Source: an uncultured Oceanisphaera sp.
Lineage (GTDB): Bacteria; Pseudomonadota; Gammaproteobacteria; Enterobacterales; Aeromonadaceae
DNA: 64,000 nt
Direction: 5' to 3'
Assembly: GCF_947495715.1 (NCBI RefSeq)
Contig: NZ_CANLZU010000009.1
Span: 1 to 64,000 of the forward strand
The stretch's first letter is position 1. Every line of letters starts with the position of its first letter. The notes beneath the pieces were generated by a model. It saw only the letters and a list, made by a program, of their open reading frames with translations, was not told the origin of the DNA and ran no database searches. The position numbers and the translations under genes were made by a program. Positions 1 through 64,000 of the stretch are shown here, one piece after another.

Positions 1-72
<72 letters not shown>

Positions 73-90
73 CTTATATTGTGGAATCAA

Positions 91-123
91 AAAAGCCGCT
101 GCAGAAATGCAGCGGCTTTTTTG
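91..123 (+). terminator. Rho-independent terminator after tRNA-Ala
   Basis: An 11-bp perfect stem (AAGCCGCTGCA / TGCAGCGGCTT) with a GAAA loop is followed by a run of T. It lies about 20 nt after the CCA end of the tRNA and should end the tRNA transcript. Confidence 0.9.
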
Positions 124-208
124 TGCATTCCGCATACCGACGTTTCGCCTATGGCCTTTTTCGCGTGCTCCACGCACAATTGAACCAAACCCAAACGAGA
201 CTTTATTT

Positions 209-880
209 ATGGAGCACTTCGACCATATCTTTCAGCGCGCCTGCGATCGCCACGGCGGAGAGGCGGCGCTGATGCAGCTGATTGCCACCCCCTTGCGCAC
301 GCCTGCCGAACTGGCGGCGATTCCCGACGACCGCTGGTTGTCTTCCTTCACCATGAGCCTGTTCCAGTCAGGATTCGTATGGCGCGTAATTCGCAATAAG
401 TGGCCGGAGTTCGAGCGGGCCTTCTTTGGCTTCGATCCGGAAAAAATGCTGCTGCTGGACGAGTATCATCTGGAGCGGCTCAACAACGATGCGGGCATAG
501 TGCGCCACCCCAAAAAGATAGCGACCGTACCGGTCAATGCCCGCATGGTACTGGAGCTGGGTCGGGAGCATGGTGGCTTTGGCGCCTTCGTGGCCCAGTG
601 GCCGACCGATGATCTCACCGGACTCTGGTTGCAAATCAAGCAGCACGGGCAACTGCTGGGGGGCAATATCGCCGCCTATGGTCTGCGACGACTGGGCGTC
701 GATACCTTCGTCTTTACCCATGATGTCAGTGCCTATCTGCGCCATCATCAGGTGATCAGCGCCGGTCTCGGCAGCAAAAAAGGCATGGCCCAGGCCCAGG
801 CGGCCTTCAACGAATGGCGAGAGCAAAGCGGACTCGGTTTCAGTGAAATCAGCAAAACCATCGCCTGCTCCATCGGTTAA
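209..880 (+). CDS. DNA-3-methyladenine glycosylase I family protein
   Basis: This 223-residue protein resembles the Tag/methyladenine-glycosylase family (COG2818), which excises alkylated 3-methyladenine from DNA as the first step of base excision repair. Recognisable stretches are FQSGFVWRVIRNKWP (about residues 51-65), the conserved Trp/Asp segment QWPTDDLTGLW (about 131-141) and LGGNIAAYGLRRLGVDTF (about 151-168). It belongs to the longer variant seen in vibrios and relatives. The Cys/His zinc-ligand pattern of E. coli Tag (187 aa) is not obvious, so activity on 3-methyladenine is inferred. ATG at 209 is preferred to upstream in-frame starts because the protein family begins MExFD and the upstream frame runs through the terminator. 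Its stop codon overlaps the tesA stop on the other strand. Confidence 0.8.
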   Translation: MEHFDHIFQRACDRHGGEAALMQLIATPLRTPAELAAIPDDRWLSSFTMSLFQSGFVWRVIRNKWPEFERAFFGFDPEKMLLLDEYHLERLNNDAGIVRHPKKIATVPVNARMVLELGREHGGFGAFVAQWPTDDLTGLWLQIKQHGQLLGGNIAAYGLRRLGVDTFVFTHDVSAYLRHHQVISAGLGSKKGMAQAQAAFNEWREQSGLGFSEISKTIACSIG

Positions 881-1479
881 TGAGCGAGGTGGGGGGTGAG
901 AAACTCATGCACCTGACGGGCGATTAACGGCTGAGCCACCGCCGTGGGGTGTATGCCATCATCCATCATCATGCCGTTTTCACCGATAAGCGGAGACACA
1001 AAAAACGGCAACAGCGGGAGTTGATAAGCCTCGGCCAGCTTGCCGAAGATGGACTCGAACTGTTGCAGGTAACGGCGGCCGTAATTGGGCGGCAGTCGAA
1101 TGTCGGTCAGCACCACCTTGGCCCCGGCCTGGTTTGCCAGTGTGATCAGCGCCTTCAGATTACGTTTAATCAAGGGCGGCGGCAGGCCGCGGAGACCGTC
1201 GTTACCGCCCAGCTCCAGCATCACCAGGCTCGGCTTGTGACGCTCAAGCAAGGGGGGCAGTCGTTGCAGCCCGCCCTGGGTGGTGTCGCCGCTGACGCTG
1301 GCGTTGATGACCTCAATCTGGCGACCTTCCCGCTGCCATTGTTCGGCCAGCAGGGTTGGCCAGGCCTGCTCGATGCTCATTCGATATCCGGCACTGAGGC
1401 TGTCACCCAGAATAAGGACGGTGTTAGCATGGGTAACGGATGACACCAACAGCAGTATCATCAGAAGGAAACGAGGCAT
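877..1479 (-). CDS. tesA: Acyl-CoA thioesterase I / lysophospholipase L1 (arylesterase)
   Basis: This is a 200-residue SGNH hydrolase that cleaves acyl thioesters and lysophospholipids in the periplasm. The N-terminus [18 protein letters not shown] is a signal peptide, probably cleaved after Ala18. The four SGNH blocks are present: GDSLS (nucleophile Ser27), a Gly in block II, GGND (block III) and DGIHPT (catalytic Asp/His, block V). The start at 1479 is supported by the signal peptide and by a GGAG motif 8 nt upstream. The gene is packed tightly: its ATG overlaps the divergent ybbA ATG by 2 nt, and its TAA shares a TTAA with the convergent glycosylase stop. The tesA/ybbA divergent arrangement also exists in E. 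coli. Confidence 0.93.
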   Translation of the reverse strand: MPRFLLMILLLVSSVTHANTVLILGDSLSAGYRMSIEQAWPTLLAEQWQREGRQIEVINASVSGDTTQGGLQRLPPLLERHKPSLVMLELGGNDGLRGLPPPLIKRNLKALITLANQAGAKVVLTDIRLPPNYGRRYLQQFESIFGKLAEAYQLPLLPFFVSPLIGENGMMMDDGIHPTAVAQPLIARQVHEFLTPHLAH

Positions 1480-2161
1480 GACAACTTCTCCGATTATTCG
1501 AGTGGCCGGGCTCAGCCACCAGGTGCGTTTGGGCGACGAATCACTCACCATCCTTGAGGGGATAGAGCTGGAAGTCAAGCCTGGCCAGAGCCTGGCGCTG
1601 GTGGGGGCGTCCGGCTCCGGCAAGTCGACCTTGCTCGGTCTGCTGGCGGGGCTGGATCGCGCCACCGAAGGCGACATCGACATCAGCGGTCAGTCGTTGT
1701 CGACGCTCGACGAAGAGCAGCGCGCCCGGTTGCGCGGTCGTCATATCGGCTTCGTGTTTCAGTCGTTTTTGCTGTTGCCCACCTTGACCGCACTGGAGAA
1801 TGTCATGCTGCCCGCCGAGTTGCAGGGCCGTCGCGATGGCGAACAACGGGCCCGGCAGTTGCTGGAGCAGGTCGGACTGCAGGCGCGGATTCGTCATTTT
1901 CCCAGTCAGTTGTCCGGTGGCGAGCAGCAGCGGGTGGCCATTGCCCGGGCCTTCATGACCCAGCCGGATATTCTGCTGGCGGACGAGCCGACCGGTAATC
2001 TGGATCATCATACCGGCGGCCAGATCATCGAGCTGCTGTTCGAGCTGAATCGAAAACACGGCACCACCCTGGTGATGGTGACGCACGACGAGGCGCTGGC
2101 CAGCCGCTGCGAGCGACGTTTGCTGATGACCGCCGGTCGTCTGGAAGAGCAGCATGCGTAG
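1478..2161 (+). CDS. ybbA: ABC transporter ATP-binding protein YbbA (LolD/MacB type)
   Basis: This 227-residue nucleotide-binding subunit has Walker [10 protein letters not shown] near residue 43, the Q-loop FVFQS, the signature [15 protein letters not shown] and Walker [13 protein letters not shown] with the GNLD typical of the MacB/LolD class. It pairs with the FtsX-like permease YbbP encoded 8 nt inside its 3' end. In E. coli, YbbAP with TesA is thought to act on the cell envelope, but the transported substrate is not established. ATG at 1478 is chosen because GAGG lies just upstream and the protein begins at the usual position for the family. An in-frame extension further upstream would run through tesA antisense sequence. 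Confidence 0.93.
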
Positions 2162-4580
2162 CCTCGGACCGGGATTGATCTGGCGGGAAGCGGGCCGGGG
2201 GCCGTTGCGGCTGTTCATGCTGGCGCTGGCGTTGAGTGTGGCCAGCATGCTCAGCGTGACCCTGGTGGCGGATCGGCTGAATCAGGCGATCAAGGTGTCG
2301 GGCCGGGATTATATTGCCGCCGATCGCATTCTGTCCGGCAGTCGACCGGCTCCCGAGGCCTGGCTGCTTGAGGCGCAACAACTGGGGCTGGCCATCTCGC
2401 GCACCCAGGCGTTCCAGAGCGTGCTCTTTGCCGGCGAGGCGCTGCAGCTGGCCAGCGTGCGGGCGGTGGATGAGGCCTTTCCTTTTTACGGTGATTTGCA
2501 GCTGGCGCCGGCGGGGCAAGTTCAACCCGGCACCATCTGGCTGTCGTCCCGGTTGCTGGCGTTGTTGCAGGTGCAGGCGGGAGACCGTATCGAGCTGGGC
2601 AATCTCGAACTGCAGGTGGCCGGCGAGCTGGTCAGCGAGCCGGATCAGGGCTTTTCGCCCATGCTGCTGGCGCCGAGGGCGATGATCCATCGGGACGATG
2701 TGGCCGCCACCGGCATTCTGATGGCAGGCAGCCGGGTACGTTATCGCTATCTGTTTGCGGGGGCCGAGGCCGATCTGCAGCGCTATGCCGACTGGTTGCA
2801 ACCCCGCTTGCTGCCGGGCCAGCGCTGGCGCGGGCCGGACAATGCAGACACGCCGGTGGCCCGTTCACTGGTGCGCGCCGAGCAGTTTTTTCGCCTGGCG
2901 TCACTCACCGGGGTGCTGCTCGGCATTCTGGCCATGGCCATTGCCATGGGCTATTTTTCGCGCCGCGAGCAGGACCGGATGGCGCTGCTGAAAACTCTGG
3001 GGGCGACTCGACGTCAGTTGTTCGGCTGGCTCAGCCGACTGCTGCTGACGCTGCTGGTGCTGGGCGCGGTGATGGGGGCGCTGATCGGTTACGGCCTGCA
3101 CAAGCTGATTCTGTTGAGCCTGGGCGAGGCGTTGGCCGTGCCCTTGCCGCCGCCCTCGCTGACGCCGTTTGCGGTAGCGGCGGGGCTTGCCCTGCTCACC
3201 ACCCTGATGTTGTCGGTGGTGCCGATGGCACGCCTGCTCAAGGTACCGCCGCTACGAGTACTGCGCAACGAGGCCGAGGCCCGCATTTCGCCCTGGTGGA
3301 GCGCCGGCATTCTGCTGACGGGCACCTTTGTGCTGAGCTGGGTGTTTGCCGGTGATGCCGGCCTGGCCATCGGGCTGCTGCTGGGGCTGGTCACCCTGAT
3401 GGGGCTGCTGGGCGGATTGTGCTGGCTGTTGCTGGCGCTGGCCCGTCGTCGGCGCGGCAGCGTGGCCTTTCGACTGGCACTGAGCCGGTTGCAACGGGCG
3501 CGCATGACCACCCTGGTGCAGTTTGGCGGTGTGGCGCTGGCGCTGTTTCTGGGCACTCTGCTGTGGGTGGTGCGCGGTGAGCTGGTCGACGGTTTTCTGG
3601 CCCGGCTGCCACCGGATACGCCGAACCGCTTTCTGATCAACATTGCCACCCACGAGCGGGATCCGCTGCAACAGCGGCTGGATCGGGCCGGACTCGATCG
3701 CTCACAGTTCTATCCGATCGTGCGCGGGCGGTTAAGCGCCATCAATGAGCAGCCGGCGGTGGCCGATGTAGACAGTGGTCGCGGTGGTGGCCTGGGCCGG
3801 GAGCTGAACCTGACCTATGGCGAGCAATTGCCGGACGGTAACCGCATTCTGCAGGGCGACTGGTCGACCCTGGCCGACAGCGTGTCGGTTGAATCCGGGC
3901 TGGCCGAACGGCTGGGGCTGACACTGGGCGACCGTCTTACGCTGGATCTGGCCGGACAGCAGGTTTCGGCCGAGGTGCGTACCATTCGGGAGGTCGACTG
4001 GGACAGCATGAAGCCCAATTTCTACCTGATTTTCAGCCCCGATGTACTGGCGGATTACCCGGTGACCTGGCTGGCCAGCTTCTATCTGCCGCCGGCACAG
4101 CAGGCATTCGACGTCGAATTGATTCGGGCCTTTCCCACCGTTACCCTGCTGGACGTAGACGCCTTGCTGGAGCAACTGCGCACCGTGCTGGCGCAGGTGG
4201 GGCAGGCGTTGCTGGTGATCATGCTGCTGGTTACCGGTGCCAGCCTGCTGGTGCTGTTGGCGCAGATGGAAACCACCCTGGAGAGCCGGCGACGCGAGCT
4301 GGTGTTGCTGCGTACCCTGGGGGCCGGAGAGCGGCTGATCTCGGCGTCGTTACGCTGGGAATGGCTGGCGGCCGGTCTGGTTTCGGGGCTGGCGGCCGCG
4401 TTGGCGGTAGAGCTGTGTGTGGCTATCTTGCTGCCCTGGTGGCTGGGACTGCCATGGCAGCCGCATCCGCACATCTGGATCGGACTGCCGTTGCTGGGCG
4501 CCGGGCTCTTGCTGTTGACCGGACGAGCCGGTGGTGTGACTCGCGGCACCCTGATGGCGCGCCTGCGCCAGTGGGGCTAG
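2154..4580 (+). CDS. ybbP: FtsX-like ABC permease YbbP
   Basis: This is an 808-residue inner-membrane permease. A first membrane segment lies near residues 17-38, followed by a large periplasmic domain. An FtsX-type cluster of helices at about 240-360 includes LLKTLGATRRQLFGWLSRLL, the coupling-helix style motif. More helices lie at about 380-430 and 455-475, then a second periplasmic domain and a C-terminal FtsX module at about 685-800 containing ELVLLRTLGAGERL. The duplicated FtsX layout and length fit YbbP. Translation is probably coupled to ybbA through the 8-nt overlap. It ends 6 nt before the convergent yfcH with no terminator visible between them. Confidence 0.92.
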   Translation: MRSLGPGLIWREAGRGPLRLFMLALALSVASMLSVTLVADRLNQAIKVSGRDYIAADRILSGSRPAPEAWLLEAQQLGLAISRTQAFQSVLFAGEALQLASVRAVDEAFPFYGDLQLAPAGQVQPGTIWLSSRLLALLQVQAGDRIELGNLELQVAGELVSEPDQGFSPMLLAPRAMIHRDDVAATGILMAGSRVRYRYLFAGAEADLQRYADWLQPRLLPGQRWRGPDNADTPVARSLVRAEQFFRLASLTGVLLGILAMAIAMGYFSRREQDRMALLKTLGATRRQLFGWLSRLLLTLLVLGAVMGALIGYGLHKLILLSLGEALAVPLPPPSLTPFAVAAGLALLTTLMLSVVPMARLLKVPPLRVLRNEAEARISPWWSAGILLTGTFVLSWVFAGDAGLAIGLLLGLVTLMGLLGGLCWLLLALARRRRGSVAFRLALSRLQRARMTTLVQFGGVALALFLGTLLWVVRGELVDGFLARLPPDTPNRFLINIATHERDPLQQRLDRAGLDRSQFYPIVRGRLSAINEQPAVADVDSGRGGGLGRELNLTYGEQLPDGNRILQGDWSTLADSVSVESGLAERLGLTLGDRLTLDLAGQQVSAEVRTIREVDWDSMKPNFYLIFSPDVLADYPVTWLASFYLPPAQQAFDVELIRAFPTVTLLDVDALLEQLRTVLAQVGQALLVIMLLVTGASLLVLLAQMETTLESRRRELVLLRTLGAGERLISASLRWEWLAAGLVSGLAAALAVELCVAILLPWWLGLPWQPHPHIWIGLPLLGAGLLLLTGRAGGVTRGTLMARLRQWG

Positions 4581-4586
4581 GCGAGT

Positions 4587-5495
4587 TCAGCGGCTCTGGG
4601 GTGTATTCAGGGTTTCTTTCAGCGCCTTGTCGAGGGTCGGGTAGCGAAAATGGAATCCGGCCTGTTGCAGGCGAACCGGCATCACCCGCTGGCCGGTCAG
4701 CAGCAGATCGGCCATTTCGCCGAACAGCAATTTCATGGCCCAGGCGGGAATACGGGCAAAATGCGGCTTGCTCAGCACTCGAGCCAGAGTGCGGCTGAAA
4801 TGCTCGTTGGTCATCGGCTCGGGGGCGGTGGCATTGAAGGGGCCGCTGCAGGCGTCGTGCTCCAGTAAAAACAGGATAAGATTGACTACATCCTCGATGT
4901 GAATCCACGACATATACTGCTTGCCGGAGCCGATGGGGCCGCCCATGCCAATGCGATAACCGGGCAGCATTTTCTTCAGGGCGCCGCCTTCGGCGCCCAG
5001 CACCACTCCCAGACGAATACGACAGACGCGGGTTTGCTCGCTTTCTGCCGCCTGTGCCAGTTGTTCCCACTGGGCGCAGACCTCATGACTGAACTCCTTG
5101 TGCGGGCGGGAGTCTTCATCCACCAGCGCATCGCCCTGGCGGCCATAAAAGCCGACCGCCGAGCCGCTGATCAGCACCTTGGGCGGCTGCTGGCCGGCCT
5201 TGAGTTTTTCCACCAGCTGTTGGGTAATTTGCCAACGGCTCTGGCAGATGCGCTCTTTCTGGGTCTGGGTCCAGCGCTTATCGGCGATGGGTTCACCGGC
5301 GAGGTTAATCACCGCATCAAACCGATCCAGGTTTTCGAGCTGCTCCAGCGAGGGCAGAGCCTCGATATCGTGTCCCAGGCGCTGATAAACCTTGTTCGGG
5401 GTACGACTCAGAACGGTCACCTGATGATGTGGCCGCAGGTGGCTCATCAGGCGTTGGCCGATAAAGCCGGTACCACCGGTAAGCAATATATTCAT
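4587..5495 (-). CDS. yfcH: TIGR01777-family NAD(P)-dependent epimerase-like protein
   Basis: This 302-residue short-chain dehydrogenase/epimerase-fold protein starts with the Rossmann motif TGGTGFIGQRL (residues 6-16). It contains VINLAGEPIADKRWT (about 64-78), the serine region LISGSAVGFYG (about 108-118) and a C-terminal DUF1731-like segment (LPGYRIGMGGPIGSGKQYMSWIH onward). These are typical of YfcH/SulA-like TIGR01777 proteins, whose substrate is unknown. The start is supported by a strong AGGAAGGAA ribosome-binding site. It appears monocistronic. Confidence 0.9.
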   Translation of the reverse strand: MNILLTGGTGFIGQRLMSHLRPHHQVTVLSRTPNKVYQRLGHDIEALPSLEQLENLDRFDAVINLAGEPIADKRWTQTQKERICQSRWQITQQLVEKLKAGQQPPKVLISGSAVGFYGRQGDALVDEDSRPHKEFSHEVCAQWEQLAQAAESEQTRVCRIRLGVVLGAEGGALKKMLPGYRIGMGGPIGSGKQYMSWIHIEDVVNLILFLLEHDACSGPFNATAPEPMTNEHFSRTLARVLSKPHFARIPAWAMKLLFGEMADLLLTGQRVMPVRLQQAGFHFRYPTLDKALKETLNTPQSR

Positions 5496-5630
5496 GATTC
5501 CTTCCTCCGTCTTGAGCCAGGTGTTCGCCCCATTGGACGATAATACATCATCAGAATAACAGAGACTTACGGATATAACGCGGGAGGATTGGGGGAGCGG
5601 GAAGGGAAAAAGACGGAAAAGAAGCCGGGG

Positions 5631-5639
5631 TTATCCACA
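5631..5639 (+). other. Isolated DnaA-box-like 9-mer
   Basis: TTATCCACA is a perfect match to the strong DnaA box consensus and lies in the gap between yfcH and tpx. It stands alone here. A 9-mer can occur by chance in 64 kb, so it could be a titration site or nothing. Confidence 0.35.
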
Positions 5640-5732
5640 TAAACTGTGAGTAAGTCTGTAGATTACCCCGGGCAGTATCTCTAGTTTGTTGATATTACAT
5701 CAAAAAACAGATCGAACAGGGATCCGGCAGGA

Positions 5733-6233
5733 TCAGGACAGCGCCGCGATGGCCGCGTCGTAGGCTGGCTCGTCAGTCAGCTCGGCAACGCGCTCGCCGT
5801 AAACCACCTGACCTTGCTCATCAATGCACACCACGGCACGGGCAGACAGACCACGCAGGGCACCATCGCTCAGGGCCACGCCATAGGCATTGAGGAATTC
5901 GGTATGACGGAAAGCGGAAGCCACGTCTACATTTTCGATGCCTTCGGCGGCACAGAAACGGCCAAACGCGAACGGCAGATCCATGGAAACACACAGTACC
6001 TTGGTGTTGCTCAGGGCGGCGGCTTTTTCATTGAAGGTGCGCACGCTGGTGGCACACACGCCGGTATCTACGCTGGGGAAGATGTTGAGCAGCAATTTCT
6101 GGCCCTTGAAATCAGCCAGGCGGATATCGTTGAGGTCGGCACCGGTCAGGGTGAAATCGGGTGCGGCCTGGCCGGCCTTTGGAAACTGACCGGAAACGGC
6201 GACGGAATTACCCTGAAAAGTCACTGTAGACAT
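5733..6233 (-). CDS. tpx: Thiol peroxidase (atypical 2-Cys peroxiredoxin)
   Basis: This 166-residue periplasmic-type lipid hydroperoxide peroxidase of the Tpx family reduces peroxides with electrons from thioredoxin. The peroxidatic cysteine is Cys60 in PSVDTGVCATSVRTFN and the resolving cysteine is Cys94 in FGRFCAAEG, matching the E. coli pair at 61 and 95. It has no export signal, as is usual for the family. The start has a very strong AAGGAGAT site 8 nt upstream. It is transcribed alone, with about 215 nt of upstream non-coding DNA. Confidence 0.96.
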   Translation of the reverse strand: MSTVTFQGNSVAVSGQFPKAGQAAPDFTLTGADLNDIRLADFKGQKLLLNIFPSVDTGVCATSVRTFNEKAAALSNTKVLCVSMDLPFAFGRFCAAEGIENVDVASAFRHTEFLNAYGVALSDGALRGLSARAVVCIDEQGQVVYGERVAELTDEPAYDAAIAALS

Positions 6234-6346
6234 GATTTATCTCCTTGTGTGAAAGGGGCTAAGTTACCAGTTTTCACCATAAGGAAAAGGTTTTTATTTT
6301 TGTGCGGCAAGCTTGTTGGTTAAGGTATAGCCAAAAAAACGCCGCA

Positions 6347-6378
6347 CCTCATATGCCGTGAATGCACAACATATGAGG
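6347..6378. repeat. 9-bp inverted repeat CCTCATATG / CATATGAGG
   Basis: Two perfect 9-nt arms (6347-6355 and 6370-6378) are separated by 14 nt in the gap between the pta 3' end and the tpx promoter side. A second pair, GTGCGGC/GCCGCAC (6302-6308 and 6341-6347), nests around it. It could be an operator for tpx or a transcript-end hairpin for pta. There is no good T-tract to call it a terminator. Confidence 0.45.
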
Positions 6379-6449
6379 AGCGGACGGAGTTTGAGAAATG
6401 TCTGTCGTCATTCCCGCAGATGACCTACCCAGAGCGATGGCGAGCGGTT

Positions 6450-8618
6450 TCAGCCCTTGGCTTTGCTGGCCAGCTGGGCGGACTGAATGGCGGTGAGGGC
6501 GATGGTATAGACGATGTCGTCCACCAGGGCGCCGCGCGACAGATCGTTCACCGGCTTGCGCATGCCCTGCAGCATGGGGCCGATAGACACCAGCTGGGCC
6601 GAGCGCTGCACCGCCTTGTAGGTGGTGTTGCCGGTGTTCAGATCCGGAAAGATGAACACCGTCGCCTTGCCCGCCACCGGCGAGTTGGGCGCCTTGGACT
6701 TGGCCACGTTTTCCATGATGGCGGCGTCGTATTGCAGCGGGCCGTCAATCACCAGATCCGGGCGTTTCTCCTGGGCGAGGCGGGTGGCTTCACGCACCTT
6801 GTCCACATCGGCACCGGTGCCGGAGGTGCCGGTAGAGTAGGAGATCATCGCCACTCGCGGCTCTATGCCGAAGGCCAGCGCCGACTCGGCCGACTGAATG
6901 GCGATTTCCGCCAGTTGCTCGGCGCTGGGATCCGGGTTGATGGCGCAGTCGCCATACACCAGCACCTGATCCGGCAGCAGCATGAAGAATACCGACGACA
7001 CCAGCGACGAGCCGGGCGCGGTCTTGATGATTTGCAGCGGCGGCCGTATGGTATTGGCGGTGGTATTGATGGCGCCGGATACCAGGCCGTCCACCTCGTC
7101 GCGTTCCAGCATCATGGTGCCCAGTACCACGTTGTCTTCCAGCTGCTCCCGGGCCACCACCTCGGTAATGCCCTTGGCCTTGCGCAGCTCGACCAGCCGC
7201 TCTACATAATGTTCGCGCACCACGGCCGGGTCGATAATGTCTACCCTCTCATCCAGCACCACCCCCTGCTGGGCGGCGACGCGCTGGATCTCTTCCGGAT
7301 TGCCGAGCAGTACCGGGCGGGCGATACCCCGTTCGGCACAGATCACCGCCGCCTTGATGGTGCGCGGCTCTTCGCCTTCCGGCAGCACGATGCGCTTGGC
7401 GGCACGGCGCGCAAGCTCGGTCAGCTGATAGCGAAATGCCGGTGGGCTCAGGCGACGGCTGCGGGTTGACTTGGCACTCAAGGATTCAATCCAATGCTTG
7501 TCGATATGGCTGGCCATGTAATCCTGCACCCGTTCGATACGGCCCAGATCGTCCACCGGAATTTCCAGATTGAAATGCTGCAGGCTGACGGCGGTTTGCC
7601 AGGTGTTGGTATTGACCATCAGGACCGGCAGGCCGGATTCGATGGCGCGCTGACACAGATCCATGATCTGGGGCTCGGGATGATAGCCGCCATTGAGCAG
7701 CAGGGCGCCGATCTTGACCCCGTTCATCGCCGCCAGACATACCGAGACAATCACGTCCGAGCGATCGCCCGAGGCCACCAGCAAGCTGCCGGGCTTGAAG
7801 TGCTGCACCATGTTGTGCAGGGCACGGGCACAGAAGGTGACGCTCTGTAACCGGCGGCTGTGGAGTTTGCCTTCGTTGAGAATGGTGGCATTGAGGTGGC
7901 GTGCCAGATCCACCGCCCGCGGTGCCACCAGGCTGGTATTCCAGGGAATACAGCCCAGAATGCGCAACGGCGTCTTGCCGAACACCTGCAGTACTTCCAG
8001 GTTGGGAATGTACTGGGTATTGCTGTTGTTGGGATTGAACATCTCGGTGAGATCGGGGCGGGTATTGCCCTGCTCATCCATGGGGGCGCCCACCTTGTTG
8101 ATGATGCAGCCGACGATGCGTTTGTTGAGCATGCCGCCGAAACTGGAGCAGGCCAGTTCGATGCGCTCTTTCAGTTGCTGGCTGGTGTCGTTGCCCGGCT
8201 GGGTGATAAACACCATGTCCGCATCCAGCGCCTTGGCCACATCGTAATTGATGCGATTGGCAAAGGGCTGTTTGTCGGTGGGGATCAGGCCTTCCACCAC
8301 CACCACTTCGGCACCGCTGTCCGCGACGTGCTTTTCAACCCGGGCAACAATTTCTTCCAGCAGTACGTCCAGGTTGCCACGGGAGATCATGCTTTCGGCA
8401 TAGGTCAGCGCAAAGGGCTCCGGCGGCGTGATGTTGGAGCCGTTGGCGATCACCGCCGTGGAGTGATCCTGAATCTTGCTGCGCTGGCGCGGCTGGGACA
8501 CCGGCTTGAAAAAAGTGACGTTAACCCCGTTGCGCTCCATGGCGCGGACCATGCCGAGGCTGACCGAGGTGGCACCGACACCGCCGCTGACGGGAATGAG
8601 CATTATGGTTCTGGCCAT
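6450..8618 (-). CDS. pta: Phosphate acetyltransferase (long form)
   Basis: This 722-residue enzyme interconverts acetyl-CoA and acetyl phosphate in acetate overflow and assimilation. The three-part architecture of enterobacterial Pta is visible: an N-terminal BioD-like P-loop domain ([15 protein letters not shown], about 7-21), a central DRTGG domain (about 220-330) and the catalytic PTA_PTB domain from about 390 to the end. The last contains [31 protein letters not shown] and [18 protein letters not shown]. It lies 9 nt downstream of ackA on the same strand with an AGAGGG ribosome-binding site, so the two form the classical ackA-pta operon. Confidence 0.97.
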
Positions 8619-8627
8619 GAGACCCTC

Positions 8628-9845
8628 TTATTGTTGAGCGGAACGTGAAGGAGCGGAAAGTGCCAGCGCGTCACGGGCAATCACCCATTCCTCGTTGGTC
8701 GGTATCACCCAGGCGGGGGTGCTTTGTGCGGTGGTAATGCATCCGGCGTTGCCGAAGCGGGCGGCCAGATTGGCTTCTGGGTCCAGCGTCACGCCCAGCA
8801 GGCCGAGCTTGGCCAGGGTCAGCTCCCGCACCATGGCGGAGTTTTCGCCGATGCCGCCGGTAAAGACGATGGCATCCAGACGACCATCCAGCGCGCAGCC
8901 ATAGCCGGCAATATATTTGGCCAGCCGATAGCAGAAAATATCCAGCGCCCGTTTGGCGGCAGGCAACTGATGATAGTTGTCTTCGGCAAAGCGGCAGTCG
9001 CTGCTTTGCTCGGTCAGGCCCAGCAGACCGGACTCCTTGGTCAGCATGGTATTGATGCGGTCGGTGCTGTAGCCCAGGGTGTCGTGCAGGTGAAAGATGA
9101 TGGCCGGATCGATATCACCGCTGCGGGTACCCATGACCAGGCCTTCGAGCGGGGTCAGCCCCATGGAGGTATCGACCGATTCGCCGTTCTTGATGGCACA
9201 CACAGAAGCGCCGTTGCCCAGGTGGCAACTGATGATGTTCAGCTCGTTCATCGGCTTGTTGAGCCGGGCGGCGGTCTGCTGGGCAATGAAATAATGGCTG
9301 GTACCGTGCATGCCATAGCGTCGAATCGCGTGGTCGCGATACAGATGATAGGGAATGGCATAGAGGTAAGCCGACTCGGGCATCGACTGGTGGTAGGCGG
9401 TGTCGAACACCGCCACCTGGGGCAGTTCGGGAAAAGACTGGCGCGCCGAGGCAATGCCGACCAGGTGAGCCGGGTTGTGCAGCGGGGCCAGGCTGGCGCA
9501 GTCTTCGATACCCCGGATCACCGACTCGTCGATCAATACCGATTGGGTGAAGTGTTCTCCGCCGTGTACCACTCTGTGCCCGACGGCACACAAATGGGTC
9601 ATCAGCTCCGGATTGGGCTTCAGCAGTTGCTCGACAATAAAGTCCAGCGCCTGTTGGTGGGCGCCACCGGCCCCCAGCGAGGCACTGCCTTTTTCACCGT
9701 TCAGGTTCCATTTGATACGGGTGTCGGGAAGGTAAAAGCATTCGGCCAGGCCGGACAGCTTTTCCTGGCCGTTTTCGGCGTTGAGGATGGCAAACTTGAG
9801 CGATGAACTGCCGCAGTTAAGCACGAGTACCAGCTTGCTAGTCAT
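8628..9845 (-). CDS. ackA: Acetate kinase
   Basis: This is a 405-residue ASKHA-fold kinase that makes acetate and ATP from acetyl phosphate and ADP. It shows [11 protein letters not shown] (residues 10-20, phosphate loop), [10 protein letters not shown] (about 88-97), [31 protein letters not shown] and [13 protein letters not shown], all signatures of AckA. It is the first gene of ackA-pta and is divergent from yfbV, as in E. coli. The 275-nt gap upstream must hold its promoter. Weak FNR-like half matches there are not strong enough to call. Confidence 0.97.
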
Positions 9846-10120
9846 TGATAAACCTTGTCGTCAGGGCTACGAAAATGTGTTGTCCCAAATCGGTGATCGG
9901 ACAATAAATGTCGGTTGAACTCAATCCTTAAAGCGTTGATTGCCCTTCCTGTCGGAAGCCGCATCTTCGCCATCCCTGACGGACCCGGTCATGCCGGATT
10001 AAATGAAGGCGGGATAATACCGCTCTCCTGTCGTAAAATAACAGAATCATAGTTCGATTTTTTGACCTGCGTCCATTAATGACCACTTACCTGTAAAGTG
10101 GCGTCCCGTCTGGAGGAACC

Positions 10121-10561
10121 ATGGGCACTTTTACCTCGACCCTGCACCGCGGCAACGATTACCTCGGTGTCTGGCCACAAGAACGACAGCTGGCGGCCCT
10201 GTTTCCCGAATACCGGGTGATATCGGCGACTCGGCTGGGGCTTCGCGCCATGCCGGCCCTGATTGTCCTGAGCCTGCTGATCCAGTTTCAGCTTGGTCAT
10301 CCCCAATACTGGCCCGGCGTGGTTGCTTCGGCGCTGTTTCTGGCCAGCCTGCCGGTACAGGGGCTGTACTGGCTGGGCAAGCGGGCCGACACCCGGCTGC
10401 CGCCGACGCTGGTGAACTGGTATCGGCAGCTGTATGCAAAAATTGCCGCCGCCGGTGTGCCCATTCAGGAGCCGGTGGCCCGGCCCCGTTATTTCGAGCT
10501 GGGCGAAACCCTCACCCTGGCATTCAAGCAGCTGGACAAGTCGTTTATCCGCGATCTCTGA
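10121..10561 (+). CDS. yfbV: UPF0208 membrane protein YfbV
   Basis: This 146-residue inner-membrane protein has two hydrophobic segments (about 45-63 and 68-88) between charged ends. The family pattern includes GDxYLxxWPxxxxLxxLFPExRVI (here GNDYLGVWPQERQLAALFPE at about 11-30) and a C-terminal FELGETLTLAFKQLDKSFI. The family is defined by E. coli YfbV, implicated in Ter macrodomain insulation there. A GGAGG site precedes the ATG. The position next to ackA-pta is conserved. It ends 9 nt before the convergent frdD stop. Confidence 0.92.
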   Translation: MGTFTSTLHRGNDYLGVWPQERQLAALFPEYRVISATRLGLRAMPALIVLSLLIQFQLGHPQYWPGVVASALFLASLPVQGLYWLGKRADTRLPPTLVNWYRQLYAKIAAAGVPIQEPVARPRYFELGETLTLAFKQLDKSFIRDL

Positions 10562-10570
10562 TGCCGCTCG

Positions 10571-10939
10571 TTACAGGTGCAAGATCAACCACAGGCTCAA
10601 CAGTGACACCAGGGCGGCAAAGCCGTAACAGGCCACCTTGCCGGCCCGCCCCAAGCGCAGTTTGAGATCCTGGGTGCCGTGATGAAGGCGATGCATGGCA
10701 TGCCACAGCGGCAATATGATGGAGCCGAGTATCAACAGGGCACCCACCCAGCTGCCGGCAAAGGCATGCACACGCTCGTAGTTCAGGTAGTCTGGGCTGA
10801 GCAGGCCCAGCGGCACCAGCACACCGAGCAACAGCACCGTAATCGGGGTCATCATGGCAAACCAGCTGCCACCGGCGCCGAACAGACTCCACCATATCGG
10901 CTCTTCCGAACGAGGTGGATGACGATCAATGGTTTTCAT
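10571..10939 (-). CDS. frdD: Fumarate reductase membrane anchor subunit D
   Basis: This 122-residue hydrophobic subunit anchors the FrdAB catalytic dimer and takes part in menaquinol binding. Three membrane helices can be drawn (about 26-48, 62-82 and 100-121). RSEEPIWWSLFGAGG near the N-terminus and LPLWHAMHRLHHGTQDL (about 76-92) match the family, including the heme/quinone-site style histidines. The ATG overlaps the frdC stop by 4 nt, so translation is probably coupled. It is the last gene of frdABCD. Confidence 0.93.
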   Translation of the reverse strand: MKTIDRHPPRSEEPIWWSLFGAGGSWFAMMTPITVLLLGVLVPLGLLSPDYLNYERVHAFAGSWVGALLILGSIILPLWHAMHRLHHGTQDLKLRLGRAGKVACYGFAALVSLLSLWLILHL

Positions 10940-11337
10940 ATGCCCTCCCAGAACACAAAACCCAGCAAACAGAACAGGCTGATGCCGAGGGTGATGGCCC
11001 ACTGTGCCGCCGCCACCTGCATGGCCGGCAGCCGTTGGCCCCGCACCTTGACCGGCATGACCCGGGGCATCATCAAAAAGAAGGTAGCGGCATGAAACAG
11101 GCTGCCGGCCAGTGCCAGCAGGTTCAGCCCAATCACCAGTGGCTGGGCCATAAAGTCCAGCCAGCCGGCCCAGGCCGCAGGCCCGCGTGTCAGCGCCCAC
11201 AGTCCGGCCAGCAGGCAGAGCGAGAAAAAGGTCAGCGGCAGCACGGTGGCTTCTCGCAGCATATAGCGTCGGTAGGGCGCTTTTTTCAGCCACCAGCCGG
11301 CGGTGACCGGTCGAATATAGGGTTTTCGTGCGCTCAT
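10936..11337 (-). CDS. frdC: Fumarate reductase membrane anchor subunit C
   Basis: This 133-residue membrane subunit has an N-terminal [23 protein letters not shown] typical of FrdC and three transmembrane helices (about 32-52, 66-90 and 110-131). It forms the quinol site with FrdD. The start at 11337 overlaps the frdB stop by 4 nt and its stop overlaps the frdD start by 4 nt. Longer upstream in-frame starts would lie inside frdB and are not family-like. Confidence 0.93.
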
Positions 11338-12071
11338 CTGTCCCCCTTGACGTGTCGCAGGGCGGCCAGCAGATAGCTGGCGCCGGAGTCGATCTTGCTC
11401 TGGTTGACGGCGGCGGCCGGATCCACCTCTTTCGGGCAGACGTCGGAACAATAACCAACGAAGGTGCAGCCCCAGGCGCCGTCTTTGCCGTTAATCAGCG
11501 CCATGCGCTCTTCCTTGCCCTGATCCCGGCTGTCCAGATTGTAGCGCCGGGCCAGGGTAATGGCGGCGGGACCAAGAAACGCGGGGTTGAGCCCCACCTG
11601 GGGGCAGGCGGCATAACAGAGGCCGCAGTTGATGCACTGGGAAAAGCCATGATAGGCGTCCATCTGGGCCGGGGTCTGCCGGTTGGGGCCCTGCTCCACG
11701 GTTCTGTCATTGCCGATGATATAGGGTTTGACCGCCTCGATACGCTCGACGAAGGGCACCATGTCCACCACCAGATCCTTTTCAATCGGGTAGTTCTCCA
11801 GTGGCGCTATGTGCAGTTCGTCGTAGTCCCGCAGAAAGGTCTTGCAGCCAAGTTTGGGCTCGCCGTTGACCATGAAGCCGCAAGAGCCGCAAATGGCCAT
11901 GCGGCAGGACCAGCGAAAGCTGAGGCTGGGATCGACCTGGTCCTTGATGCCGTTCAGTGCATCCAGCACCGAGGTGGTGTCGTTCCAGGGCACCTCGTAA
12001 TGTTCGGGATGCGGGGCCTCGTCCTGCTCCGGGTTATAGCGCAGTATGGTGATGCGTTTCTTCTGGCTCAT
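11334..12071 (-). CDS. frdB: Fumarate reductase iron-sulfur subunit
   Basis: This 245-residue electron-transfer subunit links quinol oxidation to the FrdA flavin. The [2Fe-2S] ligands are Cys56, Cys61, Cys64 and Cys76 ([22 protein letters not shown]). The C-terminal half holds [12 protein letters not shown] for [4Fe-4S] and further cysteines, including CSDVCP, for the [3Fe-4S] and [4Fe-4S] centres. It overlaps frdA and frdC by 4 nt each, which favours coordinated production of subunits. Confidence 0.96.
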
Positions 12072-13852
12072 GGGTGTTGTTCTCCCTGTTCGCCGGCGGC
12101 GCCGTAGGCACGGTTGGCGGGGGCCGAGCGGGTAATGGTGACCGCGCTGTATCGAATCTCGGGGGCGGCGCCTTCACGGTAACAGGCCAGGCTGTGTTTG
12201 AGGTAGTTGGTGTCATCCCGCTGCCGGCAGCCTTCATCCAGCCGCTGGTGGGCCCCGCGAGACTCCCGGCGTTGAATGGCGCTGTGGGCCATGGCCTCGG
12301 CCACATCCAGGCTGTAGCCGAGTTCGATGGCACCGAGTACATCGGTATTGAACACCCGCCCGGTGTCGTGAATGCGAATGTGGCGATAGCGCTGTTTCAG
12401 CTCGGCAATCTTGTCGATGGTGGCCTGCATTAATTCTTCGCGCCGGTAGATGCCGCAGCCGGCTTCCATGGTCTGCCCCAGCTCGTCGCGCAGTTGGGCC
12501 CAGTTTTCCTCTCCGCGGCGGCTGCGGATTTGTTCGAGCCAGCCTTGAATGCGCTGCAGGCCGGGTTCCAGGACGGCGGCGTCCACTTCCGGACGTTCGC
12601 GGGCGATACGGGCGGCGCTTTCACCGGCCCGGCGGCCACACACCAGCAGCTCGGCCAGGGAGTTGGAGCCCAGCCGGTTGGCGCCGTGCAGGCCGCTGGA
12701 GGCACACTCGCCGATGGCGAACAGCCCGCCGATGCAGGTTTGCCCCTGCTTATCCACTTCTATGCCGCCCATGGTGTAATGAGCGGTAGGGCGAATGGGA
12801 ATCGGCTCTTTCACCGGATCCACGTTGACGTAGGCCTTGGCCAGTTCGCAGATAAAGGGCAGTCGCTCCTTGATTTTCTGCTCACCCAGGTGGCGCAGGT
12901 CCAGATGCACCACTTCGCCCAGCGGGTGGCTGATGGTGTTGCCTTTTTGCAGCTCATGCCAGAACGCCTGCGATACCCGATCGCGCGGGCCCAGCTCCAT
13001 GTATTTGTTGCGCGGCTCGCCGAGTGGTGTGGCCGGCCCCAGGCCGTAGTCCTGCAGATAACGCTCGCCGTGGCGGTTGAGCAGAATGCCGCCTTCGCCG
13101 CGGCATCCTTCGGTCATCAGAATGCCCGATCCGGGCAGGCCGGTGGGATGATACTGCACGAATTCCATGTCCCGCAGCGGCACACCGTGGCGATAGGCCA
13201 TGGCCATGCCATCACCGGTGACGATGCCGCCGTTGGTGTTGTAGCGAAACACCCGGGCGGCGCCGCCGGTGGCCAGGATCACCGCCCTGGCGTGAATCTG
13301 TACCAGTTCGCCGTCGGCGATGTTCAGTGCCACCAGCCCCTGAACGCGACCGTTATCGACCAGCAAATCGAGCACGAAATATTCGTCGAAGCGTTGGATC
13401 TGCGGGTAGCGGGTCGAGGTCTGAAACAGGGTATGCAGCAGGTGAAAGCCGGTTTTGTCGGCGGCAAACCAGGTGCGTTCGGTTTTCATGCCGCCGAAGC
13501 GGCGCACATTGATGCCGCCGTCTTGCCGACGGCTCCAGGGGCAGCCCCATAGTTCCATCTGGATCATCTCGCGCGGGCACTCGGCGACAAAGCGCTCCAC
13601 CACATCCTGCTCGCACAGCCAGTCACCGCCGGACACGGTATCGTTGAAATGCTGCTCCAGGCTGTCTTCATCCTTGATCACCGCAGCCGCACCGCCTTCG
13701 GCGGCCACCGTGTGGGAGCGCATCGGGTAGACCTTGGACAGCAACGCCACCTGCAGTGTGGGATCTGCCTCGGCGGCGGCAATGGCGGCACGCAGTCCGG
13801 CGCCACCGGCACCGATAACGGCGATATCCAGCGATAGGGTGTGCACGGTCAT
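12068..13852 (-). CDS. frdA: Fumarate reductase flavoprotein subunit
   Basis: This is the 594-residue catalytic subunit that reduces fumarate to succinate in anaerobic respiration. The FAD-binding motif [15 protein letters not shown] lies at about 14-28. The flavin-linking His sits in [11 protein letters not shown] (about 44-54). The active-site region [21 protein letters not shown] and [11 protein letters not shown] are present. The ATG at 13852 has AGGAG directly against it. A GTG two codons later (13846) would give ideal ribosome-binding-site spacing and an N-terminus like that of E. coli FrdA, so the true start may be 13846. It is the first gene of frdABCD. Confidence 0.96.
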
Positions 13853-13907
13853 CTCCTGAGGTAAGCACTATGGGGCTTCACCTTAGCTTCTATTGGAGCC
13901 GATGGCG

Positions 13908-13921
13908 TTGATATGCATCAT
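13908..13921 (-). promoter_or_regulatory. FNR-like box upstream of frdABCD
   Basis: TTGATATGCATCAT matches the FNR consensus TTGAT-N4-ATCAA at 9 of 10 conserved positions and lies 56-69 nt upstream of the frdA ATG. FNR activates frd under anaerobic conditions in E. coli, so the site fits the gene's role. Confidence 0.75.
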
Positions 13922-14048
13922 AAAGCGATAAACATTGGCGCTGTTTGAAGCCTTTTTTGTCAGGCGCGTTACGGCCATGCCGCAAGCTTGCAAAAATCGC
14001 CGGCATTGGCGAGTCTGAGTCCTCTGTCTGTTATTACTGGTGAGTCAC

Positions 14049-14807
14049 ATGAACTTCTTGTCCCAGGCCATTGCGGCGCAACCCGAGCCGGACTGGTCGC
14101 AACTGCATGCGTTACCCATTATGGAAAACGATGAACCCCTGGTACCGCTGGGGCTGGTTGCTTCGCCGCTGCGGGTTTATCCGGCCTATTTTCATCTGGG
14201 GGTACCGGACGCACTGAGCGACTGTTACGTGCGCCGGTCGGTGCTGTCGCGCCTGCAAAAGGCGGCCCGGTTGCTGCCGGCCGGCATCGAGCTGGTGGTA
14301 CTGGACGGCTGGCGCCCGTTCACGGTGCAGCAATATCTGTTTGATACCTTGTCTACGGCCATGCGGCTGCATCATGCCGGTGACAGTGCTGCCGAACTGC
14401 TGGCGCGTATTCGGCATTTCGTGGCGCCGCCCAGCCGCGAGCCCGAGGCTCCCAGCCCGCACCTGACCGGCGGCTCGGTCGATGTCACCCTGTGTGACGG
14501 CGAGGGCAACTGGCTCGATATGGGCACCGAGTTCGACGATATCAGCCCCTGGTCTTACAGCGCCGCCTTCGAAGCCATCGGCAAGCCCTCTCCCCGAGAG
14601 GGCGACGTGATCGAAAACCGTCGTCTGCTGCACAGCGTGATGACCCACGCCGGTTTTACCAACCTGGCCAGTGAATGGTGGCATTTCGATTACGGCAATC
14701 AGTCCTGGGCCTGGCACAGCCAGGCCGACGCGGCGTTGTTTGGAGCCACATCATGGGAAGCGCTGGGGCAACGCTGGTTGCGGCAGGTGGCGAACTTTGT
14801 GCAATGA
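14049..14807 (+). CDS. ddpX: D-alanyl-D-alanine dipeptidase (M15D, VanX/DdpX type)
   Basis: This 252-residue zinc peptidase hydrolyses D-Ala-D-Ala released from peptidoglycan turnover. The zinc motif SPHLTGGSVDVTL (SxHxxGxxxD, around residue 135) and the catalytic Glu plus last zinc His in SEWWHFDYG (around 205) match VanX/DdpX. VVLDGWRPFTVQQ is the substrate-side Arg motif. There is no signal peptide. A GTG nine bases upstream (14040) is in frame, but GGTGAG at 14038-14043 makes a proper ribosome-binding site for ATG 14049. There are no van regulatory genes nearby, so a recycling role is more likely than vancomycin resistance. Confidence 0.88.
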   Translation: MNFLSQAIAAQPEPDWSQLHALPIMENDEPLVPLGLVASPLRVYPAYFHLGVPDALSDCYVRRSVLSRLQKAARLLPAGIELVVLDGWRPFTVQQYLFDTLSTAMRLHHAGDSAAELLARIRHFVAPPSREPEAPSPHLTGGSVDVTLCDGEGNWLDMGTEFDDISPWSYSAAFEAIGKPSPREGDVIENRRLLHSVMTHAGFTNLASEWWHFDYGNQSWAWHSQADAALFGATSWEALGQRWLRQVANFVQ

Positions 14808-15343
14808 ACACCAGAACCAGAACCAGAACCGAACATTCGTTGGGCCCCACCGGGCTCTTGAGGTGATCCTGTGACGGTCTACCAGCCGTAACCGGCCGTT
14901 TACGGCGCGATTTGTCTCGCTCATGTCGATGGCCGACTTCCGCTATTCAGTTTGTAACGGTGTGATAAATATCACGTTTACGAATATTTTATTCGCACGA
15001 ATTAACGAACTTTTTTACGTATTTTTAAATAAAAATGCGTTTCAGGTGCTAAGGTTCGCGACCTGATTTTCTCGCTTGTCATGTTTTAACAACGGCTTAC
15101 GTCCTGCCGGGCGCCTCGGCATCACAGGGGCGTGGTAATTCGAATGATATGTTATTCAGATGATCCAATAGTGTTGCCGTAAGGATTAATAATTCTAATG
15201 AAATGTGTGGCTTGTGTTAATGACGATAGCGGAGTATTTTTCTCCACACTTAACGGTTGAGCATTGTTTAATCGTTAATCAATAGCCCATAGAGGGAATG
15301 TTCTGCTGATGCAGGGTGGTTTAATCAGAACAAAGGACGTTAT
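14808..15343. other. 536-nt non-coding region upstream of the AGCS symporter gene
   Basis: No gene is seen here. It begins with a short CCAGAA hexamer repeat (14811-14830, 3.3 copies). From about 14940 it becomes strikingly AT-rich with a CRP-like palindrome. It ends with a GTTCTG/CAGAAC inverted repeat (15300-15331) immediately before the AAAGGA ribosome-binding site of the symporter gene. A glycine riboswitch was looked for and not found. Confidence 0.6.
14961..14976 (+). promoter_or_regulatory. CRP-like site
   Basis: TGTGATAAATATCACG fits TGTGA-N6-TCACA at 9 of 10 conserved positions and is a near-perfect palindrome. It is 368 nt upstream of the symporter start, so the transcript would carry a long leader, or the site acts from a distance. 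Control by cAMP-CRP is an inference. Confidence 0.55.
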
Positions 15344-16843
15344 ATGAGTGACCTGGTTAATGGCATAAATAGTTATATATGGAGCTTACCCCTGATTTAT
15401 CTGTGTCTGGGGGTGGGCTTGTACTTCTCGCTGCGTACCCGCTTTTTGCAGATCCGTCATATCAAGGAAATGGTGCGGCTGATGTTCAAGGGTGAAGCCT
15501 CGCCCGCGGGTATCACTTCCTTCCAGGCGCTGACATTGTCACTGTCTGGCCGGGTAGGTACCGGTAATATCGCCGGTGTGGCGACCGCCATCACCTTCGG
15601 TGGCCCCGGCGCCGTGTTCTGGATGTGGATGGTGGCCTTTCTGGGTGCCGGTACCGCCTTCGTGGAATCGACCCTGGCACAGATCTACAAGGAAAAAGAC
15701 GACAACGGCCTCTATCGCGGTGGCCCGGCCTACTACATAGAAAAAGGCCTGGGCATGAAGTGGTATGCCTGGATCTTTGCTATCGCGACCATTATCGGCT
15801 GCGGTCTGCTGTTGCCGGGTGTTCAGGCCAACAGCATCGCCTCCGGTATCGAGAATGCCTTCGGTATTTCCACCTCTGTGTCTGCCGCCGTGGTGGTGGT
15901 GCTGCTGGGGCTGATCATCTTCGGTGGCGTCAAGCGTATTGCCCACTTCACCCAGATAGTGGTGCCCTTCATGGCGCTGGGTTACATACTGGTGGCCTTC
16001 GTGATCATCATCATGCACATCGAGATGCTGCCTGACGTGGTCGGTCTTATCGTCGGCAGTGCCTTCGGTATGGAAGCCGGCTTCGGCGCCATTCTGGGTC
16101 TGGCCATCGAGTGGGGTGTGAAGCGCGGCATCTACTCCAACGAGGCCGGTCAGGGTACGGGTCCGCATCCTGCGGCGGCGGCCGAGGTGTCTCATCCGGC
16201 CAAGCAGGGTCTGGTGCAGGGCTTCTCCGTGTACGTGGATACGTTGTTCGTCTGTACCGCCACCGCCTTCATGATCATCATTACCGGTGCCTATAACGTC
16301 ATGGGCAAAGCGGGTGAAGTCATCGTCGAGCAACTGCCCGGCGTGTCGGCCGGCCCGGGTTATACCCAGGCGGCGGTAGAGTCGGTTATGCCCGGCTTTG
16401 GTGGTACCTTCGTGGCGGTGGCGCTGTTCTTCTTCGCCTTCACCACCATTCTTGCCTACTACTACATTGCCGAAACCAACGTGGCCTACATCAACCGTCA
16501 TATACATAGGCCCTGGATGATCTTCGTACTCAAGATCGCCCTGATGGCATCCGTGGTATACGGTGCGGTTAAAACGGCCGAGCTGGCCTGGGGTCTGGGC
16601 GATATCGGCGTAGGTATGATGGCCTGGTTGAACATCGTCGCCATTCTGCTGCTGCAAAAGCCGGCGCTGATCGCCCTGAAAGACTATGAGGCACAGAAAG
16701 CCCAGGGGCTGGATCCGACTTTCGATCCGATCAAACTGGGTATCAAGAACGCCGATATCTGGGTCAAGGACAAGAACAAGAAAGCCAAAACCGGCACCAT
16801 TGCCGATGAGGTATTGAACGACGCCGAGGCAGAACGCGGTTAA
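15344..16843 (+). CDS. Alanine/glycine:cation symporter (AGCS family)
   Basis: This 499-residue sodium-coupled importer of small neutral amino acids belongs to the AGCS/DagA/AlsT family, with about ten or eleven membrane helices. Family signatures are LSGRVGTGNIAGVATAITFGGPGAVFWMW (about 67-95), IEWGVKRGIYSNEAGQGTGPHPAAAAEVSHP (about 256-286) and AYYYIAETNVAYINR. The AAAGGA ribosome-binding site supports ATG at 15344. It stands alone and is followed by a strong terminator. Substrate choice between alanine and glycine cannot be read from the sequence. Confidence 0.93.
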   Translation: MSDLVNGINSYIWSLPLIYLCLGVGLYFSLRTRFLQIRHIKEMVRLMFKGEASPAGITSFQALTLSLSGRVGTGNIAGVATAITFGGPGAVFWMWMVAFLGAGTAFVESTLAQIYKEKDDNGLYRGGPAYYIEKGLGMKWYAWIFAIATIIGCGLLLPGVQANSIASGIENAFGISTSVSAAVVVVLLGLIIFGGVKRIAHFTQIVVPFMALGYILVAFVIIIMHIEMLPDVVGLIVGSAFGMEAGFGAILGLAIEWGVKRGIYSNEAGQGTGPHPAAAAEVSHPAKQGLVQGFSVYVDTLFVCTATAFMIIITGAYNVMGKAGEVIVEQLPGVSAGPGYTQAAVESVMPGFGGTFVAVALFFFAFTTILAYYYIAETNVAYINRHIHRPWMIFVLKIALMASVVYGAVKTAELAWGLGDIGVGMMAWLNIVAILLLQKPALIALKDYEAQKAQGLDPTFDPIKLGIKNADIWVKDKNKKAKTGTIADEVLNDAEAERG

Positions 16844-16864
16844 GCGTACTGAATCGAATTGCTG

Positions 16865-16897
16865 AAAAGGCCGGGCGTATCGCCCGGCCTTTTTTAT
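16865..16897 (+). terminator. Terminator after the AGCS symporter gene
   Basis: An 11-bp stem AAGGCCGGGCG / CGCCCGGCCTT with a TAT loop is followed by T6, 22 nt after the stop codon. Confidence 0.93.
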
Positions 16898-17023
16898 TCT
16901 GGTCCCGCGGCCCCGATGGGACTGGCTCCATGTTGACAGCCGGGTTGCACCTATACTCGATAATCGATAACGTTTTGATAACGGCAATAAAATTTGCCAA
17001 TTCACCTGTTAAGGAGACGCCCG

Positions 17024-18472
17024 ATGGACAGTTCAAATTCTCTGTGGCAAACCGGCTGGTACTGCGATGGCCAGTGGCACACCGGCGAGCGCCATTACGA
17101 GGTTTATAATCCTGCCAGCGGCGACTTGCTGGCGAAGGTAGCAAGGTGTGGCAGCGAAGAGACACAAACCGCCATTGCCGCCGCCGAACGGGCGTTTGAC
17201 AGCTGGCGCCATACCCGGCCCAAGGAGCGGGGTGCCATATTGCGCCGCTGGTATGAACTGATGCTGGAACATCAGGATGAACTGGCCACGCTGATGGTGC
17301 TGGAGCAGGGCAAACCGCTGGCCGAAGCCAGGGGCGAGGTAGCCTATGCCGCCAGCTTTCTCGAATGGTTTGCCGAAGAGGCCAAGCGCGCCTACGGCGA
17401 GACCATTCCCAGCCCCAAGGCGGAAAACCGGCTCTGGGTGGTGAAGCAGCCGGTAGGGGTGGTGGCCGCCATCACCCCCTGGAATTTCCCCATCGCCATG
17501 CTGACCCGCAAGGTGGGTCCGGCCATCGCCGCCGGTTGTACCGCCGTGGTCAAGGCCTCGGAAGAAACGCCGCTGTGCGCCAATGCGCTGGCGGTGCTGG
17601 CCGAGCGGGCGGGCATGCCGCCGGGCGTGCTCAACCTGGTGTCCGGCGATGCTCCGGCCATCGGTGATGCCATGATGAGCAGTTCCGTGGTGCGCAAGCT
17701 GTCCTTTACCGGATCGACCCGGGTCGGCAAGTTGCTGATGAGCAAGGCCGCCGATACCGTGAAGAAGCTGTCGCTGGAGCTGGGCGGCAATGCGCCCTTC
17801 ATCGTGTTCGATGATGCGGATCTGGATGCCGCCGTGGCCGGTGCCATGGCCTCCAAGTTTCGCAATACCGGACAGACCTGTGTCTGTGTCAACCGCTTCT
17901 TCGTGCAGGACGGCATTTACGATACCTTCGTGCAGAAACTGGCCGCCGCCGCCAGTGCCTTGAGCGTGGCCGACGGCCTGACGCCGGGTGCCCAGCAGGG
18001 GCCGCTGATCAACCAGGCGGCACTGGAAAAAGTGGAGTGTCATGTGAGTGATGCCATCGACAAGGGGGGACGGCTGATCTGTGGTGGCCAGCCACACGAT
18101 CTGGGCGGCACCTTCTATCAGCCCACCGTGATTGCCGAGGCCGGTGAGGGAATGCAGCTGGCGCAGGAAGAAACCTTCGGCCCGGTGGCGGCCTGTTTCC
18201 GTTTTCACGACGAGGAAGAGGTCATTCGGCGGGCCAATGACACCCCCTTCGGCCTGGCCGCCTATTTCTATACCCGGGATTTGAACCGGGTGTTCCGGGT
18301 GTCGGAGGCGCTGGAGTCGGGTATGGTCGGGGTGAACGAAGGCATGATCTCCAACGAGGTTGCGCCCTTCGGCGGGGTCAAGGAGTCGGGGCTGGGTCGT
18401 GAAGGTGCCCGCATCGGGCTGGAAGAGTTTCTCGAAACCAAGTACGTCAATCTGGGCAATTTGACCGGCTGA
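17024..18472 (+). CDS. gabD: NAD(P)-dependent succinate-semialdehyde dehydrogenase
   Basis: This 482-residue aldehyde dehydrogenase converts succinate semialdehyde to succinate at the end of GABA breakdown. It has TPWNFPIAMLTRK (coenzyme region), FTGSTRVGKLLM, the general-base Glu in LELGGNAPFIVFDDADLD (about 252-269) and the catalytic Cys in NTGQTCVCVNRF (about 283-294). GabD-type specificity is inferred from overall pattern and length. The AAGGAG at 17011 selects ATG 17024 over an upstream in-frame start. No gabT is adjacent. Confidence 0.85.
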   Translation: MDSSNSLWQTGWYCDGQWHTGERHYEVYNPASGDLLAKVARCGSEETQTAIAAAERAFDSWRHTRPKERGAILRRWYELMLEHQDELATLMVLEQGKPLAEARGEVAYAASFLEWFAEEAKRAYGETIPSPKAENRLWVVKQPVGVVAAITPWNFPIAMLTRKVGPAIAAGCTAVVKASEETPLCANALAVLAERAGMPPGVLNLVSGDAPAIGDAMMSSSVVRKLSFTGSTRVGKLLMSKAADTVKKLSLELGGNAPFIVFDDADLDAAVAGAMASKFRNTGQTCVCVNRFFVQDGIYDTFVQKLAAAASALSVADGLTPGAQQGPLINQAALEKVECHVSDAIDKGGRLICGGQPHDLGGTFYQPTVIAEAGEGMQLAQEETFGPVAACFRFHDEEEVIRRANDTPFGLAAYFYTRDLNRVFRVSEALESGMVGVNEGMISNEVAPFGGVKESGLGREGARIGLEEFLETKYVNLGNLTG

Positions 18473-18488
18473 TCACCGGTTTTCGGGC

Positions 18489-18526
18489 AAAAAAAGGGCG
18501 CGGAACTCCGCGCCCTTTTTTGTTTT
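18489..18526 (+). terminator. Terminator after gabD
   Basis: An AAAAGGGCGCGGA / TCCGCGCCCTTTT stem with a short loop and T tract lies 16 nt past the gabD stop. The A tract on the other side makes it potentially bidirectional. Confidence 0.92.
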
Positions 18527-18541
18527 ATCGCGACACTATTA

Positions 18542-18900
18542 TACCAATCCCACTAAACAAGTGATCTATTTCATTTTCGTATATAAAGTCGAACAAAGGG
18601 CCCGCTCCGCCGACTCGCCGTAGACCCATCCCTGGGGGCTCAGCCGCGCCATCCGTGACGCGGATGGTCGGCTGAGCAAATCCCTTTGTCCTCCTGGATG
18701 CAGCAAAGTCGCCTGTTGGTGCTGCCTTCGGGCAACTCGGTGTTCAAAAAGAGGCAACAGAGAACGGCTCCCACGACCGTGAAATGCCATGGACGGCATT
18801 TCCGAGCCCCCACGGATGGGTTCATGGCGTGTCGTGGGAGGCGGCTGTGTTGCCTCTGATCTGAGGCCTTAATATGATCAGATCATTACTGGACTTGGTA
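18542..18900 (-). mobile_element. MITE-like element, copy A (359 bp)
   Basis: The termini are TACCAA...TTGGTA, with a 3-bp direct repeat TTA on both sides (18539-18541 and 18901-18903). No open frame looks protein-like. It is the reverse complement of the elements at 41872 and 58294 and has exactly the length of the latter. Internal inverted repeats include the GAGGCAACA/TGTTGCCTC arms and an AAATGCC/GGCATTT hairpin. The right-hand TTA is also the TAA stop codon of the minus-strand lipoprotein gene. No transposase is encoded, so it would depend on one in trans. Confidence 0.85.
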
Positions 18901-19671
18901 TTACTGGCTCAGCAGGGCTTCCATTGCCGCTTCGGCCTGCTCGCCACTCAGGGTGTCGAGGGCGGTCTTGGCCTTGGCGCTGGCTTGTGGCTCTGTGGTG
19001 GCAGCCGTTGGCGGTGTTGCCGCCTGTTTGGCGGTTTCCAGCGCCCTGATTTTGGCCTGAGCCGCTTTCAGTTGTGCCTGAGCGGCCTGCAATTCGTCTT
19101 GTGCCGACTTGGCCGCTCCCGATGTGGCATCGGGCGCTATTTTGGTCACGGCCGGCAAGGGAAGGGCGGGGGCTTTGGCGGCGGTAGCCAGCGAGATCGC
19201 CGGCGCTGTGCCATCATCCTGGCCCAGCCAGCTCTGCATGGCCTGGGGCCATACCGCGGCCTTGCCGGTATGAGACTCGGTAAACACCTTGGTCTGCTCG
19301 CCGTTATTGAGCAATGCCGCCATCTGGTTGGTTTGAGAGTTCCACACCAGGCTGGCGCGCTCCGACCCCTGTTGCGGATCATAGCGAGAAGCCAGATAAA
19401 ACAGCGGGCCTTCCTGTTGCAGTTCGCTGGCGGTGCGCAGCAGCTTGACCGTGGTGTCGTAGTTGGGACCGAGCAGGCCGGTCATTCGGGTCTTGATCAG
19501 CGGTTGTTCCAACAGGTTGTTGCTGTTGGGATCCAGCCCGACCATGGGCTTGAGCAGGGCCCACATTAACTGGCCCTGGCCCATGGCCAGCAGGGGGGCA
19601 ACACAACCGCTCAGCAGCAGGGTAAGTGCGGCCACTTTCAATAAGGGGTACAGACGCATCTGAGAATCCAT
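18901..19671 (-). CDS. Lipoprotein of unknown function
   Basis: I do not recognise a family. The N-terminus MRLYPLLKVAALTLLLSGC is a lipoprotein signal with lipobox LLSGC, so the mature protein starts at the Cys and is lipid-anchored. A globular region (about 25-145) is followed by a Pro/Ala-rich linker and a C-terminal Ala/Gln/Lys coiled-coil-like stretch (AQDELQAAQAQLKAAQAKIRALE). ATG at 19671 (256 aa) and ATG 19659, just before MRLY, are both possible; a TTG at 19689 preceded by AGGT is a third option. The stop codon TAA coincides with the target duplication of MITE copy A. Confidence 0.7.
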   Translation of the reverse strand: MDSQMRLYPLLKVAALTLLLSGCVAPLLAMGQGQLMWALLKPMVGLDPNSNNLLEQPLIKTRMTGLLGPNYDTTVKLLRTASELQQEGPLFYLASRYDPQQGSERASLVWNSQTNQMAALLNNGEQTKVFTESHTGKAAVWPQAMQSWLGQDDGTAPAISLATAAKAPALPLPAVTKIAPDATSGAAKSAQDELQAAQAQLKAAQAKIRALETAKQAATPPTAATTEPQASAKAKTALDTLSGEQAEAAMEALLSQ

Positions 19672-19972
19672 TTTAGATAATAAAAACAAGGGTTTACCTA
19701 AACGAGTCCAGGCTTGGATCTGGCTGCAAGATAAGGTGCGCGCAAGGTATCACAAATCGGTGAAAAAGCAGCCAAGGACACGAAAATAATTCGGCTCATT
19801 TTGGCGCTGTTCTTGATGACAACAGCGGGACTCATCATCGCATCATCCCCCGGTTCACCACAGGGTTGCGCCTTCATGAGCCCCCGGCTTCGGGCTTGAA
19901 TATGCGCGGACAGCGGGCATGATTTTGACGACACTTTCTGGCACTCTGGCCTTTTTTTAATGGAAACAAGCG

Positions 19973-20518
19973 ATGAGCACAGTAGTAAGAATGGCCCTGT
20001 TGATGTTGAGCCTGATGCTGGCCGGCTGTACCGACTCGACGTCGCGAGAGATCCATCTGCTGAGCGGCGCCAGTCCCGCCGAACTGGCCCGCAATCATCT
20101 GGCCGGGGCCGTGCTGGAACAGCAGGGGTTTACCGTGACCGTAGAAGAAGCCCGGCTGGGGCAAATCTGGCAGCGGCTGTGGGCCGGAAAGGCCGACGCC
20201 AGTCTGTCGGTGTGGCTGCCGGAGGCATCGGCGCCCTTTGTGGAACGCTTTTTCGAGCGGCTGGACGATCTGGGACCCAGAGACGGCGTGCTGGCGAGTG
20301 AGGCTGAGCACTGGCCGGCCCAGGACAGGCCCCATATTCTGGTGCGGCGCAGCCTGGAGCAGGATGCCCCAGAAGCCTTTGCTACCCTGATGGTGCTGCG
20401 CTGGCAGTCGAAGGATCTGGAACAGATCATTGCCAACTGGCAGCAAGGCGGTGACTGGCAACAGGCGGCCAGCCGCTGGCTGGAAGCCCACCCCGTCGAG
20501 CCGAACCCTGCACCCTAG
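19973..20518 (+). CDS. Truncated OpuAC/ProX-like substrate-binding lipoprotein
   Basis: This 181-residue protein begins with a lipoprotein signal MSTVVRMALLMLSLMLAGC (lipobox LAGC). Residues about 33-100 (ELARNHLAGAVLEQQGFTVTVEEARLGQIWQRLWAGKADASLSVWLPE) look like the first lobe of glycine-betaine/choline-binding OpuAC domains, including the DASLSVWLP segment. The last 50 residues (FATLMVLRWQSKDLEQIIANWQQGGDWQQAASRWLEAHP) look like the C-terminal helix of the same family. The central lobe expected in a roughly 280-residue ProX appears to be missing. No ABC permease or ATPase is adjacent. Function is unknown; the family assignment is a pattern judgement. Confidence 0.6.
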   Translation: MSTVVRMALLMLSLMLAGCTDSTSREIHLLSGASPAELARNHLAGAVLEQQGFTVTVEEARLGQIWQRLWAGKADASLSVWLPEASAPFVERFFERLDDLGPRDGVLASEAEHWPAQDRPHILVRRSLEQDAPEAFATLMVLRWQSKDLEQIIANWQQGGDWQQAASRWLEAHPVEPNPAP

Positions 20519-20575
20519 CCTTTATTCGCGCCCCAAGCCGAGCAGATGAGAGAGGACAGTCTTTTCCCCGGCCTT

Positions 20576-20581
20576 TATAAT
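20576..20581 (+). promoter_or_regulatory. Putative -10 element for purT
   Basis: A perfect TATAAT lies 33 nt upstream of the purT ATG in a 95-nt gap. A matching -35 is not clear. No PurR palindrome was recognised. Confidence 0.4.
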
Positions 20582-20613
20582 GGGGTCACATTTCGTAACA
20601 GGGACAGACCATA

Positions 20614-21795
20614 ATGACGACGCTTGGAACGCCTCTTTCGGCGACGGCAACCCGCGTATTGATGTGCGGCGGCGGTGAGCTGGGTAAAGAAGTGGTAATT
20701 GAACTGCAGCGCCTGGGTGTGGAGGTGATCGTGGTGGATCGCTATGCCAACTCGCCGGCCATGCAGGTGGCGCATCGTTCCCATGTGATCTCCATGCTGG
20801 ACGGTGCGGCACTGAGGGCGGTGATCGAGCAGGAGCAGCCGCACCTGATCGTGCCCGAGATCGAAGCCATTGCCACCGACACCCTGGCCGAGCTGGAGCA
20901 GGAAGGCTTTACCGTCATTCCTACCGCCCGCGCCACCCAGCTGACCATGAACCGCGAAGGCATTCGCCGTCTGGCCGCTGAAGAACTGGGCCTTGAGACC
21001 TCGCCCTACCGCTTTGCCGGTACTCTGGACGAGTTCAAGGCGGCGGTGGCCGAGATTGGTCTGCCCTGTGTGGTGAAGCCTGTCATGAGCTCATCCGGCA
21101 AGGGCCAGAGCACCCTGCGCCAGGAAAGTGACATTGAAGCCGCCTGGCAGTATGCCCAGGAAGGCGGCCGGGCCGGCGGTGGCCGGGTGATCGTCGAAGG
21201 CTTTGTCGACTTCGACTATGAAATCACCCTGCTGACCGTGCGCCATGCCAATGGCACCAGCTTCTGTGACCCCATCGGTCACCACCAGGAAGACGGCGAT
21301 TACCGTACTTCCTGGCAGCCGCAGGCCATGAGTGCGGCTGCATTGGCCGCGTCACAACGGGTCGCCGAGCAGGTGACCGGTGCCCTCGGCGGTTACGGCG
21401 TGTTTGGTGTGGAGCTGTTTATTCGTGGTGATGAGGTGCTGTTCAGTGAAGTGTCGCCCCGGCCGCACGACACCGGCCTGGTGACCCTGATTTCGCAGAA
21501 CCTGTCCGAGTTTGCCCTGCATGCCCGTGCCATTCTGGGCCTGCCCATTCCGCTGATTCGCCAGTATGGCCCCGCCGCCTCGGCGGTGATCCTGCCCGAA
21601 GGCCTGTCCTGCCAGACCCGCTTCGGTGGTTTGAACCAGGCGCTGGCCGAGCCGGATACCGAACTGCGTCTGTTCGGCAAGCCGGAGATTAACGGCCGCC
21701 GCCGCATGGGCGTGGCCCTGGCACTGGCAAACAGCATAGAGGCCGCCAAAACCAAGGCCAGCGAGTGTGCCGCCAAGGTCAGCGTCGAGTTTTAA
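20614..21795 (+). CDS. purT: Formate-dependent phosphoribosylglycinamide formyltransferase (GAR transformylase 2)
   Basis: This 393-residue ATP-grasp enzyme of purine synthesis uses formate and ATP to formylate GAR. The N-terminal Rossmann-like part has [20 protein letters not shown] (16-35) and [17 protein letters not shown]. The ATP-grasp core has [17 protein letters not shown] (about 150-166) and [26 protein letters not shown] (about 268-293). Length and motif order are those of PurT. It is transcribed alone between its own promoter gap and a terminator. Confidence 0.96.
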
Positions 21796-21830
21796 GTCGA
21801 TTTTTTACTGCCCCCCGGTATTCAGCATCA

Positions 21831-21856
21831 GGCGCCCGTTACGGGCGCTTTTTTAT
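21831..21856 (+). terminator. Terminator after purT
   Basis: A GCGCCCG/CGGGCGC hairpin with a three-base loop and T6 lies about 35 nt past the purT stop. Confidence 0.9.
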
Positions 21857-21919
21857 TGTGGTACAGGGAGTGGCGGCTGGGTGAGCCGATAGGGCCGTGA
21901 TTTACCAGGTACTTGGTGT

Positions 21920-22258
21920 CTAGGGTTGGCTTTGCCGTGGGTTGCGAGTAATAAACTGAATCGCCTCAGGGCTGAGCTCCCATACTGGTTCGCCGTGGAT
22001 GAGCGTTATTTTGAGCGGGATTTCATGCCACTGTTCCCGGTATAGAATATGGGCGGTGCCACTATGGCCACCCAACCAATTTCTAGACACTTCAACCTTA
22101 TCCACACTCAACTCCTGAGGTTGCAGGTTAAACTCCGAGTCTAATGCCCTTTGCAGCGAGGCTTTCACTGAGTGTGCAATCTCGGTGGTGGGTTTGCCAC
22201 AGGCCACCAGCAGCGCCATTGCCATGATCCCTGTTATCGCGGTCAGCAGACGTTTCAT
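21920..22258 (-). CDS. Small lipoprotein of unknown function
   Basis: This 112-residue protein starts MKRLLTAITGIMAMALLVAC, a lipoprotein signal with lipobox LVAC. The mature part (about 92 residues) has the look of a small mixed alpha/beta domain with a SVKASLQRALDSEFNLQ segment and no recognised motif. It lies 72 nt downstream of another unknown gene on the same strand and may share its transcript. No homologue family is recalled; the reading frame is supported by the lipobox and by the clean stop. Confidence 0.6.
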   Translation of the reverse strand: MKRLLTAITGIMAMALLVACGKPTTEIAHSVKASLQRALDSEFNLQPQELSVDKVEVSRNWLGGHSGTAHILYREQWHEIPLKITLIHGEPVWELSPEAIQFITRNPRQSQP

Positions 22259-22330
22259 TATGTTTATGTTCTCCTCAAATATGGCAAAGCGGCGGATAAA
22301 AGCGCTCCCCGGGCAGAACGCGTTGGCTTG

Positions 22331-23026
22331 TTATTCGCCGGTATCTTGTTGCCGGGGCGCTTGCCCGTAGGGCTGGGGGCTCTGCTCAAGGTCATGGTTA
22401 GCCGTAGGGAAGGTGGCGTACAAAAATACCGCCAGCCATAAAAATGCCCCTATTCTCAACCAGTTCGAATAGCCTTTACGCAGCGTAAACCAGGCAAAAA
22501 TAATCGGTAACATTACGATGCCGGCGCCGAGATAATGGCCCACTTTGCGTTGTTGTTGTTGTTGTTTTTGTTTTTGTTTTTGTTTTTGTTTTTGTGGCGT
22601 ATCCGGTTCGGAAATAGAGGCGGCATAACGTGTTTCTATAAACGCCCGCAAACAGATCACTTGATCAACAATGGCCTGATGCGCCAATGGCTCAGGATTG
22701 TCTACTGCTATCCAGTGTTCAATCTCGGCCTTGGTACGCGCAAAATAAGCGACAAAGTCAGGGTAATGCTCATGGTCGGCAAACAGCGTATTAATATCCG
22801 TTTTATCTGCTGTCAGCTGCTGAACATCATGGCCATTCACTGCAACAAAGACCGCCACCGCAGCATTCAGATCGGTTTGCACCTGTTCCAGAAAACTCAG
22901 GAAGCCCGGCGATTGCAGCTTTTTGTTCTGGCTGTTTGTTTTATCGATATCGAGCCGGGTGTCGATGCCGATGAGGGGGCCGATGGCCGGCTTTTCATCC
23001 TGGGGGTTGTGTTCGGTGCTTGGCAT
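22331..23026 (-). CDS. Unknown protein with polyQ/KQ tract and two C-terminal membrane helices
   Basis: This 231-residue protein has a soluble N-terminal region (about 1-140) ending in a KQKQKQKQKQQQQQ low-complexity tract (about 150-163), then two hydrophobic segments (about 170-188 and 200-218). ATG 23026 (MPSTEHN) is preferred. An extension to 23167 would add a proline-rich, non-protein-like leader. The DNA of the tract is a run of short tandem units that can change length in frame. No family is recognised. Expression with the downstream 112-aa lipoprotein gene is possible. Confidence 0.6.
   Translation of the reverse strand: MPSTEHNPQDEKPAIGPLIGIDTRLDIDKTNSQNKKLQSPGFLSFLEQVQTDLNAAVAVFVAVNGHDVQQLTADKTDINTLFADHEHYPDFVAYFARTKAEIEHWIAVDNPEPLAHQAIVDQVICLRAFIETRYAASISEPDTPQKQKQKQKQKQQQQQRKVGHYLGAGIVMLPIIFAWFTLRKGYSNWLRIGAFLWLAVFLYATFPTANHDLEQSPQPYGQAPRQQDTGE
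22545..22595. repeat. In-gene microsatellite (TTG and TTTTTG units)
   Basis: About five TTG units are followed by about five TTTTTG units on the plus strand. They encode the poly-Gln and Lys-Gln tract of the minus-strand unknown protein. Units are multiples of three, so slippage would change tract length without a frameshift. Confidence 0.85.
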
Positions 23027-23232
23027 ATGAATCTCTGTATTAAGTGACCGCGTTGTACAGGGCTTATTTTTCAGCTGCAGCATAATAGCAAACGGATGGC
23101 ATAACAGAGTCGTTTTGTTGCCGGTAAAGGGCGGAGGAGGGGGTAGTCTCTTGTTGGCTAATGGCACTCATCCTGCCAGCCTTACCCAATACTTGACTCT
23201 CGCCGTAGAGCGCTACATGGTGCGCTACATTA

Positions 23233-23270
23233 ATAAAAAAGGCATTAACCCTTTCAGATTAATGCCTTTT
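23233..23270 (-). terminator. Terminator after dusB-fis
   Basis: A perfect 12-bp stem AAAAGGCATTAA / TTAATGCCTTTT with a 10-nt loop ends in T tracts on both strands. It lies 26 nt past the fis stop and is probably bidirectional. Confidence 0.9.
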
Positions 23271-23295
23271 AATTCAATGCTTTAACTGATTGTTA

Positions 23296-23595
23296 TCAGT
23301 TCATGCCGTATTTCTTGAGCTTCTTGCGCAGGGTACCGCGGTTGATGCCCATCATGTTGGCGGCGCGAGTCTGGTTGCCGCGGGTGTACTGCATGATCAC
23401 GTCCAGCATCGGGGCTTCGACTTCGGCGAGGACCAACTCATACAACTCGGTTACTTCCTGACCATTAAGCTGGGACAGGTAATTGCGCAGGGCCTGATCG
23501 ACCGAGTTGCGCAGCGGGCGCTGAGTGGGCTGCTCGGAAGTCGGAGATTTAGTGGTAGTAACCAGTGCATCAGAAGTCGTAGTTTGTTCGAACAT
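23296..23595 (-). CDS. fis: DNA-binding protein Fis
   Basis: This 99-residue nucleoid and regulatory protein bends DNA and activates rRNA and tRNA promoters in fast growth. The C-terminal helix-turn-helix [24 protein letters not shown] is nearly identical to the E. coli one. The beta-hairpin arms lie near the N-terminus and the dimer core [25 protein letters not shown] at about 36-60. It lies 25 nt downstream of dusB, the conserved dusB-fis operon. Confidence 0.98.
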
Positions 23596-23620
23596 ATTCA
23601 GTCGGCTCTTCTTTTGTTCG

Positions 23621-24586
23621 TTAAGCTATATTCGCGAAATACTGCTCCAACGAGTCGAGCTGGTGCCCGGCTTCGTCGAGAGCGTTGAAATCACTGCGAA
23701 AGTCACGGCCCGCATCACTGCCTTGCAGATACCACCCCACATGTTTTCGGGCAATCCTTACGCCCATTACCTCACCGTAAAACGCATGCAGTGCGGCAAC
23801 ATGTTCCCGAATCATCGCCCGCTCCTGGTCCTTGGGAAGCGGTGCGGGAGTGGTACCCTGTTCAAGGTAGTGGCGGATTTCTCTAAAAATCCACGGCCGC
23901 CCCTGTGCAGCCCGGCCAATCATGATGGCGTCGGCGCCGGTATAATCCAGTACAAAACGCGCCTTTTCCGGGCTGTCGATATCCCCGTTGGCGATCACGG
24001 GAATAGAGACGGCTTGTTTTACTGCTCTGATGGTGTCGTATTCCGCCTCACCCCTGTACATGCAGGCCCGCGTGCGGCCATGCACGGCCAGTGCCCGGAT
24101 ACCGCTGTCTTCGGCGATACGCGCAATGTGCACGCCGTTGCGGTTGTCCGGATCCCAGCCGGTACGAATTTTCAGGGTGACCGGAACCGTTACTGCACTT
24201 ACCACGGCGCTGACAATCTCTTGCACCAGCGCCGGGAATTGCAGCAGGGCGGACCCCGCCATCTTCTTGTTTACCTTCTTTGCCGGGCAGCCCATGTTGA
24301 TGTCGATAATCTGCGCGCCCTGGTCCACATTGAACCGGGCCGCCTCGGCCATCAACGCCGGATCTGCCCCTGCAATCTGGACGGATCGGATACCCGTTTC
24401 TCCTTCATGATCCATACGCCGAAGGGACTTTTCGGACTGCCACACCCTGGGGTTGGACGACATCATTTCCGACACCGCCATTCCGGCTCCCATGCGCAGG
24501 CACAAGGTACGGAAGGGTCTGTCGGTTACACCGGCCATCGGTGCCACCAGCAGGGGGGTAGACAATTTGTAAGGACCAATTTCCAT
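23621..24586 (-). CDS. dusB: tRNA-dihydrouridine synthase B
   Basis: This 321-residue FMN enzyme reduces uridine in tRNA (position 17 in E. coli). The TIM-barrel motifs [13 protein letters not shown] (14-26), [29 protein letters not shown] with the catalytic Cys near residue 100, [17 protein letters not shown] and [14 protein letters not shown] are all present. It is the first gene of the dusB-fis operon, with a 317-nt AT-rich gap upstream that must hold the growth-regulated promoter. Confidence 0.96.
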
Positions 24587-24903
24587 GAGAATACGGCTAT
24601 CTCGGCTCAGGGTCGCGTATCTTACGCATTTTTTGAGGGGCTGAAAAGGTCACAAATTGAGCGGCGCATAATTTTTTATAAGTCAAGATGCTGGTGCATT
24701 TTTTATGCAGTTTCAGGGCACTTCAAGCGGCGGTAATGGCGTTGTTTGTACCGGCCTGCTCTGGTATGGCGTTCGCTCCATGGGTGATTTTCAGCGGGTT
24801 TATCCGGGTATCGGCCAAATGTTCCCATTTGGTTCCACAACGCCGAGGTTTGTACGGCCATGAAAAAGGCTCCCGCAGGAGCCTTTTCGATCTGCATGGG
24901 GGC
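24587..24903. other. 317-nt non-coding gap upstream of dusB-fis
   Basis: It contains the prmA terminator at its right side and the dusB-fis promoter region. Near 24660-24710 it is AT-rich and holds TGCATAAAAAATGCA (imperfect inverted repeat) and a TTGACT hexamer on the minus strand. No -10 at correct spacing could be assigned with confidence. No gene is seen. Confidence 0.5.
24862..24888 (-). terminator. Terminator after prmA
   Basis: An AAAAGGCTCC/GGAGCCTTTT stem with a CGCA loop and a T run on the minus strand begins 16 nt after the prmA stop. Confidence 0.88.
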
Positions 24904-25779
24904 TTATTGCTTTACGCCACCGAGTCGGGCCCAGTCTTCGCGCAGCTCGGGGTTGTCCATGTCGAACCACTGATCGTACACACGGTTCAGACCTTCGGCC
25001 TGGCTTTCCAGAATACCGGACAGCGCCAGTTTGCCGCCGGGTTTGACCAGGCTGCTGATAAGCGGCGACAGCTCCTTGAGCGGGCCGGCCAGTATGTTGG
25101 CGACCACGATGTCGGCCTTGAGCCCCTCGGGCTGATCCTGGGGCAGATAAACACTCAGCCGATCGGCTACGCCGTTACGCTCGGCGTTGTCGTGGCTGGC
25201 CTGCAGCGCCTGGGGATCGATGTCGATGCCGATCACTTCCTTGGCGCCCAGCTTGAGCGCCGCCAGCGCCAGAATGCCGGAGCCGCAGCCAAAGTCGATC
25301 ACGGTTTTATCGTTCAGATCCTGGCCGTCGAGCCACTCCAGACACAGCGCAGTGGTGGGGTGGGTGCCGGTGCCGAAGGCCAGACCCGGATCCAGCATCA
25401 CGTTGACCGCGGTGGGGTCCGGCACGTCACGCCAGCTGGGGCAGATCCACAGCCGCTTACCGAAGCGCATGGGGTGAAAACTGTCCATCCACTCGCGCAC
25501 CCAGTCCTTGTCTTCCAGCTGTTCGACCTTGCAGACCAGATCCTTGCGATAGAATTTCTTGAGAAACTCGATGATGGGCGCCGGATCGGTTTCGGCATCA
25601 AACAGGCCTACCACCACGGTGTCGTCCCACAGCAGGGTTTCGCCGGGCAGGGGTTCAAATACCGGCTTGTCTTCGGCATCCATATAGGTCACCGACAAAG
25701 CGCCGCGACCCAGCAGCATGTTGCTGACCTTGTCGGCGGTTTTTTCGGTAGCGTTAATGCGAATTTGTATCCAGGGCAT
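24904..25779 (-). CDS. prmA: Ribosomal protein L11 methyltransferase
   Basis: This 291-residue SAM-dependent enzyme trimethylates L11. The N-terminal substrate-recognition domain ([22 protein letters not shown]) leads into [15 protein letters not shown] and the SAM motif [20 protein letters not shown] (about 160-179), then VANILAGPL (the NxxA/P-type catalytic loop). Length fits. The order panF-prmA-dusB-fis is conserved with E. coli. Confidence 0.97.
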
Positions 25780-26092
25780 GGCGAGGCTTCATCAAACGGT
25801 AAAGGGAGGATTCTAACATGAAACCGGCCGGTTTTAGCAGGCAAGCGATGCCTACAGAATAACGTCTTTTGTAGGCACTGTTGTAGGCGATGCTTCAGCT
25901 TCGCAATGTTGCGCAGCAACATCCTGCAATGCGGCGCAGCCACATCCCGGCTCCGGTATTACCTATATCACCGCATTATCATCACGATTCATCACACAGG
26001 GGGAGCCTGTACATCGGAACCTGCTCTGCAGGTTTTCGCGGCTGAAGCCGCGACTACATTCGTGCAGTATGCAGTATTGGCTGTTCATGTAC
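25780..26092. repeat. Non-coding gap with clustered short palindromes
   Basis: There is no gene in these 313 nt. Perfect hairpins occur at 25906-25922 (ATGTTGC-GCA-GCAACAT), 26018-26034 (AACCTGC-TCT-GCAGGTT) and 26037-26052 (CGCGGCT-GAA-GCCGCG). GTAGGC is repeated at 25871 and 25883. It resembles degraded REP/BIME-like intergenic repeats between panF and prmA. Confidence 0.5.
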
Positions 26093-27559
26093 CTAGCGGC
26101 CCGAAGGGCTCTTTCCAAACAAGGCGCGCACCTCGTCGGTGGGCGGCGCGGTCAACAGCGAGCCGAACACATAGGCCAGGCCCGACAGGGTCAGGCTGGG
26201 CACAATGGCGTGCAGGCCCATTAGCTTGATGCCAAAGCTGGTCAGCAGGCCGTAGCAGAGGGCGCCGGTCACCATGGAGGCCAGGGCGCCGGTGGCGTTG
26301 CCGCGCCACCAGTACAGGCCCAGCACCAGCGGCCAGAAAAAGATGGCCTGCAGGGCGCCAAAGGCCAGCAGGTTGAGCCAGATAATCATGTCCGGCGGGC
26401 TCAGCGCCGCCCACAGCACTATCAATCCCAGTACCAGGGTTACCAGCCGGCTGGCGCGCTTGATGGCGGTGGGCGAGGGCGGGGTGCGGCTCAGGTAGTT
26501 GAGGTACAGATCCTTCACCAGAGTGGCGGAAGCCTGAATCAACTGGGAGTCGATGGTCGACATGATGGCGGCCATGGGCCCGGCCAGAAACAGCCCGGCG
26601 ACGATGGGCGGCAGCACCGTCAGCATCAGGGTCGGCATCACCTTGTCGGGCACCGTCAGCTCGGGCACCAGCACCCGGCCCAGGGCACCCGCAAAGTGCA
26701 TGCCGAACATCAGCAGGGCACCGACCAGGGTACCGATGATAATGCCCTTGTGCATGGCGCCACTGTCCTTGTAGGCCAGGCAGCGGATGGCCGAATGGGG
26801 CAGGCCGATCACCCCGAAGCACACCAGTACCCAGAACGACAGCATGAAACTGATGCCGAGAAAGCCGTCCGGGCCGCGCGGCTCTACCAGGCCGGGATCG
26901 ATCTCGGCCAGGGCGCCGAACATGGCACCGGCACCGCCGCCGGCATGGAGCACGCCGGCCAGCAGCACCAGGGTGCCCAGCAGCATCAGCACGCCCTGCA
27001 CGGCATCGGTGATCACCACGGCTCTGAAGCCGCCAATCAGGGTGTAAAGCAGTACCGTGGTGGCGAAGATGACAAGGCCGCCCTGATAGGGCAGGCCGGT
27101 CACGGTTTCCAGCAGGCGGGCGCCACCGATAAACTGCACCACCATGGTGGCGACAAAGGCGGCCAGCAGGCCCAATGCCGCCAGTATCACCACCAGCGGG
27201 CTGCGATAGCGGGCATACAGCATATCGTTGATGGTGAGCGCATTGACCCGGCGGGCAATATGGGCGAACTGCTTGCCCAATACGCCCAAGGTCAGCCAGA
27301 CGGTGGGCACCTGTATCATCGCCAGCAGCACCCAGCCCAGCCCCATGCGATAGGCGGCACCGGGGCCGCCGATAAAGGAAGAGGCCGAGGCATAGGTGGC
27401 CACCATGGTCATGGCCAGCACAAAGCCGCCCATGGAGCGGTTACCGAGAAAATAGTCCTGCACGAAGCTGCCCTGTTGCGGGCGACGGCTCAGCCAGAAA
27501 CCGAGCCCGAGCATGATGCACAGATAAATCACCAGCGGGATCAACAACTCAAGATTCAT
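26093..27559 (-). CDS. panF: Sodium/pantothenate symporter
   Basis: This 488-residue transporter of the solute:sodium symporter family imports pantothenate for CoA synthesis. About 13 membrane helices can be traced. Signatures include YFLGNRSMGGFVLAMTMVATYASASSFIGGPGAAY (about 36-70) and VLYTLIGGFRAVVITDAVQGVLM (about 170-192). A GGAG site precedes the ATG. It overlaps yhdT by 11 nt, an arrangement shared with enterobacteria. Confidence 0.95.
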   Translation of the reverse strand: MNLELLIPLVIYLCIMLGLGFWLSRRPQQGSFVQDYFLGNRSMGGFVLAMTMVATYASASSFIGGPGAAYRMGLGWVLLAMIQVPTVWLTLGVLGKQFAHIARRVNALTINDMLYARYRSPLVVILAALGLLAAFVATMVVQFIGGARLLETVTGLPYQGGLVIFATTVLLYTLIGGFRAVVITDAVQGVLMLLGTLVLLAGVLHAGGGAGAMFGALAEIDPGLVEPRGPDGFLGISFMLSFWVLVCFGVIGLPHSAIRCLAYKDSGAMHKGIIIGTLVGALLMFGMHFAGALGRVLVPELTVPDKVMPTLMLTVLPPIVAGLFLAGPMAAIMSTIDSQLIQASATLVKDLYLNYLSRTPPSPTAIKRASRLVTLVLGLIVLWAALSPPDMIIWLNLLAFGALQAIFFWPLVLGLYWWRGNATGALASMVTGALCYGLLTSFGIKLMGLHAIVPSLTLSGLAYVFGSLLTAPPTDEVRALFGKSPSGR

Positions 27560-27824
27560 GGCTGCTCTCCGGGACCTGCTTGCTACCTTGCTCGGGGCCG
27601 TCCAGCGCCACGGTCTTGAAGCTGTAACGCACCATCAGCACGCAAAGCACGACAAACAGCAAGGGATTGAACAGACAGCTCAACACAAACCACAGCGGCC
27701 AGCCGGCCAGCATGAACGAGAGAGGTACCGCGTAGGCGCTCAGCCACCAGCCACCCATATAGAACACCGCCAGCGCCACGCTCAAGGCGGCTTCCCGACG
27801 GGCGATGGAGACAATATTGGTCAT
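27549..27824 (-). CDS. yhdT: DUF997 membrane protein YhdT
   Basis: This 91-residue protein has two membrane helices (about 13-37 and 43-67), with the family pattern REAxxxxxLxxxYMxGWWLxAY at the N-terminus. It has always been found next to panF in enterics and has no assigned function. Its 3' end overlaps panF by 11 nt, so co-translation and a helper role for PanF are possible but unproven. Confidence 0.88.
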   Translation of the reverse strand: MTNIVSIARREAALSVALAVFYMGGWWLSAYAVPLSFMLAGWPLWFVLSCLFNPLLFVVLCVLMVRYSFKTVALDGPEQGSKQVPESSHES

Positions 27825-27947
27825 CTTTGATTTCTCAGAAGAAGGGGGCCGGAGAATACCAGCGCGGGCTTGCCGGAATCAATGCGCATAGCCCGGTCTT
27901 GGGCGGCGGCAGGGAGGATACGTGATCCCTGCCGCCGAATGGCTGTG

Positions 27948-28313
27948 TCAGTTGCCGAAGTCGTCACCGGCGGCGGCCACAAAGGCCAGTTCGACCAGGT
28001 AGCGGGGGTTGGCCAGCTCGGCCTTGACGCAGGCGCGACTGGGTGCGGTGCCGGGTTCAAACCAGGCGTCCCATACCGCATTGAAAGCTGGCAGGTTGGC
28101 GAAGTCGGTGAGATAAATGCTCACCGACAGCAGGCGCGACTTGTCGCTGCCTATTCTGGCCAGGGCCTGCTCGGCCTGAGCGAAGATCTGGGCGGCCTGA
28201 CCCTGAACGTCGGCATCGAGGTCGGCCTCGGGCACTTCGACGAAGTGGGCGATGCCGTTGAACACGGTAATGTCGGACCAGCGTTGGCAGGGGTTGATGC
28301 GATGGATTGTCAT
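27948..28313 (-). CDS. RidA-family protein, YoaB-like subgroup
   Basis: This 121-residue chorismate-mutase-like trimer subunit of the RidA/YjgF superfamily starts MTIHRINPCQRWSDITVFNG, the pattern of E. coli YoaB. The Arg that RidA enzymes use for imine hydrolysis (RSCVEVARLP in RidA) aligns with Leu here (SRACVKAELANP), so classical 2-iminobutanoate deaminase activity is doubtful. It sits between accC and yhdT, genes that are adjacent in E. coli, and is flanked by a decayed repeat element. Confidence 0.85.
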   Translation of the reverse strand: MTIHRINPCQRWSDITVFNGIAHFVEVPEADLDADVQGQAAQIFAQAEQALARIGSDKSRLLSVSIYLTDFANLPAFNAVWDAWFEPGTAPSRACVKAELANPRYLVELAFVAAAGDDFGN

Positions 28314-28393
28314 GGGGTTTCTCTTCAGGTGGGCTTTGAGCCGTTATTCTAACGGCAAAGGACGGTGAGGGAAAAATATGGATATTTGAAATC

Positions 28394-28581
28394 TCGAACA
28401 AAGGGTCTGCTTCTCCGACCCGCTCAAGCACCTCCTTGTGGCGCTCAGCACATGACATCCCTGTCATGTGATAGACGGTGAAGCAGATCCCTTTGCCCTC
28501 CTTGATGCTCCGGCGTTGCCTGTCGGCGCCGTCTGCGGGCAACTCGGACCTTGAGAAGAGGCGGCTGTGTTGCCGCTGAGA
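28394..28581 (-). mobile_element. Decayed MITE-like element, copy D
   Basis: The sequence from CGAACAAAGGG to GGCTGTGTTGCC aligns collinearly with copy A (18590-18855), with scattered differences and a deletion of roughly 90 nt. The deletion removes the central hairpin arm. The TACCAA/TTGGTA ends are no longer recognisable. It lies in the 3' flank of accC and has the same orientation as that gene. Confidence 0.7.
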
Positions 28582-28594
28582 TAACGGATTGATA

Positions 28595-28627
28595 TCAAAA
28601 AAAACGGCGCCCGAAGGCGCCGTTTTC
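28595..28627 (-). terminator. Terminator after accC
   Basis: An AAAACGGCGCC/GGCGCCGTTTT stem with a 4-nt loop and T8 on the minus strand lies 20 nt past accC. Confidence 0.93.
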
Positions 28628-28646
28628 AATCAGCAGTAGCGGTGTC

Positions 28647-29987
28647 TTACAGACCCAGCTTCTTCTCGAGGTAATGAATATTGGTGCCGCCATTGCGGAA
28701 ATTTTCATCACTCATGATTTCTTTATGCAGCGGTATGTTGGTCTTGATGCCGTCAATGACCAGCTCGTTCAGGGCGTGCGTCATGCGGGCGATCGCGATA
28801 TCGCGGTTTTCGCCGTAGCAGATCAGCTTGCCGATCATGGAGTCGTAGTAAGGCGGAACCTTGTAACCGGCATAAATGTGCGAATCCCAGCGAACGCCCA
28901 GACCACCCGGAGAATGGAAGCGGGTAATTTCGCCCGGGCTGGGGATAAAGCTCTTCGGATCTTCGGCGTTGATCCGGCACTCGATGGCATGGCCACGTAC
29001 AATGACCTGCTCCTGAGTGATGGACAACGGCTGACCGGCGGCAACGCGCAGCTGTTCCTTGATCAGATCCACGCCGGTGATCATCTCGGTCACCGGATGC
29101 TCAACCTGAATACGGGTGTTCATTTCGATGAAATAGAACTCGCCGTTTTCATACAGAAACTCGAAGGTACCGGCACCGCGGTAGCCGATATCGACACAGG
29201 CCTTGCAGCAACGATCGCCGATGAACTTGCGCATTTCGTTAGTAATGCCCGGAGCCGGCGCTTCTTCCACCACCTTCTGGTGGCGACGCTGCATGGAGCA
29301 GTCCCGCTCGGCCAGATGAATGGCGTTGCCCTGACCGTCGGCCAGAATCTGGATTTCGATGTGGCGCGGGTTTTCCAGGAATTTCTCCATGTACACCATG
29401 TCGTTGCCGAAAACGGAACCGGCTTCGGCCTTGGTCATGACGATGGATTTTTCCAGCTCGCTTTCGTTACGCACCACGCGCATGCCGCGACCACCGCCGC
29501 CGCCGGCGGCCTTGATGATCACCGGATAACCGATGCGCTTGGCAATGGCGGCGTTTTTCTTGGCGTCGTCACCAATGGGACCGTCGGAGCCGGGTACGCA
29601 GGGCACGCCGGCTTTTTTCATCGCCGAAATGGCGCTGACCTTGTCACCCATCAGGCGAATGGTGTCACCACGGGGGCCGATGAAGACGAAGCCGGACTTC
29701 TCGACCTGGTCGGCAAAGTCGGCATTCTCGGCCAGAAAGCCGTAACCCGGGTGAATGGCCACCGCATCGGTCACTTCGGCCGCGGCGATAATGGAGGGAA
29801 TGTTCAGGTATGACTGATGGGACTGGTTGCCACCAATACAGATGGACTCGTCTGCCAGCAGTACATGCTTGAGCTCACGGTCGGCGGTGGAGTGCACCGC
29901 AACCGTTTTGATCCCGAGCTCTTTACAGGCGCGCAGGATCCGCAGGGCAATTTCACCGCGGTTGGCGATGACTACTTTATCCAGCAT
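28647..29987 (-). CDS. accC: Acetyl-CoA carboxylase, biotin carboxylase subunit
   Basis: This 446-residue ATP-grasp enzyme carboxylates the biotin on AccB, the first committed step of fatty-acid synthesis. It shows [22 protein letters not shown] (4-25), the glycine-rich loop [13 protein letters not shown] (about 162-174), [27 protein letters not shown] and [18 protein letters not shown] (about 287-304). AAGGAA precedes the ATG and accB ends 9 nt upstream, so accB-accC are one unit. Confidence 0.98.
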
Positions 29988-29996
29988 GGGAATTCC

Positions 29997-30455
29997 TTAT
30001 TCGATGATGAACAGCGGCTCGTCGAACTCGACCGGCTGGCCGTTGTCGATCAGAATGGCCTTGATCACGCCGGACTTGTCGGCCTCGATCTGGTTCATCA
30101 TCTTCATGGCTTCAACGATGCACAGGGTATCGCCGACGTTTACGGTCTGGCCTACTTCGGCAAAGTTCTTGGCGCCGGGGCTGGAGGCACGGTAGAAGGT
30201 ACCAACCATGGGGGAACGCATCACATGACCACTAACGGCCGGCGCGGCGGCTTCAGCGGCCGGAGCCGGAGCAGCGGGGGCGGCAGCAACCGGTGCCGGA
30301 GCGGCCTGGAACTGCTGGAATTGGGGCTGCACGGCCTGGCCGGGGTTACCGTAACGGCTGATGCGAACGGACTCTTCACCTTCGGAAATTTCCAGCTCGG
30401 CGATGCCTGATTCTTCTACCAGTTCGATCAGTTTTTTGATTTTACGAATATCCAT
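29997..30455 (-). CDS. accB: Biotin carboxyl carrier protein of acetyl-CoA carboxylase
   Basis: This 152-residue carrier has an N-terminal helical region, an Ala/Pro linker (about 51-74) and a C-terminal biotinyl domain with the biotinylated Lys118 in [16 protein letters not shown] and the [16 protein letters not shown] thumb-side segment. It accepts CO2 from AccC and donates it to AccAD. It sits between aroQ (37 nt upstream) and accC. Confidence 0.98.
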
Positions 30456-30492
30456 GAGCGTTCTCTTGTTATGTTAGTACTGTGCTGAGGGG

Positions 30493-30942
30493 TTAACGAC
30501 GGGCCAGATGGCGTGCCGCCGCTTCCAGGGCAAATTCGTAACCATCGGCGCCGAAACCACAGATCACGCCGGTCGCCTTGTCGGCCAGATAGGAGTGATG
30601 GCGGAAAGGCTCACGGGCGTGCACATTGGACAGATGCACCTCGATAAAGGGGATATTCACCCCCAGCAGGGCATCTCGAATGGCTACGCTGGTGTGCGTG
30701 AAGGCGGCAGGATTGATAATGATAAAGTCCTGCTTGCCATAAGCCTGGTGGATGGCGTCGATCAGTTGATGCTCTGCATTTGATTGCAGGTGGCTGAGTT
30801 CGATATTGCGCTCGGCTGCCTGTTCGGTCAGGCGGGCGACAATGTCGTTCAGGCTGTTCTGACCATAGATGCCGGGTTCGCGCTGACCCAACAAATTTAG
30901 ATTGGGGCCATTCAGCAACAGAATTCGGAATTTATCGGTCAT
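30493..30942 (-). CDS. aroQ: 3-dehydroquinate dehydratase, type II
   Basis: This 149-residue shikimate-pathway enzyme converts 3-dehydroquinate to 3-dehydroshikimate. The conserved [17 protein letters not shown] (9-25) contains the catalytic lid Arg and Tyr. [20 protein letters not shown] carries the Asn, and [17 protein letters not shown] carries the catalytic His. GAGGAT serves as ribosome-binding site. The aroQ-accBC order is common in gammaproteobacteria. Confidence 0.97.
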
Positions 30943-31335
30943 TGTGCAGCAATCCTCGGCAATCTTGCGGTGTTCACATCGAGCAACAGGGAGCCTAGCC
31001 GTTTTTACCCATTTCTGGCAAATAAAATCGTACGGCTCGACCCAGACCGGTCAATTATAGTGATTTCGTGAAAATTGGCAGCAATTTACTGGTCTAATCA
31101 CTGATTGCAGGTTAAATCCCGGTAACAGGCGGTGTATTTCAACACCGGAGGCGGTCGGGAACCGGTTGCCAAGGCGTCGGGCAGCCTGTTTCAACCCCGG
31201 GTGCGACGGCTTCGGCCCTTAACATGTCATTGCATTACTATGGCCGAACGCGGCCAGTTACCCCGTTTAGTGCCCCTATTGTTATTCCCGCGAAGTGAGA
31301 ATCCATTACTCGGCCCGGGCGTTGTCCTCAAATAG
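30943..31335. other. Non-coding gap between aroQ and acs
   Basis: No convincing gene is present. It holds the aroQ-side promoter (-10 near 31054), several small hairpins such as GGTGT-ATTTCA-ACACC (about 31130-31147), and a degenerate REP-like hairpin ATTCCCGCGAAGTGAGAAT at 31283-31301. The region is longer than needed for one promoter, and no small RNA could be supported. Confidence 0.5.
31054..31059 (-). promoter_or_regulatory. Putative -10 element for aroQ-accBC
   Basis: The minus strand reads TATAAT here, 112 nt upstream of the aroQ ATG. A TTGCTG hexamer lies 19 nt further upstream, which is long spacing. It is the best promoter candidate in the gap. Confidence 0.45.
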
Positions 31336-31359
31336 AAACGCCGCCCGAAGGCGGCGTTT
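31336..31359 (-). terminator. Hairpin after acs
   Basis: A 10-bp perfect stem AAACGCCGCC/GGCGGCGTTT with a CGAA tetraloop starts 17 nt past the acs stop. The T tract on the minus strand is weak (CTATTTG), so termination may be partial. Confidence 0.7.
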
Positions 31360-31376
31360 AATCAAGGCAGTCCGGA

Positions 31377-33326
<1,950 letters not shown>

Positions 33327-33337
33327 TATTCCGCTCC

Positions 33338-33366
33338 TTGGTGTAATCATCTTGGTGTAATACCAA
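33338..33366. repeat. TTGGTG repeats abutting a TACCAA end (MITE junction-like)
   Basis: TTGGTGTAA occurs twice, at 33338 and 33352. The second copy is directly followed by TACCAATCAC, identical to the left end of MITE copy B. The resulting TTGGTG-TAA-TACCAA is what two element ends sharing one target duplication would look like, with one mismatch. It lies just upstream of acs. Confidence 0.45.
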
Positions 33367-33560
33367 TCACCCCTGGTGTGATACTCGGTAACTCACGGGG
33401 CATAACCAATAACCATTGTGTAACAAGGTGACGCAGATGGTCGCCATGCTCAATTAGACTTTCGGCTAGCAGTATGACTATTACTAGCATAATTTGCCGG
33501 TGATGTTACCGGTTTGTATCGCAATATCATTGCGAATGGCGAGGTTTGTCCCTGTCCTGG

Positions 33561-33992
33561 TTACAGTAAAAATTCTTCGGCAAAATAGATGACGATCAGG
33601 TAACGCACCGACTTGCCGATAAACACCAGCAGGGTGAACGGCAGCAGCCGCACTTTCATGATGCCGGCAATAAAGGTCAGGGCATCGCCGCCCACCGGTG
33701 CCCAGGCCAGCAGCAGCGACCAGACGCCGAAACGCTGAAACCAGCGTTGGGCCCGCTCCAGTTGCTTGTCCTTGACGGGAAACCAGCGTTTGTGTCGGTA
33801 ATGCAGCAGATTGATGCCCAGCCACCAGTTCACCACCGACCCCAGGGTGTTGCCCACGCTTGCCAGAGCCCACAGCAGCACGGCGGCATCGGGCTGGCGG
33901 GTCAGCACCGCCGCCAGCACCACCTCGGAATAAAAGGGCGCTATGGTGGCGGCAAGCAGGCTGCTGACAAAGACAATCAGGTAATCAAGCAT
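33561..33992 (-). CDS. yqaA: YqaA-family membrane protein (VTT/SNARE-associated domain)
   Basis: This 143-residue small DedA-superfamily member has a reentrant-like N-terminal APFYSEVVLAAVL segment and G-x-x-N-W motifs typical of YqaA (GNTLGSVVNWWLG, about 47-59). The Arg/Pro region WFQRFGVWSLLLAWAPVGGDALTFIAGIMKVRL (about 82-114) also fits. The relatives are scramblase-like lipid transport proteins, but the function of YqaA is unknown. It starts 5 nt after the glutamine amidotransferase stop and is the last gene of a five-gene minus-strand run. Confidence 0.85.
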   Translation of the reverse strand: MLDYLIVFVSSLLAATIAPFYSEVVLAAVLTRQPDAAVLLWALASVGNTLGSVVNWWLGINLLHYRHKRWFPVKDKQLERAQRWFQRFGVWSLLLAWAPVGGDALTFIAGIMKVRLLPFTLLVFIGKSVRYLIVIYFAEEFLL

Positions 33993-33997
33993 GGCAA

Positions 33998-34687
33998 TCA
34001 GTCGTAGAGTCGCTCGGGACGAGCGACACGGGCCAGCCCGACCAGGGTGCGAAAGATGGCTCGTTGATGACCGAGGTAGGACAGGTATTCCGGATGCCAC
34101 TGCACCCCCAGCATATAGTGCTCGCCCTGGTGTTCGATGGCCTGCACGAAGCCGTCCAGATCCCGCGCCGCCACCGCCATCCCTTCGCCCAGCCGGTCTA
34201 CTGCCTGATGATGCAGGCTGTTGATGCGCCAGCGCGGTTGGCGAATGATGTCATGCAGCCGGCCCTGACCACAGCCGATGGCGGTTTTGCGCGGCAAGGG
34301 GGTGCGGCGGTTGGAGGTACGGCGGCGCAGCGGTCGAATATCCGAGTGCAGTGAGCCGCCCAGCACCACGTTGATCAGCTGGGCGCCGCGACAGATGCCG
34401 AGCAGCGGCAATTGCGTGTCCAGCGCATGTTTGATTAGCTCGATTTCAAAGGCGTCCCGCTTCGGGTCGGCCGGTGCCTTGCCGGTATCTTCGCCATAGA
34501 GGGCGGCATCGATATCGTCGCCGCCGCCGATGATCAGCCCCTGCAGCTTGTCCCGCTTGTGGGGCCGAAAGGTGGACGGTGTCAGTCGCAATGCCCGGCC
34601 GCCGGCCAGGCGAATGGCCAACCGGGTCGCCCACCAGGCCCAGGGCAGCCGGCTGTCGGGGCCGGTCACGCCAATCAGCGGAGCCAT
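33998..34687 (-). CDS. Class-I glutamine amidotransferase / gamma-glutamyl hydrolase-like (peptidase C26)
   Basis: In this 229-residue protein the nucleophile Cys99 lies in PLLGICRGAQLINVVLGG, with the His/Glu pair in VQWHPE (His198, Glu200). Together with GGGDDIDAALYGED (54-67) and NSLHHQAVDRLGEG this places it with PuuD/peptidase C26 gamma-glutamyl hydrolases. A very Arg-rich stretch replaces the usual loop at 119-134. The start overlaps the amidoligase gene by 13 nt. Pairing of such hydrolases with amidoligases has been noted in comparative genomics and suggests formation and removal, or editing, of an amide or isopeptide bond. The substrate is unknown. Confidence 0.82.
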   Translation of the reverse strand: MAPLIGVTGPDSRLPWAWWATRLAIRLAGGRALRLTPSTFRPHKRDKLQGLIIGGGDDIDAALYGEDTGKAPADPKRDAFEIELIKHALDTQLPLLGICRGAQLINVVLGGSLHSDIRPLRRRTSNRRTPLPRKTAIGCGQGRLHDIIRQPRWRINSLHHQAVDRLGEGMAVAARDLDGFVQAIEHQGEHYMLGVQWHPEYLSYLGHQRAIFRTLVGLARVARPERLYD

Positions 34688-35643
34688 GGTGTCACCTTGT
34701 TTGCCCAGGGATCGAGAAAGTCGGGCGTCAGGCTGTCGAGGTGGGCGGCATAATGCCGGCACACCTGTTCCAGCCGACGTTCATCGTTGGCCAGCATTTC
34801 CACCTGCAGCCAGCCGGACCAGGCGTGCGTGAGCGACCAGTGCGGATTGTCGATATCGGAGTTGGGCAGGCGGTAGTGCAGGGTCGGCCGCTTGTTGACC
34901 TTGTCGTCCTGCACCGCCTGTTGCACCAGGGCCTCGTCGTGCCAGGCCAGTATCGGCAGCAAGTCCAGCGAGCGATTGCGACTGGGGTTGGCGGCGAGAT
35001 AGTCTTCACTGAATTGTGGTAGGTCGGGCCAGTAGTCGAGGTCGATCACCTTGCGGCTGTAGTCGTTGGCAAAGCCGCGAATATAGGGAGACAGCTTGCG
35101 GGCCGCGACGATGTCTTCGCGCTGCGCCAGCCAGTCATGCAGGCAGAGATAAGCCTTGAAGTAACGCAGCAGGGTGTTGGCGTCGGTATCGGGTAATTCG
35201 GGATTCAGGTGCAGGCCAAAGGCATAGTGCAGGGCGTGGCGGGTGCCCTTGGCGCCGTTGGTGCGCAGCCGTTCAAACAGCGGCGTTAATTGCTCGAGTC
35301 GGGACAGTGGCAGCGGTGGGCTGACCAGCTCCAGCGGCACCAGCTGAAATGCCAGCGTGCCCAGTAGTTCGGTGGCCGCCTGCTCCAGCTCACCCGGCGG
35401 CTGCTTGAGCTGAACCCGGGCCAGCCGCTTGAGGTAATCGAAGTCCAGCTCGGCGCGAAAGGTGCCGAGCGGGGTATCTATTTCAATTTCGTATTCAGAC
35501 TGTTGGCGCAGCTGGCCATTCAATTGTTCGGCCACCAGAGCGGCCAGCCGGGGCAGGGGCAGTCCGTTGAGTTCCAGCTCCACGCCGAGACGCCGTTCCT
35601 GGCCTGAGGCCGTGTGTCTGTGTTCGGGCAAGCGGTAGGTCAT
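34675..35643 (-). CDS. Putative amidoligase (GCS2/COOH-NH2 ligase fold)
   Basis: This 322-residue protein carries the GVELEL motif (20-25), usual for the glutamine-synthetase-fold amidoligase family (PF12224-like), and HYAFGLHLNPELP (139-151), the matching second metal/substrate strand. PHWSLTHAWSGWLQVE and the Arg pair in AARKLSPYIRGFANDYSRK also fit. Members are predicted to join an amine to a carboxylate with ATP. AGGAG with 8-nt spacing fixes ATG 35643. The gene overlaps the downstream amidotransferase by 13 nt and follows a DUF2956 gene by 35 nt. Function is predicted only. Confidence 0.78.
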   Translation of the reverse strand: MTYRLPEHRHTASGQERRLGVELELNGLPLPRLAALVAEQLNGQLRQQSEYEIEIDTPLGTFRAELDFDYLKRLARVQLKQPPGELEQAATELLGTLAFQLVPLELVSPPLPLSRLEQLTPLFERLRTNGAKGTRHALHYAFGLHLNPELPDTDANTLLRYFKAYLCLHDWLAQREDIVAARKLSPYIRGFANDYSRKVIDLDYWPDLPQFSEDYLAANPSRNRSLDLLPILAWHDEALVQQAVQDDKVNKRPTLHYRLPNSDIDNPHWSLTHAWSGWLQVEMLANDERRLEQVCRHYAAHLDSLTPDFLDPWANKVTPWLR

Positions 35644-35678
35644 GGGTAAGCTCCTGTCGGTTAAACTACCTCTTTATG

Positions 35679-36032
35679 TCAGCTCGGCTGTTGCCGCCAC
35701 CAGTAAAGCGCAAAACCGGCCCAGCTCAGGGCCAACAGCAACCAGGGCAGCCAGGCCGAGACAGGAGACGCGGGTACCGGTTCCTGCTCTATGGTGTCGT
35801 CGTGGTCATGAGACTCTTGCTGGCGAAGCTGCTGCTTTTTGGCCTTGTCGGCGGCGCGAGCGCGGGCCTTGTGTTGCTTCTTGTATTCTTCAATGCCTTT
35901 TTGAATGCCCTGGGTGATCAGCCGGGTCTGCTCCTTGGTCTGTCCCGGCCGCTGCGTTGCCCTGGCGATGCGTTCGGCCTCTTCCTGGGTTTGGGGAGAG
36001 GGGGCGGTTTTCCGGTTTTTGCTGTAAGCCAT
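35679..36032 (-). CDS. DUF2956 family protein
   Basis: In this 117-residue protein the N-terminal half is strongly conserved in the family (TQEEAERIARATQRPGQTKEQTRLITQGIQKGIEEYKKQ, about 15-53) and rich in charged helix. A single C-terminal membrane helix (about 95-112) ends the protein, so it is probably a tail-anchored inner-membrane protein. No function is known. It lies between torD-like and amidoligase genes on the same strand. Confidence 0.85.
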   Translation of the reverse strand: MAYSKNRKTAPSPQTQEEAERIARATQRPGQTKEQTRLITQGIQKGIEEYKKQHKARARAADKAKKQQLRQQESHDHDDTIEQEPVPASPVSAWLPWLLLALSWAGFALYWWRQQPS

Positions 36033-36059
36033 TATTGGGCCACCATCACTGGGCCACCA

Positions 36060-36680
36060 TTATTGTGCGACATTGTTGAGATAATGAATATCCATGCTGA
36101 ACATGGCAAGCAGCAGGCTGGCGGCGGCGGCATAGAAGCCGAAAGAGTCCCGCTGCCGGCAGGAGCCGGCGAAGGGCGGCAGCCAGTCGATCAGCAACTG
36201 ATTGGCCAGTTCCCGTTGTTGATCCAGCAGGGCGAGGCGGTCTGTTTCGTTGTCGGTGTCGGCACCGGCAATGGCGAGCGTGGCCATCATTTCCAGCTGG
36301 TTGCAGGCGTTGAGCGGGTCGTCGTCCTTCAGTCGAGTACCGTGCTGATGCAACAGTATGCTCATCAGCATCATGCCCTCGTCTTCCGGCTGGGCCAACG
36401 AGGCGGTATCGAGCAGCGAGTCCTCGGCAAACAGCTTTTGGTAGTGTTCACTCAGTTCGACTTGGGGCTCGGTCAGCTGCAACACCCGACCGGCCTGCCG
36501 GCGAAAGGTTTCGGCGGCATCACGCAGCGGGTCCAGCGTGGCCAGACTGTCGAGAAAGGCATGCATGTCATAACCCCCGAACTCGCGGATTTCCTCGTCG
36601 ACCAGCGGGGCCGCAAACAGGGCGGTAAACCAGTGATAAAGCTCTGCTCTACGGTGCGAGGTCACCATGAAATCTTGCAT
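36060..36680 (-). CDS. TorD/DmsD-family molybdoenzyme chaperone
   Basis: This 206-residue all-helical protein has the TorD-family core LSEHYQKLFAED (about 77-88) and EDEGMMLMSILLH (about 99-111), with QRELANQLLIDWLPPFAGSCRQRD near 150-173, followed by a helical C-terminus. Members fold and proofread Tat-exported molybdopterin reductases such as TorA or DmsA. No molybdoenzyme gene lies in this window, so its client is elsewhere or unknown. It is the first gene of the torD-like/DUF2956/amidoligase/amidotransferase/yqaA run. Confidence 0.82.
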   Translation of the reverse strand: MQDFMVTSHRRAELYHWFTALFAAPLVDEEIREFGGYDMHAFLDSLATLDPLRDAAETFRRQAGRVLQLTEPQVELSEHYQKLFAEDSLLDTASLAQPEDEGMMLMSILLHQHGTRLKDDDPLNACNQLEMMATLAIAGADTDNETDRLALLDQQRELANQLLIDWLPPFAGSCRQRDSFGFYAAAASLLLAMFSMDIHYLNNVAQ

Positions 36681-36953
36681 ATTTTCCTCAACGACAGGGT
36701 GGGGGCCGGTCGGCCTGTGCGCCTTGGTTCCGGCTAAAAACCTCTATTCTATCGGGTTTAACAGCCAGATCTACCCTGGTTGGCGGTGAATCGATGGGGA
36801 TTAAAGTGTTGCTTAATCTTAAACTTTTTGTAAAATTTTCAACTTAAAGATAAATAAATGTTGTTAACTGAGGTATCGGGACTAGGCCGGACCCGGCCTA
36901 AAGGGTAAACTCGGGACTTCAGTGAACACCCCCATGTGAGTCAGGAGAGACGG

Positions 36954-38207
<1,254 letters not shown>

Positions 38208-38215
38208 CACGCATC

Positions 38216-38308
38216 GGGATTAGGGACTAGGGATCGGGGACTGGTGTTCCCGGTCCCTTTTTTCATCCCCAATCCCCAATCCCCAATCCCCAATCCCCAA
38301 TCCCCAAT
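38216..38308 (+). repeat. G-quadruplex-type tract and (CCCCAAT)6 tandem repeat after glyA
   Basis: Four G runs spaced 4, 4 and 3 nt apart (38216-38239) fit a canonical quadruplex motif with near-heptamer GGGATTA/GGGACTA units. A GGGAC/GTCCC hairpin with a following T6 (38236-38264) looks like the glyA terminator. Then exactly six CCCCAAT heptamers run from 38267 to 38308. The two tracts are roughly complementary. A similar pair follows the peptide-binding protein gene at 56232. Confidence 0.8.
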
Positions 38309-38399
38309 CCCTACATTAACGCTTACAACTGTGTTTCATTCTGGCAATCTGTAGCCTGCTTATTTACACTAACCGCCGAATTTAGCCCACGGAGGCGCC

Positions 38400-38849
38400 A
38401 TGCACTGTCCCTTCTGTCATGCAACCGAAACCAAGGTCATCGATTCCCGTCTGGTCGGGGAAGGATTGCAGGTGCGCCGCCGGCGGGAATGCAACGCCTG
38501 CAAAGAGCGTTTCACCACCTTCGAGAGTGCCGAGCTGGTGATGCCGCGGGTGATCAAGACCACCGGCATTCGCGAACCCTTCAACGAAGACAAGCTGGAA
38601 GCGGGTATGCAACGGGCACTGGAAAAACGCCCGGTCAGCACCGAAGCCATCGAGCAGGCGGTCAGCCGCATCATGTCTCAGCTGCGCGCCACCGGTGAGC
38701 GGGAAATCAAATCCGAACACATCGGTAACCTGGTGATGGAAGAGCTGAAGCAGCTCGACAAGGTTGCCTATATCCGTTTCGCCTCCGTTTATCGTTGTTT
38801 TGAAGACTTGCGCCAATTCGGCGAAGAAATAGCCCGACTGGAGCAATGA
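38400..38849 (+). CDS. nrdR: Transcriptional repressor NrdR
   Basis: This 149-residue zinc-finger/ATP-cone regulator represses ribonucleotide reductase genes when dATP is high. The zinc ribbon cysteines are in [17 protein letters not shown] and [13 protein letters not shown]. The ATP-cone begins at [31 protein letters not shown] (about 49-79). A GGAGG site lies before the ATG. It is the first gene of the nrdR-ribD-ribE-ribBX run. Its stop directly abuts the ribD GTG. Confidence 0.97.
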
Positions 38850-39965
38850 GTGTTTAATTCCGACGATGCGCGCTGGATGGCCAGGGCGCTTGAGCTGGCC
38901 CGGCGAGGGCGCTTCACCACCAGTCCCAATCCCTCGGTAGGCTGCGTCATCGTACATAACGGCACCCTGGTGGGCGAAGGCTATCACCAGCAGGCCGGCG
39001 GCCCGCACGCCGAAGTCTTTGCCCTGCGTCAGGCCGGTAGCCAGGCCCGGGGCGCCACCGCCTATGTCACCCTCGAGCCCTGTTCTCATCACGGTCGTAC
39101 GCCGCCCTGTGCCCAGGGCTTGATCGATGCCGGTGTGGCCAGAGTGGTGGCGGCCTCGGTGGACCCCAATCCGCAGGTGGCGGGGCGCGGTCTGGCCATG
39201 CTGCAGACGGCGGGCATTGACGCCACCGCCGGGCTGATGAGCGAGGCGGCCGAGGCGGTCAATACCGGTTTCATGCACCGCATGCGCACCGGGCTGCCGT
39301 TTGTGACCGTCAAGCTGGCGGCGAGTCTGGACGGGCGCACCGCCCTGGCCAATGGCGAGAGCAAGTGGATTACCGGTCCTGCTGCCCGGCGCGACGTACA
39401 GCGCCATCGCGCCCTGAGCTGCGCCATTCTGTCCGGTGCCGATACGGTGCTGACCGACGACGCCAGCCTCAATGTGCGCTGGAGCGAACTGCCCGCGTCG
39501 CTACAAACCGAATATGAACAAAATCAACTGCGCCAGCCGCTGCGGGTTATCATCGATACCCGTAACCGCTTGACCCCGGAACTAAAACTGTTTGCCCAGC
39601 CCGGCCCGATCCTGTTGCTGCGCGGCAAGGTCGGCGGCGGTTTCGGCGAGCAGGTAGAAGAATGCGTACTGCCGTTGGCAGACAATGAGCAACTCGATCT
39701 GCCGCTGTTGCTGGCCGAGCTGGGCCGCCGCCAGATTAATCACCTGTGGGTGGAGGCGGGGGCGCGTCTTTGCGGCGCCCTGCTCGCTGCCGCATTGGTG
39801 GATGAACTGGTGTTGTATCAGGCGCCCAAACTGATGGGCTCGACCAGCCGCGGGCTCTTCGATCTGCCAGAGCTGACTGCCATGAGCCAGGTGCCCCAGC
39901 TGGAGTGGCACGACTGCCGCCGAGTGGGTAACAATATTAAACTGACCGCAAGGGTAAAAAGCTGA
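38850..39965 (+). CDS. ribD: Riboflavin biosynthesis deaminase/reductase
   Basis: This is a 371-residue bifunctional enzyme. The N-terminal deaminase has the zinc motif HAEVFALRQAG (about 50-60) and PCSHHGRTPPC (about 74-84). The C-terminal reductase has TVKLAASLDGRTALANGESKWITG (about 152-175) and ILSGADTVLTDDASLNVR. It starts with GTG at 38850, the first base after the nrdR stop, using GGAGCAATGA as ribosome-binding region. Translational coupling with nrdR is likely. Confidence 0.96.
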   Translation: MFNSDDARWMARALELARRGRFTTSPNPSVGCVIVHNGTLVGEGYHQQAGGPHAEVFALRQAGSQARGATAYVTLEPCSHHGRTPPCAQGLIDAGVARVVAASVDPNPQVAGRGLAMLQTAGIDATAGLMSEAAEAVNTGFMHRMRTGLPFVTVKLAASLDGRTALANGESKWITGPAARRDVQRHRALSCAILSGADTVLTDDASLNVRWSELPASLQTEYEQNQLRQPLRVIIDTRNRLTPELKLFAQPGPILLLRGKVGGGFGEQVEECVLPLADNEQLDLPLLLAELGRRQINHLWVEAGARLCGALLAAALVDELVLYQAPKLMGSTSRGLFDLPELTAMSQVPQLEWHDCRRVGNNIKLTARVKS

Positions 39966-40618
39966 TGTTTACCGGAATTGTTGAAGCCACCGGCATACTG
40001 GCCGATATTCGCCGCCAGGGTAACGAGTCGGTGATCCGCATTCATTGCCCAAGGCTGGACTTGTCGGATGTGAAACTGGGTGACTCCATCGCCACCAATG
40101 GCGTGTGTCTGACCGTGACCGAGCTGGGCGCGGATTACTATTGTGCCGATGTGTCCGGTGAAACCATCGATCGCACCGGCTTTGCCGGCTATCGTACCGG
40201 GCAGGCGGTGAACCTGGAAAAAGCCCTGCTGGCCAGCAGCCGGCTGGGCGGCCATATCGTGTCCGGTCATGTGGACGGTGTCGGCCATATCCGCCGCCGC
40301 ACCCAGCTTGGCAACAGCATCGAGTTGTGGGTCGAGGCCCCTGCCGGGCTGGCGCGCTATATCGCCGAAAAAGGCTCCATTACCGTGGATGGCATCAGCC
40401 TCACGGTCAACGATGTGGAAGGGGCGGCATTCAAGCTGACCCTGGTTCCGCATACCTTACAGGAAACCACCCTCGACGACTGGCGGCCCGGCCGGCAGGT
40501 AAATCTTGAGGTGGATATTATTGCCCGCTATCTTGAACGTCTGCTGACCGCTGCGTCTGAGCCGCAACAGGGCGGACTGACGCTGGCGACCCTGGCCGCC
40601 AGCGGTTTTATGAAATAA
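39965..40618 (+). CDS. ribE: Riboflavin synthase, alpha chain
   Basis: This 217-residue trimer subunit converts two lumazines to riboflavin and a pyrimidine. The two lumazine-binding barrels are visible as repeats. [10 protein letters not shown] starts the first, with [14 protein letters not shown] and [13 protein letters not shown]; the second has [16 protein letters not shown] and [13 protein letters not shown]. Its ATG shares one base with the ribD stop (TGATG), so it is probably coupled. Confidence 0.96.
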
Positions 40619-40632
40619 GAAGGGAGAACACC

Positions 40633-41742
40633 ATGGCTTTAAGCAGTACCCAGGAAATCATCGACGATATCCGTCAGGGTAAAATGGTCATCCTGATGGA
40701 TGATGAAGACCGGGAAAACGAAGGTGACTTGATCATGGCCTCCGAGCATGTACGCCCGGAAGACATCAACTTCATGGCCAAATACGGCCGGGGGCTGATT
40801 TGCCTGACCCTGACCGAAGCCCGTTGCCGCCAGCTGGACATTCCCCAGATGGTCAGCCGCAACACCGAGCAGTTCTCCACCGCCTTCACCGTGTCCATTG
40901 AAGCCGCCGAGGGCGTGACCACCGGTATTTCTGCCGCCGATCGGGCTCATACGGTACAAACCGCCGTGGCCAAGGACGCCAAGCCGGCCGATCTGGTACA
41001 GCCGGGGCATATATTTCCGCTCAAGGCTCAGAACGGTGGCGTGCTGACCCGTGCCGGTCATACCGAAGCGGGCTGTGATCTGGCCCGTCTGGCCGGTCTG
41101 GAAGCCTCGTCGGTTATCGTCGAGATCCTCAACGAAGACGGCACCATGGCCCGACGTCCGGATCTGGAAGTCTTCGCCCAGGAGCACGACATCAAGCTCG
41201 GCACCATTGCTGATCTCATCGAATACCGTAACCAGAACGAAACCACCATAGAGCAGGTGGCGCGCTGTAACCTGCCCACCGAATACGGCGACTTCGAGCT
41301 GGTGACCTTTCGTGACACCATCGACAATCAGGTGCATTTCGCACTGAAAAAAGGTGAGATCAAGGCCGACGAGCCGGCGCTGGTGCGGGTACATATTCAC
41401 GATATGTTCACCGATGTGCTGATGACCGACCGTCACTCTGCCCGCACCTGGCCGCTGGGCAAGTCGATGGCCCGCATCGCCGACGAAGGCGGCGTGCTGG
41501 TGATCCTGGGGCGGGAAGAAACGCCGGATCATCTGCTGTCGCTGGTGCGCCAGTTCGAGGCGGTGGATCGCGGTGAACGGCTCGAAGGCGCCAAGCGCCA
41601 GGGTACCTCTCGCCGGGTCGGCGTGGGCTCGCAGATCCTGCAGGCCATGGGCGTGGGCAAGATGAAGCTGCTCAGCTCACCCAAACGTTACCACGCGCTG
41701 TCCGGCTTCGGCCTGGAAGTGGTCGACTACATCATCGACTGA
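40633..41742 (+). CDS. ribBX: 3,4-dihydroxy-2-butanone-4-phosphate synthase with degenerate GTP cyclohydrolase II domain (RibBX-like)
   Basis: This is a 369-residue protein. The RibB domain (1 to about 200) is intact, with [16 protein letters not shown] (acidic metal loop), the [16 protein letters not shown]-like [23 protein letters not shown] and [14 protein letters not shown]. The RibA-like domain (about 205-369) has lost the zinc motif CLTGDxxxSxxCDCG of GTP cyclohydrolase II; the region reads [23 protein letters not shown], without any Cys. Such RibBX variants are known in Proteobacteria and lack GCHII activity, so a separate ribA is expected elsewhere. It ends before a strong terminator. 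Confidence 0.92.
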
Positions 41743-41756
41743 TCCATAGGTATCGA

Positions 41757-41784
41757 CTGCCGCCTCCGGGCGGCAGTTTTTTTC
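41757..41784 (+). terminator. Terminator after ribBX
   Basis: A CTGCCGCC/GGCGGCAG stem with a TCCG loop and T7 begins 14 nt past the ribBX stop. It separates the rib genes from the inserted MITE and sia region. Confidence 0.93.
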
Positions 41785-41871
41785 TTGCGACCCCTTCTGG
41801 TGTCCTTCTGCTTTTTCCGCTGTTCCCGCCCGCAATGTCTTCCTGTAAATCCGCCCTGCCGGAATGAATAA

Positions 41872-42364
41872 TACCAATCACAGTAATGATCTGATCATAT
41901 TAAGGCCTCAGATCAGAGGCAACACAGCCGCCTCCCACGACACGCCACTGATAAAAGACACTCACCGTTGCAGCCTGCTGCGAACATTCACTGGATGTTC
42001 GGTCAGGCTGCAACCGTTCATCACGGCGAGGCAAGCTCGCCCCCTGAGGGCTCAGGAAATGCCTTCTGACCGCCAGGGAGGGCGGGAATGCCGGAACGGC
42101 AGGAGCATTTTCCGGCCCTGGCATTTCACGGTCGTGGCAGTCGATCTCTGTTGCCTCTTCTCGAGTACCGAGTTACCTGTAAACGACGCCAACAGGCAGC
42201 TCCTTGGCATCTGGGAGGATAAAGGGATCTGCTCCGCCGACCCTCCGCGCCAAGGATGGCGCGGCGGAGCCTACACGGATGTATTCACGGCGTGTCGGAG
42301 GAGCGGGCCATTTGTCCGACCTTTGCAGAGCACCGAATAGATCAGTTAGTTAATCAGTTTGGTA
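41872..42364 (+). mobile_element. MITE-like element, copy B (493 bp)
   Basis: The termini are TACCAA...TTGGTA with a TAA target duplication at 41869-41871 and 42365-42367. It shares both ends and most of its interior with copies A and C but carries about 134 nt extra in the centre. The extra part holds additional inverted repeats (GTTGCAGCCTG/CAGGCTGCAAC). It has no protein-like frame. It lies between ribBX and siaA, co-oriented with both, and forms part of the DNA that splits the rib block. Confidence 0.85.
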
Positions 42365-42484
42365 TAAGCCCATGCTGCTTGCAGGTTTTTACCGGCAAAT
42401 TTCCATTCGCCGATTGAGTTTTTATGCGGTTGCGTCACAATGACGGCTTCGTATGAGTTATTCCGACACAGCACAAGGATGCCA

Positions 42485-44500
42485 ATGGCGATTTGGGGTA
42501 AGGGGCTGCGAGCGAAATCCATATGGGCACTGCTGCTGGCCTGTCTTCTGGCATTTGTTCCTGCCGGTGGCATTGGCTGGCAGGTGTTGAGCGGCGTACA
42601 GGACTATTTCGGCAAGGCCTATGCCCGCAATTTTACCCAGCTTAACCGGCAGAATATTCTGGTGCCCCTGTCCCGGGATCTGGCGCTGGCCCGGCGGTTC
42701 GCCGATTCGGTGCTGATGCATCAGTGGCTTGAGGACGAGGCCGACGAGCAGCACAAGGCCTTGCTGTTTCGTGAAGCAAAAGGCTTCATCGACGACTTCA
42801 GCAGCCATTCCTTTTTTATCATCGGCGCCGACTCGCGCGCCTATTATTATGGCCAGCGTGATCAGCCGCTCGGCGGCGAACCGCAATATCACCTTTCTTC
42901 CGATAATCCCGACGACCGCTGGTTCTTCAACGTGCTGGAACAGGGCGAAAAACTCAATATAAACGTCAATCGCGACACGCGACTGGGTACTACTCGCGTG
43001 TGGTTGAATGTGTTGATTGAAAACCAGGGCCGGCCGCTCGGGCTGGCCGGCACCGGTATCGATTTGACCAGCTTCATCGATCGCTTTATCAATACCGATG
43101 ATGTCGGCGTAACGCCGATGATCATCGACGAGCAGGGCGCCTTTCAGGCCCACCCGGACAGTGAGCTGATAGCCCTGGGCTCGGCCGCCGGTGCCGATGC
43201 CGAGCGTCGTACCCTGCAGGCTCAACTGAACGAGGATAGCCAGCGGCAACGGCTGCAGCAGTTGATGGTCGAGGCGCGGGCAGATTCTTCCGATGTCAGC
43301 ATCGACTGGTTTGAGCTGTCGGGGCGCCGCCAGTTGCTGGCGTTCAGTTTTATTCCCGAACTTGGCTGGTATGTGGTGACCGCCATAGACCCGGGCGCGG
43401 CGCAGGTGCTGGAGGGTGCCTGGATCAATACCGCCCTGCTGGTCTTTGTGGTGATGCTGGTGGTGTTACTGCTGGCGCTGGCCTATGCGGTGGAAAAACT
43501 GATGCTGTCGCCGCTGCGTCAGTTGCAGGGCTCGGCAACCGCCATGGCCGAGGGGCGCTATGATGTGTCGTTGCCGCCGTCTTCGGGCGATGAAATCGGC
43601 GATCTCAGTGCCGCCTTCGGGGTGATGGCGAAAAAGGTGCAGTCCCATACCGAAGAGCTGGAACAAAAGGTGCAAAGCCGCACCCGTGAGCTGGAAGAAA
43701 TCAATCACAGGATGCGCCAGGCGCACCAGCAGATCAACGATTCCATCGATTATGCCAGCCTCATTCAGCGCGCTATTTTACCGGATCAGCAACTGACCGA
43801 GGTGCTGGGCGAACATCACTTTGTGTTGTGGCATCCTCGGGATGTGGTGGGGGGTGACTTCTATATTTTTCATCCCGGTGAGCGGGGCCGTTTTCTGGTC
43901 GGGGTGGTCGACTGTGCCGGCCACGGGGTGGCCGGCGCCCTGATGACCATGCTGGCGCGGGCGGCGCTGGATCATGCCATTCGCGAGCAGGGGATAGCGT
44001 CGCCGGCGGCGATACTGCAGCTGGCGGATCGCACGCTGCGGGGTATGCTGCAGGACTGCGACTTGCCACGCGGCCTGGCCACCAATATGGACGTGGGCCT
44101 GGCGTCGGTGGTGCCAGACCGCCGGCAGCTGGTGTTTGCCGGTGCCAAGATGTCGCTGTATCACAGCGACGGTGACCGCATCGACGAAATCAAGGGCAGC
44201 CGGCGCACGCTGCTCGACCGGCGTGATGCTCACTTTGAAGACATCACCCTGGCCCTGCAGCCGGACGCGATTTACTATCTGGCCACCGACGGTTATCCCG
44301 ATCAGGCCGGGGGAAGCAAGGGCTTTGGCCTGGGCAGCAGCCGGTTTCGCGAGTTGCTGCGCACCCATGCCCGTTTGCCCCTCAACGAGCAGGCGCTGGC
44401 GCTCAGACAGGCGCTGGATGATTATCGAGGTCATCATCCTCAACGGGATGATATTACCCTGCTCGCATTCAAAGTAGATTCATCATCAGAGGCCGTTTAA
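42485..44500 (+). CDS. siaA: SiaA-type PP2C phosphatase with periplasmic sensor domain
   Basis: This is a 671-residue inner-membrane protein. It has TM1 (about 13-35), a periplasmic Cache-like sensor (about 36-310), TM2 (about 320-345), HAMP (about 346-400), a coiled coil, and a C-terminal SpoIIE/PP2C domain (about 430-665). Metal-site motifs in the last are VVGGDFYIF, VDCAGHGVAGALM, ATDGYPDQ and RDDITLL. In Pseudomonas, SiaA dephosphorylates SiaC and so favours SiaD activity and aggregation. AAGGA at 42475 best fits ATG 42485 among three clustered ATGs. It is the first gene of siaABCD. Confidence 0.9.
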   Translation: MAIWGKGLRAKSIWALLLACLLAFVPAGGIGWQVLSGVQDYFGKAYARNFTQLNRQNILVPLSRDLALARRFADSVLMHQWLEDEADEQHKALLFREAKGFIDDFSSHSFFIIGADSRAYYYGQRDQPLGGEPQYHLSSDNPDDRWFFNVLEQGEKLNINVNRDTRLGTTRVWLNVLIENQGRPLGLAGTGIDLTSFIDRFINTDDVGVTPMIIDEQGAFQAHPDSELIALGSAAGADAERRTLQAQLNEDSQRQRLQQLMVEARADSSDVSIDWFELSGRRQLLAFSFIPELGWYVVTAIDPGAAQVLEGAWINTALLVFVVMLVVLLLALAYAVEKLMLSPLRQLQGSATAMAEGRYDVSLPPSSGDEIGDLSAAFGVMAKKVQSHTEELEQKVQSRTRELEEINHRMRQAHQQINDSIDYASLIQRAILPDQQLTEVLGEHHFVLWHPRDVVGGDFYIFHPGERGRFLVGVVDCAGHGVAGALMTMLARAALDHAIREQGIASPAAILQLADRTLRGMLQDCDLPRGLATNMDVGLASVVPDRRQLVFAGAKMSLYHSDGDRIDEIKGSRRTLLDRRDAHFEDITLALQPDAIYYLATDGYPDQAGGSKGFGLGSSRFRELLRTHARLPLNEQALALRQALDDYRGHHPQRDDITLLAFKVDSSSEAV

Positions 44501-45043
44501 ATGTCATCCATTGACCTGCTGTCGATAAGAGAACAGTTTAACCAGAACCAGATTCTGCTGTGTTTCAACGGGCCCATTTCACGCAGCCTGATTGAAGAAA
44601 TAGGCAAGGCGCTGAAAAATCACCTGCAGGCGGAACAAGCGCTGCCCACCGCCGCCATGGATGTGTTCGGGGTCTACATCGAACTGACCCAGAATATTCG
44701 TCATTACGCCGCTCACATGGCCTACAGTGAGGCCGAAGGCTCGGCCACCGTGGTGGTGGCGCGCAGCGACGACGGGCATTATCAGGTGCTGGCCGGCAAT
44801 CTGGTCGAGCTGGACGATGGTCGGGCGCTGTGTCGGCGTATCGACGAGTTGTCCGGCATGAATAAGGCGGAGCTGAAATCGGCGTATAAAACCCAGTTAC
44901 GCCGGCCCCGAGACGGTAATGAGCGTTCCGGCGCCGGGCTGGGCCTGCTGGATGTGGCTCGCAAGTCATCCCGGCCGATGACCGCCAAACTGGTGGAAAC
45001 GGGCGCGGGCCGAGGGTTTTTAAGTTTGTTGGCGGTAATATGA
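44501..45043 (+). CDS. siaB: SiaB-type protein kinase (HATPase-like)
   Basis: This 180-residue protein has a GHKL-like ATPase fold, with an N-box-like FGVYIELTQNIRHYA (about 56-70) and a G-box-like RSGAGLGLLDVARKS (about 146-160). In the SiaABCD pathway SiaB phosphorylates SiaC on a threonine, opposing SiaA. Its ATG begins directly after the siaA TAA, and its stop overlaps a possible siaC start by 4 nt. The operon position supports the call. Confidence 0.88.
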   Translation: MSSIDLLSIREQFNQNQILLCFNGPISRSLIEEIGKALKNHLQAEQALPTAAMDVFGVYIELTQNIRHYAAHMAYSEAEGSATVVVARSDDGHYQVLAGNLVELDDGRALCRRIDELSGMNKAELKSAYKTQLRRPRDGNERSGAGLGLLDVARKSSRPMTAKLVETGAGRGFLSLLAVI

Positions 45044-45063
45044 GCATGCAATCGGAAGTGGCG

Positions 45064-45444
45064 ATGAAATCATTAAACGTGACCGGTAGTCAGTCTACCC
45101 CCACTATTCTCTGCAACCCGGATAATGGGGTGATGAGCATGCAGGGCGACTCTTATCCTGAAAACTCGTTCGAGTTTTTTGGCGAGGTGATCGAATGGGT
45201 CGAGCAATTTCTGCAGCGATCATCGCAGCCGTTGCAGCTGGAATTACACCTGATTTACATGAACACCAGCAGCGTCAAGGCGATGATGGATATCTTCGAC
45301 CTGATGGAGGCGGCGTTTGCCGCGAGCCGTGAGGTGAGCGTGCGCTGGTACTACGATCCCGACAACGAGCGGGTGGTGGAGCTGGCCGAAGAGTTCAAGG
45401 AAGACTGCTCCTTCCCCTTCGATATATTGCCCCATGACGAGTAA
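45064..45444 (+). CDS. siaC: SiaC, phospho-switch protein (DUF1987)
   Basis: This is a 126-residue protein. With the ATG at 45064, which has GGAAG in good position, the motif YMNTSSVKAMMDIFD puts threonine at residue 68, the phosphorylation site known for Pseudomonas SiaC. The upstream in-frame ATG at 45040 overlapping the siaB stop is therefore less likely. GDSYPENSFEFF (28-39) is the family signature. Unphosphorylated SiaC binds and activates the diguanylate cyclase SiaD. Its last codons are copied in a 19-nt tandem duplication leading into siaD. Confidence 0.9.
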   Translation: MKSLNVTGSQSTPTILCNPDNGVMSMQGDSYPENSFEFFGEVIEWVEQFLQRSSQPLQLELHLIYMNTSSVKAMMDIFDLMEAAFAASREVSVRWYYDPDNERVVELAEEFKEDCSFPFDILPHDE

Positions 45445-45468
45445 ACTGACCCATGACGAGTAGACTGA
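45431..45468. repeat. 19-nt tandem duplication at the siaC/siaD junction
   Basis: CCCATGACGAGTARACTGA occurs twice in direct succession (45431-45449 and 45450-45468) with one A/G difference. Copy 1 supplies the last three codons and stop of siaC, and copy 2 supplies the siaD start codon. Each copy could serve both purposes, so an ancestral overlap was probably resolved by duplication. Confidence 0.9.
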
Positions 45469-46235
45469 GCGACCGGGAGCTGGAACAACTGCTGTCCGAT
45501 CCGGCACAGCAAAACAATCCGCTGCTGCCGGTGCTGCAACAGTTGCTGGAGCGAGACCGGGAGCAGCGGGAGCGACTGGAACGGCTGCTGCGTATCTCCG
45601 ACTGCAGCTACGACATGGCCCGCTCCCAGACCCATGATCTGCTGCACCAGTACGACCGGCAACTGCGCCGGCTGGAAAAAATCACCCGTATTTCGGATCG
45701 TTATCAGCGCAGCTTGCTGGAGCTGAACGAAGAGCTGAAAAAAGCCGCCCTGCGTGACCCGCTGACCGGGCTGGCCAACCGACGGCTGTTGATGGAACGA
45801 GTGCGCGAAGAGCTGGACCGCTGCCGGCGGGGCCGTGCGCCCTTCAGTCTGGTGATGCTGGATGCGGATCACTTCAAGCGCATCAACGACGTTTTCGGCC
45901 ATGATACCGGGGATCGGGTGCTGTGCATGCTGGCCGACACCATATCCCGGCAACTGCGTGGCTACGACCTCTGTGCCCGCTGGGGCGGTGAAGAGTTTAT
46001 GTTATTGTTGCCGGAGACCGGACTGGAGCAGGCCTCGGCACTGGTAGAGCGGGTCATGCAGGCGGTACGGTCGCTGACGCTGGAAGGCGATAGCGCAAGC
46101 CTGCTCAGCGTCAGTGCCGGACTGACCTGCTACCGGCCCGATGAAGACGTGGATCTCACCATCAACCGGGCCGACGGGGCGCTGATCCAGGCTAAAAACA
46201 ACGGACGGGATCGATTGATGGTGGTGCCGCACTAG
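45453..46235 (+). CDS. siaD: SiaD-type diguanylate cyclase
   Basis: This is a 260-residue cytosolic enzyme that makes c-di-GMP. The N-terminal half (about 25-98) is a long coiled coil. The GGDEF domain from about 99 has DPLTGLANRR, DADHFKRINDVFGHDTGD and the active-site motif RWGGEEF. RGYD lies five residues before GGEEF and fits the RxxD inhibitory site, so product feedback is likely. In Pseudomonas, SiaD activity requires SiaC. ATG 45453 is created by the second copy of the 19-nt duplication. It ends the sia operon. Confidence 0.92.
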   Translation: MTSRLSDRELEQLLSDPAQQNNPLLPVLQQLLERDREQRERLERLLRISDCSYDMARSQTHDLLHQYDRQLRRLEKITRISDRYQRSLLELNEELKKAALRDPLTGLANRRLLMERVREELDRCRRGRAPFSLVMLDADHFKRINDVFGHDTGDRVLCMLADTISRQLRGYDLCARWGGEEFMLLLPETGLEQASALVERVMQAVRSLTLEGDSASLLSVSAGLTCYRPDEDVDLTINRADGALIQAKNNGRDRLMVVPH

Positions 46236-46280
46236 TCTCCACCTCTTCTTGATAAGCATAAGATTCGAGGTTACCAACTG

Positions 46281-46838
46281 ATGGCAAAACGACTGGGAAC
46301 GACCGATTTTATCGACATGCCCTGGAAAAATGGCGGCGGCGTGACCCGGGAGCTGTACCGGCTGCCGAGCGATCAGGGGGCCGACTTCGGTCTGCGGGTG
46401 TCGATGGCCCGGGTGGGACAAAGCGGCCCCTTCTCTTTTTTCCCCGGTATTGACCGCATCCTGATGCTGATGGAGGGGGCAGGCTTCGAACTGACCATGA
46501 ACGACAAGCAGCATACGCTGGATACGCCCTTTTCACCGTTGGCTTTTCCCGGTGAAGCGGAGGTGAATTGCCGGCTGCTGGCCGGTGAATGTCTGGACTT
46601 CAATGTCATGACCGACCGGCGCTGGGGCGAGGCCGAGGTTCAGATATATCATCTGGCGCCGGGGCAGGTGTATCGTTGTCACAGCGTCACGCCACGGTTG
46701 CTGTATCGTCACCTTTCCGGCCATGACGCCGAACCCGAATTGTGGGTACTGGAGCCCGGAGAAAGTCTGGATCTGGCCGCCGACGAGCAGGGCGCTACCC
46801 TGGTCGATATTACCCTTTATCCTGTTGACGGAGTCTGA
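46281..46838 (+). CDS. hutD: HutD/Ves family protein
   Basis: This 185-residue cupin-like protein has the family start FIDMPWKNGGGVTRELYRLP (about 10-29) and FGLRVSMARVGQSGPFSFFPGIDRILMLMEG (about 36-66), both diagnostic of HutD/Ves. HutD is linked to histidine use in pseudomonads and Ves to cold response in E. coli, and the biochemical role is unknown. No hut genes are adjacent. It is followed 1 nt later by a carboxylesterase gene, so the two are probably co-transcribed. Confidence 0.88.
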   Translation: MAKRLGTTDFIDMPWKNGGGVTRELYRLPSDQGADFGLRVSMARVGQSGPFSFFPGIDRILMLMEGAGFELTMNDKQHTLDTPFSPLAFPGEAEVNCRLLAGECLDFNVMTDRRWGEAEVQIYHLAPGQVYRCHSVTPRLLYRHLSGHDAEPELWVLEPGESLDLAADEQGATLVDITLYPVDGV

Positions 46839-46839
46839 G

Positions 46840-47502
46840 ATGACCACCTTGAATGCGATTGTGCGGGACACGGCGCCCAACCCGACTGCCTGTGTTGTCT
46901 GGCTGCATGGTCTGGGCGCCGATGGCCATGACTTCGAGCCCATAGTACCGGAGCTGAAGCTGCCCGCAGGCAGCGCCATCCGCTTTATCTTCCCCCATGC
47001 GCCGCAGATACCGGTCACCGTCAATGGTGGCCTGCCGATGCCGGCCTGGTATGACATTCTGGCCATGAGCCTGGAGCGGGAAGTGGATGAACCCCAGCTG
47101 CGGGCTTCGGCCCTGGCGGTGCAGGCCCTGGTTGAGCAGCAGATCGAACAGGGCATCGACAGCCGACGTATCCTGCTGGCCGGTTTTTCCCAGGGCGGTG
47201 CCGTGGCCTATGAGGCAGCCTTGAGTTTTGATAAACCGCTGGCCGGACTGATTGCCATGTCGACCTATCTGGCCACCGCCGACAGCCTGCAACGCCATGC
47301 AGCCAATCAGTACCTGCCGGTGCAGATACTGCACGGCAGCCGCGATGGCGTGGTGCCCGAGCTGCTGGGCGAGCGCGCCTGTCAGCAATTGCAGCAATGG
47401 GGTTTTGTGCCCGAATATCACCACTACCCGATGGAGCACAGCGTGTGCGCCGCCGAAATTGCCGATATCTCCCGTTTCATGCGCCAGTGCCTGCAGCTAT
47501 AA
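46840..47502 (+). CDS. Carboxylesterase / phospholipase-like alpha/beta hydrolase (EstB, PF02230)
   Basis: This 220-residue serine hydrolase begins VVWLHGLGADGHDFEPIVPEL (about 19-39, oxyanion loop). It has the nucleophile in LLAGFSQGGAVAYEAAL (about 110-126), the Asp in LHGSRDGVVPELLG and the His in YPMEHSVC. Relatives hydrolyse small esters and acyl-thioester-linked proteins. ATG 46840 follows the hutD stop by one base, with GGAGTCTGAG as ribosome-binding region. Confidence 0.9.
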   Translation: MTTLNAIVRDTAPNPTACVVWLHGLGADGHDFEPIVPELKLPAGSAIRFIFPHAPQIPVTVNGGLPMPAWYDILAMSLEREVDEPQLRASALAVQALVEQQIEQGIDSRRILLAGFSQGGAVAYEAALSFDKPLAGLIAMSTYLATADSLQRHAANQYLPVQILHGSRDGVVPELLGERACQQLQQWGFVPEYHHYPMEHSVCAAEIADISRFMRQCLQL

Positions 47503-47629
47503 CGGTATGAGCTGACTGAATGTAGAGCAAGCAGGATATTCCGGCGCCCGGAAGAGGGCAAAGGGAGTGAACACTTTGTCCGATAAATGAACCGTTAGTG
47601 AGTTTTCAAAAGACCATCAAGGAAACAAG

Positions 47630-47980
47630 ATGACCCTGAACGAGCTGCAGCAAAAACTGCAAAACAACCCCGAAACCATCGAATTTGCCGATACCATGGC
47701 GGTCATCGAGCAGTTGTACGACTTTACTCCCGCCGCCTTTACCAATGGCGACGTTCGCAACGACGCCGGACAGAACAGCGGCTCCTGCAAGCTGTTTGCC
47801 TTTGCCCGACTGCAGGGACTGAACGAGCAGCAGACCCTGGACTGCTTTGGCAGCTTCTATCGCAACGATGTGCTGGGTAACCCCGACGGTGAAGACCATC
47901 AGAATATTCGCAACTTCATCAACACCGGCTGGTCGGGTGTCGAGTTTGCCACTCAACCGCTTACCCCCAAAGCCCGATAA
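47630..47980 (+). CDS. HopJ-family protein (PF08888)
   Basis: This 116-residue protein has the conserved TPAAFTNGDVRNDAGQNSGSCKLFAFARLQGL (about 33-64) and TLDCFGSFYRNDVLGNPDGEDHQNIRNFI (about 69-97) of the HopJ family. The family is named after a Pseudomonas syringae type III effector, but most members are in free-living bacteria with no secretion system and have unknown function. AAGGAAACAAG precedes the ATG. It lies 12 nt before the YedI-family gene. Confidence 0.88.
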   Translation: MTLNELQQKLQNNPETIEFADTMAVIEQLYDFTPAAFTNGDVRNDAGQNSGSCKLFAFARLQGLNEQQTLDCFGSFYRNDVLGNPDGEDHQNIRNFINTGWSGVEFATQPLTPKAR

Positions 47981-47992
47981 AGGACCCCCGCC

Positions 47993-48892
47993 ATGGCCGG
48001 TGCCAGCCTGTTAACCCTGATAGATGATATCGCCACCATTCTGGATGACGTGTCGCTGATGACCAAGGTCGCGGCCAAGAAAACCGCGGGGGTGCTGGGG
48101 GACGATCTGGCACTGAATGCCCAGCAGGTGTCCGGCGTGCGGGCCGAACGCGAGCTGCCGGTGGTGTGGGCGGTGGCCAGGGGCTCGTTGCGCAACAAGC
48201 TGATTCTGGTGCCGGCGGCGCTGTTGATCAGCGCCCTGGCACCCTGGGCCATAGTGCCGTTGCTGATGCTGGGCGGCGCCTTTCTGTGCTTCGAGGGCGT
48301 GGAAAAACTGGTGCATTCCTTTTTGCATCGGGATGAAGGCGAACAGCTTCACCTGACGGAAATAGACGAGTCGGTGGATCTGGTGGCGCTGGAGCAGGAC
48401 AAGATAAAGGGGGCGATTCGCACCGACTTTATTCTGTCGGCCGAAATCATCGTCATCACCCTGGGCACGGTGGCCGGCGTCGGTTTCGGTCAGCAGGTCA
48501 TGGTGCTGGCCGGCATCGCCCTGCTGATGACCGTCGGGGTTTACGGCCTGGTGGCGGGTATCGTCAAACTGGACGATCTGGGGCTTTATCTGAGTCAGAA
48601 GCGCGGGCTACTGCGGGGATTCGGTCAAGCCTTGCTGTCGGCCTGTCCCTATCTGATGAAAGGGTTGTCGGTGGTGGGCACCGCCGCTATGTTTCTGGTG
48701 GGCGGTGGCATTCTGGTGCATGGCATTCCCGGCGCCGAGACGCTGATCCACGACTGGGTTCAAAAGCTGCCGCTTCTGGGCGGGTCGCTGTCCTGGCTGG
48801 TGCCAACCCTGCTGAACGGCCTGGTCGGTATGCTGGCCGGCACCCTGGTGCTGCTGCTGGTGAAAGGAGCCGGCCGATTGAAGAGCGCCTGA
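47993..48892 (+). CDS. yedI: DUF808 membrane protein YedI
   Basis: This 299-residue inner-membrane protein starts MAGASLLTLIDDIATILDDVSLMTKVAAKKTAGVLGDDLALNAQQVSG, the unmistakable DUF808 N-terminus. It continues with about six or seven membrane helices (for example 67-100, 147-190 and 215-245). E. coli YedI has no proven role. It lies immediately after the HopJ-family gene and probably shares its transcript. It ends 18 nt before a convergent permease gene. Confidence 0.92.
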   Translation: MAGASLLTLIDDIATILDDVSLMTKVAAKKTAGVLGDDLALNAQQVSGVRAERELPVVWAVARGSLRNKLILVPAALLISALAPWAIVPLLMLGGAFLCFEGVEKLVHSFLHRDEGEQLHLTEIDESVDLVALEQDKIKGAIRTDFILSAEIIVITLGTVAGVGFGQQVMVLAGIALLMTVGVYGLVAGIVKLDDLGLYLSQKRGLLRGFGQALLSACPYLMKGLSVVGTAAMFLVGGGILVHGIPGAETLIHDWVQKLPLLGGSLSWLVPTLLNGLVGMLAGTLVLLLVKGAGRLKSA

Positions 48893-48910
48893 GTCCGGGC
48901 ACCCCTCAGC

Positions 48911-49813
48911 TTACCTCTTACCACCCACATTTAACGCCTGACGGCTGCGATACCAGGCCAGCAGGTTGCGGCTGCGATAGCTGAGCAGCGCCAGCAGGAT
49001 CAGCACACAACCGAACACTTTCTCTATCGGCATCGGCTCCTGATACCAGAACACGCTGATCAGCACAGTCCATATCGGCTCCAGCATCATGATCAGCGCG
49101 GCATTGGCCACGTTGCTGTATTTTTGCCCGGTACTCTGGCAGACGAAACGCAGCGAGGTGGCCAGCAGCACGCTGGCGGCAAACCAGCCCCAGATCTCGG
49201 GCTCGATAACCTCGGGCCAGTGCTCGAACAGACCGGAGTAAATCAGGTGCATCACACCGGTAACGGCCAGCTGCACGCAGGTGAGCGCCATGGGGTCGAT
49301 ACGCCGGGCAAAGCGGCTGTTCAGATTGAAATACATCGCCAGCGACAGCGAGGCCAGCAAAAACAACAGCTGGCTGAGTGACAGGCTGAGGCCCGAGCCC
49401 ATGGTCAGCAGAAACAGGCCGGCGATGGCGATGGGCAGGGCCAGCCAGAATTGTCGGCTCGGTCGCTCCCGGAAGATAAGCCAGGCCAGCGGCGGCACCA
49501 TCAGCATGGCCAGACTCATGATAAAGGCCCCTTCACCGATGCCCTCGCTATGGGAAATGGCCTGAATCCAGAAGATCAGGTTCAGGGTCATCACCAGGCC
49601 GATGGCGGCCGCCTTGAGCAGCAGCCCGGTCGGGGTTTGGCGCAACGTGCGATAACAGAACGGCAGCAGCAGCAGCGCCGCCAGCAGAAAGCGCCAGCCG
49701 ACAAAACCGGCGGGGGGCAGGCCGGAAATGGCCTCTTTTGAAAACAGCCAGCCGGCGGACGCCAGCAGGGTGGCGCTTAAAATAAACAGATCGCCGCGCC
49801 GTTCTGGCAACAT
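48911..49813 (-). CDS. EamA/DMT-family permease
   Basis: This 300-residue drug/metabolite transporter-type protein has ten predicted helices in two EamA repeats (about 8-140 and 150-285). Typical features are the N-terminal ASAGWLFSKEAISGLPPAGFVGWRFLLAALLLLP and the second-repeat MLEPIWTVLISVFWYQEPMPIEKVFGCVLILLAL. Substrate cannot be read from sequence; exporters of amino acids or metabolites are common in the family. It is convergent with the YedI gene and divergent from ribH. Confidence 0.88.
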   Translation of the reverse strand: MLPERRGDLFILSATLLASAGWLFSKEAISGLPPAGFVGWRFLLAALLLLPFCYRTLRQTPTGLLLKAAAIGLVMTLNLIFWIQAISHSEGIGEGAFIMSLAMLMVPPLAWLIFRERPSRQFWLALPIAIAGLFLLTMGSGLSLSLSQLLFLLASLSLAMYFNLNSRFARRIDPMALTCVQLAVTGVMHLIYSGLFEHWPEVIEPEIWGWFAASVLLATSLRFVCQSTGQKYSNVANAALIMMLEPIWTVLISVFWYQEPMPIEKVFGCVLILLALLSYRSRNLLAWYRSRQALNVGGKR

Positions 49814-50115
49814 AAATCACCCTCGTTGTCTTTTGATGCAAAATGGATAAGGTCGGCCGGTATACAACTGAAGTGAGCGTTTCCATGGCAGGAAGAGTGG
49901 GCACAGCCGGCAGCGGCCCTACTGTATGTTATTTCACTTTATTTGCACACCGAGCCATCTAATCCTGTGAGGCTGCCGACACTATTCGCCCCGCCAGGCG
50001 CAACGCGTGAGGGCTTCTCGAGCCGGCGCCTTTGTCAACTTCCTCCCGGTGTTGTGCTTTTGTCACCCTCAGGTTGTGTTAGAATATGCGCACTTTTGTC
50101 CAAACAGGGATTCCC
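49814..50115. other. 302-nt divergent intergenic region, EamA permease / ribH
   Basis: No gene is present. It contains the ribH promoter candidate near 50080 and must hold the permease promoter on the other strand. The FMN-riboswitch core was looked for in front of ribH and is not present. Confidence 0.5.
50077..50085 (+). promoter_or_regulatory. Putative extended -10 promoter for ribH-nusB
   Basis: TGTTAGAAT matches the extended -10 form (TGn-TAnnnT) 31 nt upstream of the ribH ATG. A clear -35 is lacking, which is acceptable for extended -10 promoters. Separation of ribH from ribBX would require its own promoter. Confidence 0.5.
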
Positions 50116-50583
50116 ATGAAGGTAATCGAAGGGCTGATGGCCACTCCCGAGGCCAAGGTGGCGATCGTCGTCGCCCGTTTCAACAGCTTTATCAACGACA
50201 GCCTGGTGGCCGGAGCGCTGGATGTGCTCAAGCGTCAGGGTCAGGTAAAAGATGACAACATCACGCTGGTACGTGTACCGGGTGCCATCGAAATGCCGCT
50301 GGTGTGCAAAAAGCTCGCCAAGAGCGGTAACTACGATGCCATTGTTGCCCTTGGCTGCGTGATCCGCGGTGGAACCTACCACTTCGACCTGGTCGCCAAT
50401 GAAAACAGCAAGGGCATGGCCAGCGTGATGATGGACTTTGAAGTGCCGATTGCCTTTGGAGTTCTGACCACCGAAAACATAGAACAAGCCATCGAGCGTG
50501 CTGGCACCAAGGCGGGTAACAAGGGCGCGGAAGCTGCCCTCAGCGCACTTGAAATGATTAACGTCCTGCAAGCGCTGGACTAA
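50116..50583 (+). CDS. ribH: 6,7-dimethyl-8-ribityllumazine synthase
   Basis: This 155-residue penultimate riboflavin-pathway enzyme shows [25 protein letters not shown] (about 18-42), [17 protein letters not shown] (about 54-70), [19 protein letters not shown] (the catalytic His, about 84-102) and [31 protein letters not shown] 50116 is chosen by family start; an upstream in-frame ATG has no ribosome-binding site. It is followed by nusB after 13 nt, the usual pair. Confidence 0.97.
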
Positions 50584-50596
50584 GAGGAGTACTGCA

Positions 50597-51007
50597 TTGA
50601 AACCGTCTGAACGCCGTAAGGCCCGCCGTCTCGCCACCCAGGCCGTCTACCAGTGGCAAATGACCAAGGATAACGTGGCCGATATTGCCCAGCAGTTTGC
50701 GCTGGAACAGGACACCAAAGGGGTGGATCTGGATTATTTCCGTGATTTGCTGTTTGGCGTCTCGGTGCATGTAAAAGAGTTGGATGCGGTGTTTTCGCCT
50801 TATCTGTCGCGCCCGCTGGCCGAGCTGGATATGGTGGACAAGGCGGTGCTGCGGTTGGCCACCTATGAGCTGACCCGGCGTGAAGATGTACCTTATCGGG
50901 TGGTGATCAACGAGGCCATTGAACTGGCCAAGGCGTTTGCCGCCGATGAAAGCCACCGGTTCGTCAACGGCGTACTCGACAAGGTCATCAAGCAGTTAAA
51001 AAAATAA
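50597..51007 (+). CDS. nusB: Transcription antitermination factor NusB
   Basis: This 136-residue helical protein binds boxA RNA with S10 and supports rRNA antitermination. It starts with TTG at 50597 behind a strong GAGGAG, giving [84 protein letters not shown] is the conserved C-terminal half. The ribH-nusB order is conserved widely. Confidence 0.97.
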
Positions 51008-51023
51008 ACAATAAGCACGGGAA

Positions 51024-51049
51024 AAAGCCAGCAGTCGCTGGCTTTTCAT
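51024..51049 (+). terminator. Hairpin between nusB and thiL, abutting the thiL start
   Basis: An AAAAGCCAGC/GCTGGCTTTT stem with an AGTC loop ends about 8 nt before the thiL ATG. It looks like a terminator for nusB. It also occupies the place where the thiL ribosome-binding site should be. Confidence 0.75.
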
Positions 51050-51053
51050 TTAT

Positions 51054-52025
51054 ATGAATGAATTTGACATAATAAAACACTATTTTACCGTCGCCAGCCA
51101 CCGCAAGGATGTGCTGATGGGGCCGGGCGATGACTGTGCCCTGTTACAGTTGCCGGCCAACTCGGTGCTGGCAGTCAGCACCGATACCCTGGTCAGCGGT
51201 GTGCATTTTTTTGCCGACATGGATCCGATGGCGCTGGGGCACAAGGCCCTGGCGGTGAATCTCTCGGATCTGGCGGCCATGGGCGCCGATCCCTGCTGGG
51301 TGTCGCTGGCGCTGACCCTGCCCGAGGTCGATGAAAACTGGATCAAGGGCTTTTGTGCCGGCTTCTTCGAACTGGCGGAATATTATAACGTGGCGCTGGT
51401 GGGCGGTGACATGACCCGCGGCCCGCTGTCCATTACCGTGACCGTGCATGGCACCCTGCCGGAAGGCAAGGGCCTGCGGCGCAACGGCGCCCGGGTAGGC
51501 GACGGCATTTATGTTACCGGTACCCTGGGCGATGCGGCATTGGGTCTGCAACAGGTGCTGGGTAATATCACTGTGCCCGAGGCGCACCGGGACTTTGTTC
51601 GCACCAAGTTCGAGCATCCGCATCCGCGCATTCTGGCGGGACAGGCGCTGCGCGATATCGCTTCCAGCGCACTGGACCTGTCCGACGGCCTGGCCGGCGA
51701 TCTGGCCCATGTGGCCCGCGCCTCCGGCATGCGCGCACAGCTGGAGCTGGAGCAACTGCCGCTGAGTGCGGCCATGCTGGCATCGGTGTCGCGAGAGCAG
51801 GGCTGGGAGCTGGCATTGACCGGCGGTGACGATTACGAGTTGTGCTTTACCGTGCCCGAACTGCACCGAGGCTTGCTCGAAACCGCGCTGGCGCACTGTG
51901 GCGTCAAGTTCACCCGGGTCGGGCGCATGCTGGCCGGTGAGGTGGGCGTCGAGCTCACTTCCGAGGGGCGTCCTTATCAGCTGGCATCGAAAAGCTGGGA
52001 TCATTTTCGCAGTGGTACCGAATGA
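51054..52025 (+). CDS. thiL: Thiamine-monophosphate kinase
   Basis: This 323-residue enzyme phosphorylates TMP to thiamine pyrophosphate. It has GPGDDCALLQLP (about 23-34), VSTDTLVSGVHFF, KALAVNLSDLAAMGADPCWVSLALTLP (about 63-89), VGGDMTRGPLSITVTVHG and a C-terminal GGDDYELCFT. No Shine-Dalgarno is visible in front of ATG 51054 (or ATG 51058); the immediately preceding bases are the 3' arm of a hairpin. It overlaps pgpA by 4 nt. Confidence 0.96.
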   Translation: MNEFDIIKHYFTVASHRKDVLMGPGDDCALLQLPANSVLAVSTDTLVSGVHFFADMDPMALGHKALAVNLSDLAAMGADPCWVSLALTLPEVDENWIKGFCAGFFELAEYYNVALVGGDMTRGPLSITVTVHGTLPEGKGLRRNGARVGDGIYVTGTLGDAALGLQQVLGNITVPEAHRDFVRTKFEHPHPRILAGQALRDIASSALDLSDGLAGDLAHVARASGMRAQLELEQLPLSAAMLASVSREQGWELALTGGDDYELCFTVPELHRGLLETALAHCGVKFTRVGRMLAGEVGVELTSEGRPYQLASKSWDHFRSGTE

Positions 52026-52501
52026 GAAAACCCGAGCTGGCGGCGCTGAAGCTGTCCAACCCGCTGCACCTGCTGGCCCTGGGCTTTGGCACCGGCCTGA
52101 GCCCGGTAATGCCGGGCACCATGGGCACCCTGGCGGCCATTCCGCTCTACTTGCTGATCCAGGGGCTGTCGCCGCTGTGGTATCTGCTGATCCTGGTACT
52201 GGGCTTCGTGGCCGGTATCTGGATTTGCAATGCGGCCACCAGGGCCATTGGTCGTCACGATCATGGTGCCATCGTCTGGGACGAGATCATCGGCTTTGGC
52301 ATCACCATGTTTGCGGCGCCAGCTGGAGCCGTGTGGATACTGGCGGGGTTCGTGCTGTTCCGGTTTTTCGATATCGTCAAACCCTGGCCCATTCGCTGGT
52401 TCGATCGGCGGATACACGGCGGTTTCGGCATCATGTTCGATGACGTGATCGCCGGGCTGTTCGCTCTGGCCTGCTTGCAGGGGCTGGCGGCACTGCTCTA
52501 A
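52022..52501 (+). CDS. pgpA: Phosphatidylglycerophosphatase A
   Basis: This 159-residue inner-membrane lipid phosphatase makes phosphatidylglycerol from its phosphate. LSNPLHLLALGFGTGLSPVMPGTMGTLAAIPLYLLIQ (about 10-46), IVWDEIIGFGITMFAAP (about 80-96) and FRFFDIVKPWPIRWFDRRIHGGFGIMFDDVIAG (about 112-144) are diagnostic. The ATG lies within the thiL stop (ATGA), so translation is coupled. It is the last gene of the conserved block. Confidence 0.96.
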   Translation: MRKPELAALKLSNPLHLLALGFGTGLSPVMPGTMGTLAAIPLYLLIQGLSPLWYLLILVLGFVAGIWICNAATRAIGRHDHGAIVWDEIIGFGITMFAAPAGAVWILAGFVLFRFFDIVKPWPIRWFDRRIHGGFGIMFDDVIAGLFALACLQGLAALL

Positions 52502-52507
52502 TTACCG

Positions 52508-52548
52508 GCCGCGCAGCTGTTCTGGCTGCGCGGCACTCTTCCTTTCTG
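52508..52548 (+). terminator. Probable terminator after pgpA
   Basis: A 9-bp GC-rich stem with a 9-nt loop is followed by the pyrimidine-rich CTCTTCCTTTCT rather than a clean T run. Confidence 0.55.
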
Positions 52549-52759
52549 TCAAACTTTCAAATCTCGTCCAGCCTCATCACACTCGCTTATCCTCCATCGT
52601 CTGCCGCTTTGCGTTCGTTATTTCCTTTTTAGAGTCAAAAGCCTACTTTTTATCGTCAGTCTTTCGGCTTCCATGATACCTCTAGTCATAAACACCATTG
52701 ATAATTTTATACTCGAAACATCTTGCTGATTTTGTGAGTTACATCCCTATATCTGCGGT

Positions 52760-52788
52760 TTGTTTTGGCGTAAAGACAGGCTTACAAT
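52760..52788 (+). promoter_or_regulatory. Sigma-70-type promoter for the peptide ABC operon
   Basis: TTGTTT, 17 nt, TACAAT. It lies about 125 nt upstream of the ATPase start, in AT-rich DNA. Confidence 0.55.
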
Positions 52789-52912
52789 GGCGGTCTAATG
52801 TTGCTTTTTTGTTGCCGGCTGTCCATGCTCGGCAACGACGCACCGGCTGCCATTGAGGCCTGGTCGGTTGAAGGATGCGCAAGCGAGGGCCCGGGCCCGA
52901 TTAAGGATGAGC

Positions 52913-54652
52913 ATGTCCCTGTTAGCAATAAAACATCTGCGAATCGAATATCCGTCCCGTCATGGCGTGATGGCCGCGGTGGATGACCTTTCCTTCAGTA
53001 TCGAAAAAGGCGAAATTCTCGGCGTGGTCGGGGAGTCCGGCGCCGGCAAGTCGACCATCGGCAATGCGGTCATCGACCTGTTGAGCCCGCCCGGCAGCAT
53101 TGCCAGCGGCGAGGTTTATCTGGACGGCGAGAAAATATCCGATCTGAATCCGACCGAGATGCGGGCCATTCGCGGCAGTCGTATCGGCTTTATCTTTCAG
53201 GATCCCATGACCTCGCTCAATCCGCTGCTGACGGTGGAATATCAGATGGTCGAGACCCTGCTGGCCAATACCGACATCAGCCGGGAGCAGGCGCGCCAGA
53301 AGGCCATTTCTTTACTCGACGCCGTGGGCATTCCTCAGCCGGAGCTGCGCATCAAACAGTATCCGCATCAGTTTTCCGGCGGCATGCGCCAGCGAGTGGT
53401 GATTGCCATCGCTCTGTCCTGCGACCCGGAACTGATCATTGCCGACGAGCCGACCACGGCGCTGGATGTGTCGATTCAGGATCAGATCCTGACCCTGATC
53501 CGCAACCTGTGCAAAGAGCGCAACGTGGGCTGCATGCTGGTGACCCACGACATGGGGGTGGTGTCCAACGTTACCGACCGGGTGGCGGTGATGTATCGCG
53601 GCCGGCTGATGGAAATCGGCCCCACCGGACAGGTGCTGGGCGCGCCCAGCCACGATTACACCCGCAGCCTGATCTCCGCCGTGCCCCGTTCCGACGTCAA
53701 GCTGCAGCGCTTTCCGCTGGTGTCCTACATCGAAGATGCCAAGGAAAAGGTCAGTCTGGATCTCAAACATCACTGGCTGGGCCAGAATCAGGAGCAGCGT
53801 GACTATACTGGGCCGTTGTTGCGGGTAGAGCACTGCAACCTGCGCTTCGTCACCAAGGATTCGCTGTTTGCTTCCCGCCGCCAGTATCTGCAGGCCACCA
53901 AGGATGTGAGCTTCGAGATTAACGAAGGTGAAACCTTCGGTCTGGTGGGGGAGTCGGGCTCCGGCAAGTCCACCATAGCGCGGGCCATTACCGGCCTGTA
54001 TCCGCCCGATACCGGCAAGATCTGGTTCGAGGGCATCGAGCTCACCGCCATCAAACGCGAGCAGCAACGCCGCCCCTTGCGCCGGCAGATGCAGATGGTG
54101 TTTCAGAATCCCTATTCTTCGCTCAATCCGCGTATGCGGGTGGCGGACATCATTGCCGAGCCGATCCGTTTTCACCATCTGGCCGAGAATGAGGCGCAGA
54201 TCCGCGGCATCGTCGACGATTTGCTCGATTATGTCGGCCTGGGGCGGGCGGCGGGACTTAAGTTTCCCCACGAGTTTTCCGGTGGTCAGCGCCAGCGCAT
54301 TTCCATCGCCCGCGCCCTGGCCACCCGGCCCCGGCTGCTGATTTGCGATGAACCTACCTCGGCGCTGGATGTGTCGGTACAGGCGCAAATATTGAATCTG
54401 CTCAAGGATTTGCAGGATGAGCTGAAGCTGACCATGCTGTTTATCAGTCACGATCTGCCGGTGATCCGCCAGATGTGCGATCGCATCGGGGTGATGAAAA
54501 AAGGCACCCTGGTGGAGGTGGCGCCCACCGAGCAGTTGTTTACCGATGCGGCGGATCCCTACAGCCGCTCGCTGATTGCGTTAATGCCCGAATTCAGGGG
54601 CATGTCACGGGAAGGCCTGGACATTTCCACTACCCAAGCGGGCCAACATTAA
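52913..54652 (+). CDS. Fused dipeptide/oligopeptide ABC transporter ATPase (DppD-DppF type)
   Basis: This is a 579-residue protein with two nucleotide-binding domains in tandem. Domain 1 has Walker [10 protein letters not shown] (about 39-47), signature FSGGMRQRV and Walker [13 protein letters not shown]. Domain 2 (from about 300) has [19 protein letters not shown] and [12 protein letters not shown]. Each ends in an oligopeptide-ABC C-terminal segment ([12 protein letters not shown] and [12 protein letters not shown]). It energises peptide import. AAGGA at 52903 selects ATG 52913. It is the first gene of an ATPase-binding protein-permease-permease run. Confidence 0.92.
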
Positions 54653-54672
54653 TCATGTCAACGGAGTGTTTC

Positions 54673-56226
54673 ATGAAATCAGGACTCAACAAAGTAACGG
54701 CGGCGCTGCTGGCGGCCGGTCTGGCATTCAGTGTGCAGGCGGCGGATATCACCATCGCCTACGACGCGGATCCGGTGTCGATGGACCCCCACGAGCAGTT
54801 GTCCGGTGCCACCATGGAAATGTCTCACCTGCTGTTCGATCCCCTGGTGCGCTGGACCAAGGACTTCCAGTTTGAAGCGCGACTGGCAGAAAAATGGGAG
54901 CGCATCGATGAAAACACCCTGCGTTTTCACCTGCGCCAGGGCGTCAAGTTTCACAGCGGCAACGAGCTGACCGCCGACGACGTGGTCTGGACCTTTCAGC
55001 GTCTGAAACAGTCGCCCGACTTCAAGGCCATTTTCGAACCCTTCAGCGCGGCCAGCAAGGTAGACGACCATACGGTGGACCTGGTCACCAAGGGACCCTT
55101 TCCGCTGGTGCTGAATACCGCGACCTATCTGTTTCCGATGGACTCGACGTTCTACAGCGGCACCACCGACGACGGCAAGAACAAGGGCGAGGTGGTCAAA
55201 CACGGCAGCTCTTTTGCCTCTACTCATCCCTCGGGCACCGGTCCCTTCAAGCTCAAGTTTCGCCAGCAGGGCGTCAAGGTGGAATACGAGCGTAACGCCG
55301 ATTACTGGGATGCGAACTCGCCCGGTAACGTACAGAACATGACTCTGGTGCCGATCAAGGAAGACGCCACCCGGGTGGCGGCGCTGCTGGCCGGTGACGT
55401 GGACTTCATCAAGCCGGTGTCGCCCAACGATCACGCCCGGGTTGAAGCTGCCAGTGACGTCAAGCTGGTGACCGAGGCGGGTACCCGCATCATTACCTTT
55501 CAGCTGAATCAGGAACGCTTCGAGCCGTTCAAGGATGTACGGGTACGGCAGGCGGTCAACTACGCCATCAATCAGGACGGTATCGTCAAGCGCATCATGC
55601 GCGGCTTCGGCACCACCGCCGGTCAGCAGGCGCCGGCCGGGTATGTGGGCCACAACCCCGAGCTGACGCCGCGTTACGATCTGGACAAGGCGAAGCAACT
55701 GATGGAGGAGGCCGGCTATCAGGATGGCTTCAAGATCAGCATGATTGCGCCCAATAACCGCTACGTGAATGACTATCGTATTGCCGAGGCGGTCAAGGCG
55801 ATGCTGGCACGCATCAACATAGAGGTGGATCTCAAGACCCTGCCGGTGGCCCAGTACTGGCCGGAGTTCGACAAGTGCGCCGCCGACATGCTGATGATTG
55901 GCTGGCATTCTGACACCGAAGACACCGCCAACTTTTCCGAGTTCCTGACCATGACCCGTAATGAGGAAACCGGTCGCGGCCAGTACAACTGCGGTCATTA
56001 TTCCAACCCCGAGCTGGACGCGCTTATCGAGTCCGCCAACCTGGAAACCGACGGTGACAAGCGTGACCTGATGTTGCAGCGGGCCGAGAAAATCCTCTAT
56101 GACGATGCCGCCTTCGTGCCGCTGCACTGGCAAAATCTGGCCTGGGGCGCCCGCAACAACGTGGCGGCCGAGCCTGTCGTCAACGCCATGGACTTCCCGT
56201 ATCTGGGTGACCTGGTGGTCGAATAA
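54673..56226 (+). CDS. Periplasmic peptide-binding protein (SBP family 5)
   Basis: This 517-residue protein has the signal peptide MKSGLNKVTAALLAAGLAFSVQA and mature start ADITIAYDADPVSMDPHEQLSG. The family 5 signature is around LAEKWERIDENTLRFHLRQGVKFHSGNELTADDVVWTFQRL (about 77-117), and VRVRQAVNYAINQDGIVKRIMRG (about 293-315) is also typical. It delivers di- or oligopeptides, or a related ligand, to the permeases downstream. GGAG at 54663 selects ATG 54673. The 3' flank carries a G-tract/C-tract repeat that separates it from the permease genes. Confidence 0.92.
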   Translation: MKSGLNKVTAALLAAGLAFSVQAADITIAYDADPVSMDPHEQLSGATMEMSHLLFDPLVRWTKDFQFEARLAEKWERIDENTLRFHLRQGVKFHSGNELTADDVVWTFQRLKQSPDFKAIFEPFSAASKVDDHTVDLVTKGPFPLVLNTATYLFPMDSTFYSGTTDDGKNKGEVVKHGSSFASTHPSGTGPFKLKFRQQGVKVEYERNADYWDANSPGNVQNMTLVPIKEDATRVAALLAGDVDFIKPVSPNDHARVEAASDVKLVTEAGTRIITFQLNQERFEPFKDVRVRQAVNYAINQDGIVKRIMRGFGTTAGQQAPAGYVGHNPELTPRYDLDKAKQLMEEAGYQDGFKISMIAPNNRYVNDYRIAEAVKAMLARINIEVDLKTLPVAQYWPEFDKCAADMLMIGWHSDTEDTANFSEFLTMTRNEETGRGQYNCGHYSNPELDALIESANLETDGDKRDLMLQRAEKILYDDAAFVPLHWQNLAWGARNNVAAEPVVNAMDFPYLGDLVVE

Positions 56227-56231
56227 GATCC

Positions 56232-56346
56232 GGGACTTGGGATTAGGGACTTGGGACTAGAACTTCACACCTAAGGTCCTGAGTCGGTGGGCTGGCAGGG
56301 CAATCCCTTCCAGTCCCCAATCCCTATTCCCAAATCCCTGTTTTTC
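56232..56346 (+). repeat. G-quadruplex-type tract with downstream complementary C-rich tract
   Basis: Four GGG runs with 4-nt loops (56232-56255) begin 5 nt after the binding-protein stop. A C-rich tract with TCCCCAATCCC-type heptamers at 56310-56339 is followed by TTTTT. The layout repeats that found after glyA. The arms can pair as a long imperfect hairpin, so it may act as a partial terminator or stability element within the operon. Confidence 0.7.
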
Positions 56347-56377
56347 GATTCCCATTCCCGCAGTTGGAACTTAAAAC

Positions 56378-57352
56378 ATGCTTACTTTTTTACTGAAACG
56401 GCTGTTCCAGGTACTGATCGTGATGTTCGTCATCAGTCTGGTGGCGTTTTCGATTCAGGACAATCTGGGCGATCCGCTGCGTGAGCTGGTCGGCCAGTCG
56501 GTATCGGAAGAGGTGCGTCAGCAGATGCGTACCGAGATGGGGCTGAACGATCCCTTTCTGGTCAAATACGGGCGTTTTATCGGTCATGCCCTGCAGGGAG
56601 ATTTTGGCACCTCCTACTTTTACAAGCAGCCGACTCTGGAGGTGATTTTCGAGAAATTGCCGGCCACGCTGGAGCTGGTGTTCTGTGCCAGCGTGCTCAT
56701 TATTGCGCTCAGCATTCCGTTGGGGGTCTATTCTGCCATCAAACCCCGTGCGTTTTTGTCCCGGGCGGTGATGGGTATCAGTATTATCGGGATTTCGGTG
56801 CCGGTGTTCCTCACCGCCATTTTGCTGATGTATGTGTTTTCCATCGAGCTGGGCTGGCTGCCCGCCTATGGCCGGGGCGAGTTGACCAGTCCGTTGGGCT
56901 GGGAGTCGGGCCTGTTCAACTGGCAGGGCTTTCGCAACCTGATACTGCCGAGCATTGCACTATCGTCGATCATGCTGCCGCTGTTCATTCGGCTGGTACG
57001 TTCCGAGATGCTGGAGCAGTTGAGCGCGGAATACGTCAAGTTTGCCTGGGCCAAGGGCCTGGACAAATACCGTATCTGGTTTATCCATGCGCTGAAAAAT
57101 ACCCTGCTGCCGCTGATCACCGTGGGCGGGGTGCAAATCGGCACCATGGTGGCCTACACCATACTGACCGAAACCGTGTTTCAGTGGCCGGGTATCGGGC
57201 TGCTGTTTCTCGATGCCATCAACCGGGTGGATACGCCCCTGATCACCACCTACGTGATTTTTGTCGGCTTTATCTTTGTGGTGACCAACACCATCGTCGA
57301 TTTGATCTACGGTCTGATCAATCCGACCGTTAACCTGGCCGCTAAGGGGTAA
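56378..57352 (+). CDS. Peptide ABC transporter permease, DppB type
   Basis: This 324-residue inner-membrane permease has an N-terminal membrane helix (9-29) and the usual DppB lead-in DNLGDPLRELVGQSVSEE...MGLNDPFLVKYGRFIGHALQGDFGTSY. The permease EAA loop reads EYVKFAWAKGLDKYRIWFIHALKNTLLPLIT (about 227-257). It starts about 150 nt after the binding-protein gene and abuts the second permease (2 nt gap). Confidence 0.93.
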   Translation: MLTFLLKRLFQVLIVMFVISLVAFSIQDNLGDPLRELVGQSVSEEVRQQMRTEMGLNDPFLVKYGRFIGHALQGDFGTSYFYKQPTLEVIFEKLPATLELVFCASVLIIALSIPLGVYSAIKPRAFLSRAVMGISIIGISVPVFLTAILLMYVFSIELGWLPAYGRGELTSPLGWESGLFNWQGFRNLILPSIALSSIMLPLFIRLVRSEMLEQLSAEYVKFAWAKGLDKYRIWFIHALKNTLLPLITVGGVQIGTMVAYTILTETVFQWPGIGLLFLDAINRVDTPLITTYVIFVGFIFVVTNTIVDLIYGLINPTVNLAAKG

Positions 57353-57354
57353 GC

Positions 57355-58293
57355 ATGATGACGACAGACGTTAATCCGAGCCGCTGGGCCCGCTTCAGGC
57401 AGTCGGACTTTTTGTATCACTTTCGGCGTGACAGAGTGGCCATGTTCAGCTTTGCGGTGTTTGTGGCCCTGCTGGCTGCCGCCTTGCTGTCGCCGATTAT
57501 CGCGCCGCACAATCCTTACGATCTGGCGACCATCGACATTCTGGACTCGGAGCTGCCGCCGAGCTGGCTGGACATGGGCGACGAGCGTTTTCTGCTCGGT
57601 ACCGATGTGCAGGGGCGGGATATTCTGAGCACCATGCTCTATGGCTCGCGGGTGTCCTTGATCATCGGCCTGGGCGCGGTGGCGCTGCAGCTGGTGATTG
57701 GCATAGTAGTAGGCCTGTCGGCCGGTTACTTCGGAGGCCGTATCGACAATTTCCTGATGCGGATAGCCGATGTGCAGCTGTCGTTCTCGACCATGATGGT
57801 AGCCATTATCGTATCGGCGGTGTTTCAGGCCACTCTGGGCGCGGACTTTTATGCCGAGTATGCGGTGCTGATGCTGGTGGTGATTATCGGCCTGGCCGAA
57901 TGGCCCCAGTATGCGCGCACCATTCGTGCCACCGTACTGGCGGAAAAGAAAAAGGAATACGTGGAGGCGGCGCAGGTGATGGGCTTCAAGTCGATGCGCA
58001 TCATGTTTCGCCACATACTGCCCAACTGCCTGTCGCCGATACTGGTGATATCCACGGTGCAGGTGGCCAACGCCATCATGAGTGAGGCGGCGCTGTCGTT
58101 TCTGGGCCTGGGCATGCCGGTAGACAAACCCTCGTTGGGCTCCTTGATCAGCATGGGCTTCAGCTACATTTTCTCCGGCTCCTGGTGGATTACCGCCTTT
58201 CCCGGTATCTATCTGGTGATACTGGTGCTGGTGATCAACCTGCTCGGCGACTGGCTGCGGGATGTGTTCAACCCCAAGATTTACAAAGGGTAA
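57355..58293 (+). CDS. Peptide ABC transporter permease, DppC type
   Basis: This 312-residue permease has the EAA motif EYVEAAQVMGFKSMRIMFRHILPNCLSPI (about 200-228) and the typical SEAALSFLGLGMPVDKPSLGSLI (about 241-263). Two adjacent ATG codons (57355 and 57358) can start it. It completes the importer. Its TAA stop codon (58291-58293) is exactly the left target duplication of MITE copy C, so the element begins on the next base. Confidence 0.93.
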   Translation: MMTTDVNPSRWARFRQSDFLYHFRRDRVAMFSFAVFVALLAAALLSPIIAPHNPYDLATIDILDSELPPSWLDMGDERFLLGTDVQGRDILSTMLYGSRVSLIIGLGAVALQLVIGIVVGLSAGYFGGRIDNFLMRIADVQLSFSTMMVAIIVSAVFQATLGADFYAEYAVLMLVVIIGLAEWPQYARTIRATVLAEKKKEYVEAAQVMGFKSMRIMFRHILPNCLSPILVISTVQVANAIMSEAALSFLGLGMPVDKPSLGSLISMGFSYIFSGSWWITAFPGIYLVILVLVINLLGDWLRDVFNPKIYKG

Positions 58294-58652
58294 TACCAAT
58301 TTGAATAAAGATCTGATCATTTTTAAACCCGAGCTCAGAGGCAACACAGCCGCCTCCCACGACACGCCATAAACTCATCCCTGAGGGCTCGGGAAATGCC
58401 GTCCATGGCATTTCACGGTCGTGGCAGTCGATCTCTGTTGCCTCTTCTCGAGCACCGAGTTGTCTGCAGGCGGCGCCAACAGGCAACTCCTTGGCATCAG
58501 GGAGGATAAAGGGATCTGCTCCGCCGACCCTCTGCGCCAAGGATGGCGCGGCGGAGCCTACATGGAGGTATTCACGGCGTGTCGGCGGAGCGGGCCATTT
58601 GTCCGACCTTTGCAGAGCAACCAAATAGATCAATTATTTAATCCCTTTGGTA
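58294..58652 (+). mobile_element. MITE-like element, copy C (359 bp)
   Basis: TACCAA...TTGGTA termini are flanked by TAA on both sides (58291-58293 and 58653-58655). The length equals copy A. Internal pairs include AGAGGCAACA (58337-58346) with TGTTGCCTCT (58436-58445), which encloses AAATGCC/GGCATTT (58394-58400 and 58407-58413). A second GC-rich hairpin at about 58514-58557 has GCTCCGCCG/CGGCGGAGC arms. It has no coding potential. It is inserted on the stop codon of the upstream permease gene. Confidence 0.88.
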
Positions 58653-58783
58653 TAACTGGCAAGCGACGAGCCGACAAGACGCCATGGTGTGAACCATGGA
58701 GTTTTTGTTGACGGCTATAGGCATCCGCAGGGTGGGGGCGATATGATCGATACCTTGTCCTCATTCCAAGACGGAGCCCCCCC

Positions 58784-60136
58784 TTGCTCGCCACCCTGTA
58801 TTCGCTTTTACCTCTGGATTCGCGCCGTCGGCTGGCGGGAATACTGATCATGACGTCAATGGCACTGGTGGCGGTGGGCCTGCTGGGCGTGCCGGTATCA
58901 CCCCTCTGGGCCGGGGCTGGCTACTGGTGTGCCGCGGCGATGTTGTGGCCGGGGCTGGCACGGCGCAATCGTATTCAGGCGTTGTTGCTGCTGCTGGTGG
59001 GGGCCGGCTGTCTGGTGTTGAGTCGGCGGCTGGGCGCCGAAGTGGATATCGAGCGCATCGTGGCCGGCAACAGCGGTCTGCTGTCCATGCTGGTGGCGGT
59101 GAGCTTTCTCGGGCTGGTGAGCCGACCGGGTGGTGAAGACGAGACGGGCTGGCCCCGAGGGCGGCGGGCGGTGGCCTCGACCCTGGGCGCGGTGCATCTG
59201 TTTGGCTCCGTGATTAACCTGTCGTCGGTGTTTATCATCGGCGACCGGCTGTCGCGGTCAGGCAGTGTCAGCCGGGAGCAGGCCATAGTGCTGATTCGCG
59301 GTTTTACCGCCGCCGCCTTCTGGTCACCCTTTTTTGCCGCCATGGCGGTGGCATTGAGCGTGGCGCCCCAGGCGAAGCTGGCCTCGCTCTGGCTGGTCAG
59401 CATGCCGCTGGCATTGTCGGGGCTGGCACTGACCTGGTGGCAGTTGAGTCGTCAGCATGGCGGGGAAGAGGGTGGGGAAGAGGCGGCGGCGAGCGAGTTT
59501 ACCGGCTATCCCCTGCATCTGTCCGGTTTGGTGTTGCCGGGGCTGCTGGCGGTTGCGGTGCTGCTGTTGCACCAGCTGTGGCCGGCGCTGTCTATTCTGG
59601 CGGTGATTACCCTGCTGGCACCCTTGCTCAGCCTGCTGATCCTGATGGCGGCAAGACGCTCGCCGCTGGCGGGACTGGGGCAACTGGTGAATGGCCACCT
59701 GCCGCAAATGGGCAACGAGCTGGCGCTGTTTCTCGCGGCCGGAGTGCTGGCTTACGGACTGGACAGCCTGCTGTCGAGTTGGGGCGGGCGCCTGCCGCTG
59801 AGTGGCTTTGGTGCTGCCGAGGCCAGCCTGACCTATCTGGCGATTGTGTTGTTGTCCTTGCTTGGTATTCATCCCATCATCTGTATCGCGCTGGCGGGCT
59901 CGGTGCTGGCACCGCTTGCGCCTGATCATACCCTGCTGGCGCTGGTGTTTTTGTCGTCCTGGGCGGTGGGTACCTCCACCGGCCCCTTGTCCGGCATCAA
60001 CCTGGCCTTTCAGGGGCGCTACGGAATCGACTCCTTTCGTATCATGCGCTGGAACCTGAGTTATCTGGGCATGATGTCGGTGCTGGTGGTGCTGGCCATC
60101 TGGGTGCTGGCCGCCTCGCTCGGCGTGAATCAATAA
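58784..60136 (+). CDS. Multispanning inner-membrane protein, unknown substrate
   Basis: This is a 450-residue protein with about 12 hydrophobic segments and a short hydrophilic Glu-rich loop (HGGEEGGEEAAASE, about 225-238) in the middle, an arrangement seen in many secondary transporters. GIHPIICIALAGSVLAPLAPDHTLLALVFLSSWAVGTSTGPLSGINLAFQGRYG near the C-terminus resembles ion- or dicarboxylate-carrier folds, but I cannot name a family. The TTG start at 58784 is backed by GGAG with 7-nt spacing. A later ATG (58850) would cut into the first helix. It stands alone after MITE copy C. Confidence 0.7.
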   Translation: MLATLYSLLPLDSRRRLAGILIMTSMALVAVGLLGVPVSPLWAGAGYWCAAAMLWPGLARRNRIQALLLLLVGAGCLVLSRRLGAEVDIERIVAGNSGLLSMLVAVSFLGLVSRPGGEDETGWPRGRRAVASTLGAVHLFGSVINLSSVFIIGDRLSRSGSVSREQAIVLIRGFTAAAFWSPFFAAMAVALSVAPQAKLASLWLVSMPLALSGLALTWWQLSRQHGGEEGGEEAAASEFTGYPLHLSGLVLPGLLAVAVLLLHQLWPALSILAVITLLAPLLSLLILMAARRSPLAGLGQLVNGHLPQMGNELALFLAAGVLAYGLDSLLSSWGGRLPLSGFGAAEASLTYLAIVLLSLLGIHPIICIALAGSVLAPLAPDHTLLALVFLSSWAVGTSTGPLSGINLAFQGRYGIDSFRIMRWNLSYLGMMSVLVVLAIWVLAASLGVNQ

Positions 60137-60207
60137 TGGCTCTGGTGTAACATTCAGGCATTGGAATCGATGGCGCCATCTGCCGGTGCCTGTTGCAGGA
60201 GAAACCC

Positions 60208-60303
60208 GTGAAATTCATCTGGCTCAAGGTGTTACTGACCGCATTGATCTTTGCCGGCCTGTTTGGCTGGGTCTACTACAAGGTCGCCAGTGGAAGCATG
60301 TAA
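60208..60303 (+). CDS. 31-residue single-span membrane peptide
   Basis: A GTG start at 60208 is preceded by AGGAGA with 5-nt spacing. The product is MKFIWLKVLLTALIFAGLFG followed by WVYYKVASGSM: one hydrophobic helix, positive N-terminal flank and short polar tail. This is the form of known bacterial small membrane proteins. It lies 71 nt after the membrane-protein gene, on the same strand. No function can be assigned. Confidence 0.55.
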   Translation: MKFIWLKVLLTALIFAGLFGWVYYKVASGSM

Positions 60304-60449
60304 TATACATTGCATGCGACGCTGTCGCTTCAAGGGGAGCTGTGTGCACCAAGTGGCCGTAACTGCCGAGTATCGGATTAGAGGTGATACGTGTTGTCAA
60401 TGAAGATTCGATTTGTGCAAAAAGTGTTCTGCTTTATTGCCGCGGCCAT

Positions 60450-60478
60450 TTGCGCCCGACAAGGTTCTACTGCATAAT
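60450..60478 (+). promoter_or_regulatory. Sigma-70-type promoter for the EF-G paralogue gene
   Basis: TTGCGC, 17 nt, CATAAT. It lies about 85 nt upstream of the EF-G ATG. Confidence 0.55.
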
Positions 60479-60563
60479 ACGCGCCTAAAAAACCTGATGT
60501 GCGGTGTGTCGGTACTCTTCACATGCTCCGTCTACTTCTTTAATCAACCATAAAAGTTGCATC

Positions 60564-62657
60564 ATGTCCGAATTATCCAAATACAGAAACATCGGTATCT
60601 TCGCTCACGTTGACGCGGGCAAAACCACGACCACCGAGCGTATCCTCAAGCTGACCGGTAAAATCCACAAGTCGGGCGAGACTCACGATGGTGAATCTAC
60701 TACCGACTTCATGGAGCAGGAAGCCGAGCGCGGTATTACCATCCAGTCTGCAGCCGTAAGCTGTTTCTGGAAAGACCACCGCTTCAACGTTATCGACACC
60801 CCTGGACACGTTGACTTCACCGTTGAAGTTTACCGTTCCCTGAAAGTGCTGGATGGCGGTATCGGTGTATTCTGTGGTTCAGGCGGTGTTGAGCCCCAGT
60901 CAGAAACCAACTGGCGCTATGCGAACGATTCCGAAGTTGCGCGTATCATCTTCGTTAACAAGCTGGACCGTATCGGTGCCGACTTCCTGCGCGTTGTTCA
61001 GCAGACCCGTGACGTACTGGCGGCCAACCCCATCGTGATGGTGCTGCCGATCGGTCGTGAAGACGAGTTCAAGGGCGTTGTTGACCTGCTGACCCGTAAA
61101 GCATACGTCTGGGACGAGTCTGGCCTGCCAGAAAACTTTACCGTCGAAGACGTGCCGGCCGACATGGTTGATCAGGTAGAAGAATACCGCGAAATGCTGG
61201 TAGAAAGCGCCGTTGAGCAAGACGACGACCTGATGGAATCCTACATGGAAGGTGTTGAACCTTCTATCGAAGACATCAAGCGTTGTATCCGTACTGGTAC
61301 TCGTAACCTGGCCCTGTTCCCGACCTACTGTGGTTCTGCCTTCAAGAACAAGGGCATGCAGCTGGTACTGGACGCCGTTGTTGACTACCTGCCGAACCCG
61401 GTTGAAGTTGAGCCCCAGCCGCTGACCGACGAAGAAGGTAACGAAACCGGCGAGCACGCCATCGTTGATGCCGATCTGCCGCTGAAAGCACTGGCATTCA
61501 AGATCATGGATGACCGTTTCGGTGCCCTGACCTTCGTTCGTATCTATGCGGGCCGTCTGAAGAAGGGTGACACCATCCTCAACAGCGCTACCGGCAAAAC
61601 CGAACGTGTTGGCCGCATGGTTGAAATGCACGCCGACGAACGTAACGAGCTGGAATCGGCACAAGCCGGTGACATCATCGCCATCATCGGCATGAAGAAC
61701 GTACAGACCGGCCACACCCTGTGTGACGTCAAGCACCCCTGTACTCTGGAAGCCATGGTGTTCCCCGAGCCGGTTATCTCTATCGCCGTTGCGCCGAAAG
61801 ACAAGAACGGTTCCGAGAAGATGGGCGTGGCTATCGGCAAGATGATCGCCGAAGATCCGTCTTTCCGCGTAGAAACCGATGAAGATTCCGGTGAAACCAT
61901 CCTGAAAGGCATGGGCGAACTGCACCTGGACATCAAGGTCGACATTCTGAAGCGTACCTACGGTGTTGAACTGATCGTGGGTGAGCCGCAGGTTGCTTAC
62001 CGCGAAACCATCACCGCCGAAGTGGAAGACAGCTACACCCACAAGAAGCAGTCTGGTGGTTCCGGTCAGTACGGTAAGATCGACTACATCATCCGTCCGG
62101 GTGAAGCCAACACCGGCTTCGTGTTCAAATCATCCGTTGTGGGTGGTAACGTACCGAAAGAATTCTGGCCTGCAGTTCAGAAAGGTTTCGGCAGCATGAT
62201 GGACACCGGTACCATTGCCGGCTTCCCGGTACTGGACGTTGAATTCGAACTGATCGACGGTGCTTTCCACGCCGTTGACTCCTCGGCCATCGCGTTTGAA
62301 ATCGCTGCTAAAGGCGCTTTCCGTCAGTCCATTGCCAAAGCCAAGCCGCAGCTGCTTGAGCCGATCATGAAGGTTGACGTGTTCAGCCCGGAAGACAACG
62401 TAGGTGATGTTATCGGTGACCTTAACCGTCGTCGTGGCATGATCAAGGATCAGATGGCTGGCGTTACCGGTGTTCGTATCAAGGCCGACGTACCCCTGTC
62501 CGAAATGTTCGGTTACATCGGTTCACTGCGTACCATGTCTTCCGGTCGTGGTCAGTTCTCCATGGAGTTCTCCCACTACGCGGCTTGTCCGGCCAACGTA
62601 TCCGAAAAAGTTATTGCTCAGGTTAAAGAACGTAAAGCTGCTGAAGCCAAGAAGTAA
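60564..62657 (+). CDS. fusA: Elongation factor G, second paralogue type
   Basis: This is a 697-residue translational GTPase with all five EF-G domains: G1 AHVDAGKTT (14-22), G2 region [15 protein letters not shown]3 DTPGHVDF, G4 NKLD, and the domain IV-V part through [20 protein letters not shown]. It differs from the str-operon EF-G in places such as [22 protein letters not shown] and lacks neighbouring rpsL, rpsG and tuf, so it fits the fusA2 class of vibrios and pseudomonads. ATG 60564 is the family start. No strong ribosome-binding site precedes it. Codon use is biased to CGT and GTT/GTA, suggesting high expression. Confidence 0.95.
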
Positions 62658-62686
62658 TTCTGCTTTAAAGACGCTGGTTCTTTGAC

Positions 62687-62716
62687 AAAAACCGCTGCCT
62701 CGGCAGCGGTTTTTTT
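62687..62716 (+). terminator. Terminator after the EF-G paralogue gene
   Basis: An ACCGCTGCC/GGCAGCGGT stem with a TC loop, flanked by A and T runs, lies 34 nt past the stop. Confidence 0.93.
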
Positions 62717-62749
62717 ATGCCTGAAATAAACGGTGAGGATGGAAAGAGT

Positions 62750-63265
62750 ATGAAACAGTTTGTTTTGGGGGGAGCACGCTCGGGCAAGAGCAGCCTGGCA
62801 GAAATACTCTGCGCCGATTGTGGTGACAAGGTGGCCTATATCGCGACCGCCAACAAAGCCTGGAATGATGCCGAAATGGAGGCGCGTATTACCCGGCATC
62901 GGCAACAAAGGTCCGGACACTGGCACACCATTGAAGCCCCGGTTGCACTGGCCGAGGCGCTGGCTGAACTGCAGGATTATGATGCGGTGATGATCGACTG
63001 CCTCACCCTATGGCTGAGCAACTGCCTGCATCAGGACTGCTGGCCACAACAGCGGCAGGATTTTTTAAACGCGCTGGAAAATTTCAACGGCGAACTGGTG
63101 ATAGTAAGCAATGAAGTCGGTATGGGCATAGTACCGCTGGGGGAGCTGTCACGCCGCTTTGTTGATGAAAGCGGTTTCCTGCATCAGGCGGTAGCCGCCC
63201 GCTGCCAGCGAGTTATTTTTACCGCAGCAGGCTTGCCACTGGTCATGAAAGGCCCCGGTTTATAA
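62750..63265 (+). CDS. cobU: Adenosylcobinamide kinase / adenosylcobinamide-phosphate guanylyltransferase
   Basis: This 171-residue enzyme of cobalamin nucleotide-loop assembly and cobinamide salvage has the P-loop FVLGGARSGKSSLAE (4-18), AYIATANKAWNDAEMEARITRHRQQRSGHW with the guanylylated His, IDCLTLWLSNCL and VSNEVGMGIVPLGELSRRFVDESG. GGAAAGAG before ATG 62750 sets the start. No other cobalamin gene or B12 riboswitch lies in the window. Confidence 0.95.
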   Translation: MKQFVLGGARSGKSSLAEILCADCGDKVAYIATANKAWNDAEMEARITRHRQQRSGHWHTIEAPVALAEALAELQDYDAVMIDCLTLWLSNCLHQDCWPQQRQDFLNALENFNGELVIVSNEVGMGIVPLGELSRRFVDESGFLHQAVAARCQRVIFTAAGLPLVMKGPGL

Positions 63266-63296
63266 ACCCGGTCTATAAACAAGGCATGAAGCCCTT

Positions 63297-63329
63297 GCTC
63301 GTCGCTCCCGCGAAGGCGGGAGTCCATGC
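63297..63329. repeat. REP-like hairpin
   Basis: CTCCCGC-GAAG-GCGGGAG, flanked by CGTCG and TCCATG, is the common proteobacterial intergenic palindrome type. A degenerate relative sits at 31283-31301 and a half copy at 6408-6418. Confidence 0.6.
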
Positions 63330-63481
63330 AGCACAAACAACACCGGTTTTGTAGTGGCAGGGTGCGGCGGCCTGTAATGATTATTCCAGATCACACCCAG
63401 CCTACCTATGGCATTCATTAGCGTAGCGTTATGGGCCAATACAATACCCTCCACTCATGTGACCTAAAGGACCCCAACTCA

Positions 63482-64000
63482 ATGTCCACCTTCCTCTCCG
63501 GCTTTGCCCTCAGCTTTTCTCTGATCCTGGCCATTGGCTCTCAGAATGCCTTTGTGCTGAAACAGGGTATTAAACGTCACCATGTGTTTGTGGTGTGCGC
63601 GGTCTGTGCGCTGTCCGATGCGTTACTGATCTCCCTTGGGGTGGCAGGCTTTGGTGCCATTATCAAGCAGTTTCCGGCCATTGAGACCCTTGCCCGTTAC
63701 GGCGGTGCTGCCTTTCTGGCAGTGTATGCCTTGCTCAGCTTTAAATCTGCGTTCGGGACCACTCATGCCATGACTGCAGCGGGGGACTCGCAGCAATCCA
63801 TTCTTAAAACCGTGGCCATGTGTCTGGCCTTTACCTGGCTTAACCCCCATGTCTATCTGGATACGGTGGTACTGTTGGGCTCCATTTCCACCCAGTATCA
63901 GCCGGCGCAGGCTGTGTTTGCTCTTGGGGCCATCTGTGCCTCGCTGGTGTTTTTCTTTAGTCTGGGGTACGGCGCCCGGCTGTTGGCACCGGTGTTTCAG
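63482..64000 (+). CDS. LysE/ArgO-family amino-acid exporter (3' end outside window)
   Basis: The first 173 residues are seen. LAIGSQNAFVLKQGIKRHHVFVVCAVCALSDALLISLGVAGFG (about 17-59) is the LysE/ArgO signature, with AFTWLNPHVYLDTVVLLGS (about 117-135) as the second one. Members export lysine or arginine. AAGGA at 63466 supports the ATG. The frame is open to the window end, and about 30 residues are likely missing. Confidence 0.92.
   Translation, partial: MSTFLSGFALSFSLILAIGSQNAFVLKQGIKRHHVFVVCAVCALSDALLISLGVAGFGAIIKQFPAIETLARYGGAAFLAVYALLSFKSAFGTTHAMTAAGDSQQSILKTVAMCLAFTWLNPHVYLDTVVLLGSISTQYQPAQAVFALGAICASLVFFFSLGYGARLLAPVFQ

What the first reader, a model, noticed from the sequence alone, without database searches (positions are those of the whole stretch)
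18542..58652. Family of non-coding MITE-like elements with TAA target duplications
Three intact copies (18542-18900 minus, 41872-42364 plus, 58294-58652 plus) share TACCAA/TTGGTA termini, perfect 3-bp TAA (TTA) target duplications, a GATCTGATCAT motif near one end and strong internal hairpins. Copies A and C are both exactly 359 bp. They encode nothing protein-like and no transposase is in the window. I do not recall a named family with this description. Duplications of 3 bp of this type are made by some IS5-group transposases, so a trans-acting element elsewhere in the genome is a reasonable guess.
Basis: partly seen in the sequence, partly recalled or inferred. Interest (0 to 1): 0.75.

Follow-up and report, generated by a model that had tools for sequence, protein, structure and literature searches.

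The report
Transposon carrying paired GGA-hairpin RNA modules
Short non-coding mobile elements, scattered in scores of copies through this bacterium's genome, carry two head-to-head copies of a folded RNA module whose loops look like landing sites for CsrA, a global regulator of gene expression.

Summary
In detail: three intact non-coding elements share TACCAA/TTGGTA ends and perfect TAA duplications. A decayed fourth copy (28389-28562) was missed.

At least 61 complete copies were found in this draft genome; 23 of 23 genus genomes match. The duplication is TNA in general (47 of 61 identical). Relatives show single-TAA empty sites for copies A and C. The likely mobiliser is IS630-like (HTH plus DDE_3), not IS5-group: 1.1-kb insertion sequences with the same kind of ends also sit in TNA (35 of 49 identical). 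No close copy of that transposase was found in this genome.

Copies A and C contain two inverted Y-shaped modules, B one; a covariance model built only from other families finds them (E 5e-13 to 2e-18). The module has a strongly covarying stem and two hairpins with loop C-ANGGAN-G. It also occurs in 15 other genera and resembles the Yersinia repeat YPAL/RU-2. GGA is nearly invariant in all four loops while stems change in compensation, and G-U wobbles favour the GGA strand in both inverted modules.

The loops fit the CsrA/RsmA site. CsrA binding is my preferred, unproven function (about 0.35-0.4); gene orientation does not support it.

The parts
18542..18900 (-). Element A, 359 bp; target duplication TTA at 18539-18541 and 18901-18903
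   Evidence: empty site with a single TAA in G001 (L280) and G008 (L281)
18596..18685 (-). GGA-hairpin module of element A (strand given is the GGA strand)
   Evidence: model R1, 75.4 bits, E 2.2e-17
18758..18849 (+). second, inverted GGA-hairpin module of element A
   Evidence: model R1, 62.6 bits, E 5.2e-14
28389..28562 (-). decayed partial fourth copy without recognised ends
   Evidence: blastn with element C 73% over 176 columns; sequence
28404..28490 (-). weak module match in the decayed copy
   Evidence: model R1, 25.8 bits, E 2.4e-4
41872..42364 (+). Element B, 493 bp, with an extra internal stretch; target duplication TAA at 41869-41871 and 42365-42367
   Evidence: element absent from the matching intergenic place in G001 (L274) and G015 (L276), junction not resolved to the base
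42223..42312 (+). GGA-hairpin module of element B (only one found by the model)
   Evidence: model R1, 79.3 bits, E 2.1e-18
58294..58652 (+). Element C, 359 bp; target duplication TAA at 58291-58293 and 58653-58655
   Evidence: empty site with a single TAA in G015 (L254)
58345..58437 (-). GGA-hairpin module of element C
   Evidence: model R1, 58.8 bits, E 5.2e-13
58510..58599 (+). second, inverted GGA-hairpin module of element C
   Evidence: model R1, 76.5 bits, E 1.2e-17

Best explanation
A MITE family moved in trans by an IS630-like (HTH + DDE_3) transposase. SHOWN: the ends TACCAA-N-TGATC, non-coding interior, 3-bp TNA duplication, single-TAA empty sites for copies A and C. INFERRED: that the IS630-like transposase moves them. 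The typical 359-bp element contains two inverted copies of a separate, older, class-wide structured module related to the Yersinia repeat YPAL/RU-2: a stem whose sequence drifts but stays paired, capped by two hairpins with loop C-ANGGAN-G about 23 nt apart. SHOWN: covariation, near-invariant GGA loops, wobble pairs favouring the GGA strand. Because the two modules point opposite ways, a transcript across the element from either side would contain one GGA pair. INFERRED, my preferred function (0.35-0.4 on its own): the GGA hairpins bind CsrA/RsmA, so the copies act as dispersed decoys or draw neighbouring transcripts into Csr control.
For: Mobility: 171 ends, 0 control; 61 complete elements, 60 of 61 with TNA on both sides, 47 of 61 identical against 18.2 expected by shuffling (many loci had been picked with a pattern that prefers T.A flanks, which does not favour identical N). 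Empty sites: A in G001 and G008, C in G015. Transposase: 79 loci of the relative in named genomes, 49 with both ends found, 49 of 49 flanked by TNA and 35 of 49 identical (18.2 expected); Pfam HTH_33 and DDE_3; two intact copies in G014 and one in G004 of the same genus. Module: model R1 from 29 units of 13 genomes outside the family, 26 of 35 pairs with compensated double changes, finds 5 modules in A-C and 145 of 150 scored candidates in the genome. In 45 genus copies GGA is kept in 45, 44, 45, 45 of 45 at the four loops; 23 of 24 motif columns are at least 97% conserved against 77 of 271 others; 29 of 68 pairs show compensated double changes. Wobbles: free modules 40 G-U on the GGA strand to 9 on the other; inside the element 31 to 14 in module 1 and 45 to 7 in module 2, each on its own GGA strand. 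Loop and pairing fit the CsrA SELEX consensus RUACARGGAUGU and its hexaloops (passages of PMC7652899); spacing 23 in 26 of 29 and 24 in 1 of 29; csrA in 17 of 17 module-bearing genomes.
Against: No binding or expression data. Free modules do not favour sense orientation: the left gene runs with the GGA strand in 10 of 25 testable loci, and in G517 9 of 9 counted loci have both neighbours antisense to it. Sub-threshold Rfam Ysr224 matches to the modules of L301 and L319 lie on the CATCC strand, not the GGA strand. csrA is so widespread in this class that its presence says little. Very stable stems may hinder CsrA (PMC7652899 passage says stable structure might be disadvantageous). No close transposase copy was found in the window's own genome (best 29% identity). 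Wobble counts are not independent: by column pair the contrast is 8/16 against 14/5, p 0.014. Model R1 found two modules in only 5 of 61 complete elements and at least one in 41, in a list cut at 150 scored candidates.
Confidence: 0.8

Rival explanations
1. The modules are RNA hairpins that stabilise or terminate neighbouring transcripts, as proposed for YPAL, without CsrA; the GGA loops are conserved for another RNA-binding factor or fold.
For: Strong stems; insertion right at stop codons is enriched (14 of 46 against 9.3% of available TNA; 20 of 57 against 108 of 987); a review passage says YPAL might influence stability of upstream transcripts (PMC2229807).
Against: A plain terminator or stabiliser needs no near-invariant ANGGA in every loop and no strand preference for the GGA strand.
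Confidence: 0.3
2. The modules are single-stranded DNA hairpins recognised by a transposase that acts on one strand, as REP sequences are by RAYT proteins; the GGA loops are its recognition sites.
For: Dispersed palindromic repeats; wobble asymmetry would also arise for folded single-stranded DNA; free copies without recognised IS630-like ends exist (17 of 20 fetched).
Against: The loop and spacing fit CsrA rather than a known RAYT signal (recalled); no such enzyme was looked for. In the element both strands carry one module.
Confidence: 0.2
3. The elements are moved by an IS5-group transposase.
For: Some IS5-group transposases duplicate TNA (recalled).
Against: The insertion sequences found with the same kind of ends and TNA flanks are IS630-like; six PF01609 matches in this genome lack such ends within 4 mismatches.
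Confidence: 0.04
4. Stem covariation reflects hairpin-templated DNA repair between arms, not selection on RNA.
For: Wobble intermediates are rare overall, 18 G-U and 24 A-C among about 1,900 pairs common to both strand folds, while compensated changes are many.
Against: Templated repair should not make wobbles prefer the GGA strand, and the preference flips between the two inverted modules; it does not explain invariant loops.
Confidence: 0.15

Closest known systems
YPAL / RU-2 (Yersinia palindromic repeat, about 168 bp)
   Same: The RU-2 sequence printed in PMC2759123 (passages) contains, read by eye, the same pair of hairpins: CAAGGATG and CATGGATG 24 nt apart, joined by a CTCGAGCC stretch.
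   Different: YPAL has one module, no TACCAA ends and duplications of 3 to 26 bp (PMC2229807 passage); the elements here are bounded by IS630-like ends with TNA duplications, and copies A and C hold two inverted modules.
Rfam RF02770 Ysr224 (Yersinia sRNA)
   Same: Sub-threshold matches: L301 51.3 bits, E 1.4e-9; L319 38 bits; window copy B 33.1 bits, E 0.0011.
   Different: All are below the gathering score of 70; the Rfam model covers one arm and the core and does not include the long closing stem.
RUP of Streptococcus pneumoniae (moved by IS630-Spn1)
   Same: Small non-coding element thought to be moved by an IS630-family transposase (PMC2229807 passages).
   Different: RUP is 107 bp and targets TA; these duplicate TNA and carry structured modules.
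CsrA/RsmA-binding sRNAs (CsrB, RsmY, RsmZ)
   Same: Pairs of short hairpins with GGA in the loop; loop matches the SELEX consensus (PMC7652899 and PMC4383904 passages).
   Different: Dispersed transposon-borne copies rather than single sRNA genes; binding untested; no Rfam Csr/Rsm family hit in the window.

Membership tests
MITE | short, non-coding, terminal inverted repeats, target duplication, many copies | tested here: met
   empty sites
MITE | ends shared with an autonomous element | tested here: met
   IS630-like insertion sequences with the same end pattern; in the window's own genome no close copy was found
IS630 family (partner transposase) | HTH plus DDE_3 transposase | tested here: met
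   alignment, 31 residues between the presumed second D and E
IS630 family (partner transposase) | TA dinucleotide duplication (recalled definition; RUP passage) | tested here: not met
   49 of 49 TNA on both sides, 35 of 49 identical 3-bp flanks; hence called IS630-like. Single-TAA empty sites were shown for MITE copies A and C, not for the insertion sequence itself
IS5 group | IS5-type (PF01609-like) transposase with these ends | tested here: not met
   6 PF01609 matches in this genome, no such end within 4 mismatches; other IS5-type Pfam families were not searched
YPAL / RU-2 | paired GGA-loop hairpins on a palindromic stem | tested here: met
   by-eye comparison with the printed RU-2 sequence
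YPAL / RU-2 | about 168 bp, duplications of variable length at sites of dyad symmetry | tested here: not met
   element lengths 129-543 bp and TNA flanks
Ysr224 (RF02770) | score at or above the gathering threshold | tested here: not met
   best 51.3 of 70 bits
CsrA/RsmA-binding RNA | ANGGA in a hairpin loop closed by C-G, in pairs | tested here: met
   CANGGANG in 45, 43, 42, 45 of 45 copies at the four loops; spacing 23 in 26 of 29 free modules
CsrA/RsmA-binding RNA | binds CsrA/RsmA | not testable with these tools
   needs a binding assay
CsrA/RsmA-binding RNA | GGA strand is transcribed | tested here: inconclusive
   wobble asymmetry supports it; gene orientation does not and Ysr224 matches lie on the other strand

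The most novel reading that the evidence does not exclude
A class-wide RNA module that binds the global regulator CsrA/RsmA has been captured by a transposon as an inverted pair, so that any insertion, in either orientation, puts a CsrA-binding pair into a transcript crossing it; well over a hundred modules per genome act as a dispersed CsrA decoy and as a mobile way to recruit genes into the Csr network. YPAL of Yersinia would be a member.
Probability: 0.35. Interest if true: 0.85.

Novelty: new variant of a known kind. Interest (0 to 1): 0.62.

Why it matters
If the GGA hairpins bind CsrA, a long-puzzling class of bacterial intergenic repeats (YPAL and its relatives) gains a function, and transposition becomes a route by which genes join, or buffer, a global post-transcriptional network. 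Apart from that, the work ties this MITE family to an IS630-like transposase with an unusual 3-bp TNA duplication and shows that a separate structured repeat can ride inside a MITE. The main claim is directly testable by a simple binding assay.

Tried and rejected
IS5-group partner: PF01609 search of the own genome gave 6 matches, none with these ends within 4 mismatches. Phage and plasmid origin: element C has no match among phages or plasmids; the 58-nt module core has none among phages, one 25-base match on a Halomonas plasmid, and the strict pattern hits 2 stretches of viral contigs. A long autonomous copy inside the own genome: 20 regions around ends that had no listed partner all gave short elements or, for L104, ran off the contig. 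Whole-element RNA strand preference: none, 18 G-U against 24 A-C; it appears only when the two inverted modules are counted apart. Known Rfam RNA: nothing at gathering score except a tRNA in the window. Sense orientation of free modules: not supported. Literature: (10 of 10). IS630 with TNA as whole words gave 2 papers, seen only as listings. The combined CsrA/YPAL/Ysr224/miniature-inverted-repeat search gave 5 papers; the two that contain CsrA are the Rfam 12 paper and an sRNA survey, and the passages seen do not connect CsrA with such repeats. The 2006 YPAL paper was not held and is known only through passages of other papers.

Rows left out: one search kept 49 of 79 loci (27 without both ends, 3 duplicates). 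One search tested 46 of 61 elements; 15 were called inside an ORF by a crude gene caller, among them copy C, which really sits at a stop codon. Alignment A2 holds 45 of 50 non-redundant copies picked from 78 full-length matches (5 of unusual length dropped). Alignment A3 holds 29 modules; copies near contig ends, without the closing GGTC, duplicates and a few others were not used. could judge 25 loci.
Full report
Observation. The three elements are present as described. The end pattern occurs 171 times in the genome with 0 in the reversed control. A script that paired ends gave 61 complete elements, 129-543 bp long and 23,889 bp together, about 0.65% of 3.65 Mb; most are 349-362 or 406-543 bp. 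In 60 of 61 both flanks are TNA, and in 47 of 61 the two are identical, against 18.2 expected when flanks are shuffled. Many of these loci were picked with a pattern that prefers T.A flanks, so the TNA share is partly selected; identity of the middle base is not. A fourth, decayed copy lies at about 28389-28562.

Spread. A DNA search with copy C finds matches in 23 of 23 genomes of the genus, this one included, and in 38 of 75 of the family; of 37 genomes of one sister genus only 1 matches. One genus member, G004, carries a contig of the same length with the same transposase place as Zobellella denitrificans ZD1, so the window belongs to a Zobellella-like genus (inference). The end pattern occurs in 71 of 394 genomes of the order; where fetched loci outside the genus show both ends, most such elements are about 160-200 bp.

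Empty sites. At copy A, G001 and G008 read ...CTGAGCCAGTAACGG... with one TAA, the stop codon of the gene. At copy C, G015 has one TAA where this genome has the element between two; G001 also lacks it, but its sequence around the stop differs. Copy B is absent in G001 and G015, but the junction could not be read to the base.

Stop codons. TNA always reads TAA or TGA on one strand. An ORF of at least 100 codons ends exactly at the duplicated triplet in 20 of 57 testable elements, against 108 of 987 control stops nearby. With a crude gene caller, 14 of 46 elements outside ORFs sit on a stop codon, where 9.3% of available TNA triplets are stops (p 5e-5; 15 elements called inside ORFs were left out). 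Target choice and selection cannot be told apart.

Transposase. One locus in another family of the order, L128, has both ends 1.1 kb apart and two ORFs between them. They match HTH_33 and related HTH families, and DDE_3. Relatives occur in 22 of 35 chosen genomes, including intact copies in G014 (two) and G004 (one) of the same genus; the own genome has only 29%-identical matches. Draft assemblies often lose multi-copy insertion sequences, so absence is not proof. In 79 loci from named genomes, 49 had both ends under a rule that ignored the flanks: 49 of 49 are flanked by TNA and 35 of 49 identically, against 18.2 expected. So an IS630-like transposase duplicates TNA rather than the TA that defines the family (recalled). 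That it moves the MITE is inferred from shared ends and duplication.

Inside the element. The 45 aligned genus copies fold to a common structure with compensated double changes at 29 of 68 pairs. The element resembles its own reverse complement at about 62%, because it holds two inverted copies of one unit, each with two small hairpins. A strict pattern for the unit (GACACGC-N8-CATCC-N-TG-N3/4-GCTC) hits 17 of 369 genomes of the class, this one included, that is 16 genera of 272 and 15 other than this one, with 0 control matches. In those genera the unit is a 58-nt core on a stem of about 20-30 bp whose sequence differs from copy to copy while staying paired. In an alignment of 29 such units from 13 genomes outside the family, 26 of 35 pairs show compensated double changes.

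A covariance model of these 29 units finds five modules in the window's copies A, B and C (58.8 to 79.3 bits, E 5e-13 to 2e-18) and a weak one in the decayed copy. In the genome it gives 145 matches among the 150 candidates scored of 2,384, so counts are lower bounds: 46 lie in the 61 complete elements, 18 in other element pieces, 81 elsewhere. Of 20 of these 81 fetched, 17 show no element end within 4 mismatches, and L350, L359 and L362 look, by eye, like free modules on their own stems. Of 61 complete elements, 41 have at least one match and 5 have two, in this truncated list.

GGA loops. Read on the proper strand each hairpin has the loop C-ANGGAN-G. In the 45 copies GGA is kept in 45, 44, 45 and 45, and CANGGANG in 45, 43, 42 and 45. 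Of the 24 motif columns 23 are at least 97% conserved, against 77 of 271 others; the N positions and stems vary. In 26 of 29 free modules the two motifs start 23 nt apart, in 1 of 29 24 nt, and in 2 both motifs were not found. One loop and a strict spacing were partly built into the search pattern for free modules; the second loop was not, and the 45 genus copies were chosen by DNA similarity, not by this pattern.

Strand test. In 32 free modules of 12 genomes the stems contain 40 wobble pairs that are G-U on the GGA strand and 9 that are G-U on the other; 7 genomes lean to the GGA strand, none the other way. Inside the element module 1 has 31 against 14 in favour of its GGA strand and module 2 has 45 against 7, though they lie in opposite directions. 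Counted by column pair the contrast is 8/16 and 14/5, p 0.014. For the whole element there is no net preference, 18 to 24, as expected if the two cancel. A mutation bias along the DNA would not flip between the modules; folding of GGA-strand RNA, or of single-stranded DNA, would.

CsrA. The SELEX consensus for CsrA is RUACARGGAUGU, mostly in six-base loops with the AC and GU paired, and one dimer can bridge sites 10-63 nt apart (PMC7652899, passages). Free modules such as that of L313 read GUACAGGGAUGU. All 17 genomes with strict module matches have csrA, which is weak evidence since csrA is common in this class. Against it: in 25 testable loci the gene to the left runs with the GGA strand in only 10, and in G517 9 of 9 counted loci have both neighbours against it. 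The Ysr224 matches of L301 and L319 are on the CATCC strand. I therefore hold CsrA binding at 0.35-0.4.

Known relatives. The RU-2/YPAL sequence printed in PMC2759123 has the same two hairpins (by eye). YPAL is described as intergenic in Yersinia, with duplications of 3-26 bp, and possibly affecting RNA stability (PMC2229807 passages). A family survey reports strong structural conservation for it (PMC2267715 passages), and an sRNA survey lists Ysr224 among the most prevalent annotated sRNAs (PMC9029176 passages). Searches for CsrA together with YPAL, Ysr224 or MITEs found no paper that links them (library limited to open licences). The new points, as far as these searches go, are the IS630-like partner with TNA duplication, the inverted pair of YPAL-like modules inside a MITE, and the CsrA-type loops with their strand-specific wobbles.

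Noticed in passing
window 28389-28562: Decayed fourth copy of the element, with a weak module match and no recognised ends.
   Followed up: partly
window 18901-18903 and 58291-58293: In copies A and C the duplicated TAA is the stop codon of the adjacent ORF; stop codons are enriched as insertion sites in the genome.
   Followed up: yes
window 40730-40830 minus: Sub-threshold Rfam match to the Vibrio antisense RNA V_AS9, 44.9 of 50 bits.
   Followed up: no
L275 (G008), downstream of the ORF ending at the copy C site: Short tandem run of TACCTTTTG/TACCTTTTAT-like units at the place where this genome has element C.
   Followed up: no
L339 (G706): A module whose second hairpin is interrupted by another strong palindrome; neighbouring loci of G706 contain GTAGATCCACGCC-type repeats that I recall from Stenotrophomonas REPs.
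   Followed up: no
L147, L149 and L128: The IS630-like transposase is split over two overlapping or adjacent reading frames, as if made by frameshifting.
   Followed up: no
L255 (G008), near the copy B site: A different insertion with a single TACCAA-type end lies at the corresponding intergenic place.
   Followed up: no
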